64,000 bases of DNA from NCBI RefSeq assembly GCF_022026395.1, contig NZ_CP041767.1, forward strand, positions 1,623,501-1,687,500, written 5' to 3'. Made by a program: the position numbers and the translations under genes. The notes under the pieces were generated by a model. That model was not told the DNA's origin, did not search any database, and saw only the letters and a list, made by a program, of their open reading frames with translations. The DNA is from Brevibacillus brevis. Its GTDB lineage: Bacteria; Bacillota; Bacilli; Brevibacillales; Brevibacillaceae. Of the stretch, positions 1 to 64,000 are shown one piece after another; the stretch's first letter is position 1, and every line of letters begins with the position of its first letter.

Positions 1-179
1 GCCAACAGCCGACGAAGTTCCTCGATGTTTCACGTCCTGTGGACTACAAAGGCTGGGGAGCTTGGCAAAGCACGGCGGATAAAGATATTCAGAGTTTTTT
101 GCTCGATCAGCTCACCGCAGAGGACTTATTGAAAAAATGGGATCAATACTGGACAAAAGAAAAAGCCGAGCGAAAGTAG
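1..179 (+). CDS. Sugar ABC transporter substrate-binding protein, C-terminal end (partial)
   Basis: Only the last 58 codons are present; the reading frame enters at base 3 and stops at 177-179. The fragment (FLDVSRPVDYKGWGAW and then a lysine-rich helix ending KEKAERK) has the look of the C-terminal helix of family 1 extracellular solute-binding proteins. The assignment rests mainly on position: two MalF/MalG-type permeases follow at once, the usual order being binding protein, permease, permease. The substrate cannot be judged from this piece. Confidence 0.6.
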   Translation, partial: QQPTKFLDVSRPVDYKGWGAWQSTADKDIQSFLLDQLTAEDLLKKWDQYWTKEKAERK

Positions 180-197
180 ACGTGGGGGGATGGTAGC

Positions 198-1148
198 TTG
201 GACACACAAAAACCCATCGTCATGATGACGAAGCAGGTTGTGCCGGAAGGGAAGAAATCGTTCCGAATCTCCAAAGAAGGTCGCTTTATATTTTTGTGCC
301 TCTTGCCCGCCATTTTGTTTGTTTCCGTCTTTACGTATTATCCACTCGTGCGTGGAATCATCATGTCTTTTCAGAACTACACGCTTTTTGATTTGATGAA
401 TATTCAGTTCATCGGGCTGGACAACTTTGTGAACGTACTGACAAGCCCGGACTTTCCGCGTGTTGCCATGAACAGCTTTTACTGGGTGTTTTTCTCCCTT
501 GTCTTTCAATTGCTGTTTGGCTTCATGCTGGCCCTCTTGATGCGTAAAAAATTTCGCGGGAGAGGGATATACCAGGCGTTTGTCTTTTTCCCGTGGGCGA
601 TGTCCGGCTTTCTGATTGGGCTGATTTGGCGATGGATGTTCAATGCCCAGTTTGGCGTTATTAACGATTTGCTCTTGAAAACGGGTCTGATCGATGCGCC
701 GATCTCCTTTTTGGCGGATGGCACTTGGGCGATGGCTGCGGTCATTATCGCGAACATTTGGTATGGCGTCGCCTTTTTTGCCATCATGATTCTGGCTGCC
801 CTGCAATCGATCCCGGAGGAGCTATACGAAGCGGCGGCGATGGATGGAGCGGGGCGGATTCAGCAATTTTGGCGGGTGACACTGCCGTATATCATGCCTA
901 CGATGCTGGTGACGATCCTGTTGCGGGTCATTTGGATTCTCAATTTCCCGGACATTATTTACGCGATGACGAATGGAGCTCCTGCAGGCTCCACGCATAT
1001 ATTCGCTACCTACATGATCGATAAAGTCATCTTTGGACAAGACTACGGGCAAGCGTCGGCTGTGGGTGTCATCATCGTAGTGATTTTGATGTTGTTCACC
1101 ATCTTCTACGTGAAAGCGACCAAAGTAGAGAAGGGAGGGGACTTCTAA
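198..1148 (+). CDS. Sugar ABC transporter permease, MalF/UgpA type
   Basis: Inner-membrane subunit of a carbohydrate importer. The 316-residue product has an N-terminal membrane helix (about residues 30-50), further hydrophobic segments along its length, and the EAA loop that docks the ATPase (EELYEAAAMDGAGRIQQFWR, about residues 208-227). I use the TTG start because a GGGGGA ribosome site ends seven bases before it. It lies 18 bp behind the binding-protein fragment and overlaps the next permease by one base, so the three are one operon. No ATPase gene is present nearby; such systems often share a single MsmX-type ATPase encoded elsewhere. The substrate is unknown. Confidence 0.9.
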   Translation: MDTQKPIVMMTKQVVPEGKKSFRISKEGRFIFLCLLPAILFVSVFTYYPLVRGIIMSFQNYTLFDLMNIQFIGLDNFVNVLTSPDFPRVAMNSFYWVFFSLVFQLLFGFMLALLMRKKFRGRGIYQAFVFFPWAMSGFLIGLIWRWMFNAQFGVINDLLLKTGLIDAPISFLADGTWAMAAVIIANIWYGVAFFAIMILAALQSIPEELYEAAAMDGAGRIQQFWRVTLPYIMPTMLVTILLRVIWILNFPDIIYAMTNGAPAGSTHIFATYMIDKVIFGQDYGQASAVGVIIVVILMLFTIFYVKATKVEKGGDF

Positions 1149-1981
1149 TGCACCGTGAACATCTAGGGTGGAGGACTGGCAGAGCAATTGTCTTGACCTT
1201 GTTTCTTGCGTTTGCGATTTTCCCGCTGTATTGGATTATCATTACGTCGCTCAAAGGTCAAAAGGAAATCTTTTCGCTCCCGATTCAATATTGGCCGGAG
1301 CAGGTGACGTTGATCAACTACTTGGAGATCTTTCAGATTTCCCACTTTCAGGTGTACATCTGGAACAGCTTTCTCGTTTCCTTGGTCGCTTCGGCTATGG
1401 TCGTGTTCATCTCGATGCTCGGCGGTTACGTGTTGGCCCGCTTTTCGTTTACAGGCAAGCGTCAGGTGATGTTCGGATTTCTCGTCACCCAAATGATTCC
1501 GATGTTCATAGGCATGGCGCCGTTGTACATGATGATGTCCAAGATGCACATCTTAAACAGCCTGTTTTCGTTGATGCTCATTTACACGGTCATGCTCATT
1601 CCGTTTTGTACGATCATCATGTCCGGCTTTTTCCAACGGATACCCAATGCCCTGGAGGAAGCGGCGATGATGGACGGCTGTTCCCGATTGAGCGCCCTGT
1701 TTCGCGTCATCGTCCCGATCATGCTCCCCGGAATTGCCGCCACATTTATTTTCGCCTTCGTTCAATGCTGGAACGAGCTGATTATGGCGGTTCTGTTCAT
1801 TGATGAAGAGCCAGTCAAAACGATTCCCGTCGCGATGAATGCCTTCATCAAAAAATACGATATCGAATGGGGAGCGATGTCGGCGGCTACGGTGCTGTCA
1901 GTCATCCCGACGATGCTGTTGTTTGCGTTTTGCCAAAAGTACTTGGTGGAAGGGCTCACACAGGGTGCTGTAAAAGGCTAG
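1148..1981 (+). CDS. Sugar ABC transporter permease, MalG/UgpE type
   Basis: Second membrane subunit of the same importer, 277 residues. The EAA motif reads ALEEAAMMDGCSRLSALFRV (about residues 168-187), and several hydrophobic helices are evident. The ATG overlaps the TAA of the upstream permease (TAATG), indicating translational coupling. The protein ends in the usual GLTQGAVKG-type tail of MalG-like permeases. The stop codon lies inside the end of a convergent kinase-like gene; the two overlap by 4 bp and no terminator separates them. Confidence 0.92.
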   Translation: MHREHLGWRTGRAIVLTLFLAFAIFPLYWIIITSLKGQKEIFSLPIQYWPEQVTLINYLEIFQISHFQVYIWNSFLVSLVASAMVVFISMLGGYVLARFSFTGKRQVMFGFLVTQMIPMFIGMAPLYMMMSKMHILNSLFSLMLIYTVMLIPFCTIIMSGFFQRIPNALEEAAMMDGCSRLSALFRVIVPIMLPGIAATFIFAFVQCWNELIMAVLFIDEEPVKTIPVAMNAFIKKYDIEWGAMSAATVLSVIPTMLLFAFCQKYLVEGLTQGAVKG

Positions 1982-2862
1982 AGGTAGTCCCGCATGCCAG
2001 CTTGGTACGCTGTCTCATCGTCGTTTTCCAAACCGAACAACGCTTCCTCCAAGGCAAATGTACTGCGGTAAAATCTCATCCTAGTCATCACCTGCTCAAG
2101 CTGGGGGTACACCGGAGTGAAATGCTGCAAGAACGATTCCCCGTAGCTCGCGCAGAGTCCTGCGAGATCGTAAGCAGGATCGCCTACACAAGAGCCGCCA
2201 AAGTCGATAATGCCTGTGATGCGTTGTTTTGCTGGGGAGTACAAGATATTCCCTGTGCCAAAATCTCCGTGAGTCAGGCAAGGCTGAAAATCAAAGTGAG
2301 CAGGGTCTGCCAGGTATGCTTCAAAGCGCTCTGCCACATCTTTTTTGGCTTGCTCACGCATGGCTGGGAACAACTTCGAAGCAATCTGTTCATACAGGTC
2401 AGTCAATTGCTTGGCCATGTCAAAATCACCAGGGATAAGCTCCGGGAGCAGGGCGGTGACGGGAAGCTGGTGCAGTTCATGAAGAAATTGTGCCAGCTGG
2501 GCAGCGACAGTCGGTACGGAATTTTGACGCGAGGCTGCTTGAAAAGCTTCTCGGGTAAAAGGCTCACCTTCGAGTTGCGGATATCCGGCAAACACCCGCC
2601 CAGGTATTTCCTCAGCAAAGGACAAAAAGATCGGAGCCGGAATCGGCAGGGAGAGATATGGTTTTACTGTGCGTAAAATGCTCGTTTCGATCTTCAGTTG
2701 CTCGATTCCGGCGGTGTATTTCGGAAAGCGAAACACGTACGCGTCATTGACGATAAGCACATCATTGTTTTGGCCCATCTTATTAAAGTAAGCGGAAGTG
2801 ATGGTCAATTCTGGATACATTGCTTGAATGTGTTGAATATACGCTTGCGTTGTCGTTGTCAT
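1978..2862 (-). CDS. Phosphotransferase of the aminoglycoside (APH)/choline kinase fold
   Basis: Probable small-molecule kinase, 294 residues. It contains the APH catalytic loop LTHGDFGTGNILYS (HGD..x..N) and the metal-binding segment GIIDFGGSCVGDPAYDLAGL, in the order seen in this family. The start chosen is the second of two adjacent ATGs (2862) because AAGGAG is seven bases upstream of it; the first ATG would leave only four. Family members act on aminoglycosides, macrolides, homoserine or sugars, and the sequence alone does not say which. It is not evidence of resistance. The gene converges on and overlaps the sugar permease gene by 4 bp. Confidence 0.85.
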   Translation of the reverse strand: MTTTTQAYIQHIQAMYPELTITSAYFNKMGQNNDVLIVNDAYVFRFPKYTAGIEQLKIETSILRTVKPYLSLPIPAPIFLSFAEEIPGRVFAGYPQLEGEPFTREAFQAASRQNSVPTVAAQLAQFLHELHQLPVTALLPELIPGDFDMAKQLTDLYEQIASKLFPAMREQAKKDVAERFEAYLADPAHFDFQPCLTHGDFGTGNILYSPAKQRITGIIDFGGSCVGDPAYDLAGLCASYGESFLQHFTPVYPQLEQVMTRMRFYRSTFALEEALFGLENDDETAYQAGMRDYL

Positions 2863-2895
2863 CATGATTCTCCTTCCAATACCCCGCATTTCGAA

Positions 2896-2930
2896 AAAAG
2901 AGCACTCTCCCCGTAGGAAAGTGCTCTTTT
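2896..2930 (-). terminator. Rho-independent terminator
   Basis: An 11-bp perfect stem (AAAAGAGCACT with AGTGCTCTTTT) flanked by an A/T run. It lies just past the stop of the minus-strand gene that ends at 2935 and probably ends that transcript. Confidence 0.8.
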
Positions 2931-2934
2931 GTAT

Positions 2935-3381
2935 TTACGATGCTGCCAGTTCAAATCTGACAAGCGTTTCTTTGGTGTTTGCGAGCTTTTCTAGTTCAAC
3001 AATTCGCCAGTTAGGGGAGATTGTCCTGCGCATCCACGCCAATGCATCGTCTCGTAAGCGAACGCGGTGCAGTGCTGTTTCCTCAACGTGATAGTCACGC
3101 TCCGCTTGGATGTTGTAGCGTTTGTTCAGCAAAAATTTGATCCCGTTAAAAGTGGTGAACTTGATCTGGTAGCCTTCGCGAATCGCAGCTTCCAGCGTAG
3201 AGGGATCATTTTTGGACAGTTCAAAGAGATGGGTGTAATCGTACTTGCCGCCCTCCACGTCCGAAAAAGGCGCAGGGTCACCTTTTCTCAGCTTGTGGAT
3301 GATTTCTTCATCGACGAATCCATGGGCACGGGCTGCCTCTAACAGCATCGTTTCCCACTGGGATAGTTTTACGGTAGACAT
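2935..3381 (-). CDS. Conserved-looking protein of unknown function
   Basis: A 148-residue soluble protein that I do not recognise. It is rich in charged residues, has no signal peptide, no membrane helix and no cysteine cluster. It starts MSTVKLSQWETMLLEAARAH and has an alternating basic and hydrophobic C-terminal half (YHVEETALHRVRLRDDALAW). It is likely real: GAGGAGGG sits seven bases before the ATG, codon use matches the neighbours, and a clear terminator follows. It is transcribed alone. No function is proposed. Confidence 0.65.
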   Translation of the reverse strand: MSTVKLSQWETMLLEAARAHGFVDEEIIHKLRKGDPAPFSDVEGGKYDYTHLFELSKNDPSTLEAAIREGYQIKFTTFNGIKFLLNKRYNIQAERDYHVEETALHRVRLRDDALAWMRRTISPNWRIVELEKLANTKETLVRFELAAS

Positions 3382-3514
3382 GGACTGTCCCTCCTCTTAG
3401 CACGATGTAACGGTACAGACTCGCCCGCTTTCTCCCAGTATAAAGCAATGAAATTGTACTTCTCAACTACAATTCCGACTGTTTTACTATGAAAAGTGCG
3501 GCGAACTGCTTTGC

Positions 3515-4408
3515 TCAGGATGAGAGTGAGGAGAGGTTCTTCTTTTCACGCGGCTCCTTGGAGGTTGTAGTCAAGGTCACGCCTGCAATGATGAGAATCG
3601 CACCGAAAAACTGTACGGCTGTTACAGGCTTTGCCAGCAATAATAAGCCGAAAAGCATGGCGATAAATGGTTCGAGATTGGCAAACATCGCGGCTTTGGC
3701 AGCCCCTACCTTCTGTAGTTGGCTGTTCCAGATTAAGGTCACTATGCCGTGCATAACGACAGCGGTGACAAACAAGAGAAGCCAGGATGAAAGGCTGGTG
3801 CTTACCGTAGCCGTAGGGATGCTGATCAGGACAAAAGGCAGCATCGATCCGAAGCCGATCAAATTGGATACGAGCGTCGTCACGAGTGGAGGGAGTCGAT
3901 GTCCCAACAACCTGACGAGGATGATCGAGGTAGCGAATGTCAGCATCGTCAACACAATCCAGAGGATACCGACATCAAAATGCAGCTCTGCCCCTGTATA
4001 AATGACGAATAAAACGCCTGATGTACCGATCACCGAACCGATTGCCATACGACCAGTCAGTGATTCTTTCAAGAATAAGGCAGCCAAGAGAGCGGTAGTA
4101 ATCGGCGTCAATGCCAGGATCAGGGCAGAGGTGGTCGGATCAGCTGTAACGAGCCCTTTGTAGAAGGACCACTGGTTAATGAATACGCCGACAACTCCCA
4201 ATACCGCGAGCAAAAGCCAGTCCGTACGAGAAAGCTTTGGCATTTTCAGACGTCCTCTGGACCAGATGAGCAGAAACAACACAATAAACAAGAGACGCAT
4301 AGCTGACAAAAAGAGCGGAGAAAACTCGGCGACGAGCATTTTCCCGAAGACGAAATTGCTGCCCCAAGCAGTTACGCAAAAAATGAGCAGCAAGTAGGAG
4401 CGTAGCAT
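3515..4408 (-). CDS. EamA-family (drug/metabolite transporter) permease
   Basis: Membrane exporter of the DMT superfamily, 297 residues, with about ten hydrophobic helices arranged as two EamA repeats (roughly residues 1-130 and 145-285). Repeat landmarks are CVTAWGSNFVFGKML near the N-terminus and WNSQLQKVGAAKAAMFANLEPFIAMLFG in the second repeat, a typical DMT signature. AGGAAGGA precedes the ATG. The substrate is not predictable; family members export amino acids, nucleosides or metabolites. It lies 22 bp downstream of the symporter gene and could be the last gene of that minus-strand operon. Confidence 0.88.
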   Translation of the reverse strand: MLRSYLLLIFCVTAWGSNFVFGKMLVAEFSPLFLSAMRLLFIVLFLLIWSRGRLKMPKLSRTDWLLLAVLGVVGVFINQWSFYKGLVTADPTTSALILALTPITTALLAALFLKESLTGRMAIGSVIGTSGVLFVIYTGAELHFDVGILWIVLTMLTFATSIILVRLLGHRLPPLVTTLVSNLIGFGSMLPFVLISIPTATVSTSLSSWLLLFVTAVVMHGIVTLIWNSQLQKVGAAKAAMFANLEPFIAMLFGLLLLAKPVTAVQFFGAILIIAGVTLTTTSKEPREKKNLSSLSS

Positions 4409-4430
4409 AGGATTCGTTCCTTCCTGTGGG

Positions 4431-5759
4431 TCAGCGAGTGTGATCCGGCGTTCGGATGTACCGTTTCCATAGCCAGGTCATGGACAAGTAGGCCGTTAAA
4501 ACCAGAGCTGTACATAAGGAGGCAATCCAGATTGCCATCATCGGATCGACGTACATCCGGCTGCTATAGCCTGCGACGAATCCCATTACTGCGCTGATCA
4601 AAATGAAAGTAGGTGCTTTTCCCTTTGTCAAAACAATGACGACGACAGGCAAAAACAGCGAGGCATACATAATGCCAAAGAAGAACAGTAAATCCAGCAA
4701 GGTCGGCTTGAAGTAGATCGTTAAACCATACGAAAGCGCACCGATGGCAATGGCAAGGATGTAGCCCAAACGGATTTTTTGCCGTTCCGAAGCGTCTGGG
4801 CGGAACAGCTGATACACATTGTTGACCATCAGACTGATCATGGAATGAAGACCTGCACCGAAAGCGGACATGATTGCTCCAAAGGCACAGAGGACAAATA
4901 ATACAAGCAAGATCATCGTGTCAATCTTGCGTACGAGATCAAACAACAGCGAGTAGATATCATCAAATCCGCCCGTAAAAAGGACGATGATGATCAGCGA
5001 GGAAAACGCCAGGGGTACGGTGGCAAAAATGAGCCCGGACACCAGAAAGGTAGGGACGATCTTTTTCTCTTCCATCATATAGAGCCGCTGCCACGATGCC
5101 TGATCGACAAACACTTGACCAAACCCGATCAACAGTCCGGTAATGATAAAAAAAAGACCCTCGTTGTTGTTGAGCACCAGAAGGTAAGGATGGTACAGGC
5201 GCAGCCCGTTATAGACGTGCTCGACACCTTTTCCGACGAAAAAGTAGACGGGAATCAGGATAATGGCTGCAAACGTAATGACAATTTGCACGATGGCAAA
5301 CCGATGGATCGAGCGGATTCCCCCGATGCCTGCAAACAGCACACAAAATCCGAAAAAGCAGAGCAAGCCGAGCGGGATCGGTAAGCCAAACAAGATGTTG
5401 AGCAATACGCCCCCAGCCATCCCCTGAACGAACATCGCTTCGATCGTCGTAATCAAAAGGATGATGATCATCAACCAGTAACCAAACGGATGCAGCTTGT
5501 CCCGCATGTAATCCCCGATGGTCATCCCTTCTGACAACTCACGCCGGACCTTTCGCCCAAGCAGTCCAAACATACTGAGGGCAAATGCTCCCATCAAAGC
5601 GAAGCCGATCCCGCCAAATATTCCGTATTTGACGAGTGCTTCCGGTGAACCGAAGATCGTGTTTCCGGTCACCCAGCGGGCGAGGATCGAGACGACCCCA
5701 AGCCCGATGCCGATCTTTGCTGCACCTACCACGTATTCGCGAAACGATAAGTAGGTCAA
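4431..5759 (-). CDS. Sodium:solute symporter (SSS family)
   Basis: Na+-coupled importer, 442 residues, with about 12-13 membrane segments. The order of hydrophobic helices and the segments FGQVFVDQASWQRLYMMEEKK and SAFGAGLHSMISLMVNNVY match SSS transporters. The long open frame runs further upstream, but the start is placed at a TTG (5759) because AAGGGGA is seven bases before it, and the upstream stretch merely overlaps the response-regulator gene. The TTG shares bases with the regulator's stop (TTGA), so translation is coupled. Its position directly after a kinase/regulator pair suggests that the two-component system controls, or senses the substrate of, this transporter. The substrate is unknown. 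Confidence 0.88.
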   Translation of the reverse strand: MTYLSFREYVVGAAKIGIGLGVVSILARWVTGNTIFGSPEALVKYGIFGGIGFALMGAFALSMFGLLGRKVRRELSEGMTIGDYMRDKLHPFGYWLMIIILLITTIEAMFVQGMAGGVLLNILFGLPIPLGLLCFFGFCVLFAGIGGIRSIHRFAIVQIVITFAAIILIPVYFFVGKGVEHVYNGLRLYHPYLLVLNNNEGLFFIITGLLIGFGQVFVDQASWQRLYMMEEKKIVPTFLVSGLIFATVPLAFSSLIIIVLFTGGFDDIYSLLFDLVRKIDTMILLVLFVLCAFGAIMSAFGAGLHSMISLMVNNVYQLFRPDASERQKIRLGYILAIAIGALSYGLTIYFKPTLLDLLFFFGIMYASLFLPVVVIVLTKGKAPTFILISAVMGFVAGYSSRMYVDPMMAIWIASLCTALVLTAYLSMTWLWKRYIRTPDHTR

Positions 5760-6460
5760 GATACATTCCCCTTGTCCCGGTATTCTTTCGGGGTTTTCCC
5801 CACTACCTTGCGAAAAATGGTGCTGAAATAGTGTTGGCTGTTGAAGCCAGTCCGCTCGGCAACCGTCGATATGCTCCAATCAGGATGAGCAATCAGGAAC
5901 TTCTTCGACATTTGAATGCGGTACTGCATTAAATACTCAGAGAATGAGACGCCTACTTCTTCATGAAAACGGCGGCTCAAATACGTCGGATTGATATGGA
6001 CCTCTGCGGCCAGATCAGCCAAATTCAGCTTCTCCGCGAATTTTTGATGAATGATGTTCATCGCATCAGAAATAATTCGGGTGTAAGCAGAGAGGGCAGG
6101 GCTCTTCTGATATTTTTTTAGAATGTCGACCAGCTCGCTCTCAATGACGGGCTTCGTGATGTAATCCACGACACCGAGGCGGATCGATTGCTTTGCATAA
6201 TGAAAATCTTGATAAGCCGTTACAATGATGAGCTCGATGTCTTTGTGCTGGGCTCTCAGCTCTTCGCCAAGCACCAGACCGGATTTCCCCGGAAGATTAA
6301 TATCCAGAAAGGCGAGATGAAGAGGAACCTTCTGGCTGATCGCCATGGCCTTGCTGCCATCTGCGGCCTTGTAGAATTTCCACAAGGGGAACATGGGCTG
6401 AATCAAATACTCGAGTTGGTCCAGCTCCAACGGTTCGTCATCCACGAGTAATACGTTCAT
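5756..6460 (-). CDS. Response regulator with AraC-type DNA-binding domain (YesN-like)
   Basis: A 234-residue two-component regulator. The receiver spans residues 1-115 with acidic pair D7/D8, phospho-acceptor D53 (FLDINLPGKSG) and conserved lysine in ITKP. The AraC domain (about 125-230) contains both helix-turn-helix units: LADLAAEVHINPTYLSRRFH and ISTVAERTGFNSQHYFSTIF, ending KVVGKTPKEYR. AraC proteins bind two boxes about one helical turn apart, with direct repeats often spaced 21 bp. Exactly that pattern occurs at six promoters in this window, so this protein is the best local candidate for their activator (inference). It follows the sensor kinase gene by 4 bp. Confidence 0.93.
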   Translation of the reverse strand: MNVLLVDDEPLELDQLEYLIQPMFPLWKFYKAADGSKAMAISQKVPLHLAFLDINLPGKSGLVLGEELRAQHKDIELIIVTAYQDFHYAKQSIRLGVVDYITKPVIESELVDILKKYQKSPALSAYTRIISDAMNIIHQKFAEKLNLADLAAEVHINPTYLSRRFHEEVGVSFSEYLMQYRIQMSKKFLIAHPDWSISTVAERTGFNSQHYFSTIFRKVVGKTPKEYRDKGNVS

Positions 6461-6464
6461 CTTC

Positions 6465-7253
6465 TCACCTCAGATCGATTTGTTCATACGTACAGGGCCA
6501 CCTGACAGACACAAGAGTTCCTCCCTCAGATATCGGAGCAAGCTCCAGATGTGCATGATCACCAAAACAAAGGTGGAGCCGTCTACGGATGTTATCCAAC
6601 CCGTGACCGCTCTTCTCATGTGGCTGTTCGGTTTCGATCTCACTTTCATTCTGGAATGCTGTAAGTCCGGAAGAACCGTTGTCGATGACCGTAAGCAGGA
6701 CATCGTCATCTTGTCGGCTTATGCGGATGTCTATGATAGCTTCGCCCATTTTTCGTTCTAATCCATGCTTAAATGCGTTTTCCACGAGCGTTTGCAAGAC
6801 GAATGGCGGTATGGATGCCTGCAAGAGATCATCTGCACAATCTAGCTGAATCCGGAGACGATCGCCGAAACGCAGCTTTTGAATCTCCAAATATTGCTCC
6901 GTGTACGTAATCTCCCGCGCCAATGAAATCAACGGCTCTGTGGATTTGTATTTGAATTTGAGAAACTGGGAGAGGACTTCGAGCGCTCTCACCAGTTCCT
7001 TCGTTCGGTTTAATCGCGCCAGACTCAGAATGACATTTAGCGTATTAAACAAGAAGTGAGGCTGGATTTGTTGATTCAACTGATTGTAGAGCGCTTGCTG
7101 AAGCTCTTTTTCCAGCTCGATCTTTAGATTTTTGTTTTCTAATAGATCAATCCGCTTCTCGAAAATAAACAGAAACAATAAAGCAATAGCTCCTACGATA
7201 GGAGCCAAAATAAACAGCAGAATGAGTAATGTGAAACCTTCGAAGCTTATCAT
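6465..7253 (-). CDS. Sensor histidine kinase, YesM/LytS-like (short, little sensor domain)
   Basis: Membrane histidine kinase, 262 residues. One hydrophobic hairpin or helix (about residues 8-31) is followed by a coiled region, the phospho-accepting H66 in NQQIQPHFLFNTLN, then N-box ENAFKHG (N159), G-box DNGSSGL and GHGLDNIRRRL. This is the HisK_5 layout. It lacks the extracellular dCache domain of most YesM proteins, so it has almost no sensor of its own and may read a partner, perhaps the adjacent symporter or ABC transporter. Start supported by AAGGGA. The 95-bp gap to the ABC operon upstream holds no clear terminator, so co-transcription is possible. Confidence 0.92.
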   Translation of the reverse strand: MISFEGFTLLILLFILAPIVGAIALLFLFIFEKRIDLLENKNLKIELEKELQQALYNQLNQQIQPHFLFNTLNVILSLARLNRTKELVRALEVLSQFLKFKYKSTEPLISLAREITYTEQYLEIQKLRFGDRLRIQLDCADDLLQASIPPFVLQTLVENAFKHGLERKMGEAIIDIRISRQDDDVLLTVIDNGSSGLTAFQNESEIETEQPHEKSGHGLDNIRRRLHLCFGDHAHLELAPISEGGTLVSVRWPCTYEQIDLR

Positions 7254-7348
7254 GAGATCCCTTCTGTATAGATAGATTTTGCAGTTACCATCATATCATG
7301 CTGCTTCGTGATCTCTTGCGTTTTTAGAAAATTTTAATCTCTCTATGA

Positions 7349-8344
7349 TTAGACTTGGGCAAGGTGGCAGGCGACTTGGTGCGTGTCGTGCAAACTCGTC
7401 AGCCCAGGTACTTCTGTTTTGCAACGATCAATCGCATACGGGCAACGCGTATGGAAGCGGCAGCCCTGAGGAGGATTGATGGGAGAAGGGACATCTCCGC
7501 GCAAAATGATCCGCTCCTGCTTTTTGTTAATATCCGGAACCGGAATCGCAGACAAAAGTGCCTGCGTGTAAGGATGCTGCGGGTTGTCGAACAGCGACTT
7601 TTTATCCGCGATCTCTACCACTTTACCGAGGTACATCACCATGACGCGATCCGAGATGTGACGAACGACGCCGAGGTCATGGGAGATGAACAAATACGTC
7701 AGCTTGAATTGCTTTTGCAACGATTTCAGGAGATTCAACACTTGAGCCTGAATAGATACGTCGAGTGCCGATACGGCTTCGTCACAAATGATCAGCTTCG
7801 GCTGCATCGCGAGCGCACGCGCAATCCCGATTCGTTGGCGTTGTCCACCGCTGAACTCATGCGGGAAGCGGTCAATTTGGTCCGGACGCAAGCCTACATA
7901 GCCGAGCAGCTCGATAATGCGATCACGGCGTTGATGGGCAGGTACGATATTTTGAATCGCCAACGCTTCTCCGAGAATAGCGGATACAGATTGGCGCGGG
8001 TTGAGCGAAGCAAATGGGTCCTGGAAAATGACCTGCAAATGCTTGCGCATGTCGCGCATTTGCTTCTTGGACATCGCCAGTAAATCTTGTCCCTCGAATA
8101 GTACCGTTCCGCTCGTCGGTTCATCCAGGCGGAGGATGGCACGACCGGTAGTAGATTTGCCACAACCGGATTCGCCTACAATACTCAGTGTTTCTCCTTC
8201 ATGGATCGTGAAGCTGATGTCATCCACGGCTTTTACATGGTTGACGGTACGGCCTAAAATGCCGCCTTTGATCGGGAAGTGCTGCTTGAGATTTTTTACT
8301 TCCAGCAGTGGTTTTTTCGTTGGATTCGCTTGTGTCGTCATCAT
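7349..8344 (-). CDS. Peptide-type ABC transporter ATPase, DppF/OppF family
   Basis: Cytoplasmic ATPase of a dipeptide/oligopeptide/nickel-type importer, 331 residues from the chosen start. Walker A is GESGCGKST, signature FSGGQRQRIGIARALA, Walker B LIICDEAVSALDV, and the C-terminal oligopeptide extension with its cysteine-containing GCRFHTRCPYAIDRCK segment is intact. Three ATGs cluster at the 5' end; the one at 8344 has GGAGG seven bases upstream and follows the stop of the DppD-like gene by 2 bp. It is the last gene of the four-gene transporter operon. Confidence 0.93.
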   Translation of the reverse strand: MMTTQANPTKKPLLEVKNLKQHFPIKGGILGRTVNHVKAVDDISFTIHEGETLSIVGESGCGKSTTGRAILRLDEPTSGTVLFEGQDLLAMSKKQMRDMRKHLQVIFQDPFASLNPRQSVSAILGEALAIQNIVPAHQRRDRIIELLGYVGLRPDQIDRFPHEFSGGQRQRIGIARALAMQPKLIICDEAVSALDVSIQAQVLNLLKSLQKQFKLTYLFISHDLGVVRHISDRVMVMYLGKVVEIADKKSLFDNPQHPYTQALLSAIPVPDINKKQERIILRGDVPSPINPPQGCRFHTRCPYAIDRCKTEVPGLTSLHDTHQVACHLAQV

Positions 8345-8346
8345 GA

Positions 8347-9369
8347 TCATACCTCCACTTCCGTAGCAGTCTTGGTGTCGCCGTCCCACTCAGACGTATA
8401 CATCCAGCAGCGTACTTTGCTTCCGTCTGCATACTCCAAGAGCTCTGGAAGCTTCGTATGGCACAGCTCTGTTGCATGCGGGCAGCGTGGAGCGAAGCGG
8501 CATCCAACTGGCATGTTGAACGGACTTGGTACATTTCCTTTAATCGCTTGCAGCTCTTCTACATCCTCATCCAGACGGGGGAGGGAGTTCATCAGCCCTA
8601 CTGTATAGGGATGACGTGGATTCGCAAACAGGTTTTGTGCAGTCGTGTACTCCACCACTTTTCCTGCGTACATGACCGCAACGCGATCGCATGTTTCAGC
8701 AACAACGCCTAGATCGTGGGTAATCATGATAATACTCATGCCCATTTCGACTTGCAGCTTTTTCATCAGCTCGAGAATCTGAGCCTGAATGGTAACGTCC
8801 AAAGCGGTCGTCGGTTCATCCGCGATCAAAATTTCCGGGCGGCAGGCGAGAGCCATCGCGATCATGACCCGTTGACGCATACCCCCAGACAATTCATGCG
8901 GCTCTTGAGTCGCGCGTTTTTCCGGGGAAGGAATACCGACCAGACGCAGCATGTCTACTGCCTTGTCCCATGCTTCCTTCCGTCCCATGTTTTGGTGCAG
9001 GCGCAATACCTCTGCAATTTGCTCCCCAACCGAATAAACCGGATTCAGCGAGGTCATTGGCTCTTGGAAAATCATCGAAATCTCGTTGCCGCGGATTGCG
9101 CGCATGTCTGCTTCCGATTTTTTCGTCAGATCTTGCCCTTTGAAAAGGATTTCTCCTCCTACAATTTTTCCCGGAGGACTGGCAATCAAACGCAGGATCG
9201 AGAGGGAAGTGATACTTTTTCCACAGCCCGATTCTCCTACCAGACCTAGTGTCTCTCCTCTATTTAGAGAGAAATCAACGCCGTCCACCGCTTTACTGAC
9301 GCCATCTTCTGTGAAAAAATGCGTTTGCAGATTGCGAACGTCCAGGATGATATCTTGTTGTTCCGGCAT
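8347..9369 (-). CDS. Peptide-type ABC transporter ATPase, DppD/OppD family
   Basis: Partner ATPase of the same importer, 340 residues. It has Walker [13 protein letters not shown], signature [16 protein letters not shown], Walker [13 protein letters not shown], the H-loop [10 protein letters not shown], and the C-terminal oligopeptide region with [15 protein letters not shown]. Both ATPases of the heterodimer are therefore complete. It lies 12 bp downstream of the DppB-like permease gene with an AGGAGGGAT ribosome site. Confidence 0.94.
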
Positions 9370-9381
9370 GGTGATCCCTCC

Positions 9382-10302
9382 TTAGTTCAGATCAATTCGT
9401 TTATTAAAGTAGCGATACAATACATCGACGAGCAGGTTCACGAACACGAAGATAATGGAAGCGATCAGTACGCCGCCTTGTACGACAGGCAAATCACGCA
9501 TGCGGATCGCATCGACGATCAGACGGCCCAAGCCGTTGATGGCAAATACAGATTCTACTAGAACTGTACCACCCAAAAGGAAACCGAACTGCAAGCCCAC
9601 GACAGTAATAATCGGGATCAGCGCGTTTTTCAAAGCATGCTTGTAAATGATGACTGTTTCACGCAAGCCCTTTGCTTTCGCTGTGCGGATGTAGTCTTGA
9701 CGTACGACGTCGAGCATACTGGAGCGAGTCATACGAGCAACGATGGCAGCCCCGGCAGTACCGAGTGTGATCGCTGGCAAAACCATGTGCTTCCAGGTGC
9801 CCCAGCCTGCGACCGGGAAGAGTTGCAACTTGACGGAGAACGTGTAGATCAAGCTCAAGCCGAGCCAAAAGCTTGGCAAGGATACACCGAGCAAGGCAAT
9901 GACCATGATCGTAATATCTGCAGCAGAGTATTGCTTGGTAGCAGAAATAATCCCTGCGATCATCCCGAGGACAACCGTTACAAAAATACTGGCAACGGCG
10001 AGCTCGATGGTAGCAGGCAAGCGTGCCATAATCTCATCCCACACGGGGAGATTGGAGCGAAGTGATGTCCCTAGATCGCCTTGGAACACATTGACAACAT
10101 ACTGCGCGTACTGAACCATAATCGGCTGATCCAAGCCGAGCTGAGTGCGCATTTTCGCAATCGTTTCTGCAGAAGCGCCTTCACCAGCAAGCAATACAGC
10201 CGGGTCGCCAGGAACCATTTGCATGATCAAAAAGACGACAAGAATAACACCGAGCAGGACGGGAATCATCTGCAGCAGGCGACGGGTAATGTAAACAAAC
10301 AT
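9382..10302 (-). CDS. Peptide-type ABC transporter permease, DppB/OppB family
   Basis: Inner-membrane permease, 306 residues, with the usual DppB start ([23 protein letters not shown]), a large periplasmic-side loop, and the C-terminal transport domain with the EAA-type loop [25 protein letters not shown], which is diagnostic for this subfamily. A short stretch ([15 protein letters not shown]) matches the conserved loop after helix 1. It is 13 bp downstream of the DppC-like gene. Confidence 0.94.
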
Positions 10303-10315
10303 GTAGCATTCCCTC

Positions 10316-11215
10316 CTATTGTTTCATTCGTGGATCGAGAGCGTCCCTGAGGCCGTCCCCAAAGATGTTGAAGCCGAGAACAAGAGTTGCAATAGCGAAA
10401 CCAGGGAACATGGCCAGATGCGGAGCGGTAAACAAGAAGTCGCGTCCGTTACTGAGCATGGCGCCCCACTCCGGCAGAGGAGGCTGTGCTCCCAGTCCGA
10501 GGAACGAAAGGCCAGCCGCGGAAAGAATCGCAGTAGCGAGGCGCATCGTTGCTTGTACGATAATAGGAGACAAAATGTTTGGAAAAATGTGTCTAAAGAT
10601 AATCGTGAAGTCATTGGCACCGAGTGAGCGGATCGCATCGATGTACTCCAGTTTTTTCACGGTCAAGGTTGAGCCGCGGACGATCCGTGCAAATACAGGA
10701 ATCGAGAAGATACCAACGGCGATCATCACGTTAAAGAGACTTGGCCCTAAGGCACTGACAATGGCTAGAGATAGCAGGATTCCCGGGAAGGCGAGCAGGA
10801 CATCGATGATACGGGAGATGACTGTATCTACCCAGCCTCCGTAGTAACCGGATAATAAGCCGAGAATAATTCCGAAAAATGCACCAATAAAGACAGCAAC
10901 AAATCCGACGGACATCGAGAGCTGTGTTCCGTATAAAAGACGGCTCAGTACATCCCGACCTTTGTCATCGGTACCCATCCAGTGTTCAGAAGATGGTGGC
11001 TTCAACTTATTAACCAAGTCAATCTCATATGGATCATGGGGAGCGATAAATGGTGCCAACAGGGCAATCGCGATGTAAAAAATCACGATACAGCCGCCTA
11101 CCATGGCGAGTTTGTTTTTTCGTAGTTTCCTGTAAAAAGTCCGCCATCTGCTAGGGCGTGCAGCCGCTGCTTTCGGCGGAAGAGCTTGATTGGTTGGTGC
11201 GATCTCAACCTTCAT
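10316..11215 (-). CDS. Peptide-type ABC transporter permease, DppC/OppC family
   Basis: Second permease of the importer, 299 residues, first gene of the operon. It has the N-terminal OppC helix (LAMVGGCIVIFYIAIALLAPFIAPHDPYEID), the GTDDKGRDVLSRLLYG loop and the EAA-type loop EYIDAIRSLGANDFTIIFRHIFPN. The start is supported by AAGGAGGGG. No binding-protein gene is in this operon. Four orphan binding proteins of the matching SBP_bac_5 type lie 22-31 kb away in the same window and may feed it (inference). The 180-bp region to the divergent amidohydrolase carries a three-repeat operator array. Confidence 0.94.
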   Translation of the reverse strand: MKVEIAPTNQALPPKAAAARPSRWRTFYRKLRKNKLAMVGGCIVIFYIAIALLAPFIAPHDPYEIDLVNKLKPPSSEHWMGTDDKGRDVLSRLLYGTQLSMSVGFVAVFIGAFFGIILGLLSGYYGGWVDTVISRIIDVLLAFPGILLSLAIVSALGPSLFNVMIAVGIFSIPVFARIVRGSTLTVKKLEYIDAIRSLGANDFTIIFRHIFPNILSPIIVQATMRLATAILSAAGLSFLGLGAQPPLPEWGAMLSNGRDFLFTAPHLAMFPGFAIATLVLGFNIFGDGLRDALDPRMKQ

Positions 11216-11265
11216 GGTGTAACCCCTCCTTTGCTTACGTCAAAGTTATCAGAAAAATGTACGAA

Positions 11266-11350
11266 GTAAAGGCAATTTGAACAAGTCGTAAAAATAGTGA
11301 AAATAGACGTAAAGATTGTGCAAATCAAGTCTTTCCGCTTCCTAGATAAT
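11266..11350 (+). promoter_or_regulatory. Activator-type promoter 1: 21-bp direct-repeat array plus -10
   Basis: Sites GTAAAA-ATA-GTGAAA (11288) and GTAAAG-ATT-GTGCAA (11309), with a degenerate third copy from 11266 (GTAAAG, second box lost). Repeat spacing is 22 and 21 bp. The -10 GATAAT at 11345-11350 begins 36 bp after the start of the last site, and no -35 hexamer is visible at the expected place. It points at the three-gene amidohydrolase operon and lies in the divergent region with the ABC operon. Confidence 0.75.
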
Positions 11351-11395
11351 GGGGGAGAAAGGAATGGAGAGAGACAAAGAGAGGGTGGATAATGG

Positions 11396-12631
11396 ATGGG
11401 CGTTACCTATTGGTTGACCAATGTTCGTTTGGAGACGGGCTACCGTCGGGAAAACGGTGTCGTCACGGGGACAGAGGCATCCTTGTTTCACATTTTGGTT
11501 AAAGACGGAAAATTCGCGCGCATTGCACCAGCGACAGAGAAGCTTACAGACGATATTTTGCAAAAGGATGCAAAAGGCTTATTGGCACTCCCATCTTTCG
11601 TAGAGAAGCATGTTCATTTGGACAAGACGCTTCAGGGAGAACCATGGCGGGCTGTTATTCCTGTGTCCAATATCATTGAACGCTGTGAAATAGAAAAGCG
11701 CACACTGCCGGGATCGCCGACAACTACACAAGAGCGTGCGGAGAATCTGCTGGAGATCCTCTTGTCCTATGGCTCGACACATGTGCGTACACATGTGGAC
11801 ATTTACCCGGAAGTGGGAATCTCCAATTTGGAATCAGTAAAAGCAGCATTAGCAACCTACACGGATCGAATCACCCACGAGATCGTGGCATTCCCGCAGC
11901 ATGGCTTGTTGCGTACAGACGCAAAAGCACTCTTGCGTGAGGCATTGCGCCAAGGTGCGACTCATGTCGGGGGCGTGGACCCAGCTAATGTGGATGGCGA
12001 TATAGAAGAATCCTTGCACCAAATGATGGAGCTGGCGGTAGAAGCAAACGCAGGTGTGGACTTGCATTTGCATGACCCGGGACATTTGGGAACCTACACA
12101 ATGAAGCGACTGGCAGCAATGACCGTGGATGCTGGCTGGCAAGGCCGCGTAGCAGTCAGCCATGCGTTTGCGCTCGGAGACATCCCAGTGCAAGAAGCAG
12201 AAGAGATGGCGACGATCCTGCGGGAAGCAGGCATTACGATTATCACCAGCGTGCCATTTAGCCGCGTGATCCCACCTGTACAGCTACTGCACCAAAATGG
12301 CGTAGACGTTGCGGTCGGCTGCGACAACATTTTTGACACGTGGCAGCCATACGGAAATGGTGATGTGCTGGAACGCCTCTGGCGACTGGCAGAACGCAAT
12401 CGTTGGCTGGACGAGCTGTCTCTGTCTCAATCTCTGCGTTTTATCACAGGTGGCAAAACGACACTGGCTGCCAACGGAACACAGTTATGGCCTGCACAAG
12501 GGGAAGACGCTAGCCTGATCCTCGTGGATGCGACCTGCTCGGCAGAAGCGATTGCGCGCCGTGCAGATCGACACGCTGTATTCTTCAAGGGCAAGCTTGC
12601 TTCTGGGCAAGTGGAAGAAGTGAACGTTTAA
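11396..12631 (+). CDS. Cytosine-deaminase-like amidohydrolase, paralog 1
   Basis: Metal-dependent hydrolase of the COG0402/CodA group, 411 residues, soluble. Visible active-site residues are H72 and H74 (KHVHLDK), H224 (VDLHLHDPGH), H256 (VSHAFALGD) and D310 (GCDNIFDTW). Their spacing matches E. coli CodA (H61, H63, H214, H246, D313 from memory), but the CodA catalytic glutamate position holds D227, and CodA's HLDTT is HLDK, as in some triazine amidohydrolases. The substrate is therefore probably not cytosine. Start chosen for GAGGGTGGA six bases upstream. First gene of a three-gene operon of paralogs. Confidence 0.88.
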   Translation: MGVTYWLTNVRLETGYRRENGVVTGTEASLFHILVKDGKFARIAPATEKLTDDILQKDAKGLLALPSFVEKHVHLDKTLQGEPWRAVIPVSNIIERCEIEKRTLPGSPTTTQERAENLLEILLSYGSTHVRTHVDIYPEVGISNLESVKAALATYTDRITHEIVAFPQHGLLRTDAKALLREALRQGATHVGGVDPANVDGDIEESLHQMMELAVEANAGVDLHLHDPGHLGTYTMKRLAAMTVDAGWQGRVAVSHAFALGDIPVQEAEEMATILREAGITIITSVPFSRVIPPVQLLHQNGVDVAVGCDNIFDTWQPYGNGDVLERLWRLAERNRWLDELSLSQSLRFITGGKTTLAANGTQLWPAQGEDASLILVDATCSAEAIARRADRHAVFFKGKLASGQVEEVNV

Positions 12632-12647
12632 GAGGGGGGAAAAGCCG

Positions 12648-13871
12648 GTGAAATCTTCTCCTTATTGGATCGTCAACGCTCGACTGGAAATCGGGTATGA
12701 GTGGGAAGAAGGCGTGATCAGTGGAACGCGGACAGAGCTGTGCGATTTGCTTATTGAGCATGGAAAAATCACACGCATTGTCCCTTCCAGTGAAATTTTG
12801 GAGGATGGGCTGCCTAAAAAGGACGCGAAAGGCTTACTGATCTTGCCGTCTATGGCCGAGAAGCACATTCATCTGGAAAAAACGTATTACGGCGGCCCAT
12901 GGAAGGCAACAACTCCCGTAAAAAACTTGTTCGAACGCCACGCTGAGGACAGAGGGCTGTTGCCGATGTATCTCAAGCAGGCACAGACAGGAGCAGAAAA
13001 TATTCTCTCGCTGCTGGTGGAAACAGGAGTGACACATGTAAGAACGCATTGTCATGTGGACCCACAGGTTGGTCTTGGGTTTTTGGAAGGAATGAAAAGT
13101 GCGTTTGAGACGTATGCAGACCGTGTCTCCCACGAAATTGTTGCTTTCCCGCATTATGGGATGCTGCGTACACAAGCACGCGACATGGTACGTGAGGCAC
13201 TGCGTCAAGGCGCCACTCATGTAGGCGGCGTCGATCCGGGTGGAGTCGACGGCGACATCGAGCGTTCCCTGCAAACGATGCTAGAGCTGGCAGTCGAAGC
13301 GGATGCCGATATTGACATGCATTTGCATGATCCGGGGCATCTCGGCGTGTTTACGATGAAGCGCCTCGCTGCTCTGACGGAAGAGGCAGGCTGGCAGGGA
13401 CGTGTCACGATTAGTCACGCGATGGGATTGGGCGATGTTTCACAGGAGGAAGCTAAAGAGATGGCACAACGACTCGCCTCGCTTGGCATTTCTATTGCAT
13501 CGACCGTGCCAATCAATCGCCCGACCATTCCGATTCCGTTGCTGCATCAAGAAGGGGTTGCCGTCATGCTCGGCAACGATAGCCTGACAGACAATTGGAC
13601 ACCCTTTGGCAGCGGAGACTTGTTGGAAAAAGCAGGACGACTGGCTGAACGCTTCCGCTTGACGGATGAAAGATCGTTAGGCGTAGCACTCGGCTTTGTG
13701 ACAGAAGGGCGGATCACTCTCGATGACACCGGGAATCGCCTGTGGCCATTGGCTGGAGATGAGGCGAGCCTGATGGCGGTCGAAGCGACATGTTCAGCAG
13801 AAGCAGTTGCGAGACGTGCGAAGCGCAAGGTCGTGCTTTTCCAAGGCAACCGGGTAGCGGGTGAGTGGTAG
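12648..13871 (+). CDS. Cytosine-deaminase-like amidohydrolase, paralog 2
   Basis: Same family and architecture as the upstream gene, 407 residues, GTG start preceded by GAGGGGGG. The first metal motif is HIHLEK (Glu instead of the usual Asp), followed by MHLHDPGH, ISHAMGLGD and GNDSLTDNW. The catalytic-loop acid is Asp. Similar throughout to paralog 1 (for example REALRQGATHVGGVDP), so a tandem duplication is likely. It lies 16 bp behind paralog 1. Divergence in the substrate-side loop (YYGGPWKATTPVKNL) suggests a changed specificity rather than dosage only. Confidence 0.87.
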   Translation: MKSSPYWIVNARLEIGYEWEEGVISGTRTELCDLLIEHGKITRIVPSSEILEDGLPKKDAKGLLILPSMAEKHIHLEKTYYGGPWKATTPVKNLFERHAEDRGLLPMYLKQAQTGAENILSLLVETGVTHVRTHCHVDPQVGLGFLEGMKSAFETYADRVSHEIVAFPHYGMLRTQARDMVREALRQGATHVGGVDPGGVDGDIERSLQTMLELAVEADADIDMHLHDPGHLGVFTMKRLAALTEEAGWQGRVTISHAMGLGDVSQEEAKEMAQRLASLGISIASTVPINRPTIPIPLLHQEGVAVMLGNDSLTDNWTPFGSGDLLEKAGRLAERFRLTDERSLGVALGFVTEGRITLDDTGNRLWPLAGDEASLMAVEATCSAEAVARRAKRKVVLFQGNRVAGEW

Positions 13872-13905
13872 TACTACTTTTAAATAGAAAGGATGTCATG
13901 GATAG

Positions 13906-15123
13906 ATGTCTACAGCCTATTGGATAACCAACGTCCGCTTGGAGAGCGGATACCGCAAAGAAAATGACAAGGTGGTTGCTACAGATACTGAAGTGGCGCA
14001 TCTATTAATCGAAGACGGACGAATTGCGCAGATCGTGAGTGGAGCCGCTCCACAAACCGAGCTGCCAACGAAGAATGCCAGCGGTCTGTTGGCACTGCCG
14101 TCATTTAGGGATATGCACATCCACATCGATAAAACGTATTATGGCGGCCCTTGGAAAGCCGTGACGCCAGTAAAAAACATCTTGGGTCGACTGGAAGAAG
14201 AGAGCCAGCTCATGCCGAAGCTGCTGCCAACAGCACAAGAGCGCGCAGAAAAAATGCTGGAATTGCTGCTGTCCGCAGGCTCCACCCATATTCGCTCCCA
14301 TTGTAATATCGATCCGTACATCGGACTCAAAAACCTGGAAGCGACGATGGCAGCACTGGAAACCTTCAGCGGCAGATTGCAGTGCGAGGTCGTTGCCTTC
14401 CCGCAGCAAGGTCTTCTGCGAAGTAACCAGGTGGAGAACATCCGCCAAGCCTTGAAGATGGGGGCGACCTACGTTGGCGGTGTAGACCCGGCGACCGTGG
14501 ATCAAAACATCGAGAAATCGCTCGCTACCATTTTTGAGCTGGCAGTGGAAGCGAATGCACCCATCGACGTTCATTTGCATGATCCGGATCATCTCGGGGT
14601 GTTTACATTCAAGCGTCTTGCTAAAATGACCGAAGAAGCAGGGTGGCAAGGTCGCGTTACCATCAGCCATGCCAATTCCCTTGCTGACATCAGTCTGGAA
14701 GAAGCAGGGGAAGTAGCAGAAATGCTCGCTGGCTTGGGCATTTCGATCACTTCCACTGTACCCGTGAACAGAGGGACGATTCCGATTCCATTGCTGCATG
14801 AAAAAGGCGTGTCTGTTTCTCTCGGAGACGACAGTATTACCGATCACTGGTCGCCATTTGGACAAGGAGACAGCTTGGAAAAAGCGGGCCGATTGGCTGA
14901 GCGCTTCCGCATGCAGGACGAACGTTCCCTGTCCCAAGCACTGGGCTTCATTACAGGTGGGAAAACGCCGCTGGATAAAGAGGGCAACCGCCAATGGCCG
15001 AATGTTGGCGACGAAGCGGATATTGTATTCGTTCATGCATCCTCGGCAGCAGAAGCAGTTGCACGCCGCGCGAAGCGCCAAGCTGTAATGTTCCGCGGGA
15101 ATGTCGTTTCTGGGGCTTTGTAA
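13906..15123 (+). CDS. Cytosine-deaminase-like amidohydrolase, paralog 3
   Basis: Third tandem member, 405 residues. Metal and catalytic motifs are HIHIDK, VHLHDPDH, ISHANSLAD and GDDSITDHW. The second-histidine loop ends DPDH rather than DPGH. The start codon ATG at 13906 has an AAAGGA 12 bases upstream, a weak spacing, but no other in-frame start gives the conserved N-terminus (AYWITNVRLESGYR). It ends the operon and a strong terminator follows. The YYGGPWKAVTPVKN loop is shared with paralog 2 and paralog 5, grouping these three apart from paralogs 1 and 4. Confidence 0.87.
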   Translation: MSTAYWITNVRLESGYRKENDKVVATDTEVAHLLIEDGRIAQIVSGAAPQTELPTKNASGLLALPSFRDMHIHIDKTYYGGPWKAVTPVKNILGRLEEESQLMPKLLPTAQERAEKMLELLLSAGSTHIRSHCNIDPYIGLKNLEATMAALETFSGRLQCEVVAFPQQGLLRSNQVENIRQALKMGATYVGGVDPATVDQNIEKSLATIFELAVEANAPIDVHLHDPDHLGVFTFKRLAKMTEEAGWQGRVTISHANSLADISLEEAGEVAEMLAGLGISITSTVPVNRGTIPIPLLHEKGVSVSLGDDSITDHWSPFGQGDSLEKAGRLAERFRMQDERSLSQALGFITGGKTPLDKEGNRQWPNVGDEADIVFVHASSAAEAVARRAKRQAVMFRGNVVSGAL

Positions 15124-15145
15124 GATCGAAAAGAAAATCTATAAC

Positions 15146-15180
15146 AAAAACAGACACGCAATTGTGACGTGTCTGTTTTT
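15146..15180 (+). terminator. Rho-independent terminator
   Basis: Perfect 13-bp stem (AAAAACAGACACG with its complement) with a nine-base loop and T run. It ends the amidohydrolase operon; being A-flanked on the left it may also serve the convergent gene. Confidence 0.85.
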
Positions 15181-15198
15181 GTGTTCATTTGCCTGCAC

Positions 15199-15489
15199 CT
15201 AAAATGCATGGCACCAGCACAAAGGATCATCTCCCCCACAATGTGGGCAACAACCCCCTGTATAGCGAAGTCGAATTTGATCTGAATGCAGCACACCATA
15301 GTCGGTAATCGGTTCGACGCCCGGGATTGGTTCGTCCGGGGTCTCGCGCACTTTCATGTCCGACCACTTTCCGCTCCAGGAACATATACGGCACGTTAAT
15401 CTCTCAGCTGTAGGGTGCAACGCATTCTCGATGACGATCATACATTCTTGACTGTTGGTATTACAGGTAGGACAATCGTGAAGTTTCAT
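15199..15489 (-). CDS. Small cysteine-rich, probable zinc-binding protein
   Basis: A 96-residue protein with four cysteine pairs: CPTC near the N-terminus, CRIC at about 33-36, CCPHC near 80 and CWC close to the end. These could form two zinc ribbons. The family is not recognised. GAGGTGATGAATC precedes the ATG with good spacing. It lies 6 bp downstream of a LysR-type regulator gene in the same orientation and is likely co-transcribed with it. Role unknown. Confidence 0.6.
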   Translation of the reverse strand: MKLHDCPTCNTNSQECMIVIENALHPTAERLTCRICSWSGKWSDMKVRETPDEPIPGVEPITDYGVLHSDQIRLRYTGGCCPHCGGDDPLCWCHAF

Positions 15490-15495
15490 GATTCA

Positions 15496-16383
15496 TCACC
15501 TCTCAAGTTTGCATACATCCTCAAAATAATCGACAACAACCTCACGGAATTCTTGGGCAGCGCGCGAAATGTACCGACTCTTGTGCCATAATAATGCGAT
15601 TTCCCGTACCAATTCGTGATTCTCGACTCTTAGATACGAGATTTGTTCACGAGAATCTCTTGCCGTGCTTGGTATGAAGGCTATGCCGATTTCTGCTTCC
15701 ACCAGTTGGATCAGCCTTGCAGGTTCATCTCCCTCATACACATAGGTGGGTGCGAATCCAACCGACTTGCATATAGTGTCCACGAGATCGCGTGTACCGT
15801 ACCCTTTCTTTACACCGACAAACGATTCATCTTTCAGCTCTGTCAAAGATACGATGCTTCGGTCTGCCAGTCGATGTCCCCTTGGAACAGCTACGAGGAT
15901 AGGGTCAATGAACACGATTTGACATTCGATGTCATCGTCTTGTACAGGAGGGGAGGACAAGCAAAAATCGACCTCTCCTCTATGAAGAAGCGTAACCATT
16001 TCCTGGGTGGTCAGCATTTGTACATGAAATTGGATATCGGGCCGCTTTTTCCGAAACTCGCGAAGGATATTCGGCAGCGTGCTCGCAGTAGTTACGGCTA
16101 ATTCAAGAGTACCATGCTCCGGGTTGGATAGGTCGCGAAGCTCCAGTTTCCCTTGTTCCAATTCAAACAGAGCTCTTTCCACCCGACAGAGGAATTTGCT
16201 TCCGAACTCATTCAGACGCAGCTTTCTCCCTGTACGATCAAATAGCGGGACTCCCAGATCCTCCTCTAATCGTTGAATCGTTTTACTAAGGGACGATTGG
16301 GTCACATGCAGGCTTCGTGCAGCTTCGGTCACATGCTCCATACGAGCAACGGTAAGAAAGTATTGCAGTTGAAGAAGTTCCAT
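15496..16383 (-). CDS. LysR-type transcriptional regulator
   Basis: A 295-residue regulator. The N-terminal winged helix-turn-helix (residues 1-60: LQYFLTVARMEHVTEAARSLHVTQSSLSKTIQRLEEDLG) is typical of LysR, and residues 90-290 form the effector-binding domain (TASTLPNILREFRKKRPDI; GIAFIPSTARD). It is divergent from an MFS transporter gene with 112 bp between them, the classical LysR arrangement, so it probably controls that gene in response to a compound it exports. The start matches family alignments (MELLQLQYF). Confidence 0.92.
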   Translation of the reverse strand: MELLQLQYFLTVARMEHVTEAARSLHVTQSSLSKTIQRLEEDLGVPLFDRTGRKLRLNEFGSKFLCRVERALFELEQGKLELRDLSNPEHGTLELAVTTASTLPNILREFRKKRPDIQFHVQMLTTQEMVTLLHRGEVDFCLSSPPVQDDDIECQIVFIDPILVAVPRGHRLADRSIVSLTELKDESFVGVKKGYGTRDLVDTICKSVGFAPTYVYEGDEPARLIQLVEAEIGIAFIPSTARDSREQISYLRVENHELVREIALLWHKSRYISRAAQEFREVVVDYFEDVCKLER

Positions 16384-16495
16384 TTAGCTCCTCCATTCAT
16401 TCCTTTGAATCAATGGAATCATAACATGAAATACGTTGGAGTAAATGTTTGATTTCCAGTACGATATCATCAAAACGCTTTAAGGAGGGCTGAAA

Positions 16496-17878
16496 ATGGG
16501 GGCTCACAACAGGTGGTTGATGATTTCCGTTGGACTAGGGATATTGTTGAACCCGTTAAATTCTTCGATGATTTCTGTTGCGATTGCAAGGCTGCAAAAT
16601 GTGTACAGTCTTGATTTCACGGTTGTTTCGTGGATGATTTTCTCGTTCTACATTGCGAGTGCAATCGCTCAACCTGTCATGGGAAAGGCAAGTGATTTGT
16701 TCGGACGCAAGAAGATATTCCTTACCGGGCTTGTCGTATCTTTCGTTGCTTCCTTATTGGCTCCATTATCTCCAAACTTTGGGTGGCTCATTGTGTTCCG
16801 AATTGTGCAATCGATTGGAACAAGCATGATGGTTGCCGTTGGAATCGCCATTGTACGAATCCATATTACGGAGAAACAAGCGACTGCGCTTTCCGTACTG
16901 TCCATATTCCTGTCTGGAGCAGCTGCGATTGGACCTTTTATTGGCGGGGTATTGCTTCATTATTGGGATTGGTCAGCGATCTTTCTCGTTAATATTCCGT
17001 TCGTGGTGGCGAGCTTCCTGTTAGCCTGGAGGATGATTCCAAAGGATGGATCGGCAGCATCTGTTGCACATAAGATGTCCTTTCGAAAATGGTTGGAATT
17101 GATTGATGCAACAGGGATCATGCTCTTCGCGGTCGGTCTGGTTGCACTGCTCGTTGGATTGCTTTTCGCAAAATCATCGGGGCATGTCTCATGGTGGCAT
17201 ATCCTGGTTGGAGGGATCGGCCTCGTTACACTGGTAGCTTTCGTACGACATGAGTTAAAAACGACTTCTCCGTTTATTCCGCTGCGGACATTCGCGAAGT
17301 ATCCTGCGATGACGTGGGTCAATATCGAATTCATGCTCGTTAACGTCCTTTTTTATTCGCTTTTTTTCGGCCTTCCATCCTACCTGCAAATGGTTCGTCA
17401 TGTCAGCGAGTTCCATACAGGAATGCTCATGCTCAGCTTAGGTTTATGCTCCCTCATGGTATCTCCACTAGCAGGACGATGGATTGATCACTCAGGACCT
17501 CGGCCGGCATTGCTCACATCCGCCATGCTGATGACATTTGGGTCATTGTGGATCGTGACGTTAAAGCAAGATTCACATGTGATCAGTGTGTGTGTGGCGT
17601 TAGCGGCATTCGGCATTAGCAACGGGTTAAACAATGTCGGCATGCAAGCAGCCTTGTTCAAAAGCTCTCCAAAAGAAATCATAGGCGTAGCATCCGGATT
17701 ATTTCAAACATCCAGATACCTGGGAACCATTCTCTCCTCATTATTGATCGGCATTGTAATGGGAGATAAGTTCAGCGCCGAGGGTTTGCAAGTGCTGGGC
17801 ATTATCCTCACGACAATCGCGCTGTCTTTGGTACTCATGAGTTGGCGACGGGAATCAGGGCAGCGGGGAGAGTCGTAG
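16496..17878 (+). CDS. MFS transporter, multidrug-type (EmrB/QacA-like)
   Basis: Proton-coupled exporter, 460 residues, with 12-14 hydrophobic helices. Motif A is in GKASDLFGRKKIFLTG, and the segment FRIVQSIGTSMMVAVGIAIV corresponds to motif C-like helices of DHA2 drug exporters. AAGGAGGGC lies before the ATG. It is divergent from a LysR gene. The first motif residue NPLNSSMISVAI replaces the more common LD.TIVN.AL. The substrate is unknown. Confidence 0.9.
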   Translation: MGAHNRWLMISVGLGILLNPLNSSMISVAIARLQNVYSLDFTVVSWMIFSFYIASAIAQPVMGKASDLFGRKKIFLTGLVVSFVASLLAPLSPNFGWLIVFRIVQSIGTSMMVAVGIAIVRIHITEKQATALSVLSIFLSGAAAIGPFIGGVLLHYWDWSAIFLVNIPFVVASFLLAWRMIPKDGSAASVAHKMSFRKWLELIDATGIMLFAVGLVALLVGLLFAKSSGHVSWWHILVGGIGLVTLVAFVRHELKTTSPFIPLRTFAKYPAMTWVNIEFMLVNVLFYSLFFGLPSYLQMVRHVSEFHTGMLMLSLGLCSLMVSPLAGRWIDHSGPRPALLTSAMLMTFGSLWIVTLKQDSHVISVCVALAAFGISNGLNNVGMQAALFKSSPKEIIGVASGLFQTSRYLGTILSSLLIGIVMGDKFSAEGLQVLGIILTTIALSLVLMSWRRESGQRGES

Positions 17879-17890
17879 GTTCGCTCATCC

Positions 17891-18775
17891 CTATTCAAAA
17901 TCGCAGGCATGATCCATCACAAATTGTTTGAATTTTTCAGTGGCAGGTGATAAATATCTCCCTTCTACCCAGGCAATTCCAATTGTCCGTTGGCACTTCG
18001 GGCTTTTGACAGGGATTTGTGTGATCTTACTCTGGTCCGTTCCTTTTAAATTGGGCAACAGGGAGATTCCCAGTCCAGCAGCGACCAGTCCTGCAACGGT
18101 ATCTGCTTCCTCTCCTTCAAAGGTAATGGGAGGTGTAATTCCCGCTTCCTGAAACAATTGCTCGACAGTGATCCGAAGGGAGTATCCTTCTTTTAAATGG
18201 ATAAAGGATTCATCCGCAATCTCTTCCAACGTAATCGAGGTACGATTTGCATATTTGTGGTCTTTCGGGACAATCACAAAAAGTTCTTCATTCCAAAGCG
18301 GCTTCCATACAAAGGGAGATTTCATATCCATAGGAGCAAGTAGACAAAGATCAAACTCTCCTCCTTGCAACTGATTCATAAGCGTATGGGAGGGACCTTG
18401 TCCGAGTCGAAAATGAATGTTGGGGTAGAGGGAGCGAAAAGAAGCCAGTAAATCAGGGATACGACTGGTACTTAATGTGTGCAGAAACCCAAGAGATACC
18501 TCTCCCTTATCTGGATCAAGTAAATCCATGATTTCTTGTTTTCCCTCATGATATTCCTTCATCATATTTTCGACTCGCTTTAAAAAGAGATGACCATATT
18601 TATTGAGCCGAATCGAACGTCCTTGACGGTCAAACAGAGGAACGCCTATTTCATCCTCAAATCGGGCAATCGAACGACTGAGGGCAGACTGGGAAATCGA
18701 GAGAGCTTCGGCCGCTTGTGTCACGTGTTGGATTCTTGCCAGGGTTTGAAAATATTCGAACTGTTGCCATTCCAT
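17891..18775 (-). CDS. LysR-type transcriptional regulator (YybE-like arrangement)
   Basis: LysR regulator, 294 residues from the internal ATG at 18775. The frame is open 11 codons further, but those residues lie outside the family alignment and lack a ribosome site, so MEWQQFEYFQTLARIQHVT is taken as the N-terminus. The helix-turn-helix is AAEALSISQSALSRSIARFEDEIG. The C-terminal effector domain is complete. It is divergent from an MFS gene and converges with the MFS gene of the previous LysR pair, leaving only 12 bp. Confidence 0.9.
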   Translation of the reverse strand: MEWQQFEYFQTLARIQHVTQAAEALSISQSALSRSIARFEDEIGVPLFDRQGRSIRLNKYGHLFLKRVENMMKEYHEGKQEIMDLLDPDKGEVSLGFLHTLSTSRIPDLLASFRSLYPNIHFRLGQGPSHTLMNQLQGGEFDLCLLAPMDMKSPFVWKPLWNEELFVIVPKDHKYANRTSITLEEIADESFIHLKEGYSLRITVEQLFQEAGITPPITFEGEEADTVAGLVAAGLGISLLPNLKGTDQSKITQIPVKSPKCQRTIGIAWVEGRYLSPATEKFKQFVMDHACDFE

Positions 18776-18828
18776 TCGAAAGCACCACTTTCCGTTTGGA
18801 GTTTTCATTACATAAATGCATGAAAAAC

Positions 18829-18853
18829 ATGATTATAATGAATTATACATCAT
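18829..18853. promoter_or_regulatory. Inverted repeat between LysR and MFS genes
   Basis: A near-palindrome, ATGATTATAAT-GA-ATTATACATCAT, one base short of perfect symmetry. It is centred 56 bp before the LysR start and 68 bp before the MFS start, where a LysR dimer site would be expected. Assignment is by position only. Confidence 0.5.
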
Positions 18854-18908
18854 AGATAAATGGTGGTACCATGAAACCATAATCATCCTGAAATGATATG
18901 GTGATCGC

Positions 18909-20129
18909 ATGATACAACAAGGTACAGCACTCTTCCGCAAAACCAGCTTTGCTTTTTTTGCCGCTGGTTTCAATACGTTTGCGATTCTTTATTGCGTACA
19001 GCCCTTAATGCCGGAATTTTCAAAAGAATTTTCAGTTAGCCCAACGACAGCAAGCCTTTCCCTCTCCATTACAACAATGGTTCTTGCCGTCAGTATGCTC
19101 GTTCTTGGTTCGCTGTCTGAAGTATGGGGACGCAAGCCAATTATGATCGTTTCCATGCTCGCTTCGTCTGTGTTTTGTATTCTCACAGCATTCAGTTCGA
19201 ATTTTCATGTTCTCCTGGTATTGCGAACGATTGAAGGGATTTCATTGGCGGGTTTGCCCTCCATCGCAATGGCCTATCTTGGAGAAGAAATCGAATCCAA
19301 AAGTCTGGGAGCGGCTATGGGTCTCTATATATGCGGGAATTCCATTGGGGCTGTGTTTGGCAGGGTTTTCTCAGGTATGGTGAGTGACTACTTCGGCTGG
19401 CAGATCGCAATAGGGGGGATTGGTCTCATCAGTTTGGCTGCCACACTGATTTTTTGGAACACCTTACCACCGTCACAAAATTTTAAGGCACGCCCATTCG
19501 TAATGAGAAAGTTAGGTCTGTCTTTAGTAGACCATCTAAAGGCTCCAAGTCTCATTTGTTTATTTGTCATCGGCTTTATACTATTAGGGAGTAATGTAGC
19601 GTTGTTCAATTACATCGCTTATGTATTGCTCGAAAAGCCCTATTCACTCAGCCAAACATTTATCAGTTGGACGTTTTTAATTATGATCATCGGAATGTTC
19701 AGCTCCGTCTGGACAGGAAAATTAATAGATCGTCACGGTAAGCAAAATCTGTTATTCACAAGCTTGTTTCTCGCATTGATCGGCGTCTGTTTGACGTGGG
19801 AAGCGAATCTCATGATGAAGATAGCAGGACTTGGATTTTTTACTTTTGGATTTTTTGGAGCGCATGCGGTTGCAAGCAGTTGGGTAGGACAGCTTGCTTT
19901 ACAGAACAAAGCACAGGCCTCTTCTTTGTATTTATTTTTCTACTACACGGGTTCAAGTGTAGGAGGAACACTTGGGGGATTGTTTTGGTCCGCATACGGA
20001 TGGGGAGGCGTCATCAGTATGAATGTCGGCTTTCTCCTAGTCGGCTTCATCCTTTGGGCGTGCGTCTCAAAAATGGTGCAGAACGCGAAGAAAGTGACCA
20101 AAATCGCCGAGACTTGTGCCTCAAAATAA
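18909..20129 (+). CDS. MFS transporter, YnfM/YybF-like
   Basis: Twelve-helix major facilitator, 406 residues. Typical landmarks are FNTFAILYCVQPLMPEFSKEF in helix 1, the motif A loop GSLSEVWGRKPIM and the long helix 5 region GLYICGNSIGAVFGR. This N-terminal signature (YxVQPLxPxxxxxF) is shared by E. coli YnfM and B. subtilis YybF. In B. subtilis yybF is likewise divergent from a LysR gene, supporting the assignment. Substrate unknown. Terminator follows immediately. Confidence 0.88.
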   Translation: MIQQGTALFRKTSFAFFAAGFNTFAILYCVQPLMPEFSKEFSVSPTTASLSLSITTMVLAVSMLVLGSLSEVWGRKPIMIVSMLASSVFCILTAFSSNFHVLLVLRTIEGISLAGLPSIAMAYLGEEIESKSLGAAMGLYICGNSIGAVFGRVFSGMVSDYFGWQIAIGGIGLISLAATLIFWNTLPPSQNFKARPFVMRKLGLSLVDHLKAPSLICLFVIGFILLGSNVALFNYIAYVLLEKPYSLSQTFISWTFLIMIIGMFSSVWTGKLIDRHGKQNLLFTSLFLALIGVCLTWEANLMMKIAGLGFFTFGFFGAHAVASSWVGQLALQNKAQASSLYLFFYYTGSSVGGTLGGLFWSAYGWGGVISMNVGFLLVGFILWACVSKMVQNAKKVTKIAETCASK

Positions 20130-20131
20130 AG

Positions 20132-20184
20132 AAAACGGAAAAACTCAGTATCGTTTGGTGATACGAAGTCTTTCCGTTTTTTTA
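20132..20184. terminator. Bidirectional rho-independent terminator
   Basis: Long stem (AAAACGGAAA with TTTCCGTTTT, extended by CTCAGTATC/GATACGAAG with a few mismatches) with A run on the left and T run on the right. It lies between two convergent genes (MFS and DUF92) and can serve both. Confidence 0.85.
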
Positions 20185-21024
20185 TAGGTCAAACGATAAG
20201 CCGAATGCCAACGCCATTAAGACGGCGAAAGCACCACCTGCAAGCGAACCAGCGAGATTGACCGCATCGTTGTTCCAACCAGTGCGACCGCGGATTCGTA
20301 CGGCTGGCGTGCCACAGTGACGAGCTTGCTCGATTTCACGACCGCAAGCTGTGCAACGGTACATTTGCTGCCAAGTCGCACCGATCCACGAATCAACCAG
20401 TGACCCTATTACGCCAGCCAGTCCTGCTATGCCGATCCAAGCTGCCAGTCTAAGGGCAGGTGTGATCACATCCGGCGCGGGTTGATCGGTTACCGCAAGC
20501 AGCAACCACGCTGCACCGCCGATAAATAGTCCACCGGCAAGCGATGCACCCATTCCCAGGCTAGAAACGCCGCCGGAAGTGCCAGGCGGAACACACTGCC
20601 CCGTTTTGATTGATCGCGGAGGCTTCCGGCTCAGGCCGCCGATTTCTGTTGCCCATGTATCGGCTGTGACCGCTGCCATCACGCCGAGGAACGCGTACCA
20701 CCAAAGCGGATGCGACCACACCCAATTTGCTACACATAACAGTAATCCGAGCCCTCCGTTTGCGAGCACCTGGCCAGCATCGCGTCTCCCCGTTTTCTCA
20801 TAACCGCTCTCGGCCTCTTCCTTTTTATGCTTTTTCCACTTGGATAATAAAGTGGACGAGACAAAAAATGCGATGAGGGAGCCGAACCAGATAAGGCTTC
20901 CGAGTGCGTACATCACGGTGCCCAGTATCACCGCCGCCAAAAAGCCGGAACCAGACAGCGACCGTTTTACATAAGCCGCCCCTGCAATCCCAGCGCTGCA
21001 GGCCAGACCGATTAACCACTCCAC
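20182..21024 (-). CDS. DUF92 family membrane protein
   Basis: A 280-residue integral membrane protein with about six to seven helices. The conserved DUF92 stretch TADTWATEIGGLSRKPPRSI (residues about 130-150), the TSGGVSSLGMGASLAGG motif and C-terminal NNDAVNLAGSLAGG are all present. A hydrophilic segment with CTAC...H.CG (about 225-240) could bind metal. Plant members (VTE6) are phytyl-phosphate kinases and bacterial members are uncharacterised. The GTG start at 21024 is chosen because AAAGGGGGC precedes it; the frame extends upstream without family similarity. Confidence 0.85.
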   Translation of the reverse strand: MEWLIGLACSAGIAGAAYVKRSLSGSGFLAAVILGTVMYALGSLIWFGSLIAFFVSSTLLSKWKKHKKEEAESGYEKTGRRDAGQVLANGGLGLLLCVANWVWSHPLWWYAFLGVMAAVTADTWATEIGGLSRKPPRSIKTGQCVPPGTSGGVSSLGMGASLAGGLFIGGAAWLLLAVTDQPAPDVITPALRLAAWIGIAGLAGVIGSLVDSWIGATWQQMYRCTACGREIEQARHCGTPAVRIRGRTGWNNDAVNLAGSLAGGAFAVLMALAFGLSFDL

Positions 21025-21188
21025 AGTTTCCCGCCCCCTTTGCTTTGAACTATTATACCTCGGAAGTAGGCAAGATGAGCGGTTTCCTTTAGAAAATGGT
21101 AATGACAGAATAGAGGAGGAACAAACACTTGCCCATATTGATTTGCTTATCGTATTTGGCAAAAACTTTTTGAAATGCCGCCCCAAAT

Positions 21189-21584
21189 ATGACCCACAAT
21201 AATAAAGCCGCGCACCCGATCAGTATCGTTGCACACATGGAAAAAAGCATGGCCGTTTGTGAATCATGGTACGGCAGTATGAAAGTTTATCGTGCTATGT
21301 TTGAAAAATACCTAGAAGAACGAGGGCTTGCCTTTTCTCAAATGATGGAACTGTGGAGCATTGAGGCAATCAAACGATGTGTAAGGAGTGGGCTAGGTAT
21401 CACTTGTTTGCCGTTAATGACTGTAAAAGAGGAAATTGAGCAGAGAAAGGTAAAGATCATTCCCTGTGACAGCAGCTTTCCTACTATTTTTGCGCAAGTC
21501 GTTTATCACAAAAACAAATGGGTTTCTCCAGCCATGACGGAGTTTATTGCGATAACGTTACAACATGAAAAAAGTTGGGCATAG
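21189..21584 (+). pseudogene. Remnant of a LysR-type regulator (C-terminal half only)
   Basis: The 131-codon frame matches the second half of a LysR effector-binding domain: CESWYGSMKVYRAMFEKYLEERG, then MMELWSIEAIKRCVRSGLGITCLPL and a C-terminal helix. No helix-turn-helix is encoded upstream, and the first 15 codons do not resemble the family. No ribosome site precedes the ATG. It is best read as a decayed gene with its 5' half deleted. Confidence 0.7.
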
Positions 21585-21634
21585 ATAGACGTGTTGTACG
21601 AACGGGTATCTTAATAAAGAAAGGATGATTTGTT

Positions 21635-22009
21635 ATGATGACTTCTCTTAAAGAGAATGCGGTGTCGTTTTTGCAACTGGTAGCGTCGGGGAAGGTGCGG
21701 GAAGCATACCAAAGATACACTAGTCCGAATTTCCGCCACCATAATCCCTTTTTCCGTGGCGATGCTCATTCTCTCATGCTCGCAATGGAAGAGAACGCCG
21801 CAAAGAATCCGCATAAGATTCTCGAAGTGAAACGTGCCATCGAAGAGGGGGATATCGTTGCTGTCCATTCCCATGTAAAGCAAAACCAAGAGGATCTTGG
21901 GGGAGCTGTGGTCCATATCTTCCGTTTTCATAACGACCAAATCGTCGAATTGTGGGATGTAGGCCAGCCCATACCTGCTGATTCTCCCAATGAGAATGGA
22001 ATGTTCTAA
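21635..22009 (+). CDS. SnoaL/NTF2-like fold protein
   Basis: A 124-residue protein of the NTF2-like group: an N-terminal helix (LKENAVSFLQLVASGKVREAYQRYTS), the SnoaL-like FRHHNPFFRGD segment, and later strands DIVAVHSHVKQ and GGAVVHIFRFHNDQIVELWDVGQPIP. Family members include small hydratases, isomerases and proteins of unknown activity. No specific reaction can be named. AAAGGA lies about nine bases before the ATG. It is transcribed alone and followed by a hairpin. Confidence 0.78.
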   Translation: MMTSLKENAVSFLQLVASGKVREAYQRYTSPNFRHHNPFFRGDAHSLMLAMEENAAKNPHKILEVKRAIEEGDIVAVHSHVKQNQEDLGGAVVHIFRFHNDQIVELWDVGQPIPADSPNENGMF

Positions 22010-22019
22010 GACAGTAAGT

Positions 22020-22046
22020 ACGGCAGCCAGTGCATATGGCTGCCGT
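22020..22046 (+). terminator. Hairpin, probable terminator
   Basis: Nine-base-pair stem ACGGCAGCC with GGCTGCCGT right after the SnoaL-like gene. The T run is short (TTTG), so termination may be incomplete. Confidence 0.6.
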
Positions 22047-22052
22047 TTGAGC

Positions 22053-22763
22053 TTAATCAAAGATTGTCATTTCCTTATTATAGATATCCAGCACTTCCAT
22101 CTTCACCATACCACCTAGATGATGTGGCACGAAATCAGACAATTCTTTTAGTGCCATATGGAATTCATCGATTCTTGTTTCATCTACTAATTCAATACAG
22201 AGGAATGCATTTTTCGTATGTTCTGTTAGCATCGTCCTCTGAGCTTCACGCCAATTCCAGCATCTGCATATGGCACCGACATCGTCTTTATAAACAATTT
22301 CCCCTTCATAAGGCGAAGCATTTTCATCCTGTCCCAATGGGATAAAGGGTTCGTTGCCATTTGCTTGCGTTAGCCGAATATCGCCTACAAAAGTGTCGAT
22401 ATCTTCTCCGCCACACGGAAGTCCATATCGCAGTGAAATGGAATTATAGATGTCAACAAGCGGGTTTATGGTTCCGATCGGATTGCCATTTTTCACTCTT
22501 TTTAATAAAGCTTCAATGGAGCACCTTGCCCCTTTCTTCGTCTTGAATTTCTGAAAAGCTTCTCGCCAAACGGAAATGACAGGGTTACTGCTGAATTCCT
22601 CCAGAGTAAAAAATTTATGTGCTTCTTTCTCCGCCTCCTGCAGCAGCTTCTCGTATTTTTCAACGTCTCTACGTGAATTATCAATCCCCTGGCAAATCAC
22701 GATGCCTATTTTTGCATGGGGAAATAACGACCAGAAATCATCTTCAATGAGAAATTTCGACAT
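22053..22763 (-). CDS. B3/B4 (phenylalanyl-tRNA synthetase beta-like) domain protein
   Basis: A 236-residue protein related to the B3/B4 tRNA-binding domain of PheRS beta (COG3382 type). Landmarks are FQKFKTKKGARCSIEALLKRV, NPLVDIYNSISLRYGLPCGGEDID and the strand CRCWNWREAQRTMLTEHTKNAFLCIE. Free-standing B3/B4 proteins are thought to edit or bind amino acids or tRNA, but the function of this group is not established. The start MSKFLIEDDFW follows a suitable AGAGATAGG stretch. It stands alone on the minus strand, 28 bp downstream of the LysE-type exporter gene. Confidence 0.8.
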   Translation of the reverse strand: MSKFLIEDDFWSLFPHAKIGIVICQGIDNSRRDVEKYEKLLQEAEKEAHKFFTLEEFSSNPVISVWREAFQKFKTKKGARCSIEALLKRVKNGNPIGTINPLVDIYNSISLRYGLPCGGEDIDTFVGDIRLTQANGNEPFIPLGQDENASPYEGEIVYKDDVGAICRCWNWREAQRTMLTEHTKNAFLCIELVDETRIDEFHMALKELSDFVPHHLGGMVKMEVLDIYNKEMTIFD

Positions 22764-22791
22764 AACCTATCTCTCCGTTTCCTTTCACTAA

Positions 22792-23430
22792 TTATGTTTT
22801 GGAGGGGCTCGCAAAGGCAGAGAAAATCCCGAGAGCAATATATAAATAACCAGTGATCCGATTCATTACCTTTGAACTCGCCCTACTACCCACAATCCGC
22901 TTTCTCATACTTGCTGCGAGAAAGGCATACAGACCATCGCTAACAAAAGCAAGGATAATAAATATCGTTCCTAAAAGCAAAAATTGAGCGGTGACTGACC
23001 CGGCAGTAGGTGATATGAATTGCGGAAAGAAGGCTAAAAAGAAGAGTGCTGTCTTGGGATTCATTACCTCTACAAGCGCTGATTCGTAAAAAATCTTTCG
23101 TAATTTTTTGCGAGGGGCTTTTGGAATTTCAGAAACCGTGCTATCAGCTTTAGAAAATAATGTCTTACACCCCAGATAGATTAGATAAGCAGCACCCAGG
23201 TACTTCACGATATGAAAGGCTGTTGCTGATGTCATAAGGATCGCAGAAACGCCAATTGCCCCAGCTAAAACGTGAACAGAACCACCAAGAGACACTCCTA
23301 GAACTGATACCAGACCAGCTTTCTTCCCTTGATCGATACTTCTTGCCATAATATAAAACACAGCTGGTCCAGGTATGATTAACAATGTAGAAGCGGCAAT
23401 GACAAATAGCCAAATAGTTGAAAACTCCAT
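22792..23430 (-). CDS. LysE/RhtB family amino-acid exporter
   Basis: A 212-residue membrane protein with about six helices. The family signature is visible early (IIPGPAVFYIMARSIDQGKKAGLVSVLGVSLGG) and in the middle (EVMNPKTALFFLAFFPQFI). Such proteins export amino acids or homoserine lactones. ATG at 23430 is chosen because AAGGAG lies nine bases upstream. With the PaiB-like gene (33 bp upstream) it forms a probable minus-strand operon divergent from a MocR-type regulator. Confidence 0.9.
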   Translation of the reverse strand: MEFSTIWLFVIAASTLLIIPGPAVFYIMARSIDQGKKAGLVSVLGVSLGGSVHVLAGAIGVSAILMTSATAFHIVKYLGAAYLIYLGCKTLFSKADSTVSEIPKAPRKKLRKIFYESALVEVMNPKTALFFLAFFPQFISPTAGSVTAQFLLLGTIFIILAFVSDGLYAFLAASMRKRIVGSRASSKVMNRITGYLYIALGIFSAFASPSKT

Positions 23431-23463
23431 AAGAAGCAACTCCTTGTTGTATCTATAGGCTGA

Positions 23464-24087
23464 TCATTTAAATAACTCTTTTCGTTGCTCACGCATCCAC
23501 TGAGCAACCTGAATTTCCTCTTGATCATTTGATTTTTCAAGCTCTGCCACAATCGATTGATAATCGGTGTTGTTGCGATTTTGACTCATTTTGGCTGCCG
23601 CTTGAATCGAGGTGATTTCAATCTCAAAACCAACGATTCCTTTCATTTCTCTCTCAAGCAATTCAGGATGAAAGGTCTCCCAGAGTCGACCATTTTCCCG
23701 GTGAGATTCATAGTGTGTCAGCATTTTATCCAAAGCCGACTTCAGTTCATCCTTCGTGAGAATACGTGCTGTCCCATACGCATGTACAGCGAGATAGTCC
23801 CATGTGGGAACCTGTTCACTCTCATACCAGCTTGACGAAATGTAAGCGTGCGGTCCTTGAAAAATCAGCAAAACATCTCTATTGTTATCCAACGTTTTCT
23901 TCTGCATGTTTCCGTATGCAATGTGCCCAGTTGCATAGATTTTCCCTTCCTCTTCACGAATTTCCAACGGGATATGCGTAGCCAACGGGCGGTGTTCATC
24001 AACTGTAATCAATAGGGCAAACGGATTAGACTTCATCATCTGAACGGCCTCATCATGTTCCATACGATATTGCTTAGGAACGTACAT
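23464..24087 (-). CDS. PaiB-like FMN-binding protein
   Basis: A 207-residue split-barrel flavin-binding protein of the PaiB family (annotated as FMN-binding negative transcriptional regulator). Key stretches are MYVPKQYRMEHDEAVQMMKSNPFALLIT, LATHIPLEI, GHIAYGNMQKK, SSWYESEQVPTWDYLAVHAYGTARI and the C-terminal VGFEIEITSIQAAAKMSQN. Length is normal. The open frame extends upstream with a hydrophobic stretch, but the start at 24087 fits the family and has AAGGGTGG upstream. In B. subtilis PaiB acts with PaiA; no paiA-like gene is adjacent here. Confidence 0.88.
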   Translation of the reverse strand: MYVPKQYRMEHDEAVQMMKSNPFALLITVDEHRPLATHIPLEIREEEGKIYATGHIAYGNMQKKTLDNNRDVLLIFQGPHAYISSSWYESEQVPTWDYLAVHAYGTARILTKDELKSALDKMLTHYESHRENGRLWETFHPELLEREMKGIVGFEIEITSIQAAAKMSQNRNNTDYQSIVAELEKSNDQEEIQVAQWMREQRKELFK

Positions 24088-24126
24088 AGGAACCACCCTT
24101 TCAACTTGTATTTGAACCAAGAGTAT

Positions 24127-24155
24127 GATACAAACTGACATAAAAAAAGATACAA
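24127..24155. promoter_or_regulatory. Direct repeat in the PaiB/MocR divergent region
   Basis: GATACAA occurs at 24127 and 24149, 22 bp apart on the same face of the helix. MocR/PdxR regulators commonly bind such direct repeats near their own promoter. The pair sits 40-63 bp from both start codons, so one site could control both genes. Confidence 0.5.
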
Positions 24156-24189
24156 TAACAAACAAATGTACATGTCAGGAGAGGTGTTA

Positions 24190-25599
24190 ATGAAAAATAC
24201 CATTTTTACATTCAAGGATAACTCTCCTAAATACAAACAAATCTACGAGAAATTTAAATCATTTATTGAACAAGGCGATATTAAGGCCGATGAGCCATTG
24301 CCCTCCATTCGTCAGCTTGCAGATTCCTTACATGTAAGCCGTAATACAACATTAATGGCGTATGAACAACTTGTTGCGGAAGGGTACATTCGTGGAGAGG
24401 GACGAAAAGGGTATTTTGTAAATGAGTTAGAGCCCGTTTTATTTCAAGAGGCCCGCGGTTCTTCTACTCACAAGCAAACAGAGCCGGTACCATCTGTTCG
24501 CATTGATTTTCGCGCAGACGTCGTCGATCAATTGCATTTCCCTTTAAAAACATGGCGGAGGATCTCGAATCAAGTATTAACGGAAAAGGACAGCTTTCGG
24601 TACGGGGAACCTTTTGGTGAATGGAGTCTACGTGAGCAAATCGCAGCGTATTTACTCCAATCTCGTGGGGTGAGAACAGAACCAGATGCCATCATTATCG
24701 GCAGTAGTACCCAACAAATGCTTGTGTATCTCGGTCTGGTCCTGAAACATGATTTTTCCAGCGTGATTGTGGAAGACCCTGGTTATGATGGCGCTAGAAA
24801 AGCTTTTCAATTAAATCGTTTTACACTGGAAACGTTACCTGTTTATGAGACAGGTGCTGATTTTTCACACCTGGAACATAGGAAATCACGATTGATTTAT
24901 GTAGCGCCGTCGCATCACAGTCCATATGGGGTCAGTATGCCCATTCAACAAAGGCATGCACTCATCCATTGGGCAAAAAATAGGCAAGGGTATATTATCG
25001 AAGACGATTATGATAGTGAATATCGCTATACCCAACAACCATTTCCGGCTCTCGCTTCCATCGATTCAACGAGAGTGATTTATCTCGGGAATTTCTCGAA
25101 ATGCTTTCTGCCAGGGATTCGTTTAAGCTATATGGTGTTGCCACAGCCACTGATCAGCTGTTATAAAAATCAATTCGCACATTTCGAGAGCACCACTTCA
25201 CTCCTTAGCCAATTCGCCATGGCGAAATTTATGGAAGAAGGGGAATGGAATCGGCATATTAAACGCATGCGTCTTGTTTATAAACGAAAAATGCAGCACT
25301 TCGTTTGTGAATTAAGGAAGCATTTCACGCACCATATTTCAATCATTGGCGAGCAGTCTGGTTTGTACGTACTGGTCAAAGTACACCTGGAACGCTCAGA
25401 AGAATGGCTCATTCAACAAGCTTCTCTTCAGGGAGTTAAAGTTTATCCGACTTCACTCTTCTTCATAAAAAACAAAACGGAAGAACCGATTATTAAACTT
25501 GGTTTCAGCAATTTATCAACTGATGAAATTCAGCTTGGTGTAAAGCTCTTAACAAAGGCTTGGTTACAACATGACGGGTTCGATAGCTCAAGCTTTTAA
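24190..25599 (+). CDS. MocR-type regulator (GntR helix-turn-helix fused to aminotransferase domain)
   Basis: A 469-residue fusion. Residues 1-75 form a GntR winged helix (PLPSIRQLADSLHVSRNTTLMAYEQLVAEGYIRGEGRKGYFV). Residues 110-465 form a fold-type I aminotransferase domain, with the PLP lysine in LGNFSKCFLPGIRLSYMVLP and the aspartate/tyrosine region EDDYDSEYRY. Such proteins sense PLP-linked metabolites and act as activators or repressors rather than enzymes. The start at 24190 is chosen for AGGAGAGG; an upstream in-frame ATG has no ribosome site. Divergent from the PaiB-like and LysE-like genes, which are its likely targets. Confidence 0.92.
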   Translation: MKNTIFTFKDNSPKYKQIYEKFKSFIEQGDIKADEPLPSIRQLADSLHVSRNTTLMAYEQLVAEGYIRGEGRKGYFVNELEPVLFQEARGSSTHKQTEPVPSVRIDFRADVVDQLHFPLKTWRRISNQVLTEKDSFRYGEPFGEWSLREQIAAYLLQSRGVRTEPDAIIIGSSTQQMLVYLGLVLKHDFSSVIVEDPGYDGARKAFQLNRFTLETLPVYETGADFSHLEHRKSRLIYVAPSHHSPYGVSMPIQQRHALIHWAKNRQGYIIEDDYDSEYRYTQQPFPALASIDSTRVIYLGNFSKCFLPGIRLSYMVLPQPLISCYKNQFAHFESTTSLLSQFAMAKFMEEGEWNRHIKRMRLVYKRKMQHFVCELRKHFTHHISIIGEQSGLYVLVKVHLERSEEWLIQQASLQGVKVYPTSLFFIKNKTEEPIIKLGFSNLSTDEIQLGVKLLTKAWLQHDGFDSSSF

Positions 25600-25617
25600 G
25601 CCCGAACAAACACCCAA

Positions 25618-25696
25618 GCTGGTAGGAGAAAAAAGAAGAAATAAGCGAAAGTCTTTGGGATACCAACCGAATTCTTCTTTTTTCTCCCCACCACCA
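25618..25696 (-). repeat. Element A: short form of the nested-stem repeat family
   Basis: A 16-bp perfect stem (25625-25640 with 25672-25687) around a 31-base loop. Read on the minus strand it has the family's start (GGTGGTGGGGAG) and the trailing stretch that is also in element D (compare AGCGAAAGTCTTTGGGATACCAACCGA here with AGCGAAGATCTTAGGGACACCGACCGA there, each quoted on the plus strand in part: AAGTCTTTGGGATACC and AAGATCTTAGGGACACC). It lacks the inner stem and the core. It lies between two convergent genes and may also act as their terminator. Confidence 0.65.
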
Positions 25697-25765
25697 AAGG
25701 CTCGATTTTGACAAAAAAATAAAGACTTCACTGAAAAATCAGCGAAGCCTCCGTGGTCTATCTGG

Positions 25766-27007
25766 CTACTTTGTTTCTCCCATTCTCTCCAAAGCACCAT
25801 GCACAATTTTCCCTTTAAACATAACAGCAGCCCGACGAGATTTTCTCGCAATCGCTTCCGCTGAGCAGGAGCTTTCTGCAAACACGATGCTTGCCACGTT
25901 GCCAACCTTCGGCCATGCACGGTTGCCATCTTTATCGAGCGTTGTTTTTCCTCCGGTGATGAAGTACAAGGATTGCACCAATGATTTCTCATCGACCCAA
26001 CGGTAGCGCTCGACCAGACGGTTTAGCTTATCGAGCATATCGCCTGTTCCATAAGGCGACCATGAATCGTAGAACCCATCATAGCCAAGTGCGACATGTA
26101 CGCCTTTGGCATGAAGCATCGGAACAGGTGGCATTGCCCGATTAATCGGAACGGTCGTCAGGATCATCGTTCCCAGCTTGGACAATCGATCGGCCATGTC
26201 CGAGCTTTCTTCCAACGACACATCTCCGAGCGCAAAGGCATGACTGATGGCCATACGGTTCTGCCAGCCTGCTTCCTCGGTCAGATCGAGCAATCTTTTG
26301 ATCGTATAAAAGCCGAGTGTCCCCGGATCATGCAGATGAATATCGACATCCGCGTCTGCTTCCACTGCAATGTCCATCATTTCGCGCAAGGAGCCTTCCA
26401 ACTCATTATCGATCCCAGCCGGGTCCAAGCCCCCAACCAGTGTAGCGCCTTCCTTCATTGCTTGTCTCATCAAGGAGCTTGCTTGTGTGCGCAGGAGTCC
26501 CTGCTGCGGGAAAGCGACGATTTCATACGTCAGGCGATCACTGTACTCTTCCAAGGCTGCACGCACACCCTCCAGGTTTTTCAGGCCAATGTATGGATCG
26601 ATGTTGACGTGTGTGCGTACATGTGTGGCACCGCCTTTGATATGGAGCTGGAGCATCGCTTGTGCGCGCTCTTTGGTCGTCCCTGTCATCAGCGGCATTT
26701 CTTTTGCTTCGAACTCCAAGCGATCAATCAGTTTTTTCGGAGGAAGGCAAGATTTCCAGGTTGCGCCCGCATACGTTTTATCCAGATGATTATGCTTTTC
26801 AACAAAAGAGGGGAGGGCCAATAAACCTTTTGCATCTTCTTGCGGTAAAGTGGTGTCGAGTGGTTCGTTCGCCGATACGATCTCTGCGATTTTGCCGTCT
26901 TCGATCTTCAAATGACAGATTTCCGAGAGTGTGTGAAAGACGCCGTCTTCTCCTGTTTCAAAACCTTTATCGAGACGAACGTTGGTTAACCAAAAAGCTT
27001 GCATCAC
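25766..27007 (-). CDS. Cytosine-deaminase-like amidohydrolase, paralog 4
   Basis: Family member of 413 residues, on the opposite strand and 10 kb from the tandem trio. Motifs are KHNHLDK, DIHLHDPGT, ISHAFALGD and GYDGFYDSW; the catalytic-loop acid is Asp. HNH replaces HVH and DPGT replaces DPGH, making it the most divergent paralog together with paralog 1. The start is ambiguous: GTG at 27007 has AAAGGG ten bases upstream, and the next codon is ATG (27004). Its promoter carries the shared operator array in minus orientation. Single-gene unit. Confidence 0.87.
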   Translation of the reverse strand: MMQAFWLTNVRLDKGFETGEDGVFHTLSEICHLKIEDGKIAEIVSANEPLDTTLPQEDAKGLLALPSFVEKHNHLDKTYAGATWKSCLPPKKLIDRLEFEAKEMPLMTGTTKERAQAMLQLHIKGGATHVRTHVNIDPYIGLKNLEGVRAALEEYSDRLTYEIVAFPQQGLLRTQASSLMRQAMKEGATLVGGLDPAGIDNELEGSLREMMDIAVEADADVDIHLHDPGTLGFYTIKRLLDLTEEAGWQNRMAISHAFALGDVSLEESSDMADRLSKLGTMILTTVPINRAMPPVPMLHAKGVHVALGYDGFYDSWSPYGTGDMLDKLNRLVERYRWVDEKSLVQSLYFITGGKTTLDKDGNRAWPKVGNVASIVFAESSCSAEAIARKSRRAAVMFKGKIVHGALERMGETK

Positions 27008-27072
27008 TAGAAATCAGCCCTTTCTCTATCTTGCAAGTAGTGGATGAGAGTCCAGTCTAGTTGTCTTCATTA

Positions 27073-27135
27073 ATTGTAGTGAATATTTCGAACAAGGTTG
27101 TTCATCTTCTTTACTAGTTTTTGCATGATCTTTAC
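27073..27135 (-). promoter_or_regulatory. Activator-type promoter 2 (minus strand)
   Basis: On the minus strand, GTAAAG-ATC-ATGCAA starts at 27135 and GTAAAG-AAG-ATGAAC at 27114, 21 bp apart. The -10 TACAAT (27078-27073) begins 36 bp after the second site. No -35 hexamer. It points at amidohydrolase paralog 4 and lies back to back with the next promoter. Confidence 0.75.
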
Positions 27136-27170
27136 GTATTGTGTGGAATCTTGCCTGTTTTCGAAAAGGA

Positions 27171-27233
27171 GTAAAGATTGTGCAAATACATGTAAAGGTT
27201 TTGAAACAAATTTTACAGAATATTTCCTATAAT
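27171..27233 (+). promoter_or_regulatory. Activator-type promoter 3
   Basis: GTAAAG-ATT-GTGCAA starts at 27171 and GTAAAG-GTT-TTGAAA at 27192, 21 bp apart. A perfect TATAAT at 27228-27233 begins 36 bp after the second site. No -35 hexamer. It drives the amidohydrolase whose start codon is at 27290. Confidence 0.78.
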
Positions 27234-27289
27234 AACGAAGGATGCAATGGAGTGAAGAAGACGGAACGAGAAAGATAGGGAGGATCGTC

Positions 27290-28759
27290 ATGAAAAAGAA
27301 AATAACCGCAAAATATGTCATCGGTTTTGACGGCGAAGATCATGTGATTATCAAAGATGGGGAAGTCGTTTACGAGAATGACACCATTGTTTATGTGGGG
27401 CACGATTTTGATGGCGAGGTAGATGAAGTGATCGATGCGGGCAATGCTGTAGTCAGCCCGGGCTTCATTGACCTGAATGCGTTGGGTGATATTGATCACG
27501 ATATCGTACATTTGGAGCAAGCTTCTGCTCGAAACAAAAATATGCTTTGGTCAGAAGACTACTACCGCAAAGGCTACCATGAGGTAATGACCCCTGAGGA
27601 AGAGGCATTCAAATCCCTTTACGCCTACAGTCAATTGATTCTTAATGGGGTAACGACAGCGATGCCGATTACATCTGTCTTCTACAAGCGCTGGGCGGAA
27701 ACGTATGAGGAGCTGGCAGCGGCAGCCGATCATGCAGGGCGCTTGGGATTACGTATGTACATGGGGCCGAGCTACCAGTCTGGTATGCGTGTCGTGAAGG
27801 CTAATGGAGAGATTGAAGTACTGTGGAACGAATCGGAAGGACAAGCAGGTCTGGAGCGGGCTGTACAATTTGTCAAAGATTTCGATGGGGCTCATAACGG
27901 ACTCATCCGTGGAATGCTGGCACCAGAGCGAATCGAGACTCAGTCTGTAGAGAACCTGATCAACACAAAGCGTTACAGTGAGGAGCTCGGATGTCCGATT
28001 CGTCTGCATGCTGCGCAAGGTCTCTACGAATATACGGAAATCCATCGTCGTCACAACAAATCACCGATTCAGTTCCTGAATGAGATCGGCTTCCTCGGAA
28101 AGAAAACGGCAATTCCGCACGCACATTTCATTCCAGGCTTTAGTAAGGCGAAATTCGGAGAGGGAGACGATTTGGCGATCCTCCAAGAGACAGGTACGAC
28201 TGTGATTCACTGTCCGCTAGTAGTCGGTCGCCACGGCGAGGCACTCGAATCGTTTGCCCGTTACAAGCGTCGTGGTGTCAACATCGCGATTGGAACTGAT
28301 ACGTTCCCGCCTGACTTCATCCAAAACATTCGCACAGCCAGCATGCTGTCCCGTTTGGTGGAAGGCGATGTCGCGGATTCCAGCTACGCGGATATTTACC
28401 GCGCAGCGACATTGGGCGGAGCACGTTTCCTTGGAAGAGATGATCTGGGACGATTGGCGCCGGGGGCAAAAGCAGATATCATTGCCATCGATCTGGACGG
28501 TTTCCACATGGGGGCGGTTGATGATCCAATCCGCACGATCATCGCGTGTGGCTCGGGGCGTGATGTAAAGCTCTCCATTATTGCTGGACGCACCGTAATG
28601 AAAGACCGTCTCCTGCCAGGAGTTGATCTGGAAGAGATCAAAGCGAAGGGACAGCGTTACTTTGACAAAATGCGTCTGGGTTACGTCGAGCGCGACTATC
28701 AACAGCTGGGCGAAAAAGAGCTGTTCAAGCCTTCTTTTCCAATCGTGAGCAAACCATAG
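27290..28759 (+). CDS. Amidohydrolase-superfamily protein (ATZ/TRZ-like) lacking the HxH metal motif
   Basis: A 489-residue protein with the fold signs of COG0402 amidohydrolases: an N-terminal beta-sandwich strand pair, PGFID at 57-61, RLHAAQ, IPHAHF, GTDTFPPDF and the C-terminal ARFLGRDDLGRLAPGAKADIIAIDL. Where the family normally has HxH after PGF, this protein reads DLNALGDIDHD, so both first metal ligands are replaced (N63 and L65). D67, D69 and H70 nearby might substitute, or the protein may work without the usual metal site. It is more distant from the five cytosine-deaminase-like paralogs than they are from each other but shares their operator type. Start set by GGGAGGA five bases upstream. 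Confidence 0.82.
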   Translation: MKKKITAKYVIGFDGEDHVIIKDGEVVYENDTIVYVGHDFDGEVDEVIDAGNAVVSPGFIDLNALGDIDHDIVHLEQASARNKNMLWSEDYYRKGYHEVMTPEEEAFKSLYAYSQLILNGVTTAMPITSVFYKRWAETYEELAAAADHAGRLGLRMYMGPSYQSGMRVVKANGEIEVLWNESEGQAGLERAVQFVKDFDGAHNGLIRGMLAPERIETQSVENLINTKRYSEELGCPIRLHAAQGLYEYTEIHRRHNKSPIQFLNEIGFLGKKTAIPHAHFIPGFSKAKFGEGDDLAILQETGTTVIHCPLVVGRHGEALESFARYKRRGVNIAIGTDTFPPDFIQNIRTASMLSRLVEGDVADSSYADIYRAATLGGARFLGRDDLGRLAPGAKADIIAIDLDGFHMGAVDDPIRTIIACGSGRDVKLSIIAGRTVMKDRLLPGVDLEEIKAKGQRYFDKMRLGYVERDYQQLGEKELFKPSFPIVSKP

Positions 28760-28775
28760 CCTGTACAAAAAGAAG

Positions 28776-28813
28776 AAGCACAATCTGCTAGAAACGGCGG
28801 ATTGTGCTTTTTT
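28776..28813. terminator. Bidirectional rho-independent terminator
   Basis: Stem AAGCACAATC with GATTGTGCTT, followed by a T run and preceded by A-rich sequence. It separates the amidohydrolase from the convergent SDR gene. Confidence 0.85.
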
Positions 28814-28816
28814 CAC

Positions 28817-29599
28817 TTACCGGATGAACCCGCCTTCGGAATGCATAATCTGTCCGGTAATCCACTCCGCTTCGTCACTTGCCAAAAAGGCGACAAGACG
28901 TGCTGCATCCTCGGGCTGTCCAATCCGTCCGAATGGAAATTGCTGCAAAAGGTAATGCTTGATTTCGTCGTTCATCCAGCCTGAATCGGTGGGCCCAGGA
29001 TTTACAGCGTTGACCGTAATCCCTCGCGTAGCTACTTCGGCAGCAAGTGTCGTCGTCAGGGCATCCACGGCTCCTTTTGTTGCCGCATACGCGATCTCAC
29101 CAACCATCGGGCCTTTGGACTGACCAGATGTCATGTTGATGATTCGGCCTCCGCGTTGTTGGGAGAAGCGACGTGCAAATTCCACACTGAGCATCGTCGT
29201 TGCCCGGACATTGATGGCATAATGTGCGTCCAAACTGCCTATATTCAGCGCCTCGTAACCGTCATTTGTCGAGTAGCAAGCGTTGTTGACGAGGATGCTT
29301 GGCTCACCAAGTTGTGCTGTAGCTGCGTCGAGCACCTCCTTATAGGCATCAGACTGAGACAGGTCGACCTCGATTCCCGCACATCTGACCCCGTAGCGTC
29401 TGATCTCTTCCTGCAAGATGGCGGGTTCATCCTTATGAAACCCATGCGCCATGGAATGGTCATAGGCGGTCCAGTACGTATGGAATATATCGGCTCCGTG
29501 TGAGGCAAGCATTTTACAGATTGCAGCCCCAATCCCTTGAAGGCGGCTGGCTCCTGTTACTATGGCAATTTTTCCGTGCAGGCCATGGTGCGTGGTCAT
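28817..29599 (-). CDS. Short-chain dehydrogenase/reductase
   Basis: NAD(P)-dependent oxidoreductase, 260 residues, classical SDR. It has a glycine motif TGASRLQGIG (residues about 15-24, with a two-residue insertion relative to TGxxxGIG), LVNNACYS, the catalytic serine in IINMTSGQ, YAATK (Tyr and Lys) and NAVNPGPTDSG. The C-terminus ends EWITGQIMHSEGGFIR, as in FabG-like reductases. The substrate is not predictable, and the insertion in the nucleotide loop suggests it is not the housekeeping FabG. Single gene convergent with an amidohydrolase. Confidence 0.88.
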   Translation of the reverse strand: MTTHHGLHGKIAIVTGASRLQGIGAAICKMLASHGADIFHTYWTAYDHSMAHGFHKDEPAILQEEIRRYGVRCAGIEVDLSQSDAYKEVLDAATAQLGEPSILVNNACYSTNDGYEALNIGSLDAHYAINVRATTMLSVEFARRFSQQRGGRIINMTSGQSKGPMVGEIAYAATKGAVDALTTTLAAEVATRGITVNAVNPGPTDSGWMNDEIKHYLLQQFPFGRIGQPEDAARLVAFLASDEAEWITGQIMHSEGGFIR

Positions 29600-29828
29600 A
29601 CATATCCCTCCTCATTCTGTCTCTATCCATTCTTTTCGGGATACCTATTCCCGTCATCCTGCCTATGAAGAAAAAAATTGATCACGAAATGATTGCGAAG
29701 TTTTCGCTAAATAACCATAAAATGTAGAGGCAGGAGAAACTTACGCTGGAAATCATGCAAAATTGTTGCTATTTTGTATATATAGGAAGTTTCAAATCGT
29801 GGTTTTCATACTAAGGGAGATGTAGAAG

Positions 29829-30902
29829 ATGGAGTGTCAGTTAACAATTACCCGGACAGAACAGAAAAAAGAGAAACCAGCTTCTGACAAGCTGGGGTTC
29901 GGTGTTCATTTTACCGATCATATGTTCACCATGGATTATACAGAAGGTAAAGGATGGCATGATCCACAAATCGTCCCTTACTCTTCGCTGACATTGGATC
30001 CGGCAGCAATGGTGTTCCATTATGGGCAAGCTGTCTTTGAGGGTTTGAAAGCTTATCGCAACCAAGAGGGCAAGGTTAGCTTGTTCCGTCCTGATCAAAA
30101 CTTCAAGCGTATGAACCGTTCGCTTGAGCGTATGAGTATGCCGTTGATCGACGAGGAATTCATGGTCGAGGCATTGAAACAGCTGGTGGCAGTAGATAAA
30201 GAATGGATTCCAACCGAAAGCGGACAGTCTCTCTACATTCGTCCCTTCGTAATTGCGACAGAGCCATGCTTTGGTGTGCGCGCTTCGCATACGTACAAAT
30301 TGGTAATCGTGCTCTCTCCGGTTGGAGCGTACTATGCGGGTGGCATGCAGCCCGTGAAAATTTATGTAGAAAACAACTACGTTCGTGCGGTAAGAGGCGG
30401 AACAGGAAACGCAAAAGTGGCAGGTAACTACGCAGGCGGTCTGAAAGCACAAGTGGAAGCGAAAGAAAAAGGCTATGAGCAAGTGCTGTGGCTCGATGGC
30501 GTAGAGAACAAATATATTGAAGAAGTAGGCAGTATGAACGTGTTCTTCAAGGTAAAAGGGGAAGTGTGGACCCCAGCATTGAACGGAAGCATTCTGGAGG
30601 GGATCACGAGAGATTCGACCATCCAATTGCTCAAGGACTGGGGAATTCCAGTCGTAGAGAAGCGGATTTCCATGGAAGACCTGCATACTGCTTACGTCAA
30701 TGGTGAGCTGGAAGAAGCATTCGGCACCGGAACAGCGGCTGTTATTTCCCCGGTCGGTGATCTGAACTGGAACGGGCATCAGATGATCATTAACGGTGAA
30801 AAAACAGGGGAATTGACGATGAAACTGTACGACGAGATGACAGGAATCCAGTACGGTGAGCGTGAAGACAAGTTTGGCTGGTCGGTAAAAGTGACAGAAT
30901 AG
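29829..30902 (+). CDS. ilvE: Branched-chain amino acid aminotransferase
   Basis: PLP enzyme interconverting Leu, Ile and Val with their 2-oxo acids, using 2-oxoglutarate; cytoplasmic. The 357-residue length is that of the long IlvE type. Landmarks are [27 protein letters not shown], the PLP lysine in [26 protein letters not shown] and the [12 protein letters not shown] phosphate-binding turn. A ribosome site (GGGAGATGTAGAAG) precedes the ATG. It stands alone with its own terminator. Confident by motif content. Confidence 0.95.
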
Positions 30903-30919
30903 TCACGCCAGCAGCATAA

Positions 30920-30963
30920 GAGGCATAGCCTTCTCTTTTTCGGGAGAGGGCTATGCCTTTTTT
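30920..30963 (+). terminator. Rho-independent terminator of ilvE
   Basis: Stem AGGCATAGCC with GGCTATGCCT, extended by TTCTC/GAGAG, followed by six Ts. Confidence 0.88.
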
Positions 30964-31023
30964 GAGCTGGAGAAGGATCACTCAATTTCGCGTGGGTACT
31001 GGTAAGTCCAAGTATTTCACCTC

Positions 31024-31069
31024 TTGACAGGAGTTGTGTAAAATATTACCTTTTGTGGTAATACCACAA
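31024..31069 (+). promoter_or_regulatory. Promoter with FadR-type palindromic operator
   Basis: A perfect -35 TTGACA (31024-31029) and a -10-like TACCTT 17 bp later are followed at once by TTGTGGTA-A-TACCACAA (31053-31069), a perfect palindrome containing the TGGTNNNACCA core typical of FadR-subfamily GntR regulators. It lies 38 bp before the GntR gene, so autorepression is likely. Confidence 0.7.
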
Positions 31070-31106
31070 ATATTTGTTATAGGACCAGCAACGCAGGGAG
31101 GCGATC

Positions 31107-31823
31107 ATGACAATGGAGAAAAAAGGGGGAAAGAAAGAACGGTCGTCGGATCAAATTGAGAAAAAATTAATCAAAGCAATTTTGACCCGCGAGTATCCTG
31201 CAGGAAGTACGCTGCGGCCCGAACGGGAGTTGGCAGAGTACTACGGGGTAGGCAGGCCAACCGTAAGAGAAGCACTGCAACGCTTGGAAAGAGATGGCTG
31301 GATCACTGTGCGGAAAGGACATCCGGCAATTGTCAACGATTATTGGCATCAAGGCAATATCATGACCCTTGTCCATATCATACAAAACCACGACGATGTT
31401 ACGGATGAGTTTATTTCGTACTTGCTGGAACTGCGGATATCGTTGGCTCCTGTTTACATTCGTAACGCGGTTGCTGCTCATCAGCCGAAGGTGGTCGCAT
31501 TGCTTGCGAATCTCGATCAACTGAAACCTGATGCCGATTTTTATGCAGCGTTTGACTGGGAGCTGCAGAAAAATCTGACGAGGCTTTCCCCAAATCCTAT
31601 CTATTTACTGATTGTAAACAGTTTTGATTCTTTTTATCTAAAAATGGCGCGAAAGTATTTTTCCATCCCGGAACACCGCGAGGCATCTTGGCACTATTAC
31701 CATCAGCTTTTGAAAGTCTCTTTGCAAGGAGATTACATCGAAGCAGAGCGTGTAGCCAGAAAGGCAATGGAAAAAAGTTTGGAGCTGTGGAGAAACCGAA
31801 CCGTGTTGGAACAAGACAAGTGA
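31107..31823 (+). CDS. GntR-family regulator resembling gammaproteobacterial FadR
   Basis: A 238-residue regulator. The GntR winged helix (residues about 15-80) contains STLRPERELAEYYGVGRPTVREALQRLERDGWITVRKG, followed by an all-helical C-terminal domain. The C-terminal text (GNPIYLLI-like NPIYLLIVNSFDSFYLKMAR, YFSIPEHREASWHYYHQLL) resembles E. coli FadR's acyl-CoA-binding domain rather than the common FCD metal-binding domain. Bacilli normally use an unrelated TetR-type FadR. The neighbour, a fatty acid hydroxylase-like gene 25 bp downstream, supports a lipid role (inference). Confidence 0.85.
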   Translation: MTMEKKGGKKERSSDQIEKKLIKAILTREYPAGSTLRPERELAEYYGVGRPTVREALQRLERDGWITVRKGHPAIVNDYWHQGNIMTLVHIIQNHDDVTDEFISYLLELRISLAPVYIRNAVAAHQPKVVALLANLDQLKPDADFYAAFDWELQKNLTRLSPNPIYLLIVNSFDSFYLKMARKYFSIPEHREASWHYYHQLLKVSLQGDYIEAERVARKAMEKSLELWRNRTVLEQDK

Positions 31824-31848
31824 AGGAACACAAGAGGAGGGCGTTCTG

Positions 31849-32481
31849 ATGAAGGCAAAGTTTCTGAAGGAATTCTTTACGTTTCCGGATATCCTCATCA
31901 TGAGCATTCTATTCCTGATTAGTTTGACTTTCACTCTTTCTGAATGGTACGTGTTGAAAACATGGGTGGCACTCGTGGCTGGGATGATTGGATATGCGGC
32001 AAGTGAATACTTGATTCATCGATTTCTCTTTCACCTCAAACCGCCTCGAAATCCATTTTTTCTCCAAATGTTAAAGCGTTTACATTATGATCATCACGCC
32101 GATCCGAACAACTTGCACCTGCTATTCTTGCCCGTTTGGTACAGCTTGCCGCTCATTGCAGGTACCGGAGCCATTTGTTATCTGCTTACTTCCGACATGA
32201 TTGCGACCAATGCCTTTGTTACAGGCGTGATCGGATTTCTGCTATTTTATGAATGGACGCATTATATCGCCCACCGCCCGGTTCAACCCATATCTCCATG
32301 GGGGCGTTGGATGAAAAAGCTCCATCTATGGCATCACTTCAAAAATGAACATTATTGGTATGGTGTTACCAGCCCGGTTTTTGACGTCATGCTGGGGACT
32401 TACAAGAATGAACAGGATGTCGAGAAAAGTTCAACCGTGAGAGATCTGGAAAGACGGTGGGACAAAGATGTTGAAGTGTAA
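31849..32481 (+). CDS. Fatty acid hydroxylase/sterol desaturase family membrane protein
   Basis: Di-iron membrane oxygenase family, 210 residues with about four helices. The histidine clusters are all present: HRFLFH (residues about 57-62), HYDHH (79-83), HYIAH (about 140-144) and HLWHHFKNEH (161-170). The product may be a hydroxylated or desaturated lipid; in bacteria members act on fatty acids or carotenoids. AGAGGAGGG is upstream of the ATG. It is the second gene in an operon with the FadR-like regulator, suggesting lipid-responsive control. Confidence 0.85.
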   Translation: MKAKFLKEFFTFPDILIMSILFLISLTFTLSEWYVLKTWVALVAGMIGYAASEYLIHRFLFHLKPPRNPFFLQMLKRLHYDHHADPNNLHLLFLPVWYSLPLIAGTGAICYLLTSDMIATNAFVTGVIGFLLFYEWTHYIAHRPVQPISPWGRWMKKLHLWHHFKNEHYWYGVTSPVFDVMLGTYKNEQDVEKSSTVRDLERRWDKDVEV

Positions 32482-32498
32482 TTGGTCTTTCATGCACG

Positions 32499-32527
32499 GC
32501 CATCTCTTTTTGAGGGATGGTTTTTTC
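32499..32527 (+). terminator. Rho-independent terminator
   Basis: Short stem GCCATC/GGATGG followed by TTTTTTC, directly after the hydroxylase-like gene. Confidence 0.7.
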
Positions 32528-32560
32528 TTTAGATTTAAAAGCTACCGATAAACGCCAAAG

Positions 32561-32797
32561 CTGGTGAGAAGAAAAAGCACAGGGCTCGCAGACCTTGACA
32601 ACGCCTACCCAGTCGGAACTTCAAAAAGGAGACAACGCTTGTCGAACACTTCTTCCTCGAGAAACTTCCCCCCGTAGGGTGGCTTTGGCTCGACGGTCCC
32701 TTTTTGAAGTGGAGACGTCCAGTGATTCCCCCTTGCTAGCGTGTCAGTGTCGAAGAGAACTGTGCTTTTTCTTTTCCTCCACTATGGTAGGTAGCTC
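32561..32797 (-). repeat. Element B: nested-stem intergenic repeat
   Basis: Outer stem 32569-32582 with 32760-32773 (14 bp perfect); inner stem 32618-32629 with 32699-32710 (12 bp perfect). Read on the minus strand, the sequence between the outer and inner left arms ends GGGGGAATCACTGGACGTCTCC, which corresponds to the family core. The 32482-32950 stretch holds this element, a terminator upstream and promoter 4 downstream; no gene is seen. Confidence 0.7.
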
Positions 32798-32832
32798 CAA
32801 TAGAGTTATTTTGAACATTCAAAAACGACATA

Positions 32833-32896
32833 GTAAAGAAAATGAAAAGAAAGGTAAAGATAATGAAAAGATTAATAGTAAGAAAATTAGTAATAT
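32833..32896 (+). promoter_or_regulatory. Activator-type promoter 4
   Basis: GTAAAG-AAA-ATGAAA at 32833 and GTAAAG-ATA-ATGAAA at 32854, 21 bp apart. A TAATAT -10 at 32891-32896 begins 37 bp after the second site, one base more than at the other promoters. It precedes binding protein 1. Confidence 0.7.
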
Positions 32897-32950
32897 TTAG
32901 TCATGCCATTTTCTTTTCATTCTATCATCCAGAACAAGGGGGCATTCACA

Positions 32951-34555
32951 GTGAAGAAGAAGCACATGCTAGGATCCATTCTCGCCCTGTCTGTCTTGGT
33001 TTCCACAGTCTTGGCAGGCTGTGGGGGCAGTCAGACATCCAGTGGGACGAATTCCGCGTCCAACTCCAATCAAGCTTCGTCTAGCCCCGCTTCTTCATCG
33101 GCCGCAGCAGGTGGAGGCGGTACCTTGATTATTGCGCGCTTGTCCGATGCGAATAATTTGGACCCGCATTTCAGTACCCAGATTAATTCCATGGCAGTGA
33201 CGCAGCACAAGATCTATGAAGGTCTGGTCATGTTGGATCGGAATAGCGAGTACAAACCTCTTTTGGCAAAGGAATGGAAACAAAAGGATGATGTCACCTG
33301 GGAGTTCACACTGCGTGACGGTGTTACCTTCCACGATGGGGAGCCTTTTCATGCAGAAGCGGTGAAAAAGACGATCGACCGCATTTTGGACAAAGACAAT
33401 CCGACTCCCAAAGCAAACATGTTTGGCATGATTAAAGAGGTGAAGGTCATTGACCCGCTGAAGGTAGAGATTATTTTACATTATCCGTTCGCAGGGCTCT
33501 TGTCCGTACTGGCGAGTGCCGAGGGTGGCATCATTAGTCCAAAGGCGATTAAGGAATTCGGCAAAGAGTTGTCCAAGAAACCAGTTGGGACGGGACCATT
33601 CACCTTTGAATCATGGACGCCTGGACAAGAAATCGTCTTGGTGAAAAACGAGAAGTATTGGGGCAACCAACCGAAACTGGAAAAAGTCGTTTTCAAGACC
33701 ATTCCTGAGGATGCGACACGTGTAGCCATGGTGGAGACAGGTGAAGCTCATGTCGCAGAACAGCTACCGGTCACTGAACTGGAAAGGGTACAGAACTCGC
33801 AGAGCATGTCTTTAGGCCGGTTTGAATCATTCGCGGTTGACCATATCGGGATGAACGTCAAGCAGAAGCCTTTTGACGATGTTCGCGTCCGTCAGGCCAT
33901 TGCCCATGCGATCGATAAGGAAGCGATTATTAAAGGGGTTTATAACAATGTCGGAAAGGTAGCCATTTCGTCATTAGGGCCAAAAGTCATCGGCTACAGC
34001 CCGAATATTAAAACGCCGGAATACGATTTGAACAAAGCGAAGCAATTGCTCACTGAGGCAGGCTACGCCAACGGATTCAAGGCAACCATCTATCTCAATG
34101 ACAACAAGGCACGGATCAATGTGGCAGAAGTGCTGCAATCCCAGCTGAAGGGAATCGGCATCGACTTGCAGATTCAAGTGATGGAGTTCGGCGCGTATCT
34201 GGAATTGGCGGCAAAAGGGGAAGCGCAAATGTTCATTAGTGGCTGGGGCAATGCCACTGGAGATGCAGATTACAACCAGTACAACCTCTTCCACAGCACG
34301 TCAGCAGGTGTGCCAGGCAACCATTCCTTCTACAATAATCCGAAAGTCGATGCGCTGATTGAAGCGGGTCGTAAGGAAAAAGATCCAGAAAAGCGCAAGG
34401 AAATCTACGCAGAGGCGCAGCAAATCGAGATGGAGGAGGTGCCGTTGCTGCCATTCCGCAGCAGTGAAAACCTCGCAGCCATTGCCAAAAATGTACAGGG
34501 TGTGTACATCAGTCCATCTGGGTACATTGACGTGAGCCAAGTCACAATTCAATAG
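32951..34555 (+). CDS. Peptide-type ABC substrate-binding lipoprotein, paralog 1
   Basis: Extracellular lipoprotein of the SBP_bac_5 (DppA/OppA/NikA) family, 534 residues. A lipobox signal peptide (LVSTVLAGC, about residues 15-23) is followed by a Ser/Asn/Ala linker and then the domain, starting LIIARLSDANNLDPHFSTQ and containing LLAKEWKQKDDVTWEFTLRDGV, PVGTGPF and ISGWGNATGDADYNQYN. The GTG start at 32951 has AAGGGGG upstream; the frame opens earlier without a signal sequence. No transport genes adjoin; it likely serves the orphan DppBCDF-like transporter (inference). Ligand unknown. Confidence 0.92.
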   Translation: MKKKHMLGSILALSVLVSTVLAGCGGSQTSSGTNSASNSNQASSSPASSSAAAGGGGTLIIARLSDANNLDPHFSTQINSMAVTQHKIYEGLVMLDRNSEYKPLLAKEWKQKDDVTWEFTLRDGVTFHDGEPFHAEAVKKTIDRILDKDNPTPKANMFGMIKEVKVIDPLKVEIILHYPFAGLLSVLASAEGGIISPKAIKEFGKELSKKPVGTGPFTFESWTPGQEIVLVKNEKYWGNQPKLEKVVFKTIPEDATRVAMVETGEAHVAEQLPVTELERVQNSQSMSLGRFESFAVDHIGMNVKQKPFDDVRVRQAIAHAIDKEAIIKGVYNNVGKVAISSLGPKVIGYSPNIKTPEYDLNKAKQLLTEAGYANGFKATIYLNDNKARINVAEVLQSQLKGIGIDLQIQVMEFGAYLELAAKGEAQMFISGWGNATGDADYNQYNLFHSTSAGVPGNHSFYNNPKVDALIEAGRKEKDPEKRKEIYAEAQQIEMEEVPLLPFRSSENLAAIAKNVQGVYISPSGYIDVSQVTIQ

Positions 34556-34563
34556 CAGTAGCT

Positions 34564-34600
34564 AGAGACCTTCTCTACCAAATGGAGAGGGTCTTTTTTT
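34564..34600 (+). terminator. Rho-independent terminator
   Basis: Stem AGACCTTCTC with GAGAGGGTCT and a run of seven Ts, just after binding protein 1. Confidence 0.85.
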
Positions 34601-34696
34601 AGTAGATAAGAATTTATAAAAATTCATATCGACATGGAAGACTTTTGCTCTTTGGGTACGAAGGCTTCACCAAAAATCTTGACGAAGCCAGTATTG

Positions 34697-34914
34697 TGGC
34701 TGCGGTGGGAAGAAGAACATTTCCAGTCTAGGCTCCAGGCTCCGTCCTGCTGGGGGCTAAGACTGTCCGCTCCGAAGGGATTTGCGGGGAAACGCAAAAG
34801 TGGTAGCCGCTTCGTCGCGCGGGCACGGTTGCGTTTCTTTTGCCCGCAAATCCCTTCTCCGCTTGGTAGGACTCCACAAGTCGCTACGTCTGGAAATATT
34901 CTTCTCTGGCGTAA
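34697..34914 (+). repeat. Element C: nested-stem intergenic repeat
   Basis: Outer stem 34712-34726 with 34890-34904 (14 of 15 paired); inner stem 34774-34788 with 34843-34857 (15 bp perfect), extended by AAACGC/GCGTTT. The core GGGGGCTAAGACTGTCCGCT is at 34753-34772. It is oriented plus and faces element D. The 826-bp gap 34556-35381 holds a terminator, elements C and D, and promoter 5; the short frames across it follow stem sequence and are not genes. Confidence 0.75.
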
Positions 34915-34970
34915 CTGATGATCTTCTTCAATCTTTAATTGTTTAAAAACCCGTTTAAGCACGGAAAGCT

Positions 34971-35190
34971 CGTAGAGGAAACAGGAGAAATAAGCGAAGA
35001 TCTTAGGGACACCGACCGAGACGGAATGCAAAAAGCGAAACACGCTCTTAAGCGTCCACCTCTGAAAAACCTCCTGAATTGACTACTTTGGACGCGGTTT
35101 CGCTTTTTGCATGGAGTCGTGCAGTCAATCCCCCAAGGGGTGGCCCTAGAATCTGAGCGTTTTTTCCTGTTTCCTCCCCACCACTACAGC
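34971..35190 (-). repeat. Element D: nested-stem intergenic repeat
   Basis: Outer stem 34975-34986 with 35165-35176 (12 bp perfect); inner stem 35026-35041 with 35097-35112 (16 bp perfect). On the minus strand the core reads GGGGGATTGACTGCACGACT. Inverted relative to element C, 57 bp away. It lies 45 bp upstream of the operator array of promoter 5. Confidence 0.75.
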
Positions 35191-35234
35191 AACATATACT
35201 CCAAGTCTATTTTTATTGCATGATTCGCATAAAA

Positions 35235-35318
35235 GTAGAAAAAGTGAAAAAAAGAGTAAAGAAAGTGAAAATACAAGTAAAGAGAGTGAAAATACAATGC
35301 CAGAATAGTGGGTAAAAT
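35235..35318 (+). promoter_or_regulatory. Activator-type promoter 5 (three sites)
   Basis: Sites start at 35235 (GTAGAA-AAA-GTGAAA), 35256 (GTAAAG-AAA-GTGAAA) and 35277 (GTAAAG-AGA-GTGAAA), exactly 21 bp apart. TAAAAT at 35313-35318 begins 36 bp after the last. This is the cleanest copy of the array and defines the consensus. Confidence 0.8.
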
Positions 35319-35381
35319 GAAATATGCGCGAATGGTCAAAATATTCAAGTACATCTGGCGCAAAAAGAGGGGGATCACTAC

Positions 35382-36968
35382 ATGAAAAAGACGCGCTTTT
35401 TCCAGACGCTGCTTGCCATGACCGTTGCGGTTTCTACTGCGTTGGCAGGCTGCTCACAAGCACCTGAAGCAGGAGGGAGTACCAATTCTTCGGGGCAAAC
35501 CAATGCTTCATCACCAGCTGGCAAAGAAGGCGGGACACTCGTCATCGCCCGCTTGTCTGATGCGAACAACCTCGACCCACATTTTCTAACGCAAATCAAT
35601 TCCGCCGCCATCATTCATCACAAGGTATACGAGGGTCTTGTTCGGATGGACAAAGAAAGCAAATATGTAGGTTCACTCGCTTCTGAATGGAAGCAGCTCG
35701 ATGATGTGACATGGGAATTCAAGCTTCGCTCTGGTGTGACATTCCACGATGGCACGCCATTCAATGCGGAAGCTGTGAAAAAGACGATTGCACGTGTTCA
35801 AGACCCGGCTGTAGGCTCTAACCGCGCTAATTTGTTTGAAGCCATCAAAGAAGTAAAGGTCGTGGACGATACAACGGTTCAATTCATCCTGCACTATCCA
35901 TACGCACCGCTCCTGTCCGTGCTCGCCAGTGCAGAGGGAGGAATTTTGTCACCAAAAGCGATTGAACAGTATGGAAAAGAATTGACCAAGCATCCAACGG
36001 GAACAGGGCCTTATAAATTCGAATCATGGACACCTGGTCAAGAAGTCGTCCTGGTGAAAAATGATAGCTATTGGGGCGATAAACCGAAGCTGGACAAAGT
36101 CGTCTTCAAGACCGTTCCAGAGGATACGACCAGACTTGCGATGGTCGAGACAGGAGAAGCGAATGTAGCTGAGCAGTTGCCAGTGACAGAAGTCGATCGG
36201 GTGAAAAATTCTCCGAGTATGACACTTGGTCGTTACCCTGCTTTCGCTAGCGATCATATCGGGATTAACAACTCGAAGAAGCCATTCGATGATGTACGCG
36301 TTCGTCAAGCAATTGCACATGCGATTGATAAGAAAACCATCATTCAAGGGGTGTACAACGATGTAGGGACGGTCGCTCATTCCTCCATTACCCCGTCTAT
36401 GGTTGGTTACAGCCCGAATGTAAAAGACTTGCCTTACGATCTGGAAAAATCCAAAAAGTTGTTGGCGGAAGCTGGATACGCGAACGGCTTCAAAGCAACG
36501 ATTTACTTAAATGATAACAAGGCACGAGTAAGCTTGGCAGAGGTGTTGCAGCAACAGCTGAAACAAATCAATATCGATTTGGAAGTGAAAGTGCTAGAGT
36601 TCGGTGCTTATATTGAAGCAGCCAACAAAGGCGAAACGGAATTGTTCCTCAGTGGTTGGGGCAATGCCACAGGCGATGCAGACTACAACCAATACAATCT
36701 GTTCCACACGAAGTCGCAAGGGGCAGCTGGCAACCATGCTTTCTACAGCAATCCGGAAGTGGACAAGCTGATCGATGAGGGCCGCAAAGAGAAAGACGAA
36801 GAAAAACGGAAGCAAATCTACGAAAAAGCACAGCAAATCGAAATGGACGAAGCAGCAATGGTACCGTACCGCTTCTCTGAAAACCTCGCAGCGATTCAAA
36901 AAGGCGTAGAAGGAGTTTGGATCAGCCCAGCAGGACACATTGAGATCGATGCTGTAACTTTGCCATAA
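35382..36968 (+). CDS. Peptide-type ABC substrate-binding lipoprotein, paralog 2
   Basis: SBP_bac_5 lipoprotein, 528 residues. Signal peptide with lipobox VSTALAGC (Cys about residue 23), linker, then LVIARLSDANNLDPHFLTQ, WKQLDDVTWEFKLRSGVTFHDGTPF, HPTGTGPYKFESWTPGQEVVLVKND and FLSGWGNATGDADYNQYN. AGAGGGGGA precedes the ATG. Very similar to paralog 1 through most of its length, so the pair arose by duplication. A hairpin without a T run separates it from paralog 3, which may be co-transcribed. Confidence 0.93.
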   Translation: MKKTRFFQTLLAMTVAVSTALAGCSQAPEAGGSTNSSGQTNASSPAGKEGGTLVIARLSDANNLDPHFLTQINSAAIIHHKVYEGLVRMDKESKYVGSLASEWKQLDDVTWEFKLRSGVTFHDGTPFNAEAVKKTIARVQDPAVGSNRANLFEAIKEVKVVDDTTVQFILHYPYAPLLSVLASAEGGILSPKAIEQYGKELTKHPTGTGPYKFESWTPGQEVVLVKNDSYWGDKPKLDKVVFKTVPEDTTRLAMVETGEANVAEQLPVTEVDRVKNSPSMTLGRYPAFASDHIGINNSKKPFDDVRVRQAIAHAIDKKTIIQGVYNDVGTVAHSSITPSMVGYSPNVKDLPYDLEKSKKLLAEAGYANGFKATIYLNDNKARVSLAEVLQQQLKQINIDLEVKVLEFGAYIEAANKGETELFLSGWGNATGDADYNQYNLFHTKSQGAAGNHAFYSNPEVDKLIDEGRKEKDEEKRKQIYEKAQQIEMDEAAMVPYRFSENLAAIQKGVEGVWISPAGHIEIDAVTLP

Positions 36969-36990
36969 TTTCAGCAAAAAGTGCTTTATG

Positions 36991-37030
36991 ATCAGCATAG
37001 CTTCGCCCATTGGGAACGAGCTATGCTGAT
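36991..37030 (+). other. Perfect intergenic hairpin between binding-protein genes
   Basis: A 12-bp perfect stem (36991-37002 with 37019-37030; ATCAGCATAGCT and AGCTATGCTGAT), further closed by CCC/GGG in the loop. There is no T run, so it is more likely an mRNA-end stabiliser or partial terminator than a full stop. It could set the ratio of paralog 2 to the downstream genes. Confidence 0.65.
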
Positions 37031-37068
37031 TGATTATACAAAGAAAGATTAAAATGGGGGCGTGTCTA

Positions 37069-38640
37069 ATGAAAAAACAGAAGAGGCTAGGTTCAATACT
37101 GGCAGGTATCCTGAGCGTTGGTCTCGTGCTTACAGGCTGTTCATCGGGTACAGAGCAAAGTGCGGCAGGGGCTCCGACTGCGAAGGAAGCTCCGGCAACA
37201 GATCAGACGCTGGTGATTGCACGGCAGTCTGACGCAAACAATCTAGATCCGCACTTTATTTCAGCGATCAATGCAGCGAGTGTGGTCCATCACAAAGTGT
37301 ACGAGGGTCTTGTCCAGCGAGATGATAACATGGCGTTCAAGCCGATGCTAGCCACGGAATGGAAGCAGTTGGACGATGTCACCTGGGAGTTCAAGCTGCG
37401 TCAGGGGGTCAACTTCCACGATGGTACGCCGTTTAACGCCGAAGCGGTGAAAGCAACATTCGCACGCGTCCTCGATGAAAAGGTCGCCTCTCCACGTGCG
37501 TCTCAGTTTAAGATGCTTTCGGAAATAAAAGTAGTGGATGATTACACCGTGCAATTCAAGCTAGCCTACCCGTATTCCCCATTGCTGTCGATCCTCGCCA
37601 ACCACGAAGGAAGCATCATCAGTCCAAAAGCAATAGAGCAATACGGCAAGGACCTGAGCAAACATCCCGTCGGCACAGGGCCGTTCGTATTTGAATCGTG
37701 GACACCTGGCCAAGAGATCGTACTCGTGAAAAATGACAACTACTGGGGAGAGAGGGTGAAATTCAAGAAGGCTGTCTTCAAAGTCGTACCAGAGGACACG
37801 ACGCGCGTAGCCATGGTAGAGACGGGAGAGGCGCACATCGCTGAACCATTGCCGGTGACAGAAATTGACCGCGTCAGTAATTCCCCTCAAATGAGTTTGT
37901 ACCGGACAGAGGGCTTGGGGACAGATTTTATCGGGTTCAATACCAAGAAAAAACCGTTTGACGACATCCGTGTTCGCCAGGCGATCAACTATGCGATTGA
38001 GACTGATGCGATCATCAAAGGTGTGTACAACGATGTAGGAACGAAAGCGAATTCCGCAATGAGTCCGAAGGTTCTTGGATACGATGGGGCGTTAAAAGGA
38101 TACGAGTTTGATCCGAACAAGGCCAAGGCCCTGTTGAAAGAAGCGGGCTATCCGGACGGCTTCAAGACAACCCTGTGGACAGGCGATCGCAAGGAACGGA
38201 TTAATGCTGCGGAAGTAATTCAGTCCCAGTTAAAGGGAATCGGCATTGAAGTAGAGGTGAAAGTACTTGAGTATGGAGCCTATTTGGATGCAGAAGACAA
38301 CGGTGAAACAGAGCTGTTCATCAGCGGATGGGGCAATGCCACTGGAGACGCTGACTATAACCAGTACAATCTGTTCCACTCCAGTTCTTTGGGCAAAGGC
38401 GGTAACACAACGTTCTACGTGAATAAAGAAGTGGACAAGTTCATCGAAGAGGGGCGTCGCGAGCAGGATACGGAAAAACGAAAGCAAATCTATGCAAAGG
38501 CGTTGGAGATTGAAAAGCAAGAAGCACCAATCGTCCCGATCCGCAATCTTGAACATGTCGCTGCAATCAGCAAAAACATCAAAGGCTTCTGGATCAGCCC
38601 TTCAGGGTATATGATGATCAACGGCATTACGATTGAATAG
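37069..38640 (+). CDS. Peptide-type ABC substrate-binding lipoprotein, paralog 3
   Basis: SBP_bac_5 lipoprotein, 523 residues from the ATG at 37069, which has GGGGG eight bases upstream; an upstream in-frame ATG would add a non-signal leader. Lipobox LVLTGC, then LVIARQSDANNLDPHFISA, LRQGVNFHDGTPFNAEAV, HPVGTGPFVFESWTPGQEIVLVKND and FISGWGNATGDADYNQYN. Differences cluster around the predicted ligand cleft (for example TEGLGTDFIGFN versus YPAFASDHIGIN in paralog 2), suggesting another ligand. It is 37 bp upstream of amidohydrolase paralog 5, the only binding-protein/enzyme operon in the window. Confidence 0.93.
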   Translation: MKKQKRLGSILAGILSVGLVLTGCSSGTEQSAAGAPTAKEAPATDQTLVIARQSDANNLDPHFISAINAASVVHHKVYEGLVQRDDNMAFKPMLATEWKQLDDVTWEFKLRQGVNFHDGTPFNAEAVKATFARVLDEKVASPRASQFKMLSEIKVVDDYTVQFKLAYPYSPLLSILANHEGSIISPKAIEQYGKDLSKHPVGTGPFVFESWTPGQEIVLVKNDNYWGERVKFKKAVFKVVPEDTTRVAMVETGEAHIAEPLPVTEIDRVSNSPQMSLYRTEGLGTDFIGFNTKKKPFDDIRVRQAINYAIETDAIIKGVYNDVGTKANSAMSPKVLGYDGALKGYEFDPNKAKALLKEAGYPDGFKTTLWTGDRKERINAAEVIQSQLKGIGIEVEVKVLEYGAYLDAEDNGETELFISGWGNATGDADYNQYNLFHSSSLGKGGNTTFYVNKEVDKFIEEGRREQDTEKRKQIYAKALEIEKQEAPIVPIRNLEHVAAISKNIKGFWISPSGYMMINGITIE

Positions 38641-38677
38641 CGCAAACATTTAGAGAGAAAAGGATGGGAGACGGAGC

Positions 38678-39898
38678 ATGAAAGAAAGCCTATGGATCAA
38701 AAATGCGAGTCTGGAATGTGGTTATTCAGAGACGAATGGCATCGTGACGGGCACAAAGACGGATCTTTTCCACGTCTTGCTCACGGACGGTCGCGTTGAG
38801 AAAATCGTACCTGCTTTGTCAGATATACCTGATGGGGTTTCTGTGTGGGATGCACAAGGCCTACTGATGCTGCCTTCTTTCCGGGAAATGCACATTCATT
38901 TGGACAAAACATTTTATGGAGGTCCGTGGCAAGCTGTTCTTCCTGCTCCCAATCGTTTTTTTCGAATCGAGCAAGAGCAGGAACTGTTGCCTCACCAACT
39001 TCCCGTCGCCCGTGAGCGTGCAGAAAAGCTGTTGGAGTTAGTGCAATCGCACGGCGCTACTCACGTGCGGACGCATTGCAACATTGACCCGGTCATTGGG
39101 TTGAAAAATCTGGAAGCCACATTGGAAGCATTGGCAACTTACCGTGAAAAACTTTCCTGGGAAATTGTCGCGTTTCCCCAACATGGCTTGTTGCGCAGTG
39201 ATTCTGTTTCCCTCGTTCGTGAGGCAATGAAGCATGGAGCTGGCCTCGTAGGTGGTGTCGATCCTGCCACATTTGACGATGATATCGAGAAATCACTTGA
39301 TACGATGATGGACATAGCGGTGGAAGCGAATGCGGATGTGGACATTCACTTGCACGAGCCTGGTCATTTGGGCGTTTATATTATGAAAAAATTGGCTGTG
39401 ATGACAAAGGATGCGGGTTGGCAAGGTCGAGTCACTGTCAGCCATGCTTACGGGCTAGGAGAGGTACCGACTGCTGTGGCAGAAGAGGTCGCGGAGCTTT
39501 TCGCCGAGCAGCAAATCGTTATCATGTCGGCTGTTCCTATTGATATGCCGACCATCCCGATTCCGTTGCTTCATGCCAAAGGCGTCCATGTTGGTTTGGG
39601 CAATGACAACATTACTGATCATTGGGACCCATTTGGAACCGGAGATATGCTGCAAAAAGCAAACCGTCTGGCTGAACGGTTTCGTTGGATCGATGAGCGA
39701 TCTCTATCGCGTGCGCTGGGATTCGTTACAGGTGGCGTGACTCCACTGGATCAAGCTGGCAATCAGGTTTGGCCGAAAGTCGGAGATGAGGCAAATGCGG
39801 TTTTCGTCTGTGCCAAATGCTCCGCCGAGGCTGTGGCTAGACAATCTCCGAAGGAAGCGGTGGTTTTCTCGGGCAAGATGGTTTGGCAGAAACAATAA
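38678..39898 (+). CDS. Cytosine-deaminase-like amidohydrolase, paralog 5
   Basis: A 406-residue family member. Motifs are MHIHLDK, DIHLHEPGH, VSHAYGLGE and GNDNITDHW. It is the only paralog with Glu in the catalytic loop (HLHEPGH), the residue found at the equivalent place in CodA; the other four have Asp. The FYGGPWQAVLPAPN loop groups it with paralogs 2 and 3. AAAGGATGGGAG precedes the ATG. The operon with a binding protein suggests that it acts on the imported compound. Confidence 0.88.
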   Translation: MKESLWIKNASLECGYSETNGIVTGTKTDLFHVLLTDGRVEKIVPALSDIPDGVSVWDAQGLLMLPSFREMHIHLDKTFYGGPWQAVLPAPNRFFRIEQEQELLPHQLPVARERAEKLLELVQSHGATHVRTHCNIDPVIGLKNLEATLEALATYREKLSWEIVAFPQHGLLRSDSVSLVREAMKHGAGLVGGVDPATFDDDIEKSLDTMMDIAVEANADVDIHLHEPGHLGVYIMKKLAVMTKDAGWQGRVTVSHAYGLGEVPTAVAEEVAELFAEQQIVIMSAVPIDMPTIPIPLLHAKGVHVGLGNDNITDHWDPFGTGDMLQKANRLAERFRWIDERSLSRALGFVTGGVTPLDQAGNQVWPKVGDEANAVFVCAKCSAEAVARQSPKEAVVFSGKMVWQKQ

Positions 39899-39913
39899 AG
39901 AGTAGGAAATACG

Positions 39914-39946
39914 ATCCGATCTTCTTAAGAAGGTCGGATTTTTTTG
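39914..39946 (+). terminator. Rho-independent terminator
   Basis: Stem ATCCGATCTTCTT with AAGAAGGTCGGAT (one G-T pair) and a seven-T run after amidohydrolase paralog 5. Confidence 0.88.
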
Positions 39947-39964
39947 TTTGTTTAAAAGTGTCTG

Positions 39965-40180
39965 TAGTGGGGAAGAAGTGCATTTCCAGTCTACGCTTCG
40001 GCCTCCGCCCCGCAAGGGGGATTGACTGTCCGCTTCGGAATAAATGGCGGGAGCGCTTCAAACGTAGACAGTTTCGAAGAAGTATCTCATGAATGAAGCT
40101 GAAATTCCCCGCCATTTATTCCTACGCTGAGATGGGCTCCAGAGGCGCTTGGACTGGAAATGCACTTCTTCCGGCGTAGC
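39965..40180 (+). repeat. Element E: nested-stem intergenic repeat
   Basis: The best-formed copy. Outer stem 39971-39991 with 40152-40172 is a 21-bp perfect match; inner stem 40037-40051 with 40108-40122 is 15 bp perfect. Between them lies a small hairpin with a GCAA loop (CCCCGCAAGGGG, near 40009) and the core GGGGGATTGACTGTCCGCTT. Plus orientation, facing element F. The 841-bp gap 39899-40739 holds a terminator, elements E and F, and promoter 6, and no gene. Confidence 0.8.
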
Positions 40181-40354
40181 TTTTGTAAGTATTTCGAAAG
40201 CCGTCTCAAGATGAGAAAAGATTGCTTCGTGACCATACTGACTTTCATTTCAAATCTATTCATTGGAACATATCAGCCAAGTACAACGATGAAATACCTT
40301 CTAAAATTTTCCATTATCATCTTTCAAACAGATCGAAAAATAGACAAAAGCAAC

Positions 40355-40572
40355 GTCAAAGAAGCGTGTTTCCAATCATAGCGCCTTTGGAGCCCGACCG
40401 AGCGGAGGTATGAATGACGGGAGCGTTTTTAGCTTCAACGTGCGAATACGTCATCGAGGCTACCCCTTTTGAAGCGGCTCCTGTCATTCATTCCGGAGCG
40501 GACAGTCTTCACGCCTTGCGTGGCGTAGGCCGAAGCGAAGACTGGAAACACGCTTCTCCACCGAAGCTACGG
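40355..40572 (-). repeat. Element F: nested-stem intergenic repeat
   Basis: Outer stem 40360-40374 with 40543-40557 (15 bp perfect); inner stem 40412-40424 with 40477-40489 (one G-T pair). On the minus strand the copy reads TTTCCAGTCTTCGCTTCGGCC and then core GAAGACTGTCCGCTCCGGA, very close to element E. Inverted relative to E and 49 bp upstream of the promoter 6 array. Confidence 0.78.
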
Positions 40573-40620
40573 TATCAAGTGTATTTTCGTACTTTTTCAT
40601 CTGCGTGAAATTAAATAAAA

Positions 40621-40683
40621 GTAAAAATATTATAAATTGATGTAAAGATGCTGAAAGGTTCGTTTGAAAATCTACCGTATAAT
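40621..40683 (+). promoter_or_regulatory. Activator-type promoter 6
   Basis: GTAAAG-ATG-CTGAAA at 40642 is preceded 21 bp earlier by a weaker GTAAAA-ATA-TTATAA at 40621. A perfect TATAAT at 40678-40683 begins 36 bp after the proximal site. No -35 hexamer. It precedes binding protein 4. Confidence 0.72.
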
Positions 40684-40739
40684 GCAAATAAGAAATACAT
40701 TCAGAATTTTCGACAGTATTCTACAGGGGGTAGACACAA

Positions 40740-42314
40740 ATGAAGAAAACACGCATGGTCGGTTCCTTGTTGGCTCTGACATTGACGGTTAGTGTTGCGT
40801 TGACTGGATGTGGTGGTGCGAGCTCCGAGCAATCCGGTTCGACGAATAATACTACTGCAGAGGCTCCGAAAGAAGGGGGAACCCTGATTGTAGCCCGCAA
40901 AGCAGACGCCAACAATTTGGACCCGCATTTCATCTCCAATATTCCTTCGGCAAACTATGTGTACGGAAAAGTCTATGAGAGCTTGGTTTCTCGCGATAAA
41001 AACGGCGAGTACAAGCCTACACTCGCTACTGAATGGAAACAGCTCGATGACTTGACATGGGAGTTTAAGCTCCGTGAGGGCGTTACGTTCCACGATGGTA
41101 CACCTTTTACAGCAGACGCTGTGAAAAAGACGTTCGAACGTGTACTCGATCCAAAGGTTGCATCACCGCGTGCATCCAACTTTTCCATGATCAAAGAAAT
41201 CAAGATCGTGGATGACAAGACTGTACATTTCGTGCTGGAGTATCCGTTTGCACCGCTGCTCTCCATCTTGGCTAGCTCAGAAGGAAGCATCATCAGCCCG
41301 AAAGCGATCGCCGAGCATTCCGATACATTGGCGAAGCAGCCTGTGGGAACCGGTCCTTTCAAATTTACATCGTGGGCACCGGGTCAAGATATGAAGCTCA
41401 CGAAAAATGATACCTACTGGGGTGAAAAACCAAAGGTAGATGAAGTATTGTATAAGGTCGTTCCAGAAGATACGACCCGTGTAGCCATGATTGAAGCAGG
41501 CGAAGCGCACATTGGCGACCAGCTTCCTGTAACGGAAGTAGAGCGTGCACAGGCATCTCCTGGGATGAACATGGTGCGTGCAGAAGGCTTGGGTGTGGAT
41601 TATATCGGCTTTAACGTACAGAAGAAGCCATTTGATGATGTACGTGTACGTCAAGCTGTCGCGCATGCTATCGAAAAGCAAGCCATTGTACAAGGAGTAT
41701 ACAACAATGTAGGAACACAAGCTGTTTCCTCTATGTCGCCAAAAGTAATCGGCTTCAACCCGAATCTCCAGGATTACTCGTATGATGTCAATGCAGCAAA
41801 AGCACTGCTCGCAGAAGCAGGTTACCCGAACGGCTTCAAGACGTCCATTGTGACAGATGATCGTAAAGAGCGCATGAACGTAGCTGAAGTCATCCAGTCA
41901 CAGTTGAAAGGCATCGGCATTGATTTGGAGATCAAAGTAATGGAATACGGTGCCTACCTGGAGCACACAGACAATGGTGAGCATGCGATGTTCATCGGGG
42001 GTTGGGGCAATGCAACAGGGGATGGTGACTACAACCAGTACAATGTTTTCCACAGCACATCGAAAGGCAGCGCAGGTAACATGGCGTTCTACAACAATCC
42101 AGAGGTAGACAAGCTGATTGAAGAAGGACGTCGCGAAAAAGATCCGCAAAAACGCAATGAAATTTATGCAAAGCTGCAAGAAATCGAGCTGAAGGAAGTA
42201 CCGATCCTTCCAATCCGCACGATTGACCATGTGGCGGTTACATCCAAGAATGTAAATGGCTTCTGGCTGAGCCCAGTTGGCTACTTGATGCTGGATGAAG
42301 TATCGATCAACTAA
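40740..42314 (+). CDS. Peptide-type ABC substrate-binding lipoprotein, paralog 4
   Basis: SBP_bac_5 lipoprotein, 524 residues. Lipobox VSVALTGC (Cys about residue 23), linker, then LIVARKADANNLDPHFISN, WKQLDDLTWEFKLREGVTFHDGTPF, QPVGTGPFKFTSWAPGQDMKLTKND and FIGGWGNATGDGDYNQYN. ACAGGGGG lies before the ATG. It has its own activator-type promoter and weak terminator and no adjacent enzyme gene. The cleft-facing stretch AEGLGVDYIGFN is closer to paralog 3 than to paralogs 1 and 2. Confidence 0.93.
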   Translation: MKKTRMVGSLLALTLTVSVALTGCGGASSEQSGSTNNTTAEAPKEGGTLIVARKADANNLDPHFISNIPSANYVYGKVYESLVSRDKNGEYKPTLATEWKQLDDLTWEFKLREGVTFHDGTPFTADAVKKTFERVLDPKVASPRASNFSMIKEIKIVDDKTVHFVLEYPFAPLLSILASSEGSIISPKAIAEHSDTLAKQPVGTGPFKFTSWAPGQDMKLTKNDTYWGEKPKVDEVLYKVVPEDTTRVAMIEAGEAHIGDQLPVTEVERAQASPGMNMVRAEGLGVDYIGFNVQKKPFDDVRVRQAVAHAIEKQAIVQGVYNNVGTQAVSSMSPKVIGFNPNLQDYSYDVNAAKALLAEAGYPNGFKTSIVTDDRKERMNVAEVIQSQLKGIGIDLEIKVMEYGAYLEHTDNGEHAMFIGGWGNATGDGDYNQYNVFHSTSKGSAGNMAFYNNPEVDKLIEEGRREKDPQKRNEIYAKLQEIELKEVPILPIRTIDHVAVTSKNVNGFWLSPVGYLMLDEVSIN

Positions 42315-42321
42315 CGATGAT

Positions 42322-42357
42322 AGAAGGGATGGCGTTTGTCGCTGTCCCTTCTTTCGT
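42322..42357 (+). terminator. Probable terminator
   Basis: Stem AGAAGGGA with TCCCTTCT after binding protein 4, followed by a broken T run (TTCGTC). Confidence 0.6.
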
Positions 42358-42441
42358 CAATAGAAAGGAATTCAAGCTCTGGACCGGGAATGTAACTTGG
42401 GGAAGAGAAATGCTCAAGAGACAAGTCATGGGGTGGAAAAC

Positions 42442-43077
42442 ATGCAGGAAGAGCAGCTAGACATATTTGATGAAGCAGGGCGGCACATCGGGGTAGAAGC
42501 GCGTAGCGAAGTACATCGGTTGGGGCTGTGGCACCAAACCTTTCACTGCTGGATTTATCGCGTAGTAAATGACCAGATCGAAATGTTGTTCCAAAAAAGA
42601 CATCCACAAAAGGATACTTGTCCGGATCTGCTCGACATTACCTCTGCCGGTCATCTTCTCGCTTCAGAACAGCCATGTGACGGCGTGCGGGAATTGGAGG
42701 AGGAGTTGGGCTTGTCCGTGAGCTTTGAGGAATTGGACAAGCTAGGCGTGATTCGTGATGTAATGGTTGCCCCCTCCATTATTGATAAGGAAATGTGCCA
42801 TACATTTTTGTATGAATGCGATCAACCCTTACGCGAGTATCGTGTACAAGAAGAAGAAGTCACAGGGCTGTTTTGGGTCAGTCTGCATGAGCTAGAGCGG
42901 TTGTTTGCGGGCGAGATCGGGCAGATGACGGTGAATGGATTTTTGCTAACGGAAAATGGTGAACCTAAAGATACAACGATGATTGCGGCCAAAGCTGACT
43001 TTGTACCACATGAAGTGCATTATTACCAGAAGGTGTTTGCAGCAGTGAAACTACGCTCAGCCAATCGAATGCCCTGA
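42442..43077 (+). CDS. Nudix hydrolase
   Basis: A 211-residue Nudix protein. The Nudix box is GHLLASE...RELEEELGL (about residues 73-94), with six instead of seven residues between the first Glu and Arg, as in IPP-isomerase-like YfcD-type members. The N-terminal segment (LDIFDEAGRHIGVEARSEVHRLGLWHQTFHCWIY) is typical of that group. The substrate, a nucleoside or isoprenoid diphosphate derivative, cannot be fixed. Start at 42442 chosen for GGGGTGG upstream. Monocistronic with terminator. Confidence 0.87.
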   Translation: MQEEQLDIFDEAGRHIGVEARSEVHRLGLWHQTFHCWIYRVVNDQIEMLFQKRHPQKDTCPDLLDITSAGHLLASEQPCDGVRELEEELGLSVSFEELDKLGVIRDVMVAPSIIDKEMCHTFLYECDQPLREYRVQEEEVTGLFWVSLHELERLFAGEIGQMTVNGFLLTENGEPKDTTMIAAKADFVPHEVHYYQKVFAAVKLRSANRMP

Positions 43078-43090
43078 TCGGAAAAACAAT

Positions 43091-43123
43091 GCCTCGCTTG
43101 TTATTTGACAAGACGAGGTTTTT
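43091..43123 (+). terminator. Rho-independent terminator
   Basis: Stem GCCTCG/CGAGGT region with inner TTGT/ACAA pairs and a five-T run after the Nudix gene. Confidence 0.8.
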
Positions 43124-43216
43124 CGTTAGTGGAGAAAGATGGTTCTCTCATGTGATATACTAAACAATGCTTTTTCACTGCTCGCGATCACGCATACATA
43201 GAGAGAGGAGATCGAG

Positions 43217-44653
43217 ATGAGACTTCAGATTATGATTGCCCTAATGCTCTCGACATTCCTTGCTGCGATGGAAGGAACCATTGTGAGTACAGCAGTACCG
43301 CGCATTACGAGCGATTTGGCAGGCTTTGAACAGGTGAGCTGGGTATACGCCATCTACATGCTTGCCACTGCCGTATCTGCCCCCATTTACGGCAAGCTGG
43401 CTGATTTATTTGGCCGAAAAAACGTATTGTTAATCGGAATCGGCATCTTTTTGCTAGGTTCTACGCTCTGTGGAGTAGCGACTTCGATGTGGCAGCTCAT
43501 TGTTTTTCGTGCCATTCAAGGCTTGGGTGCAGGTTCAGTCATGCCCATTACGATGACCATTATCGGTGACTTGTACACGGAGCAGACTGCCAGAGCAAAA
43601 GCCCAGGGCTGGATTAGTGCTGTATGGGGACTTTCCGGTGTGGCAGGTCCGTTGGTCGGAGGGTTTTTGGTCGATACACTGACGTGGCGTTATATCTTTT
43701 TTCTTAACTTGCCTTTTGGACTTGTATCGTTTTTCATGCTCATCTTTTTGTACAAGGAAAAGCTTGCCGTCAAAGAAAAGCGCCATATCGATTATCCGGG
43801 CGCGCTTATTTTTTCGGTCGGAACCATCGCCTTGTTGTATGCCTTGTTAACAGGCAGCCAGAATCAATCCTGGACCAGTCCAGTGACGATTTCCTTGATC
43901 GTATTTGCTTTGGTGACCTATTTGGTGTTTGTATCGGTGGAGAAGAAATCGCCTGAGCCGCTGATTCCGCTTTCGCTTTTTACTAATCGAAATGTAACCA
44001 TGATCAATCTGCTGACGCTCTTGACCAATGGAATTGTAATCAGCATGGTGGTGTACTTGCCGATCTGGAGCCAGGGAGTCTTGGGAGAAAGTGCGACGAT
44101 GGCTGGCTTTGTCCTGACACCGATGCCGGTTTGCTGGACGATCGGCTCTATCCTTGCCGGGAACTTGTTAGGAAAGCTGCGAGCGGAACAGTTGTTTATC
44201 GCGGGGACAGCCGTTCTGACGGTAGCGACAACGTTGTTGAGCTTCCTTTCCGCTCACTCAGCGGGATACCTCATTTATGTGGCTGTGGGCTCAATTGGTT
44301 TGGGAATGGGACTCATTTCCCCGATCGTTATGGTAAAAATTCAATCGTCTGTTGCAGTCGACAAGAGGGGAACTGCCATTGCCCTCAATACATTCACGGG
44401 TACATTTAGCCAAACCTTCGGGGCTGCTGTATTCGGAATGTTGTTCAACATGGTAACTGTAGCAAGTGGTCATACGAATTTAGGGGCCTCGTTTGAACAC
44501 GGATCGGTCCCTGTGGCACAACTGGCACAAATCCGGGACTTATTGGCTAGTGGTGTTCATGTGGTCTTCACAGGCACCTTAGTGCTTGCGATAGGCAGCT
44601 TTATTCTGACGCTTTTGATCGCAAAAGGGAATCGAGTCAAGCAGACACACTAA
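43217..44653 (+). CDS. MFS multidrug exporter, DHA2 (14-helix, EmrB/QacA-like)
   Basis: Proton-driven exporter, 478 residues with about 14 membrane helices. It has the DHA2 start FLAAMEGTIVSTAVPRITSDL (motif D1), motif A GKLADLFGRKNVLL, FRAIQGLGAGSVMPITMTI (motif B) and GLSGVAGPLVGGFLVD (motif C, antiporter). GAGAGGAGA precedes the ATG. No regulator gene adjoins. Substrates are probably lipophilic compounds, not predictable in detail. Confidence 0.92.
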   Translation: MRLQIMIALMLSTFLAAMEGTIVSTAVPRITSDLAGFEQVSWVYAIYMLATAVSAPIYGKLADLFGRKNVLLIGIGIFLLGSTLCGVATSMWQLIVFRAIQGLGAGSVMPITMTIIGDLYTEQTARAKAQGWISAVWGLSGVAGPLVGGFLVDTLTWRYIFFLNLPFGLVSFFMLIFLYKEKLAVKEKRHIDYPGALIFSVGTIALLYALLTGSQNQSWTSPVTISLIVFALVTYLVFVSVEKKSPEPLIPLSLFTNRNVTMINLLTLLTNGIVISMVVYLPIWSQGVLGESATMAGFVLTPMPVCWTIGSILAGNLLGKLRAEQLFIAGTAVLTVATTLLSFLSAHSAGYLIYVAVGSIGLGMGLISPIVMVKIQSSVAVDKRGTAIALNTFTGTFSQTFGAAVFGMLFNMVTVASGHTNLGASFEHGSVPVAQLAQIRDLLASGVHVVFTGTLVLAIGSFILTLLIAKGNRVKQTH

Positions 44654-44660
44654 TTCGAAG

Positions 44661-44687
44661 ACGTCCGCCAAGTGCGGGCGTTTTTTT
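44661..44687 (+). terminator. Rho-independent terminator
   Basis: Short GC-rich stem (ACGTCCGC with GCGGGCGT) plus seven Ts, after the MFS gene. Confidence 0.82.
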
Positions 44688-44727
44688 AATATTTGGTTAC
44701 AGTTTTCCAAAAAATACAAACTTCGTA

Positions 44728-44756
44728 TTGCCAGCGGTTACATTCATCGATACTAT
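44728..44756 (+). promoter_or_regulatory. Sigma-A-type promoter
   Basis: TTGCCA, 17-bp spacer, TACTAT. The predicted transcript starts at about 44763, which places the first in-frame ATG (44765) at the very 5' end and favours the internal ATG at 44801. Confidence 0.6.
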
Positions 44757-44800
44757 TTTCCTAGATGCCCAATTTCTTGCAGACAGGAGTGCATGAGACG

Positions 44801-46051
44801 ATGGAGGAGATTCGCCCGGTTTCAATTGACGATATCGATGAGGTCGTTAGGATTGCAGCGATGAGCTACCCTGGAAGCAATCTTCTGGGTACAGAGAGCA
44901 GACAGCGTTTTGCGGACCGTGTAAAAGAAACGATCGAAAACGACCCACACGTCAGCTACCACGGCTGCTATCGGGATGGACGACTAGTGGGAATTATGAA
45001 ATGGTACGATTTCCCTATGAATGTTCACGGTACACCGCTCTTGACTGGCGGGATTGGGCTGGTCGCCGTAGACCTTTTGCATAAAAAGGAAAAGGTCGCC
45101 ATGTCGATGCTACAAGGTTTTCTTTCCAGCTACCGGGAACGGGGAATTTCGCTGGTCTCTCTCTATCCGTTTCGTGTTGATTTTTACAAGCAAATGGGGT
45201 TTGGAATAGGAACCAAGGTTCACCAATACAAATTCAAACCGTCTAGCCTGCCGTTTGTAGGAAAGGACAAAATCGTTTATATAGGAAAAGAGGACAAAGA
45301 AGAACTGTCTGCTTGCTATCATCGCATCGCCCGTCAAACCCATGGTATGATCAAGCGAACAGACCGAGAGTGGGACAGACTCCTCGATGTCCCTGAAATG
45401 ATTGTTGTCGGCTACAAAAAGGAAGGGAGATTAGGCGGCTATCTCGCTTTCCAGTTCCAGAGCGCTCATGAAAAAAATAAACTCGTCAACAACATAGAAG
45501 TAAGAGAGCTTCAATATGAGAGCCGCGAAGCATTTGCCCAACTGCTCTCTTTCCTGCGGAGTCAGGCCGATCAGATTCAACGGATCGAGTTCACGACACC
45601 GGACGAAGATTTTCACTTGTTGCTCTCTGATCCGGGCAATGGAACGGATTCGCTGTTGTGGAGCATTTATCATGAGAGCCATGTATCAGGAGTCGGTCTG
45701 ATGTATCGGATCATTGATGTGCCAGGATTTTTCCGTCAGCTGTCCCACCACCGTTTTGGTTCGGAAACAGTGAATGTAAAGCTGACGATCCGCGATTCGT
45801 TCCTGCCCGAGAATGAAGGAACATGGCTCATCAAGTTTGTCGATGGACGTCCGGAAGTAGGAGAGGCAGCGGAGTCAGACGTTTCGGTGCAGCTAGATAT
45901 TGCCGATTTTTCTTCACTCGTGATGGGGGTAGTAACTGTCCGCAAGCTGTATCAATACGGCCAGTTAGAGCTGGATACTCCAGAGAAGCTTCCCATTTTG
46001 GATAGGCTGTTTGCAGTTTCCGAGAAGCCGAGAAGTGTGACAACCTTCTAA
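44801..46051 (+). CDS. Eis-like GNAT N-acetyltransferase
   Basis: A 416-residue three-domain acetyltransferase of the Eis type: a GNAT domain (about 1-150, with LTGGIGLVAVDLLHKKEKVAMSMLQGFL as the acetyl-CoA loop region and YKQMGFGIG), a second GNAT-like domain, and a C-terminal SCP-2-like domain (LTIRDSFLPENEGTWLIKF; VQLDIADFSSLVMGVV). Eis proteins acetylate amines on aminoglycosides or polyamines, but bacillar members are mostly untested. Start set by AGGAG 11 bases upstream and by promoter position. Confidence 0.87.
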   Translation: MEEIRPVSIDDIDEVVRIAAMSYPGSNLLGTESRQRFADRVKETIENDPHVSYHGCYRDGRLVGIMKWYDFPMNVHGTPLLTGGIGLVAVDLLHKKEKVAMSMLQGFLSSYRERGISLVSLYPFRVDFYKQMGFGIGTKVHQYKFKPSSLPFVGKDKIVYIGKEDKEELSACYHRIARQTHGMIKRTDREWDRLLDVPEMIVVGYKKEGRLGGYLAFQFQSAHEKNKLVNNIEVRELQYESREAFAQLLSFLRSQADQIQRIEFTTPDEDFHLLLSDPGNGTDSLLWSIYHESHVSGVGLMYRIIDVPGFFRQLSHHRFGSETVNVKLTIRDSFLPENEGTWLIKFVDGRPEVGEAAESDVSVQLDIADFSSLVMGVVTVRKLYQYGQLELDTPEKLPILDRLFAVSEKPRSVTTF

Positions 46052-46140
46052 AAAGAAGATTCGTCACGTTTTTGACACATTTGGTTATCTTATTTTGCTT
46101 CCTCCCATATGTTGTTAGTAAATGGGAGGAGGCAGGTTTT

Positions 46141-46314
46141 ATGATCTTTTTAACACTCGTTATCTTTTTTGCGTTTCTTTTGATTGTTTGGGTGGTCGTT
46201 AGGCTCCTCTTCCGGCTGGAAAAGCATGATTCCATCACACATGATGAGAGGGAATTATGGAATCGCTTTCAGGTAAAAGAGCAGGAGATCAAATACCGAA
46301 AGCCCAAAAAATAA
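46141..46314 (+). CDS. Small single-pass membrane protein
   Basis: A 57-residue protein, not recognised. A strong membrane helix (FLTLVIFFAFLLIVWVVVRLLF, residues about 3-25) is followed by a charged tail ending KYRKPKK. GGGAGGAGG lies eight bases before the ATG, and a terminator follows, so expression is likely. The open frame begins earlier but without a ribosome site. Confidence 0.6.
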   Translation: MIFLTLVIFFAFLLIVWVVVRLLFRLEKHDSITHDERELWNRFQVKEQEIKYRKPKK

Positions 46315-46315
46315 A

Positions 46316-46351
46316 AAGAAAGGCGCCAAAGTGACAGGCGCTCTTTCTTTT
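46316..46351 (+). terminator. Rho-independent terminator
   Basis: Stem GAAAGGCGCC with GGCGCTCTTTC (one bulge), A run before and T run after. Confidence 0.75.
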
Positions 46352-46392
46352 GCGTGTTACCCCACTATGAGAAGAGAAAGAAGGAGAAAACA

Positions 46393-46869
46393 ATGCCGGG
46401 TAGATCAGAGGGGCATCAACGTGAATTTTTTCGCTTACGACTAGAATACGCCCTCTGTGCAGACATGACTATTGTGCTGGTCAAAGGGAAGACCATGGAG
46501 ATTGGGAGCACGCAGGTTTTGATCGAGGATATTGGGGCAGGTGGACTTCGTTTTCTCTCTCATCTCAAAATGCCAGCAAATGACCAGCTCGTTCTGCAGT
46601 TTGCGACGGAATTGTGCGGACAGGCTCTGAAAATGTACGGCCACGTAGTTCGCACGATTCCGTGGGAAACGGACTATTACGAATACGCTGTACGGTTTAC
46701 GATGGAAGAGGAACAACATCTGGAGATTAATCGCTTGGTAAACCGACTGGCGATCCGCTATCGGCAGAAACGCACAGCAACAGAAGGACGTTTCTTTAAA
46801 GGTGATCGCCAGGCATTTTTAAAAGAGTTGGCCCAAGCAAGTCTTTCGATGCGAGCCAGTGAAGCATAG
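46393..46869 (+). CDS. PilZ-domain protein
   Basis: A 158-residue protein with a PilZ fold, the usual c-di-GMP receptor module. The RxxxR-like segment QREFFRLRLEY (about residues 10-20) and the D/NxSxxG-like IEDIGAGGLRF (about 42-52) are present, with Gly for Ser in the second motif. Binding of c-di-GMP is therefore plausible but not certain. Start at 46393 follows AAGGAG by six bases. Single gene, so its partner is unknown. Confidence 0.8.
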   Translation: MPGRSEGHQREFFRLRLEYALCADMTIVLVKGKTMEIGSTQVLIEDIGAGGLRFLSHLKMPANDQLVLQFATELCGQALKMYGHVVRTIPWETDYYEYAVRFTMEEEQHLEINRLVNRLAIRYRQKRTATEGRFFKGDRQAFLKELAQASLSMRASEA

Positions 46870-46917
46870 ACAATAAGGCTTTCTGTTGTGCGAATACACG
46901 ACGGAGAGCTTTTTTGT

Positions 46918-46946
46918 TTGACATAATATAAACGCGGTGATAAGTT
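46918..46946 (+). promoter_or_regulatory. Probable sigma-A promoter
   Basis: A perfect TTGACA at 46918-46923, a 17-bp spacer and TAAGTT as -10, upstream of the DUF2087 gene. An additional TATAAT at 46950 is too far for this -35. Confidence 0.5.
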
Positions 46947-46985
46947 ATCTATAATAAGTCAAACGAATAAAGGTTGTGTTTATAG

Positions 46986-48128
46986 ATGAGTCTTCATGAA
47001 GCATTTTGGAGCGCTTCTCTTCAAGAATGGAAGCAAGGTTACATCGAACAAGATGAACATTTCATGTGTTTGCTCTGTGGGGAACAGGTGGAGAAAGGAA
47101 TCATTTATCCGGTGGAGGGTGTCCTGTACGAAGCGTCCCGCTTTATGCGCCATCATATCGAGGTTGCGCACGGTTCTGTCTTTACCCACCTGAGCCAGTT
47201 GGATAAACGATTGACTGGCTTGTCTGATCATCAAGTTAATTTGCTTCGCCTTTTTTACCAAGGAAAGACAGACGCCGAGGTTCAATCTGAAATGGGGATC
47301 GGCAGTGCATCAACGATCCGTAATCACCGCTTTGCACTCAAGGAAAAAGAACGTCAGGCCAAGGTATTTCTGGTCATGATGGAATTATTGCATGAAGCGG
47401 ATAAAAATCAATCGTCCAATGATGCCAAATCAAGCAAGCAAAAGAACACCTCGAAAGATGGCGATGCCGCTGAGTATGTCGCGATCGTAAAGAAATTCCT
47501 GCCAAATGGATTATCAGGTCGATTAGAGCGCTTCCCGCGCAAGCAAAAGCATAAACTCATCCTACTCGAAGAGATTTCTAAAAAATTTGAGCTTGATCGT
47601 TTCTACACCGAGCGGGAAGTGAATGAGATTTTGGAAGGTCTCTATGACGATTATGTGACCTTGCGGAGATATTTAGTCGATGTGGGTTTGATGGATAGAC
47701 AGGCGGACGGCAGTCAATATTGGCGGATCGCTGTGGAAAATGAAGGAGAGGAGCGGGGGGCTCAGCAGATGAATCGCAAGCAAGAGCTCAAGCAGATGTA
47801 CAAGGAAGTAGAAACCGATGCAGGCGTTTATCAAATAAAAAACAAGCAAAATGACAAAGTCTTCATCGCCAGAACGAATAACCTAAAAACGATCAACGGT
47901 AGAAAGTTCATGCTTCAGCATGGCTCGCATCCGAATCGTGAACTGCAAAAAGACTGGGATAAATACGGTTCGGACGCTTTCGAAATCGAAGTGCTAGAGA
48001 AGGTTGAAAAGAAAGACCATCCGTATTTTGATCTGAAGGATGCCCTGGAAAAACTCGAAGATAAGTGGATGAAAAAGCTGGCGCCATATGGTGATCGAGG
48101 CTATCACGTGCAAAAGGATCCGTCCTAG
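46986..48128 (+). CDS. Regulator-like fusion: LuxR-like HTH + DUF2087 + degenerate GIY-YIG
   Basis: A 380-residue multidomain protein. The N-terminus has a CxxC...HH stretch (MCLLCGEQVE...RHHIEVAH) that could bind zinc. Residues about 75-125 form a LuxR-like helix-turn-helix (LSDHQVNLLRLFYQGKTDAEVQSEMGIGSASTIRNHRF, quoted in part: KTDAEVQSEMGIGSASTI). Residues about 165-250 match DUF2087 (KHKLILLEEISKKFELDRFY, YVTLRRYLVDVGLMDR). The C-terminal 90 residues resemble a GIY-YIG nuclease (GVYQIKNKQNDKVFIA, LQKDWDKYGSDAFEIEVLE), but YIG is FIA. Probably a DNA-binding regulator; nuclease activity is doubtful. Confidence 0.8.
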   Translation: MSLHEAFWSASLQEWKQGYIEQDEHFMCLLCGEQVEKGIIYPVEGVLYEASRFMRHHIEVAHGSVFTHLSQLDKRLTGLSDHQVNLLRLFYQGKTDAEVQSEMGIGSASTIRNHRFALKEKERQAKVFLVMMELLHEADKNQSSNDAKSSKQKNTSKDGDAAEYVAIVKKFLPNGLSGRLERFPRKQKHKLILLEEISKKFELDRFYTEREVNEILEGLYDDYVTLRRYLVDVGLMDRQADGSQYWRIAVENEGEERGAQQMNRKQELKQMYKEVETDAGVYQIKNKQNDKVFIARTNNLKTINGRKFMLQHGSHPNRELQKDWDKYGSDAFEIEVLEKVEKKDHPYFDLKDALEKLEDKWMKKLAPYGDRGYHVQKDPS

Positions 48129-48442
48129 TCTCGTCCATCACCCAGCATGCGGAAGCGCTCCAAGTGATCCCACAGACCTTCCTTTTGCAAGATCTGGATT
48201 TGCTTTTCGCCAAGTAAATCAAAATGCGGGAAGGGTGCACGGTTATGAATGTAGACGGGATCGAGTCCGTTGGCAAGGCACCAATCTGTCAGTAACGAAT
48301 AATTGGCACAGCCTACTTTTGTAACGGTTTTGATGCCAGGAAACCGTGGGTCTAGCCAATAATGCGTGAGAAATGCCAACTCGCCTCGACTAACGGCTTG
48401 CTTCCAACGGTTTAGTTCCTCTCGTGTAATCCCAAATGCCAC
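48125..48442 (-). CDS. Conserved hypothetical protein (YneQ-like)
   Basis: A 105-residue soluble protein starting MAFGITREELNRWKQAVSRG, with the segments AFLTHYWLDPRFPGIKTVTKVGCANYSLL and FPHFDLLGEKQIQILQKEGL. From memory this resembles B. subtilis YneQ, whose function is unknown. Its stop overlaps that of the convergent DUF2087 gene by 4 bp. The ribosome site is weak (GAGGAAAAG). It is monocistronic. Confidence 0.65.
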   Translation of the reverse strand: MAFGITREELNRWKQAVSRGELAFLTHYWLDPRFPGIKTVTKVGCANYSLLTDWCLANGLDPVYIHNRAPFPHFDLLGEKQIQILQKEGLWDHLERFRMLGDGRD

Positions 48443-48509
48443 TTTTCCTCATCCTTTGCAAAGCGATCGCGTTTCTCACTCATTAATAGCATGGAATGGT
48501 ATAAACGTC

Positions 48510-48555
48510 AAAAAGACAGTTCTCCTCGGGGATAGCCGACGAAAACTGTCTTTTT
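48510..48555 (-). terminator. Terminator of cwlJ-gerQ
   Basis: Perfect 12-bp stem AAAAAGACAGTT with AACTGTCTTTTT, 13 bp past the gerQ stop on the minus strand. Confidence 0.88.
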
Positions 48556-48567
48556 GTAATTGGTCGC

Positions 48568-49020
48568 TTACCGAACTCCTGTTGGAAGCTGAGGCGGGAT
48601 GTAATTCAACTCTTCATCCGCCGTGATGTAATCGGTGTTGACCATGAGGAGCAAATAGCGTTTGCCAGTTTGCGGATCGCTGATAATGATGTGGTCCCGG
48701 CCAGCTGTTTCGAGGACACCACGGAAAATTTTAGCGTTCCATTGGCTGTTGTTTTCAAATGTTTGGTACACTGTAATGACTTTGCCTCGGTTCAGGCGAA
48801 GGATGTTTTCGATGTACGACTCTTCCTGTACTTGCCCAGGGGTAATGGGCATTCCGGGAATCAAGGATCCGCTTGGTTGCATCGGAACCAGTTGAGGTTG
48901 CTGCTGCTGGATCATCTGCTGTTGTTGCTGAGGTATTCCGTATGGATACTGTGCGGATGGGTACATGTCGTAGCCGTATTGTTGTTGAGGGAAACCAGTG
49001 TAAGGCATTTGTTGACTCAT
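48568..49020 (-). CDS. gerQ: Spore coat protein GerQ
   Basis: Spore coat protein needed for Ca-dipicolinate germination, which retains CwlJ in the coat. The 150-residue product has a Gln/Pro/Tyr-rich N-terminal half (QQQQQMIQQQQPQ) and the conserved GerQ domain (ESYIENILRLNRGKVITVYQ; WNAKIFRGVLETAGRDHIII; DPQTGKRYLLLMVNTDYITADEE). GerQ is a known substrate of spore transglutaminase, consistent with the Gln and Lys content. AGGAGAGAG precedes the ATG. It lies 32 bp downstream of cwlJ, as in other Bacilli. Confidence 0.95.
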   Translation of the reverse strand: MSQQMPYTGFPQQQYGYDMYPSAQYPYGIPQQQQQMIQQQQPQLVPMQPSGSLIPGMPITPGQVQEESYIENILRLNRGKVITVYQTFENNSQWNAKIFRGVLETAGRDHIIISDPQTGKRYLLLMVNTDYITADEELNYIPPQLPTGVR

Positions 49021-49052
49021 GATGAACTCTCTCCTTTATCTATCTAATCCTT

Positions 49053-49475
49053 TTAATAGACGCGTGGACAATCTGCTGGTGTTGGAACGAAGAAGCAGTG
49101 TGCCTTATAGCGACCGGAGTTTTGTTGATCCCACCAGGTAGCTGGACAGTTTCCGGCAGGCCGGTAAAACCATAATGCGTTGCTAGCCGGACGGGTCTTT
49201 TCGCCATTGACTGCGCGCTGTGCCAATCGTCTTTCTTTATCTCTGGTCCGTTGATAGAAATACGGCTTTTGGACCGCTTCGAATCCTCCCGGAGATTGAT
49301 AGACCATGTCACGCATGCTGCGAATGTTTTTGAAGTCAAGGCAGTTACCTAAAATCCGATTTACCCCAACGTTGCCAACCATCAACATGCCCAACTCACC
49401 TTCACCCTCAGCCTCAGCTCGAATCAGTCTGGCAAGCATATCGACATCTTTGGAGTTCGCTTTGATGACGGCCAT
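49053..49475 (-). CDS. cwlJ: Spore cortex-lytic enzyme CwlJ
   Basis: Cell wall hydrolase that degrades spore cortex during germination, acting in the coat. The 140-residue product begins MAVIKANSKDVDMLARLIRAEAEGEGELGM, with the catalytic Glu in RAEAEGEGELG, and contains NRILGNCLDF, MVYQSPGGFEAV and the terminal CPATWWDQQNSGRYKAHCFFVPT typical of the Hydrolase_2 family. The start is placed at 49475 because AAGGAGG lies seven bases upstream. It forms an operon with gerQ. A CATATATT upstream (minus strand, near 49515) may be part of a sigma-E-type promoter, not certain. Confidence 0.95.
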   Translation of the reverse strand: MAVIKANSKDVDMLARLIRAEAEGEGELGMLMVGNVGVNRILGNCLDFKNIRSMRDMVYQSPGGFEAVQKPYFYQRTRDKERRLAQRAVNGEKTRPASNALWFYRPAGNCPATWWDQQNSGRYKAHCFFVPTPADCPRVY

Positions 49476-49561
49476 TGCTTCACCTCCTTCCCCAAAAATC
49501 ACAATAACAATATATGGGCGAATAATAGATTGGTGATTGGCCCGATAAATTTTTCATCAAG

Positions 49562-49590
49562 TTGACGTTTACGTAAACGGCAGTTACAAT
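49562..49590 (+). promoter_or_regulatory. MerR-type promoter with palindrome in the spacer
   Basis: TTGACG (49562) and TACAAT (49585) are separated by 17 bp, and the perfect palindrome GTTTACGTAAAC (49567-49578) lies in the spacer, where MerR dimers bind. The sequence resembles the LiuR operator type of fatty-acid and branched-chain amino acid catabolism genes (from memory). It drives the MerR, ligase and dehydrogenase operon. Confidence 0.75.
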
Positions 49591-49643
49591 CATGTTGTTC
49601 GGTAAATTTTGAATTTTACAAATGTAAGTAAGGGGCGCTGGAC

Positions 49644-50060
49644 ATGAGCAGAGAAGGAATACAGAAGGAAGAATCGTGGACCATCTCTGATCTTGCTCAA
49701 CAATTAGATGTCAGCACCAGAACGATTCGGTACTACGAAGAGCTCGGCTTGATTTTCCCCAGTCGGACAGAGAAGGGAAGCAGGTACTACAACCGCAAGG
49801 ATCGTGCCAGGCTGCGACTCATTCTGCGAGGGAAGCGCTTCGGATTTTCGTTGGATCAGATTCGCGAGATGATTGAGCTGTTCGACGAGGACCGTACAGG
49901 TCGGGCGCAGCTTTTGCGAACGATTGAGTACGGCAACCAAAAGCTGGCTGAGATCGACGAGAAAATCATGGAACTCCGACAACTGAGAGAAGACATTCTC
50001 GTCTACAAGCAAAACTTTGAACAAAAATTGCTTGAAGAAAATGAGGAGGAGAAACGATGA
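49644..50060 (+). CDS. MerR-family regulator, LiuR-like
   Basis: A 138-residue regulator: MerR helix-turn-helix (WTISDLAQQLDVSTRTIRYYEELGLIFPSRTEKGSRYYNR at about 12-50, quoted in part: STRTIRYYEELGLIFPSR), then a dimerisation coiled coil (KLAEIDEKIMELRQLREDILVYKQ). No cysteine metal site is present, so it is of the LiuR/acyl-CoA-metabolism type rather than a metal sensor. First gene of an operon, overlapping the ligase gene by 4 bp; likely autoregulated by the spacer palindrome. Confidence 0.9.
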   Translation: MSREGIQKEESWTISDLAQQLDVSTRTIRYYEELGLIFPSRTEKGSRYYNRKDRARLRLILRGKRFGFSLDQIREMIELFDEDRTGRAQLLRTIEYGNQKLAEIDEKIMELRQLREDILVYKQNFEQKLLEENEEEKR

Positions 50061-51628
50061 ACGTATCAGCTCTGCTCGCAGCAAACGGAAGGAAATACTC
50101 TGACAAGCCCGCTCTGGTTGCAGGGGATGTGGAGGTCAGCTATTCTCAGTGGGATACACGCTCTACGCAGTGGGCTTGCTATTTGCGAGAGCTTGGCATC
50201 GAGCAAGGGGATCGGGTCGTCATGCTGATGCCCAATTGTCCGGAGTTTGCCATTTTTTACGTCGCCGTCATTCGCAGTGGTGCCCTCGTCGTGCCGATCA
50301 ATGCACGCTCAACCCAAGAAGAAGTACGACATATATGTGATCATGCCGGAGCAAAGGCACTTCTTGTTCACGATGCCCTCGTGCCTATCGTCAATGAGTG
50401 GGTCCTCCAAACGCCCCAACTTGTAGCAATCAAAACAGGCAGGAGCCAAGGGAATTGGCATGGCATTGCTGACTGGGATGGCAATGATCTGTCTTTAGAT
50501 AAAATGAATACGCTTTCTTCGCAGCCTTATTTGGTGAACATGAATGAAGATAGCGAAGTCAGCATCCTCTATACATCTGGCACGACTGGACGACCTAAAG
50601 GGGTGCTTTATACACATAGAAGCTTGTTGACTGTCGCGAAAATGATGTCGATTGAACTGACGATGACACATCGTTCCCGAATTTTACATTTGATGCCGCT
50701 GAGTCATTCGGCTCCCCTCCATCTCTTTTTCATTGCAGGGCTCATGCTTGGCGCCACCCAGGTAATGGCCCTGACCTTCTCGCCGCAGCTTCTTTTGGAT
50801 TTGGTGCAGCAGCATCGGATTACGCATTTCTTCGGTGCGCCAGTAGCGTATTTGCTGACGATGAAGCATCCCGAGTTTGCGGCGTACGATCTGTCTTCCA
50901 TCGAATATTGGATGTATGGCGGTGCTCCGCTGTCCAAAGAGATGGCTTCGCTCATGGAAAAAGCTTATGGACGCGATAAACTGGCGTGCGTCTACGGCTT
51001 GACAGAGGCGGGGCCGACCGGAATGTGTCTTTTGCACAGAGAGCATCCGGACAAAATCGGTAGTATAGGCAATCGTGGTGTATTGTTCGTCGAAATGGAG
51101 GTCGTAGACGAGCGAGGAGAGCGATGCGCCAGTGGCGAAGTGGGCGAAATTCGCTTGCGCGGAGAAGGGACAATGAAAAGTTACTACAACAATCCAGAGG
51201 CTACAGCAGAAACCATACGCGATGGCTGGGTGTACACTGGTGATATTGCACGCGTGGATGAGGATGGATTTTTGTGGATGATTGATCGCAAAAAAGACGT
51301 GATGATCACGGGTGGGGTAAACGTCTATCCCAAAGAAATCGAGCAGTTGTTGGAGCGTCATCCGTCGATTGGCGAGGTAGCTGTTGTGGGTTTGCCGCAT
51401 CTGGAGTGGGGCGAGACGGTTACAGCGTATGTGGTCCTGAAATCAGGAGTCGATACCAATCGAGATTGGCTAGAGGAAATCCAAAGCTTTTTGCGCGGTC
51501 ATCTCGCCGATTACAAGCTCCCTCGACAAGTAAATATCGTTCCTGCACTGCCGCGGAATACGAGCGGAAAAGTCCTGAAGCATGTATTGCGTGATGTCCG
51601 TTCCCAAAAGGAAGTGGAGCTGAGATGA
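50057..51628 (+). CDS. Acyl-CoA synthetase (AMP-binding, long-chain fatty acid-CoA ligase-like)
   Basis: ATP-dependent ligase making acyl-CoA through an acyl-adenylate, 523 residues. Core motifs are the P-loop ILYTSGTTGRPKGV (about residues 173-186), YGLTEAGPTG, the YTGDIARVDEDGFLWMIDRKKD motif and the C-terminal catalytic lysine in NTSGKVLKHVLR. The ATG overlaps the MerR stop (ATGA) and the stop overlaps the next gene by 4 bp, so translation of all three is coupled. Chain-length preference is not predictable. The downstream acyl-CoA dehydrogenase suggests that the product is oxidised. Confidence 0.92.
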   Translation: MNVSALLAANGRKYSDKPALVAGDVEVSYSQWDTRSTQWACYLRELGIEQGDRVVMLMPNCPEFAIFYVAVIRSGALVVPINARSTQEEVRHICDHAGAKALLVHDALVPIVNEWVLQTPQLVAIKTGRSQGNWHGIADWDGNDLSLDKMNTLSSQPYLVNMNEDSEVSILYTSGTTGRPKGVLYTHRSLLTVAKMMSIELTMTHRSRILHLMPLSHSAPLHLFFIAGLMLGATQVMALTFSPQLLLDLVQQHRITHFFGAPVAYLLTMKHPEFAAYDLSSIEYWMYGGAPLSKEMASLMEKAYGRDKLACVYGLTEAGPTGMCLLHREHPDKIGSIGNRGVLFVEMEVVDERGERCASGEVGEIRLRGEGTMKSYYNNPEATAETIRDGWVYTGDIARVDEDGFLWMIDRKKDVMITGGVNVYPKEIEQLLERHPSIGEVAVVGLPHLEWGETVTAYVVLKSGVDTNRDWLEEIQSFLRGHLADYKLPRQVNIVPALPRNTSGKVLKHVLRDVRSQKEVELR

Positions 51629-53436
51629 GTGATTTGCAAACGAGCATCGATCAGCGAACTTACAGCGACAACATCCCGCACCCGCGTACGTCACAGGGGG
51701 AAAACTTTTTCAAAGCAGATCCCAACCTCGATTACTTGCTGGAACGTTATCTCCCTGGTTCTATGCATGAATGGGCCAGACAGCAGCTGAGCTGGCTAGG
51801 TGCGCAAGTGGCAGGACCCATCGACGAGCGTGCCGCCCATACGGACAGAGAAGGCAAGCCAAGATTGCGCAAGTACAATCGGTTGGGCGAGGATATTTCC
51901 GAGATTATTACCAATGAAGGCTATAAGGAAACAGTAGCAGAGGTTTACGGAGCAGGCATCGTCAGCTATTTGTATCAAGACATTCCCGAGTTGGGGAGAA
52001 AAGCGCCGTACAGCTATTCTTTTTTCATGGGCTATCTTGTGAGCCAGTCAGAGCCGGGGTTCTATTGCCCTGTTACTTTGTCGATGTCAGCCGCTTATTT
52101 ACTTGATCGCTATGGCAGCGAAGCACAAAAGGAGCAGTATCTGACAGGACTGACCTCTCGTGATCGCACTCGCTTGTATGAAGGAGCTACGTGGCTGACC
52201 GAGAGACAGGGAGGCTCGGATATCGGTGCGAATTTGACTATAGCAGAGCCAGTAGCAGGTCGGCCGGGTGTGTACCGATTGACAGGAGAAAAGTTTTTTG
52301 CGAGCAATGCTGGAGCATTTGTTGCGACTGTTTTGGCGAGAATCGATGAGGAGAAACCGGGGACAAAAGGGCTCGGACTGTTTTTGGTGCCATGGGTGAA
52401 GCCTGACAACGAACGCAATCACATCCAGGTTCGCCGCTTGAAAGAGAAGCTGGGAGTCAACGCCGTACCATCTGCAGAGATTCTGTTGAACGGGGCAGAG
52501 GGTTATTTGATCGGGGAGCCACAGAACGGCTTCAAGTACATGGCAGAAGCACTGAACCTCTCGCGCATTTGCAACGCGATTGCTTCGATTGGGATCATGC
52601 GTCGGGCCTTTTACGAAGCGAGGTATTACGCCGAACAACGTCGTGCATTCGGGAAGCCAATCGATCAGTATCCGATGGTAAAAGAAATGCTGGTGAGCCT
52701 CTTATTGGATACGGAGGTCAGCACAGGTGCGGTGTTTGATATGATTGCTGTCTATGATCGCTTACAGTCTCATTCCGCGAGCAAAGAGGATAACGCGCTT
52801 GCTCGTCTACTGATTCCTTTGCTGAAATACCGTACAGGGGAAGAGGCCGTCGAATCGACCCATACCGCGATTGAAATTCATGGCGGTAACGGATATATCG
52901 AGGAATACGTGACGCCGCGTCTGTTGCGGGATGCCCAAGTTTTGACCGTATGGGAAGGGACCTCGAATATACTCGCACTCGATATTTTGCGTGTGATGCA
53001 AAAAGAAAACAGCCACGAAGTGTTTAGTCAATTGCTTCGGGAGCGCATAGCTGGGTGGAAGCATGCCTTTTCACAGCCGTACGCCGAGCTGATTCGGACA
53101 GAACTGGTCATTCTCGAGGAAAATATCGCCTATCTCATGCAACAGACCCATGATTATGTAACGTACAAATTAAAAACGCTCGCAGACCATATGGTAGACT
53201 TGTACACCTTATCATGCATCGTCAGTGAAGCAGAGGATCAGGTAACACGTATGGGAAATGCGCGCAAATACATTTTGGCAAGACTGTATGCCAAAAAGCA
53301 TTTCCAATCATCAGAAAAGCGGGGGGTTCAATCCGATTCTTTGCTGGACGTACAGTTCTTTACCCAACTGGTGGAGTATCAGTTTGTCAGCGTAGAAGAG
53401 TGGGCCCAACAATCCGTGATTGTTCCGACCCGATAA
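51625..53436 (+). CDS. AidB-like acyl-CoA dehydrogenase
   Basis: FAD-dependent dehydrogenase, 603 residues, longer than standard acyl-CoA dehydrogenases and matching the AidB/ACAD11-like group: an N-terminal extension (about 150 residues), WLTERQGGSDIGANLTIA, FFASNAGAF, RICNAIASIGIMRRAFYEARYYAEQRRAFGKPI (quoted in part: YAEQRRAFGKPIDQYPMV) and GGNGYIEEYVTPRLLRDAQV, then a C-terminal helical domain. E. coli AidB is linked to alkylation response, but here the operon with an acyl-CoA ligase and a LiuR-like regulator points to lipid or branched-acyl catabolism. Strong terminator follows. Confidence 0.9.
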   Translation: MSDLQTSIDQRTYSDNIPHPRTSQGENFFKADPNLDYLLERYLPGSMHEWARQQLSWLGAQVAGPIDERAAHTDREGKPRLRKYNRLGEDISEIITNEGYKETVAEVYGAGIVSYLYQDIPELGRKAPYSYSFFMGYLVSQSEPGFYCPVTLSMSAAYLLDRYGSEAQKEQYLTGLTSRDRTRLYEGATWLTERQGGSDIGANLTIAEPVAGRPGVYRLTGEKFFASNAGAFVATVLARIDEEKPGTKGLGLFLVPWVKPDNERNHIQVRRLKEKLGVNAVPSAEILLNGAEGYLIGEPQNGFKYMAEALNLSRICNAIASIGIMRRAFYEARYYAEQRRAFGKPIDQYPMVKEMLVSLLLDTEVSTGAVFDMIAVYDRLQSHSASKEDNALARLLIPLLKYRTGEEAVESTHTAIEIHGGNGYIEEYVTPRLLRDAQVLTVWEGTSNILALDILRVMQKENSHEVFSQLLRERIAGWKHAFSQPYAELIRTELVILEENIAYLMQQTHDYVTYKLKTLADHMVDLYTLSCIVSEAEDQVTRMGNARKYILARLYAKKHFQSSEKRGVQSDSLLDVQFFTQLVEYQFVSVEEWAQQSVIVPTR

Positions 53437-53440
53437 TCAA

Positions 53441-53485
53441 AAAGCGCCTTTAGACCACTTGTTGAGGTGGCTAAGGCGCTTTTTA
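53441..53485. terminator. Bidirectional rho-independent terminator
   Basis: Very stable stem AAAAAGCGCCTTTAGACCAC with its near-complement to 53485 (GTGGCTAAGGCGCTTTTT), between the dehydrogenase and the convergent VTT-domain gene. Confidence 0.9.
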
Positions 53486-53488
53486 ATT

Positions 53489-54055
53489 TTACGCATACCG
53501 CTTGCGGCGTATGCTCCAAATAAACCAGATCGAAGCTACCAGTGTTGCAACCGCCAGCAGAGTGATCTCAAAGTATTCATCGATCAGGACCTTTGCGTGT
53601 TTCCCGTATAAATAAAACAAGGTGCCAATCAGATAAAACTTCAATCCTCGCCCGATGATCGCATAAAACATGAGCTTGGTCAGCGAGTAATTGAATACGC
53701 CAGAGAGCACAGTGAAAACCTTGAAAGGAATGGGGGTAAAAGCTCCGATCAGTACGGCAGCATCCCCGTTTTTTGCGAATTTTTCCGTCGCTACGATAAC
53801 CCATTTTTCAGGGAGAATCTTGTGCAAAAGTGGTTTTCCCAGCCATCTCCCCAACAAAAACCCGATGGGAGCGCCGAGGACGGAAGCAGTAAAGGCTACT
53901 GTCGCAAACTGAATCGCTGAGCCTGGATTGAGCAGACTCATCGCAATTTGCATAAAAAACGGAGGAATCGGACTGATAAAAGAGTCCAAAAATGCCATGG
54001 CAGCGAGTCCCCACATCCCATATTGCATGAATAGCTGTGTGATATGTTCGAGCAT
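53489..54055 (-). CDS. VTT/DedA-like (YqaA-type) membrane protein
   Basis: A 188-residue membrane protein with about four to five helices and the SNARE-associated/VTT core: FLDSFISPIPPFFMQIAMSLLNPG, then GAPIGFLLGRWLGKPLL and GAFTPIPFKVFTVLSGVF, the re-entrant loop typical of the family. Members are proposed lipid or ion transporters. ATG at 54055 is preferred to 54061 because AAGGAG lies six bases upstream. It is transcribed alone. Confidence 0.83.
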   Translation of the reverse strand: MLEHITQLFMQYGMWGLAAMAFLDSFISPIPPFFMQIAMSLLNPGSAIQFATVAFTASVLGAPIGFLLGRWLGKPLLHKILPEKWVIVATEKFAKNGDAAVLIGAFTPIPFKVFTVLSGVFNYSLTKLMFYAIIGRGLKFYLIGTLFYLYGKHAKVLIDEYFEITLLAVATLVASIWFIWSIRRKRYA

Positions 54056-54243
54056 GAGCATCTCCTTGTGAGGTTTTTTCTATTGTAGCCATCTTATGCC
54101 ACTTTGTCCAAAGAAAGACCACAACGGAAGTTAAACGTCGGGAGGGAAAATAAGGATTTAGGACGAATGACCCATCATTCAATTTCCAAAAAATCCCGAT
54201 TATAAGTGGGTACGGAATGTCATTACGAAAGGGAAATTTTTAA

Positions 54244-54675
54244 ATGAAGATGCCATTATCTATCAAAGTCATTCAAGGGTTTATACTGTTGCAAGTCATC
54301 GTATTGGGGGGCCTCTATTTTGTGGTTTCACAGGCAGATCCGATGAACTTGAGCCACTGGGCCAGTAAAATGGTTTTCAGCGTGGTGACGATGCCGGAAG
54401 ATATGTTAGATCAAAGCTACGCGTTGGGAAGAATGCAAGGAAGATTAATGTTTCCACTGATCATCACTACTTTATTGTTCATCTTCATACAGATGAGGTT
54501 ACTAAAATCGTCGATTGTCTGCATAAGTTTGGCGATTTTACTTGATATAAGCAATGGAACTTTTTTGATCGCCATCTTGTATATAACCCTTCTTTTGGTT
54601 GTGACCCACAACAAACAATCGAAGAGATATTTTAAGCGGAATCATCATGAAGTTGCGCAGACGGTTTCAAAATAA
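54244..54675 (+). CDS. Hypothetical membrane protein
   Basis: A 143-residue protein with about three hydrophobic segments (FILLQVIVLGGLYFVVS, FPLIITTLLFIFIQM, and FLIAILYITLLLVV) and a basic tail KSKRYFKRNHH-like. No family recognised. AAAGGGAAA precedes the ATG. Its base composition is more AT-rich than the flanking genes, which may indicate acquisition. No function proposed. Confidence 0.5.
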   Translation: MKMPLSIKVIQGFILLQVIVLGGLYFVVSQADPMNLSHWASKMVFSVVTMPEDMLDQSYALGRMQGRLMFPLIITTLLFIFIQMRLLKSSIVCISLAILLDISNGTFLIAILYITLLLVVTHNKQSKRYFKRNHHEVAQTVSK

Positions 54676-54804
54676 AAAATGAGTGATCCAGTGAGCTGAT
54701 CCTAGGTCGAATATTGGTAATGAAGTCCTTGCTTTTTCATTGACGCTAGGAAAGATTATCCACTAAAATGTAGGGAAACAGGACAAACATCATGGGAGGA
54801 ACCA

Positions 54805-55029
54805 ATGAAAACATTGGGTTCGGGAAAAGTCGTTTTCTATGCGCCAAACGGTACTACTCTGCAATTATCAGGGGAAATTGATGTACGTGGGGATCGGATA
54901 TCTATAACTGAAATCATCTATTTTAATGGTAAACCAAACGGAGCGCGCGAAACGAATTTGCCACTCGCGCAATCAGTGATTTACTGGGAGCCAGAAGTGT
55001 ACGAACAGATCGGATATGAAGAAGAATAA
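54805..55029 (+). CDS. Small hypothetical protein
   Basis: A 74-residue soluble protein, probably all-beta (GKVVFYAPNGTTLQLSGEIDVRGDRISITEIIYFNG) with an acidic C-terminus (EVYEQIGYEEE). Not recognised. GGGAGGAACC lies directly before the ATG and a terminator follows, so it is probably expressed. Confidence 0.55.
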   Translation: MKTLGSGKVVFYAPNGTTLQLSGEIDVRGDRISITEIIYFNGKPNGARETNLPLAQSVIYWEPEVYEQIGYEEE

Positions 55030-55048
55030 GAATCATTGCGATTCCAGA

Positions 55049-55071
55049 CCCTGTCTCTTGCAGGGTTTTTT
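55049..55071 (+). terminator. Rho-independent terminator
   Basis: CCCTG/CAGGG stem with a seven-base loop and a six-T run. Confidence 0.75.
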
Positions 55072-55175
55072 CGCGTATCGCAGTGTATCTGCCAGCACCT
55101 CGAGCTATAGCCGATGTCCTGGTATTGTGTTATGATGTGGGATGGAATTTACGTATGGTACAAGGAGTGATCCTT

Positions 55176-56282
55176 ATGATCGATTCTATATTGGAACGAG
55201 CACTCGCAGGTGAACGACTGGGTCTCGAAGACGGTCTGGCTTTGTTTGCGAGCAATGAAATCGAAAAGATCGGACATTACGCCAATCTGGTCATGCAGAA
55301 GCATCATCCAGAACCGATTGCGACCTTTGTCATCAGTCGCAACGTCAATTACACGAATGTATGTGATACCTATTGCCGTTTTTGTGCCTTTTACCGTCCC
55401 CCTGGCTCTTCTGAAGGATATGTTCTTCCCAGAGAGACTATTTTCCAAAAAATTCAGGAGACCGTTGATGTAGGCGGTACGGAAATCTTGATGCAAGGCG
55501 GCACCAATCCCGATCTGAAGCTGGATTATTACACCGACCTCTTGCGTGCAATCAAAGAGCGCTTCCCGCAGATTACGATGCACTCTTTGTCTGTGGCGGA
55601 AGTGATGAAAATCGCGGAAGTTTCCAACATGTCTGTCGAGGAAGTGCTGAAAGATCTAAAGGCAGCAGGTCTCGATTCCTTGCCGGGAGCGGGTGGCGAA
55701 ATCCTCGATGATCGTACACGTCGGAAGATTTCCCGATTGAAAGGCTCTTGGATTGACTGGATTGATACCCAAAAAGCAGCACACCGTGCAGGCTTGCCTG
55801 GTACTGCTACCATGGTTATTGGTTTTGGAGAAGAGATGGAGGAGCGCGTACTTTCTCTGTTGCGCATCCGCGAAGCACAAGATGAAACAGGCGGCTTCAA
55901 AGCCTTTATCGTCTGGACCTTCCAACCGGACAACACCAACATGAAGGCTGTCAACAACACGCCAGAGGAATACTTGAAAACACTGGCAATCAGCCGTCTC
56001 ATGCTGGATAATATCGAAAACTTCCAATCTTCCTGGGTGACGATGGGCCCGCATTACGGTCAGCTTTCTCTCTCTTACGGAGCGAACGATTTCGGCCAAA
56101 CGATGATGGAAGAAAACGTTGTTTCCGCAGCGGCATGTACGTACAAGGTCAACACGAACCAAATTTTGGAACTCATTCGCGGCGCAGGCAAAATTCCTGC
56201 ACAGCGCAACACACAGTATGACATTCTCCGTGTTTTCAAAGACGGTGAGATGGCAGAACGTGATTTTGTCATGCAAAACTAA
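55176..56282 (+). CDS. mqnC: Cyclic dehypoxanthinyl futalosine synthase
   Basis: Radical SAM enzyme that cyclises dehypoxanthine futalosine in the futalosine pathway of menaquinone synthesis. The 368-residue product has the cluster motif CDTYCRFC (CxxxCxxC, about residues 66-73), VGGTEILMQGGTNPDL, and SLPGAGGEIL, TATMVIGFGE and GPHYGQLSLSYGANDFGQTMMEENV, all typical of MqnC. The start at 55176 is set by AAGGAG eight bases upstream; the open frame extends 31 codons further without similarity. Other mqn genes are not in the window. It is transcribed alone with a strong terminator. Confidence 0.95.
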   Translation: MIDSILERALAGERLGLEDGLALFASNEIEKIGHYANLVMQKHHPEPIATFVISRNVNYTNVCDTYCRFCAFYRPPGSSEGYVLPRETIFQKIQETVDVGGTEILMQGGTNPDLKLDYYTDLLRAIKERFPQITMHSLSVAEVMKIAEVSNMSVEEVLKDLKAAGLDSLPGAGGEILDDRTRRKISRLKGSWIDWIDTQKAAHRAGLPGTATMVIGFGEEMEERVLSLLRIREAQDETGGFKAFIVWTFQPDNTNMKAVNNTPEEYLKTLAISRLMLDNIENFQSSWVTMGPHYGQLSLSYGANDFGQTMMEENVVSAAACTYKVNTNQILELIRGAGKIPAQRNTQYDILRVFKDGEMAERDFVMQN

Positions 56283-56288
56283 TAAACG

Positions 56289-56344
56289 AAAAAACGCTTC
56301 TCTGCCCCTCCTTACAAAGGGAATTTGGCAGGGAAGCGTTTTTG
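56289..56344 (+). terminator. Rho-independent terminator of mqnC
   Basis: Long stem AAAAACGCTTCTCTGCC with GGCAGGGAAGCGTTTTT around a loop of about 20 bases. Confidence 0.88.
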
Positions 56345-56460
56345 GGTTTTTAATCAGGAACTTTTTACCTGCAACCTTCCCTGAGTTTCCAACCGTTTAA
56401 AAGTATATCGCTCCTGACGGGACATATACTGTAACTACAATGGCGGTTGGGGGGATGGTT

Positions 56461-57381
56461 ATGCAGACGTTTCGCGTATTGCTGGAGAATGTCCCTGAGC
56501 ATTGTGACACGTATCGGACTATCGTAAATGAGATGACGGAGCGGGTCAACACTGCACCGGTGCGCATTACATACAGGGAGCAAGAAGAGAATGGATACCT
56601 CTTGTTCTACTTTCAAAGCTGGTGTGAGAGTGAGTATGACGCGCAGACCATCGAATGGGCGAGAGCCTTCGTTGCTCTTACATTAGCCGAATGGGTCATT
56701 CAGGTGAAGGAACCGAAAATTATGGAAGAAATGGCCACTGACTTACTCGCAGCCGAACAGATGGAAACCGAGTGGGCGGAGATTTTCCCTTATATTCAAC
56801 GCATGTGCCAAGAAATAGAGCTAGATGGCAGGGAACTGTTAACGGCGACAACACGCAAGGCAAACGTATATCGCAAAGTTTTCACCTATCTGGAGTCGGA
56901 GCGAACGATAAACGTTTTGGGTTTCATCCGGTTTCGATTGCAGGAGCACTGGAACGAGTTATTCGAACTCGTGGAAACTGGTATTGATGAATATCTGGAA
57001 GACAAGCAATATCAAGAGTTTGTCGAGCTGTTGCGTTATTTCATTGCTGTACAGGAAACCAAGCAGGAAATCGTTCATGTCGTTCCTAGTGTGGACAAAC
57101 CTTTCCATCTTTATGATAAAAAAGGGGATCGTCTTTGGCTTGAACAGTTGGATACCGTTCTGAACATGGACGAACAAAAATGCAGGGACGAAGATTATTT
57201 GGTCAGTGCTTTGGTTACACTGGCTCCTGAGAGTATCGTGCTCCATTTGGCTTCGGAAAAGCCTGGGCTTGTACAGACGATCCGCAGTATTTTTGACGGT
57301 CGGCTTATTACTTGCCACTCTTGTTCGCTTTGCCTATCCGAGAGACGTGTACTTGACGGGAATAATCCCTCTAAACTATAA
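56461..57381 (+). CDS. ytxC: Sporulation protein YtxC
   Basis: A 306-residue protein of the YtxC family, which is found just upstream of thrS in many Bacilli and is linked to sporulation; the biochemical role is unknown. Recognisable segments are RKVFTYLESERTINVLGFIRFRLQ and VELLRYFIAVQETKQEIVHVV. GGGGGG lies six bases before the ATG at 56461. The end of the gene contains the thrS promoter (TTGACG at 57353, TATAAT at 57377, 18-bp spacer). Confidence 0.88.
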   Translation: MQTFRVLLENVPEHCDTYRTIVNEMTERVNTAPVRITYREQEENGYLLFYFQSWCESEYDAQTIEWARAFVALTLAEWVIQVKEPKIMEEMATDLLAAEQMETEWAEIFPYIQRMCQEIELDGRELLTATTRKANVYRKVFTYLESERTINVLGFIRFRLQEHWNELFELVETGIDEYLEDKQYQEFVELLRYFIAVQETKQEIVHVVPSVDKPFHLYDKKGDRLWLEQLDTVLNMDEQKCRDEDYLVSALVTLAPESIVLHLASEKPGLVQTIRSIFDGRLITCHSCSLCLSERRVLDGNNPSKL

Positions 57382-57382
57382 T
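57353..57382 (+). promoter_or_regulatory. thrS promoter inside the end of ytxC
   Basis: TTGACG (57353-57358), 18-bp spacer, perfect TATAAT (57377-57382), which overlaps the ytxC stop codon. The transcript would start just before the T-box leader. Confidence 0.7.
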
Positions 57383-57414
57383 AGCAACAACAACTTTACA
57401 TTGCTTATAAATAC

Positions 57415-57663
57415 GATGAGAAGGACACGGACAATAGTAAGGACGCTTTAGAGAGGCGGGTCACAGGCTGGAAGCTCGCTGCGTACTGTTATTGATCTAC
57501 CACCTTCGAGTAGCTGCCGGGAACGAAGCGTAGGCTTTTACTATCGGTATGCCGGTTAAATACCGTTACATGGAATGAGGAGTCTGTTTTTGTGAACAGA
57601 CTTGAAGTAGGGTGGTACCGCGAGAACACACTCGTCCCTTTTTGGGGATGAGTGTTTTTTTAT
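57415..57663 (+). promoter_or_regulatory. T-box riboswitch (threonine)
   Basis: Leader of thrS with the invariant T-box AGGGTGGTACCGCG at 57609-57622, the stem I start region GATGAGAAGGACACGGACAATAG-like at 57415, and a terminator (57628-57662, ACACTCGTCCC with GGGGATGAGTGT and seven Ts). Uncharged tRNA pairs with the T-box and specifier and prevents termination. The Thr assignment is from the downstream gene; I did not fix the specifier codon. The gene-free stretch 57383-57702 is this element plus the ribosome site. Confidence 0.92.
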
Positions 57664-57702
57664 TTTCTCAACCAAACAAGATACAGGAAGGAAGAATCCA
57701 CA

Positions 57703-59616
57703 GTGGCACAAATTCATGTTACTTTCCCAGATGGAGCCGTTCGTCAATACGACGCTGGGATTACGATCGAGGACATCGCAGGCTCCATTAGCTCTAGCCT
57801 GAAGAAAAAGGCAGTAGCTGGTAAAAAAGATGGCAAGGTTGTCGATCTGTACACAGAACTCACAGATGACGCAGCGATTGAAATCGTTACCCTCGATTCT
57901 GCTGACGGATTGGAAGTATACCGCCACAGTACAGCTCACTTGCTTGCTCAAGCGGTAAAACGCATTTACGGCGCTGAAGTGAAGTTTGGAATCGGTCCTG
58001 TGATCGAAGATGGCTTCTACTACGACATGGATATTCCGGTTTCCCTTTCCCCAGAGGATTTGGGCAAAATCGAGGCGGAAATGGAAAAAATCGTGAAGGA
58101 AGACCTGCCGATTCGCCGCAAAGTCGTAAGCCGCGAAGAAGCAACTGCGATTTTCCAAGAACTGAACGATCACCTGAAGCTGGAACTGATTCGCGACCTG
58201 CCAGAGGATGCGACTATTACGCTGTATGAGCAAGGCGAATTTTTCGACCTCTGTCGTGGACCGCACTTGCCGTCTACTGGCTACATCAAAGCATTCAAGC
58301 TGATGAGCGTGGCAGGTGCATACTGGCGCGGAAAAGCAGAAAACCAAGTTCTGCAACGCGTATACGGTACAGCTTGGCCGAAAAAAGCAGACATGGATGA
58401 ATATCTGCACTTCATCGAAGAAGCGAAAAAGCGCGATCACCGCAAATTGGGGAAAGAACTGGGCTTGTTCATGTTCTCCGAGGAAGCACCGGGTATGCCG
58501 TTCTATCTGCCAAAAGGCTTCACTGTTCGCAACGAGCTGGAGCAATTCTCCCGCCGTCTGCAACAATTGGCACAATACACAGAAGTGCGCTCTCCTTTCC
58601 TCATGAACGAGCGTCTCTGGAAAGAATCCGGTCACTGGGATCACTACAAAGAGAACATGTACTTCTCTGAAGTAGACAACGCGACTTACGCCTTGAAGCC
58701 AATGAACTGCCCAGGTCACATGCTGATCTATAAAAACGAGATGCACTCTTACCGCGACCTGCCGATCCGTTACTCCGAGTTCGGGCAAGTTCACCGCCAT
58801 GAATACTCCGGAGCCCTGAATGGAATGCTGCGGGTGCGGACCTTCTGCCAGGATGACGCGCACGTATTTGTCCGTCCAGATCAGATCGCGAGCGAAATCA
58901 AAGGCATGATCACTTTGATTGACAGCATCTACAAGGTATTTGGCTTCGAATACAGTGTGGCTCTATCCACTCGTCCGGAAGATTCCATGGGCTCTGATGA
59001 GCTGTGGGAAGCAGCGGAAAGCTCTCTGAAAACAGTGTTGGAAGAGCTCGGTATGGCCTATGAAATCAAAGACGGAGACGGTGCGTTCTACGGACCGAAG
59101 ATCGACTTCCAAATTACCGACGCGCTGAAACGCCGTCACCAATGTGGAACGATCCAACTGGACTTCCAAATGCCTGAGAAATTTGACCTGACTTATGTTG
59201 GTCAAGACAACGAGAAGCACCGTCCGGTTGTCTTGCACCGTGCGATGTACGGCTCCATGGAGCGTTTCATTGGTATCCTGATCGAGCACTACGCAGGTGC
59301 ATTCCCGATTTGGCTGACACCAATCCAAGCACGCATCATGAACATCAGTGAAGTGCACATGCCATATGCAGAACAAGTAAGAGAAAAACTGCAACAAGCT
59401 GGCATTCGTGTAGAGCTGGATGGCCGCAATGAGAAAATCGGCTACAAAATCCGTGAAGCACAAGTTGAAAAAATCCCGTACATGCTGGTCATCGGTGAAA
59501 AAGAGGTGGCTGACGGTACACTGTCCGTCCGCAAACGCGGAGTGGGCGATGAAGGCGCGATGACAGTGGATGCATTTGTTGAAAAAATCCGCGCTGAAAT
59601 CAATGAAATGAAGTAA
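57703..59616 (+). CDS. thrS: Threonyl-tRNA synthetase
   Basis: Class II synthetase charging tRNA-Thr, 637 residues, full length: TGS domain (1-62), editing domain with HSTAHLLAQAVKRIYG (residues about 72-88) and the second HxxxH/C part, catalytic core with GMPFYLPKGFTVRNELE, the class II motif 2 region FGQVHRHEYSGALNGMLRVR, motif 3 VVLHRAMYGSMERFIGILIE and the anticodon-binding domain (PIWLTPIQARIM). The GTG start at 57703 has AAGGAAGGA upstream; the frame opens earlier inside the T-box terminator. Controlled by the T-box. Confidence 0.97.
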   Translation: MAQIHVTFPDGAVRQYDAGITIEDIAGSISSSLKKKAVAGKKDGKVVDLYTELTDDAAIEIVTLDSADGLEVYRHSTAHLLAQAVKRIYGAEVKFGIGPVIEDGFYYDMDIPVSLSPEDLGKIEAEMEKIVKEDLPIRRKVVSREEATAIFQELNDHLKLELIRDLPEDATITLYEQGEFFDLCRGPHLPSTGYIKAFKLMSVAGAYWRGKAENQVLQRVYGTAWPKKADMDEYLHFIEEAKKRDHRKLGKELGLFMFSEEAPGMPFYLPKGFTVRNELEQFSRRLQQLAQYTEVRSPFLMNERLWKESGHWDHYKENMYFSEVDNATYALKPMNCPGHMLIYKNEMHSYRDLPIRYSEFGQVHRHEYSGALNGMLRVRTFCQDDAHVFVRPDQIASEIKGMITLIDSIYKVFGFEYSVALSTRPEDSMGSDELWEAAESSLKTVLEELGMAYEIKDGDGAFYGPKIDFQITDALKRRHQCGTIQLDFQMPEKFDLTYVGQDNEKHRPVVLHRAMYGSMERFIGILIEHYAGAFPIWLTPIQARIMNISEVHMPYAEQVREKLQQAGIRVELDGRNEKIGYKIREAQVEKIPYMLVIGEKEVADGTLSVRKRGVGDEGAMTVDAFVEKIRAEINEMK

Positions 59617-59633
59617 TAGCACATAGAAGTAGA

Positions 59634-59663
59634 GCCGCCCTGAATTTTCGGGCGGCTTTTTTT
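59634..59663 (+). terminator. Rho-independent terminator of thrS
   Basis: GCCGCCC/GGGCGGC stem with a nine-base loop and seven Ts. Confidence 0.88.
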
Positions 59664-59751
59664 ATTATACGTTTACTTGGAAAAAAGAACGGGAAAAGGA
59701 TGTAGGGTAAAAAGTTTATATGGACATCAAGAAGAACTGCGGGGGATACGT

Positions 59752-61806
59752 ATGCGGGTAAGCATCAAGCAAAGACTGATAGCAGCATTTCTTGCCATTA
59801 TTTTAATCCCGATTGGAGTGATTAGCTCATTTGTATATGTCAGTATGGAGGAGCGAATCCAAACTTATTTTATTGAATCCTCGACAAAAGAAGTGGCTCA
59901 GGTAGACAACGCGATTAACTTGTATTTCGACTCGATTCGTGAAAACGTAAACCTGATAGCAGGCAGTCCCTTGCTAAAGAGTGCAGATAACACCATTACG
60001 ACGTATATGGATAAACCGACCAAAACCAAACATACCCCATTGCAAAATGGCGGGGTAGAGGCGGCTATTTTTCAAGATTTCCTTCGATTTGTCGATTCTC
60101 ATCCGAATACTGCATTTATTTATTTAGCGACCAAATACGGAGGATATATACAATGGCCGACAGATGATGTCATTCCGAATTACGATCCGCGTACAAGGGA
60201 TTGGTACAAAAAACCAATGGAGAATCCCGGAAAAGTGATTACGACAGATCCGTATCTCTATTTGGGGGATAACAGCATCGTGATCAGTAACGTGACGACA
60301 TTAAAGGATGACAAGGGTGAGCCACTGGGCGTTGTTGGACTGGATGTAAATTTAAAAGGGCTTACCGATATTTTGAAAGAAATTAAGATTGGGAAAACGG
60401 GTTACCTCATGCTGGTTGGCAAAGACGGAACGATTTTGGCTAATCCGAAGAACCCTGAGCTCAATTCGAAAAACCTGAAAGATACGCAAATTCCTGAATT
60501 GGCTGCTATCGCTGAGAATACCTCCAGCAGCTTTGCAGTCACGATGAACGATACCGAGTATTTGGCGAACGTCTTTACTTCCGAAAAAAACGGTTGGAAA
60601 TATATTTCGTTTATTGAAAGAGCTGAGCTTTCTGCTGAAGCCCATCAAATCGGTTTGATCATCGGGGCGTTAAGCATTTTGTTTGCTTTACTAGCGGTTG
60701 TCGCTTCCGTTCTTTTCTCGCACAAATTTACCAAGCCATTGCTTGTTATCGGTAACCAGATTGCGCAGATCGGTCGTGGTGACTTTACCGGGGAATTGTC
60801 CAAAAACCTTTTGGAAAGAAAAGACGAAATCGGCATGCTTGGTCAGAGCATTCAGGTGATGCAAGTATCCATCCAGGGACTCATTCGAGAAGTCCAAAAA
60901 GCGGTTAATACACTCTCTACTTCGTCAGACAACATATCGGTTCGCTTGGCGGACAATGTAGATACGACGAACAAGATTTCTACTACGATACAGGAAGTAG
61001 CGAGCGGGGCGCAAAATCAGCTCAGGGGTACGGAAGAATCCGCAAGAGCGATGGAAGAAATGTCGATCGGCATCCAACGTGTGGCGGAGACCACCTCCAT
61101 CATCTCGGAATCATCTACGAGTACCGCGGATGAAGCGCAGCTAGGAAACCAGTCCATCCAAAAGGCTATCCAGCAAATGGACTCCATCCGTGGCTCTGTG
61201 GAACATTCCGTATCCGTCGTCAAGCAATTGGGGGAGCGTTCCAAAGAAATTGTGCAAATCATTGATGTGATTACGGGAATTGCTTCCCAAACGAATCTGC
61301 TTGCTCTCAACGCAGCCATCGAGGCTGCTCGCGCGGGAGAGCATGGACGAGGTTTTGCTGTCGTAGCAGATGAAGTGAGAAAACTCGCTGAACAGTCTGA
61401 TGAATCTGCTCGTCAAATCGCCAACCTCATTCAGGAGATCCAAGCAGATACGAACATGGCAGTCAACTCGATGGACTCCGTCAATCAAGATGTGCAGGTT
61501 GGATTGTCAACCGTACTGGAGTCAGGAGAAGCCTTCCAACGGATCTTACAAGAAATTCAACAGATAACCGATCAAATTCAGGAGGTTTCTGCTGTCTCTG
61601 AACAGATGTCCGCCGGATCGGAACAAGTAGCAGCATCTGTGGACGAGACTGCCCAAATTGCAAGGATTTCAGCCCACAATGCTGAAAATCTGGCGGCTTC
61701 CTCCAAAGGTCAGTTGGCCACTATGGAAGAGTTTGCGGTTTCCTTTGAATCCTTGAATCAGATGGCTCGCGAACTGGAAAGAATGATTACCAAATTTAAG
61801 ATATAA
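59752..61806 (+). CDS. Methyl-accepting chemotaxis protein with dCache sensor
   Basis: Membrane chemoreceptor, 684 residues. Transmembrane helix 1 (about 10-32), extracellular dCache_1 sensor (about 40-295, with the [19 protein letters not shown] and [16 protein letters not shown] motifs), helix 2 (about 300-325), HAMP domain (to about 380) and the cytoplasmic signalling domain with the conserved tip [38 protein letters not shown] (quoted in part: [20 protein letters not shown]). The ligand is unknown; dCache receptors often bind amino acids. Start set by GGGGGA five bases upstream. It indicates a motile organism. Confidence 0.94.
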
Positions 61807-61820
61807 GAATGCATAACGGG

Positions 61821-61860
61821 AAGAGTACGAATGTCGGGAGGAATTCGTACTCTTTTTTTT
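61821..61860 (+). terminator. Rho-independent terminator
   Basis: AAGAGTACGAAT with ATTCGTACTCTT (12-bp perfect stem) and eight Ts after the chemoreceptor gene. Confidence 0.9.
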
Positions 61861-62013
61861 GCAAAGTGGACCCATTTATGACAGAATGTGCGGTTTGCGT
61901 TTGAAAATTTGGCGATTTCGATTTAAGATAATAGACTGGTACTAAGTCGAAATGCGATATGATGAAGATGAAGGAAAAAAGTCGTCTTATAGATTAAAGG
62001 AGAGTGAACAGCA

Positions 62014-63033
62014 ATGCCAGATAAAGTGCTTGATTTACGGAACCGTCCTCTCCGAGATTTACGAATATCTGTCACCGATAAATGTAATTTTCGTTGCCGT
62101 TATTGCATGCCTGCCGAAATTTTTGGACCGAATTTTGAATTTTTGCCGCAAAGCAAGTTGCTGACCTTTGAGGAAATTACCCGTTTGACCCAGATCTTTA
62201 CTTCGCTTGGAGTCGGGAAAATCCGTATTACCGGCGGAGAGCCATTAATGCGCAGAAATTTGCCTGAATTGATTCGAATGATCCGTGAGGTTGAAGGCGT
62301 TCAAGATATTGCGATGACGACCAATGGTTCTCTCTTGTCCCGTCATGCGCAAGCGCTAAAAGAAGCAGGTCTGGATCGGGTCACGGTCAGCCTGGACAGC
62401 TTGGATAATGAGCGCTTTGGGATGTTGAATGGAAGAGGCTATCAGGTCGATGCCGTGCTGGATGGGATTCGTGTTGCAGCAGATGCCGGGCTTTCGGTCA
62501 AGATCAACATGGTGGTACAGCGCGGAGTCAATGATCAAGATATTTTGCCGATGGCACGGTACTTCCGTGAGCAAGGGCATACCCTTCGATTTATTGAATT
62601 CATGGATGTGGGAAACAGTAACGGCTGGCGGCTGGATCAAGTCGTACCTTCCCGTGAAATTGTGCGTATGATCCATGAAGAGATGCCGTTGGTAGCGACA
62701 GAAGCGAACTACTACGGAGAGGTGGCTTCCCGCTATCGCTATGAGGGATCGGACCAGGAAATCGGGTTGATTTCATCGGTGACCCAAGCTTTTTGCTCCA
62801 CTTGTACGCGGGCTCGCCTGTCGGCAGAAGGGAAATTGTACAATTGTCTCTTCGCTTCATCCGGAGATGATTTGCGCGAACCAGTCCGCGATGGACGCAC
62901 GGATGAAGAGATTCGCGAGCTGATACGTGCGATCTGGGAACGGCGTGACGTGCGCTACTCGGAGGAACGACTAAGTGAAACGCCTGGTCTCGCCAAGCGT
63001 GAAAAGGTCGAAATGTCCCATATCGGGGGATAA
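62014..63033 (+). CDS. moaA: GTP 3',8-cyclase (molybdenum cofactor synthesis)
   Basis: Radical SAM enzyme for the first step of molybdopterin synthesis, converting GTP to 3',8-cyclo-7,8-dihydro-GTP, 339 residues. The N-terminal cluster motif is CNFRCRYC (CxxxCxxC, about 23-30), the second cluster is formed by C268-type residues in [22 protein letters not shown] (quoted: [10 protein letters not shown]), and the C-terminal GG tail (HIGG) needed for catalysis is intact. AAAGGAGAG lies before the ATG. It stands alone here; moaBCDE and moeA genes are not in the window. Confidence 0.96.
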
Positions 63034-63046
63034 TTAGGTATTAGCC

Positions 63047-63250
63047 TTGACAAAACCCAAGCTACCCTGTAATATAAATTGCGTGTATAAACACTTCATA
63101 CTTCGAGAACAAGCAGAGGCGCCCAGCTTCTCACCTGGGTCGACGTCGTATACGACTGTTGACAGGTAACTCTTACGCAAAGATCCTCGGATCTGATGAA
63201 ATTGCTTAGGTGAGATATGTGCGGGCGCAGAATGCGTTCGCACATTTTTG
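63047..63250 (+). promoter_or_regulatory. infC operon promoter and leader (L20-type autoregulation)
   Basis: TTGACA (63047), 17-bp spacer and TAATAT (63070) give a strong promoter about 200 bp before infC. The leader folds into several stems and ends in a terminator-like hairpin (ATGTGCG, 63217-63223, with CGCACAT, 63239-63245, then five Ts). In Bacillus the infC-rpmI-rplT leader is bound by L20 to cause premature termination; position and layout agree. Confidence 0.75.
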
Positions 63251-63281
63251 TTCCTTCTCGAAATTGACGGGGGTGGCAAGT

Positions 63282-63803
63282 ATTAGCAAGGATCAAATGT
63301 TAATTAACGAAGCGATCCGTGCCCGTGAAGTCCGTTTAATCGGTGCTGACGGGAGCCAATTGGGAGTCGTACCTTTTAGGGAAGCATTGCGCATTGCCCA
63401 GGAAGCTGAATTGGATCTGGTAAACGTTGCTCCTACAGCCAAGCCGCCTGTATGCCGTATCATGGACTATGGAAAGTTCAAATACGAGCAGGCGAAAAAG
63501 GAAAAAGAAGCGCGTAAAAACCAGAAGATCATCGAGCTGAAAGAAGTGCGTTTTTCTTCTAACATCGAGGAACACGATTTTCAAACAAAGCTTCGCAACG
63601 TCCGCAAGTTCTTGGAGGATCAACACAAGGTGAAGTGTACGATCCGTTTCCGTGGACGTGAAATCACCCACTCCGAAATTGGACTAGGCGTTATGGAACG
63701 TGTAGCTGCCCAGTGTGAAGATCTCGCTACGCCTGAGCGCAAGCCGAAGATCGAAGGCCGCAGCATGATCATGATTCTGGCTCCGAAAGCGGAAAAGCAG
63801 TAA
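63282..63803 (+). CDS. infC: Translation initiation factor IF-3, with ATT start codon
   Basis: Ribosome-binding factor that checks start codons, 173 residues, normal length. N-terminal domain [30 protein letters not shown], linker rich in Lys/Glu, and C-terminal domain with [30 protein letters not shown] (quoted in part: [18 protein letters not shown]) and [13 protein letters not shown]. The conserved N-terminus begins at an ATT (63282), with GGGGGTGG five bases upstream. No ATG exists between it and a methionine at codon 6. AUU is the known rare infC start used for autoregulation by IF-3. Upstream in-frame codons belong to the leader hairpin. Confidence 0.93.
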
Positions 63804-63833
63804 GATAGTAGTTTAGACAGGAGGATTTTTCAG

Positions 63834-64000
63834 ATGCCTAAAATGAAAACCAACAAGGCCGCTGCGAAACGTTTCAAAAAGACTGGAAGCGGCCAATTGA
63901 AACGCGACCGTGCGTTTGGTAGCCACTTGTTCGCTAACAAATCGACTAAGCAAAAGCGCCACCTGCGCAAAGCTGCACTCGTTTCCAAAGGCGATCAAAA
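63834..64000 (+). CDS. rpmI: 50S ribosomal protein L35 (partial, cut by the window end)
   Basis: The first 55 codons of L35, starting [20 protein letters not shown] and continuing through [17 protein letters not shown]. It lies 30 bp behind infC with ACAGGAGG before the ATG, as in the usual infC-rpmI-rplT operon. The C-terminal part, about ten codons, is outside the window. Confidence 0.95.

Follow-up and report, generated by a model that had tools for sequence, protein, structure and literature searches.

AraC is a sensor of arabinose that acts with DNA looping, and at the araBAD promoter of Escherichia coli the sites I1 and I2 form direct repeats with a 21-bp step, the proximal one being close to the -35 region. 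The sequence-only reading of the Brevibacillus brevis DNA considered here had likened its promoters to this arrangement, and the likeness holds on fetched E. coli DNA: on NC_000913.3, with the site located by what we take to be the I1 string, the repeat measures 21 bp and the -10 box begins at +37 from the start of I2. Regulators joining a receiver to an AraC-type domain (YesN-type) are common in the Bacillota. In Caldicellulosiruptor bescii, direct-repeat sites searched for at 21- or 32-bp periodicity were predicted for three of five two-component AraC-type regulators, upstream of mapped promoter elements, and the regulators were taken as activators (PMC8579813, in the sections available); tandem sites 21 bp apart have therefore already been predicted for regulators of this class. 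XydS/XydR of Clostridium cellulolyticum likewise has a receiver with an AraC-type domain and direct repeats upstream of its targets, with no consensus site in the portion of PMC3572039 examined. The pneumococcal systems YesNM and TCS07 are two-component systems labelled YesNM/YesMN; for YesN the part of PMC11034029 at hand describes no clear repeat, but a conserved AATTC with possible parts of a direct repeat, and for RR07 a candidate CTWWWWWWAG. The SLC5/STAC histidine kinases (such as CbrA, CrbS and RpuS), according to the excerpts consulted, carry an SSF/SLC5 protein linked to a histidine kinase.

The present locus differs from the AraC case in having a DNA-binding domain joined to a receiver, boxes of another sequence and a -10 box for which +36 is the rule. 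It resembles the C. bescii regulators, as far as the available text of PMC8579813 goes, in its tandem-repeat sites and in genes lying beside ABC transporters, a likeness of layout and not of compared motif letters, but the transporters there serve sugar oligomers. The XydS/XydR regulator, at 532 aa, is far from the 234 aa found here and its targets are hemicellulases (PMC3572039, in part), and neither pneumococcal motif, as given in the same part of PMC11034029, resembles GTAAAG-N4-TGMAA. In the SLC5/STAC kinases, on the same excerpts, the two components are fused in one protein, whereas here they are separate genes and any contact between them would be speculation. No prior description of a GTAAAG-N4-TGMAA operator or of the module around it appeared among the open-access matches listed. 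What is added is that a regulator, an operator, a spacing rule and eight promoters are tied together in one genome and traced across several genera, so that DNA recognition by the YesN class, and signal input to a kinase lacking a sensor, become testable on a few short fragments.

The window, i.e. the whole 64-kb stretch that was analysed, contains six promoters (P1 to P6, Table 1), and at all six direct reading of the sequence finds tandem 15-bp sites of the form GTAAAG-N4-TGMAA spaced 21 bp apart. A scan of both strands with the consensus GTAAAGNNNGTGAAA, allowing up to two mismatches per half-site, returned 20 half-sites, of which 12 are those of the sequence-only reading (every half-site in Table 1 save the weak one at 40621) and the other eight are singles elsewhere in the window. 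The two-box direct repeats claimed for six promoters are thus borne out, and the single spacing of 22 bp that had been mentioned is traced to a degenerate third site of P1 at 11266, 22 bp upstream, which matches only with one added base. Counted from where the last site begins, the -10 box does lie at +36 at five promoters and at +37 at the sixth, and a good -35 hexamer is missing, the best match to TTGACA 16 - 18 bp upstream having between three and five mismatches at all eight promoters of the genome.

Table 1. Positions of operators, genes and candidate CodY-like sites in the 64-kb window
Feature	Position	Strand	Details
Operator P1	11266..11323	+	half-sites 11288-11302, 11309-11323; -10 GATAAT 11345-11350
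Operator P2	27100..27135	-	half-sites 27135-27121, 27114-27100; -10 TACAAT 27078-27073
Operator P3	27171..27206	+	half-sites 27171-27185, 27192-27206; -10 TATAAT 27228-27233
Operator P4	32833..32868	+	half-sites 32833-32847, 32854-32868; -10 TAATAT 32891-32896 (+37)
Operator P5	35235..35291	+	three half-sites 35235, 35256, 35277; -10 TAAAAT 35313-35318
Operator P6	40621..40656	+	half-sites 40621-40635 (weak), 40642-40656; -10 TATAAT 40678-40683
SSF-family symporter-like gene	4431..5759	-	TTG start at 5759, 4-bp overlap with regulator stop
Response regulator	5756..6460	-	receiver (Asp53) and AraC-type HTH; proposed activator of P1-P6
Histidine kinase, 262 aa	6465..7253	-	His_kinase 8e-22, HATPase_c 3.4e-07; N-terminal hydrophobic stretch
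Opp/Dpp-type ABC transporter genes (two ATPases, two permeases)	7349..11215	-	upstream of kinase and regulator, same strand
Three tandem AtzC/cytosine-deaminase-like amidohydrolases	11396..15123	+	NCBIfam PRK06846; downstream of P1
Amidohydrolase, PRK06846 family	25766..27007	-	downstream of P2
Amidohydrolase, PRK06151 chlorohydrolase family	27242..28759	+	downstream of P3
Family-5 substrate-binding protein (SBP_bac_5)	32903..34555	+	P4 target; likely GTG start near 32954
Two family-5 substrate-binding proteins and one PRK06846 amidohydrolase	35382..39898	+	downstream of P5
Family-5 substrate-binding protein (SBP_bac_5)	40740..42314	+	P6 target
CodY-like palindrome (candidate)	27210..27224	+	3 mismatches to AATTTTCWGAAAATT; between operator P3 and -10
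CodY-like palindrome (candidate)	32874..32888	+	3 mismatches to AATTTTCWGAAAATT; between operator P4 and -10

When the 36-bp pair was sought with up to three mismatches in the whole genome (6,156,479 bp), nine matches were found against one for the reversed pattern used as control, in keeping with the claim that the arrangement exceeds chance. Seven lie in the window, one about 1.2 kb to its left and one far away. All nine are intergenic relative to accepted genes and oriented toward the downstream gene, two of them overlapping mechanical open reading frames judged spurious (32595-32900, and L006 1429-2106 on the minus strand); matches of similar frequency, unphased and in coding sequence, the pattern named beforehand as counting against a regulon, did not appear. 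The two promoters outside the window, upstream of an SBP_bac_1 and an SBP_bac_5 gene, played no part in setting the 36-bp rule and both have a -10 box exactly at +36. A search for a single proximal site with a -10 at +36 was less discriminating (59 matches at up to three mismatches versus 38 for the reversed pattern), and seven of its 12 matches with no more than two mismatches are known promoters, P4 being absent by design on account of its +37 spacing. The regulon is accordingly taken as eight promoters. None of the matches of the window and genome scans points at the transporter-kinase-regulator operon. The genes had been described as both linked in a regulon and dispersed, and only the former stands, as seven of the eight promoters fall within about 42 kb and the targets form mostly one cluster.

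Domain annotation, which covered chosen open reading frames, places four families behind the operator layout, namely Amidohydro_3, Amidohydro_1, SBP_bac_5 and SBP_bac_1. The SBP_bac_1 target, at C1:1622258, is a sugar-type operon and fits poorly with a peptide-like substrate. P5 directly precedes the SBP_bac_5 gene at 35382 and, judging by the short gaps, probably also serves the genes at 37030 and 38678. A description of the amidohydrolases as D-aminoacylases was dropped, PRK06846 being the family that fits and AtzC and cytosine deaminase the nearest structures in a search made with the third gene of the P1 operon.

Conservation was assessed in 80 loci (1.59 Mb) around regulator relatives, the best 80 of 129. 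Pairs with at most two mismatches numbered 65 at 21 bp, compared with 0 - 2 at each other spacing between 16 and 33 bp. With at most three mismatches there were 93 pairs at 21 bp in 60 of the 80 loci, as against none for the reversed pattern and a mean of 0.5 (highest 13) for 40 shuffled patterns; the other 20 loci had no pair at this threshold. A -10 box with no more than one mismatch lies at +35 to +37 in 91 of the 93 pairs. In the 92 related promoters that remain when one pair at a locus end is left out, the best TATAAT match falls at those positions in about 85, ties being shared, and in all of the 90 promoters with a phased -10, on which the -35 test drew, the best TTGACA match has three to five mismatches. 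Relatives of the regulator adjoin the same operator in Brevibacillus, Paenibacillus, Gottfriedia and Peribacillus. Among the 92 related promoters, 19 carry the pair ahead of a gene related to that at 11396. All 14 P3-target orthologues within Brevibacillus with coverage of 384 or more of the 505 residues are preceded by a pair (12, and two more, in genomes G005 and G023, assigned by position). A relaxed scan, with six mismatches and an exact TATAAT at +35 to +37, gave 134 pairs in 72 of the 80 loci and 0 - 2 pairs at other -10 offsets, but these pairs were not counted because neighbouring spacings score too (81 at 20 bp, 41 at 19 bp and 38 at 22 bp). The promoters thus show the features of AraC class-II sites: direct repeats two turns apart with two boxes in each half-site, a proximal half-site near -35, a fixed distance to the -10 box and no good -35.

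Among 26 Brevibacillus genomes, in which presence of the regulator was compared with the number of pairs, all 15 with the regulator (90 - 100% identity) carry between 5 and 11 pairs each, whereas the 11 without it have five in all (0 - 2 each), no more than expected from the control, the reversed pattern scoring 18 hits across the 26 genomes. One of these 11 genomes, with no regulator match at E 1e-40, still has an operator, with one mismatch, ahead of a target copy cut down to residues 2-277 of 505, an arrangement that looks like a relic. Co-occurrence in this one genus may follow a single clade, genomes having been tallied and not gains and losses. In a survey of 348 Bacilli genomes, scoring eight regulator candidates per genome, 15 whose best match was 46 - 67% identical had no clustered pairs at up to two mismatches, two of them having one chance-like pair each. 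Together with the 20 loci lacking a pair, these genomes imply that the operator drifts or that more distant regulators differ.

The response regulator, the one nominated in the sequence-only reading, has a receiver and a C-terminal AraC-type helix-turn-helix, the make-up of the YesN type (Response_reg 2.5e-20, HTH_AraC 1.7e-24, HTH_18 1.6e-22), and its solved relatives include the DNA-binding domain of AraC itself. The second helix-turn-helix, GF-N/S-SQ-H/N-YF, is kept in 79 of 80 aligned relatives, the remaining one ending before that stretch, which lends little weight since GF..YF is a general signature of the AraC family and paralogues lay outside the comparison. A kinase gene of the LytS/YesM class stands beside it, and in 76 of the 80 loci a homologue is the next gene upstream in the same orientation. 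The defining feature of YesM-type kinases is an extracytoplasmic sensor domain; Pfam matches this kinase to His_kinase and HATPase_c only, with no recognisable sensor domain. Its phospho-acceptor motif is PHFLFN, near residue 65. The relatives, judged by length only, have a median of 255 aa (196-291) across the 76 loci, and crude hydropathy gives one N-terminal segment in 42 of them, two in 33 and none in one.

The layout and phasing of the sites, their conservation, the presence of the regulator wherever they cluster in the genus and its domain make-up are observed, and from them we consider it very likely that the sites are activating operators of the 5756-6460 YesN-type regulator, with the geometry of araBAD I1/I2. 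We infer that two, and sometimes three, copies of the phosphorylated regulator would bind the 15-bp sites head-to-tail. Each copy would place its pair of AraC-type helix-turn-helices in the GTAAAG and TGMAA boxes, which lie a helical turn from one another, and the 21-bp repeat would align the copies along the same side of the double helix. The proximal copy would overlap the -35 region and bring RNA polymerase to promoters with a -10 box and no usable -35. Several substrate-binding proteins and amidohydrolases would thereby be turned on, and these presumably serve one Opp-type transporter encoded alongside the regulator.

Such regulators are numerous, with 120 first-look candidates in this genome, and one target lies 1.2 Mb away, so the operators could belong to another AraC-family or YesN-type protein to which 5756-6460 is merely a neighbour. 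We regard this as improbable: amongst the 110 candidates scored only the 5756-6460 regulator matches at E 1e-40 or better, the other regulators among the scanned window reading frames are of LysR, GntR/FadR and GntR-aminotransferase types, and the pair sits about 5 kb from regulator relatives in four genera whilst clustered pairs are absent from the 11 congeners lacking the regulator. Less probable still is a duplicated promoter module that was copied with its genes and answers to no dedicated regulator. The targets are indeed paralogous (five PRK06846 amidohydrolases and several SBP_bac_5 proteins) and could have inherited their upstream DNA, but one layout precedes four families, 56 distinct 36-mers occur among the 92 promoters, and constraint falls mainly on the boxes, the 21-bp step and the -10, with the 6-bp linker and the bases leading up to the -10 varying from promoter to promoter. 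That the pattern arose by chance from AT-rich promoter composition is scarcely credible; the sites are A-rich and at six mismatches spacings of 19, 20 and 22 bp also score, but the reversed pattern is absent from 1.59 Mb and strict pairs occur almost only at 21 bp.

A wider and rather doubtful proposal is that the conserved module of Opp permeases and ATPases, sensorless kinase, regulator and SSF protein signals via the transporter, with strict operators activating alternative binding proteins and CodY exerting a veto. The kinase might be informed by the Opp permease, loaded with one or another of several competing binding proteins, or alternatively by the SSF protein encoded next to the regulator, which would amount to an SLC5-kinase split over separate genes. 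The SSF gene is in the same place in 76 of the 80 loci; a long overlap with the regulator, from a mechanical frame starting at 5879, was rejected, as the start with a 4-bp overlap exists and the longer frame is broken in two loci (L010, L088). At some promoters CodY could intervene by way of a palindrome that sits in the gap separating the operator from its -10 box. The palindrome resembles the CodY box (consensus AATTTTCWGAAAATT in the part of PMC5314169 available) at many related promoters, but reaches three or fewer mismatches at two of the eight in this genome, where it is a candidate site. A CodY family gene is present. Of the related promoters, 61 are non-redundant and 40 of these contain GAAWATT, the left arm matches 4.9 of 7 positions compared with 2.5 after shuffling, and by gene group the box is found with up to three mismatches in 13/21, 14/15, 0/11 and 0/5 promoters.

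Direct reading of the sequence placed the six operators, P1-P6, and their -10 boxes at the positions assigned in the sequence-only reading. Each half-site is a 15-mer, GTAAAG-N4-TGMAA, in which the second box starts 10 bp after the start of the first; half-sites are repeated at a step of 21 bp, and the -10 box starts 36 bp from the start of the last half-site, or 37 bp for the half-site at 32854 (P4).

Operators in the window and deviations in their half-sites
Operator	Position	Strand	Half-sites
P1	11266-11323	+	third half-site poor, at 22-bp step
P2	27135-27100	-	
P3	27171-27206		
P4	32833-32868		
P5	35235-35291	+	three half-sites, all in 21-bp register
P6	40621-40656	+	distal half-site weak

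A pattern scan of the 6,156,479-bp genome for the 36-bp pair of half-sites (at most 3 mismatches) yielded 9 occurrences, with 1 for a reversed control, and 7 of the 9 were inside the window, the P5 triplet being counted as two. The two outside pairs are informative because neither was used in setting the +36 rule, which had been proposed from the window promoters, and it is obeyed at both: TATAAT lies at exactly +36 from the pair at C1:1622258 (contig coordinate), upstream of an SBP_bac_1 gene whose presumed permease genes form the start of the window, and TAAAAT at exactly +36 from that at C1:2839528, upstream of another SBP_bac_5 (family-5 substrate-binding protein) gene.

The arrangement recurs around relatives of the proposed activator, the YesN-type response regulator encoded at 5756-6460 (minus). 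One genome scan supplied 80 loci, the best 80 of 129 relatives (1.59 Mb in total), in which pairs with at most 2 mismatches numbered 65 at a spacing of 21 bp as against no more than 2 at each other spacing in the range 16-33. At up to 3 mismatches there were 93 pairs, in 60 of the 80 loci, none with the reversed pattern and a mean of 0.5 (highest 13) for 40 shuffled patterns, and in 91/93 a -10 box differing from TATAAT at no more than 1 position lay at +35 to +37. The loci are not independent, the 92 related promoters comprising 56 distinct 36-mers. Matching the first downstream gene against the window proteins gave SBP_bac_5 in 45/92 cases, Amidohydro_3 in 20/92, the SBP_bac_1 protein in 6/92 and, by a weak match, Amidohydro_1 in 1/92; 20/92 were left without an assigned class, in many cases because their locus stopped at that point.

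Within the Brevibacillus brevis genome operators stand directly before three SBP_bac_5 genes in the window and one outside it, and a fourth window gene of this family is probably served by read-through. Five PRK06846 amidohydrolases in the window also lie behind operators, a set that is kin to AtzC and cytosine deaminase, judging from the one member searched, and the other targets are one PRK06151 amidohydrolase and one SBP_bac_1 operon. Because amidohydrolases are combined here with transport of the peptide type, the substrate may be among the small amides or nitrogen heterocycles.

Among 26 Brevibacillus genomes the regulator (90-100% identity) was present in 15, each carrying 5-11 pairs, and the 11 without it had 0 pairs (seven genomes), 1 (three) or 2 (G001), counts not exceeding the reversed-pattern level (18 matches over the 26 genomes). 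In G001 a one-mismatch operator lies ahead of a shortened copy of the amidohydrolase gene starting at 27242 (about 616-1536, minus, of fetched locus L090), the pattern that would be expected after regulator loss, and the second match is ahead of a different amidohydrolase. This second pair (1501-1536 of locus L108) is a weak look-alike, with a similar sequence at G007:C1:2785595, and could be the site of another regulator. The remaining matches to the 27242 gene in the genus had an upstream pair in 14/14 cases, 12 seen directly and those of genomes G005 and G023 by position, their loci being stored on the opposite strand. The match in G009 covers residues 118-501 only, and those in G020, G021 and G024 (to 27242-28759) contain two in-frame stops each.

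Across 348 Bacilli genomes, clustered pairs (6-8 each, at most 2 mismatches) occurred only in nine with a regulator of at least 96% identity; 15 genomes with a regulator match of 46-67% contained no clustered pairs, and one chance-like match was found in each of two. Given this confinement the Brevibacillus operator is specific, and more distant regulators would either read a drifted operator or themselves be different. The regulator match stops near residue 168, ahead of the second helix-turn-helix, in L040 (Brevibacillus centrosporus; 10001-10501) and likewise at G009:C55:184278-184781, yet G009 has six operator pairs.

The regulator couples an AraC-type domain to a receiver that contains Asp53. 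Two such AraC-type domains would sit on the same DNA face, with the inner of the two in contact with RNA polymerase, and such paired-domain activation would fit the 10-bp box step, the 21-bp site step and the fixed distance to the -10 box; these -10 boxes lack a proper -35. In the araBAD promoter, measured on E. coli K-12 sequence with the sites located by their site string, the I1-I2 step is likewise 21 bp, and 37 bp separate the beginning of I2 from that of the -10 box. No site facing the transporter-kinase-regulator operon was among the matches of the window and genome scans. The kinase (6465-7253, minus; relatives in L010-L089) is of the LytS/YesM class, short (about 255 residues in relatives) and has no recognisable sensor domain. 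In 74/80 loci the regulator was flanked, in the expected arrangement, by the two permease genes, an ATPase gene, the kinase gene and the SSF symporter-like gene, a count that treats the two ATPase genes as one class. Since this short kinase with no recognisable sensor domain is kept with Opp and SSF genes, a transporter may be its sensor. In loci L047 and L083 a distance of 6-10 kb separates the regulator from the kinase, ATPase and SSF matches upstream of it, and this regulator may therefore be a second, stand-alone copy.

Direct-repeat sites of AraC-type two-component regulators have already been predicted in C. bescii, where 21- or 32-bp periodicity was searched (PMC8579813), and repeats have been remarked upstream of XydR targets (PMC3572039). 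For the pneumococcus, one study reports no clear repeat for YesN and proposes a different candidate motif for RR07 (PMC11034029). No paper on the present system was among the matches listed for Brevibacillus and this regulator type. The present system is accordingly a new and unusually well-defined case of a kind already known.

Between operator and -10 box, GAAWATT occurs in 40/61 non-redundant related promoters, directly preceded by A or T in 40/40 and with C two bases before in 39/40. Compared with the CodY consensus, the left arm scores 4.9 matches out of 7 (shuffles 2.5), the rows being mutually related so that these figures give no clean probability. At up to 3 mismatches the CodY-like palindrome was found before 13/21 relatives of the gene starting at 37030 and in 14/15 of an unassigned-gene group, and before 0/11 relatives of the 11396 amidohydrolase and 0/5 of the 40740 SBP_bac_5 gene. 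A CodY-family gene is present in the Brevibacillus brevis genome, but CodY control of these promoters is a lead only, because of the eight promoters, P1-P6 and the two outside the window, only P3 (element at 27210-27224) and P4 (element at 32874-32888) reach 3 mismatches. Genome G000 contains two CodY-family matches above the cut-off, at C1:3647074-3647601 and C1:4234992-4235519.
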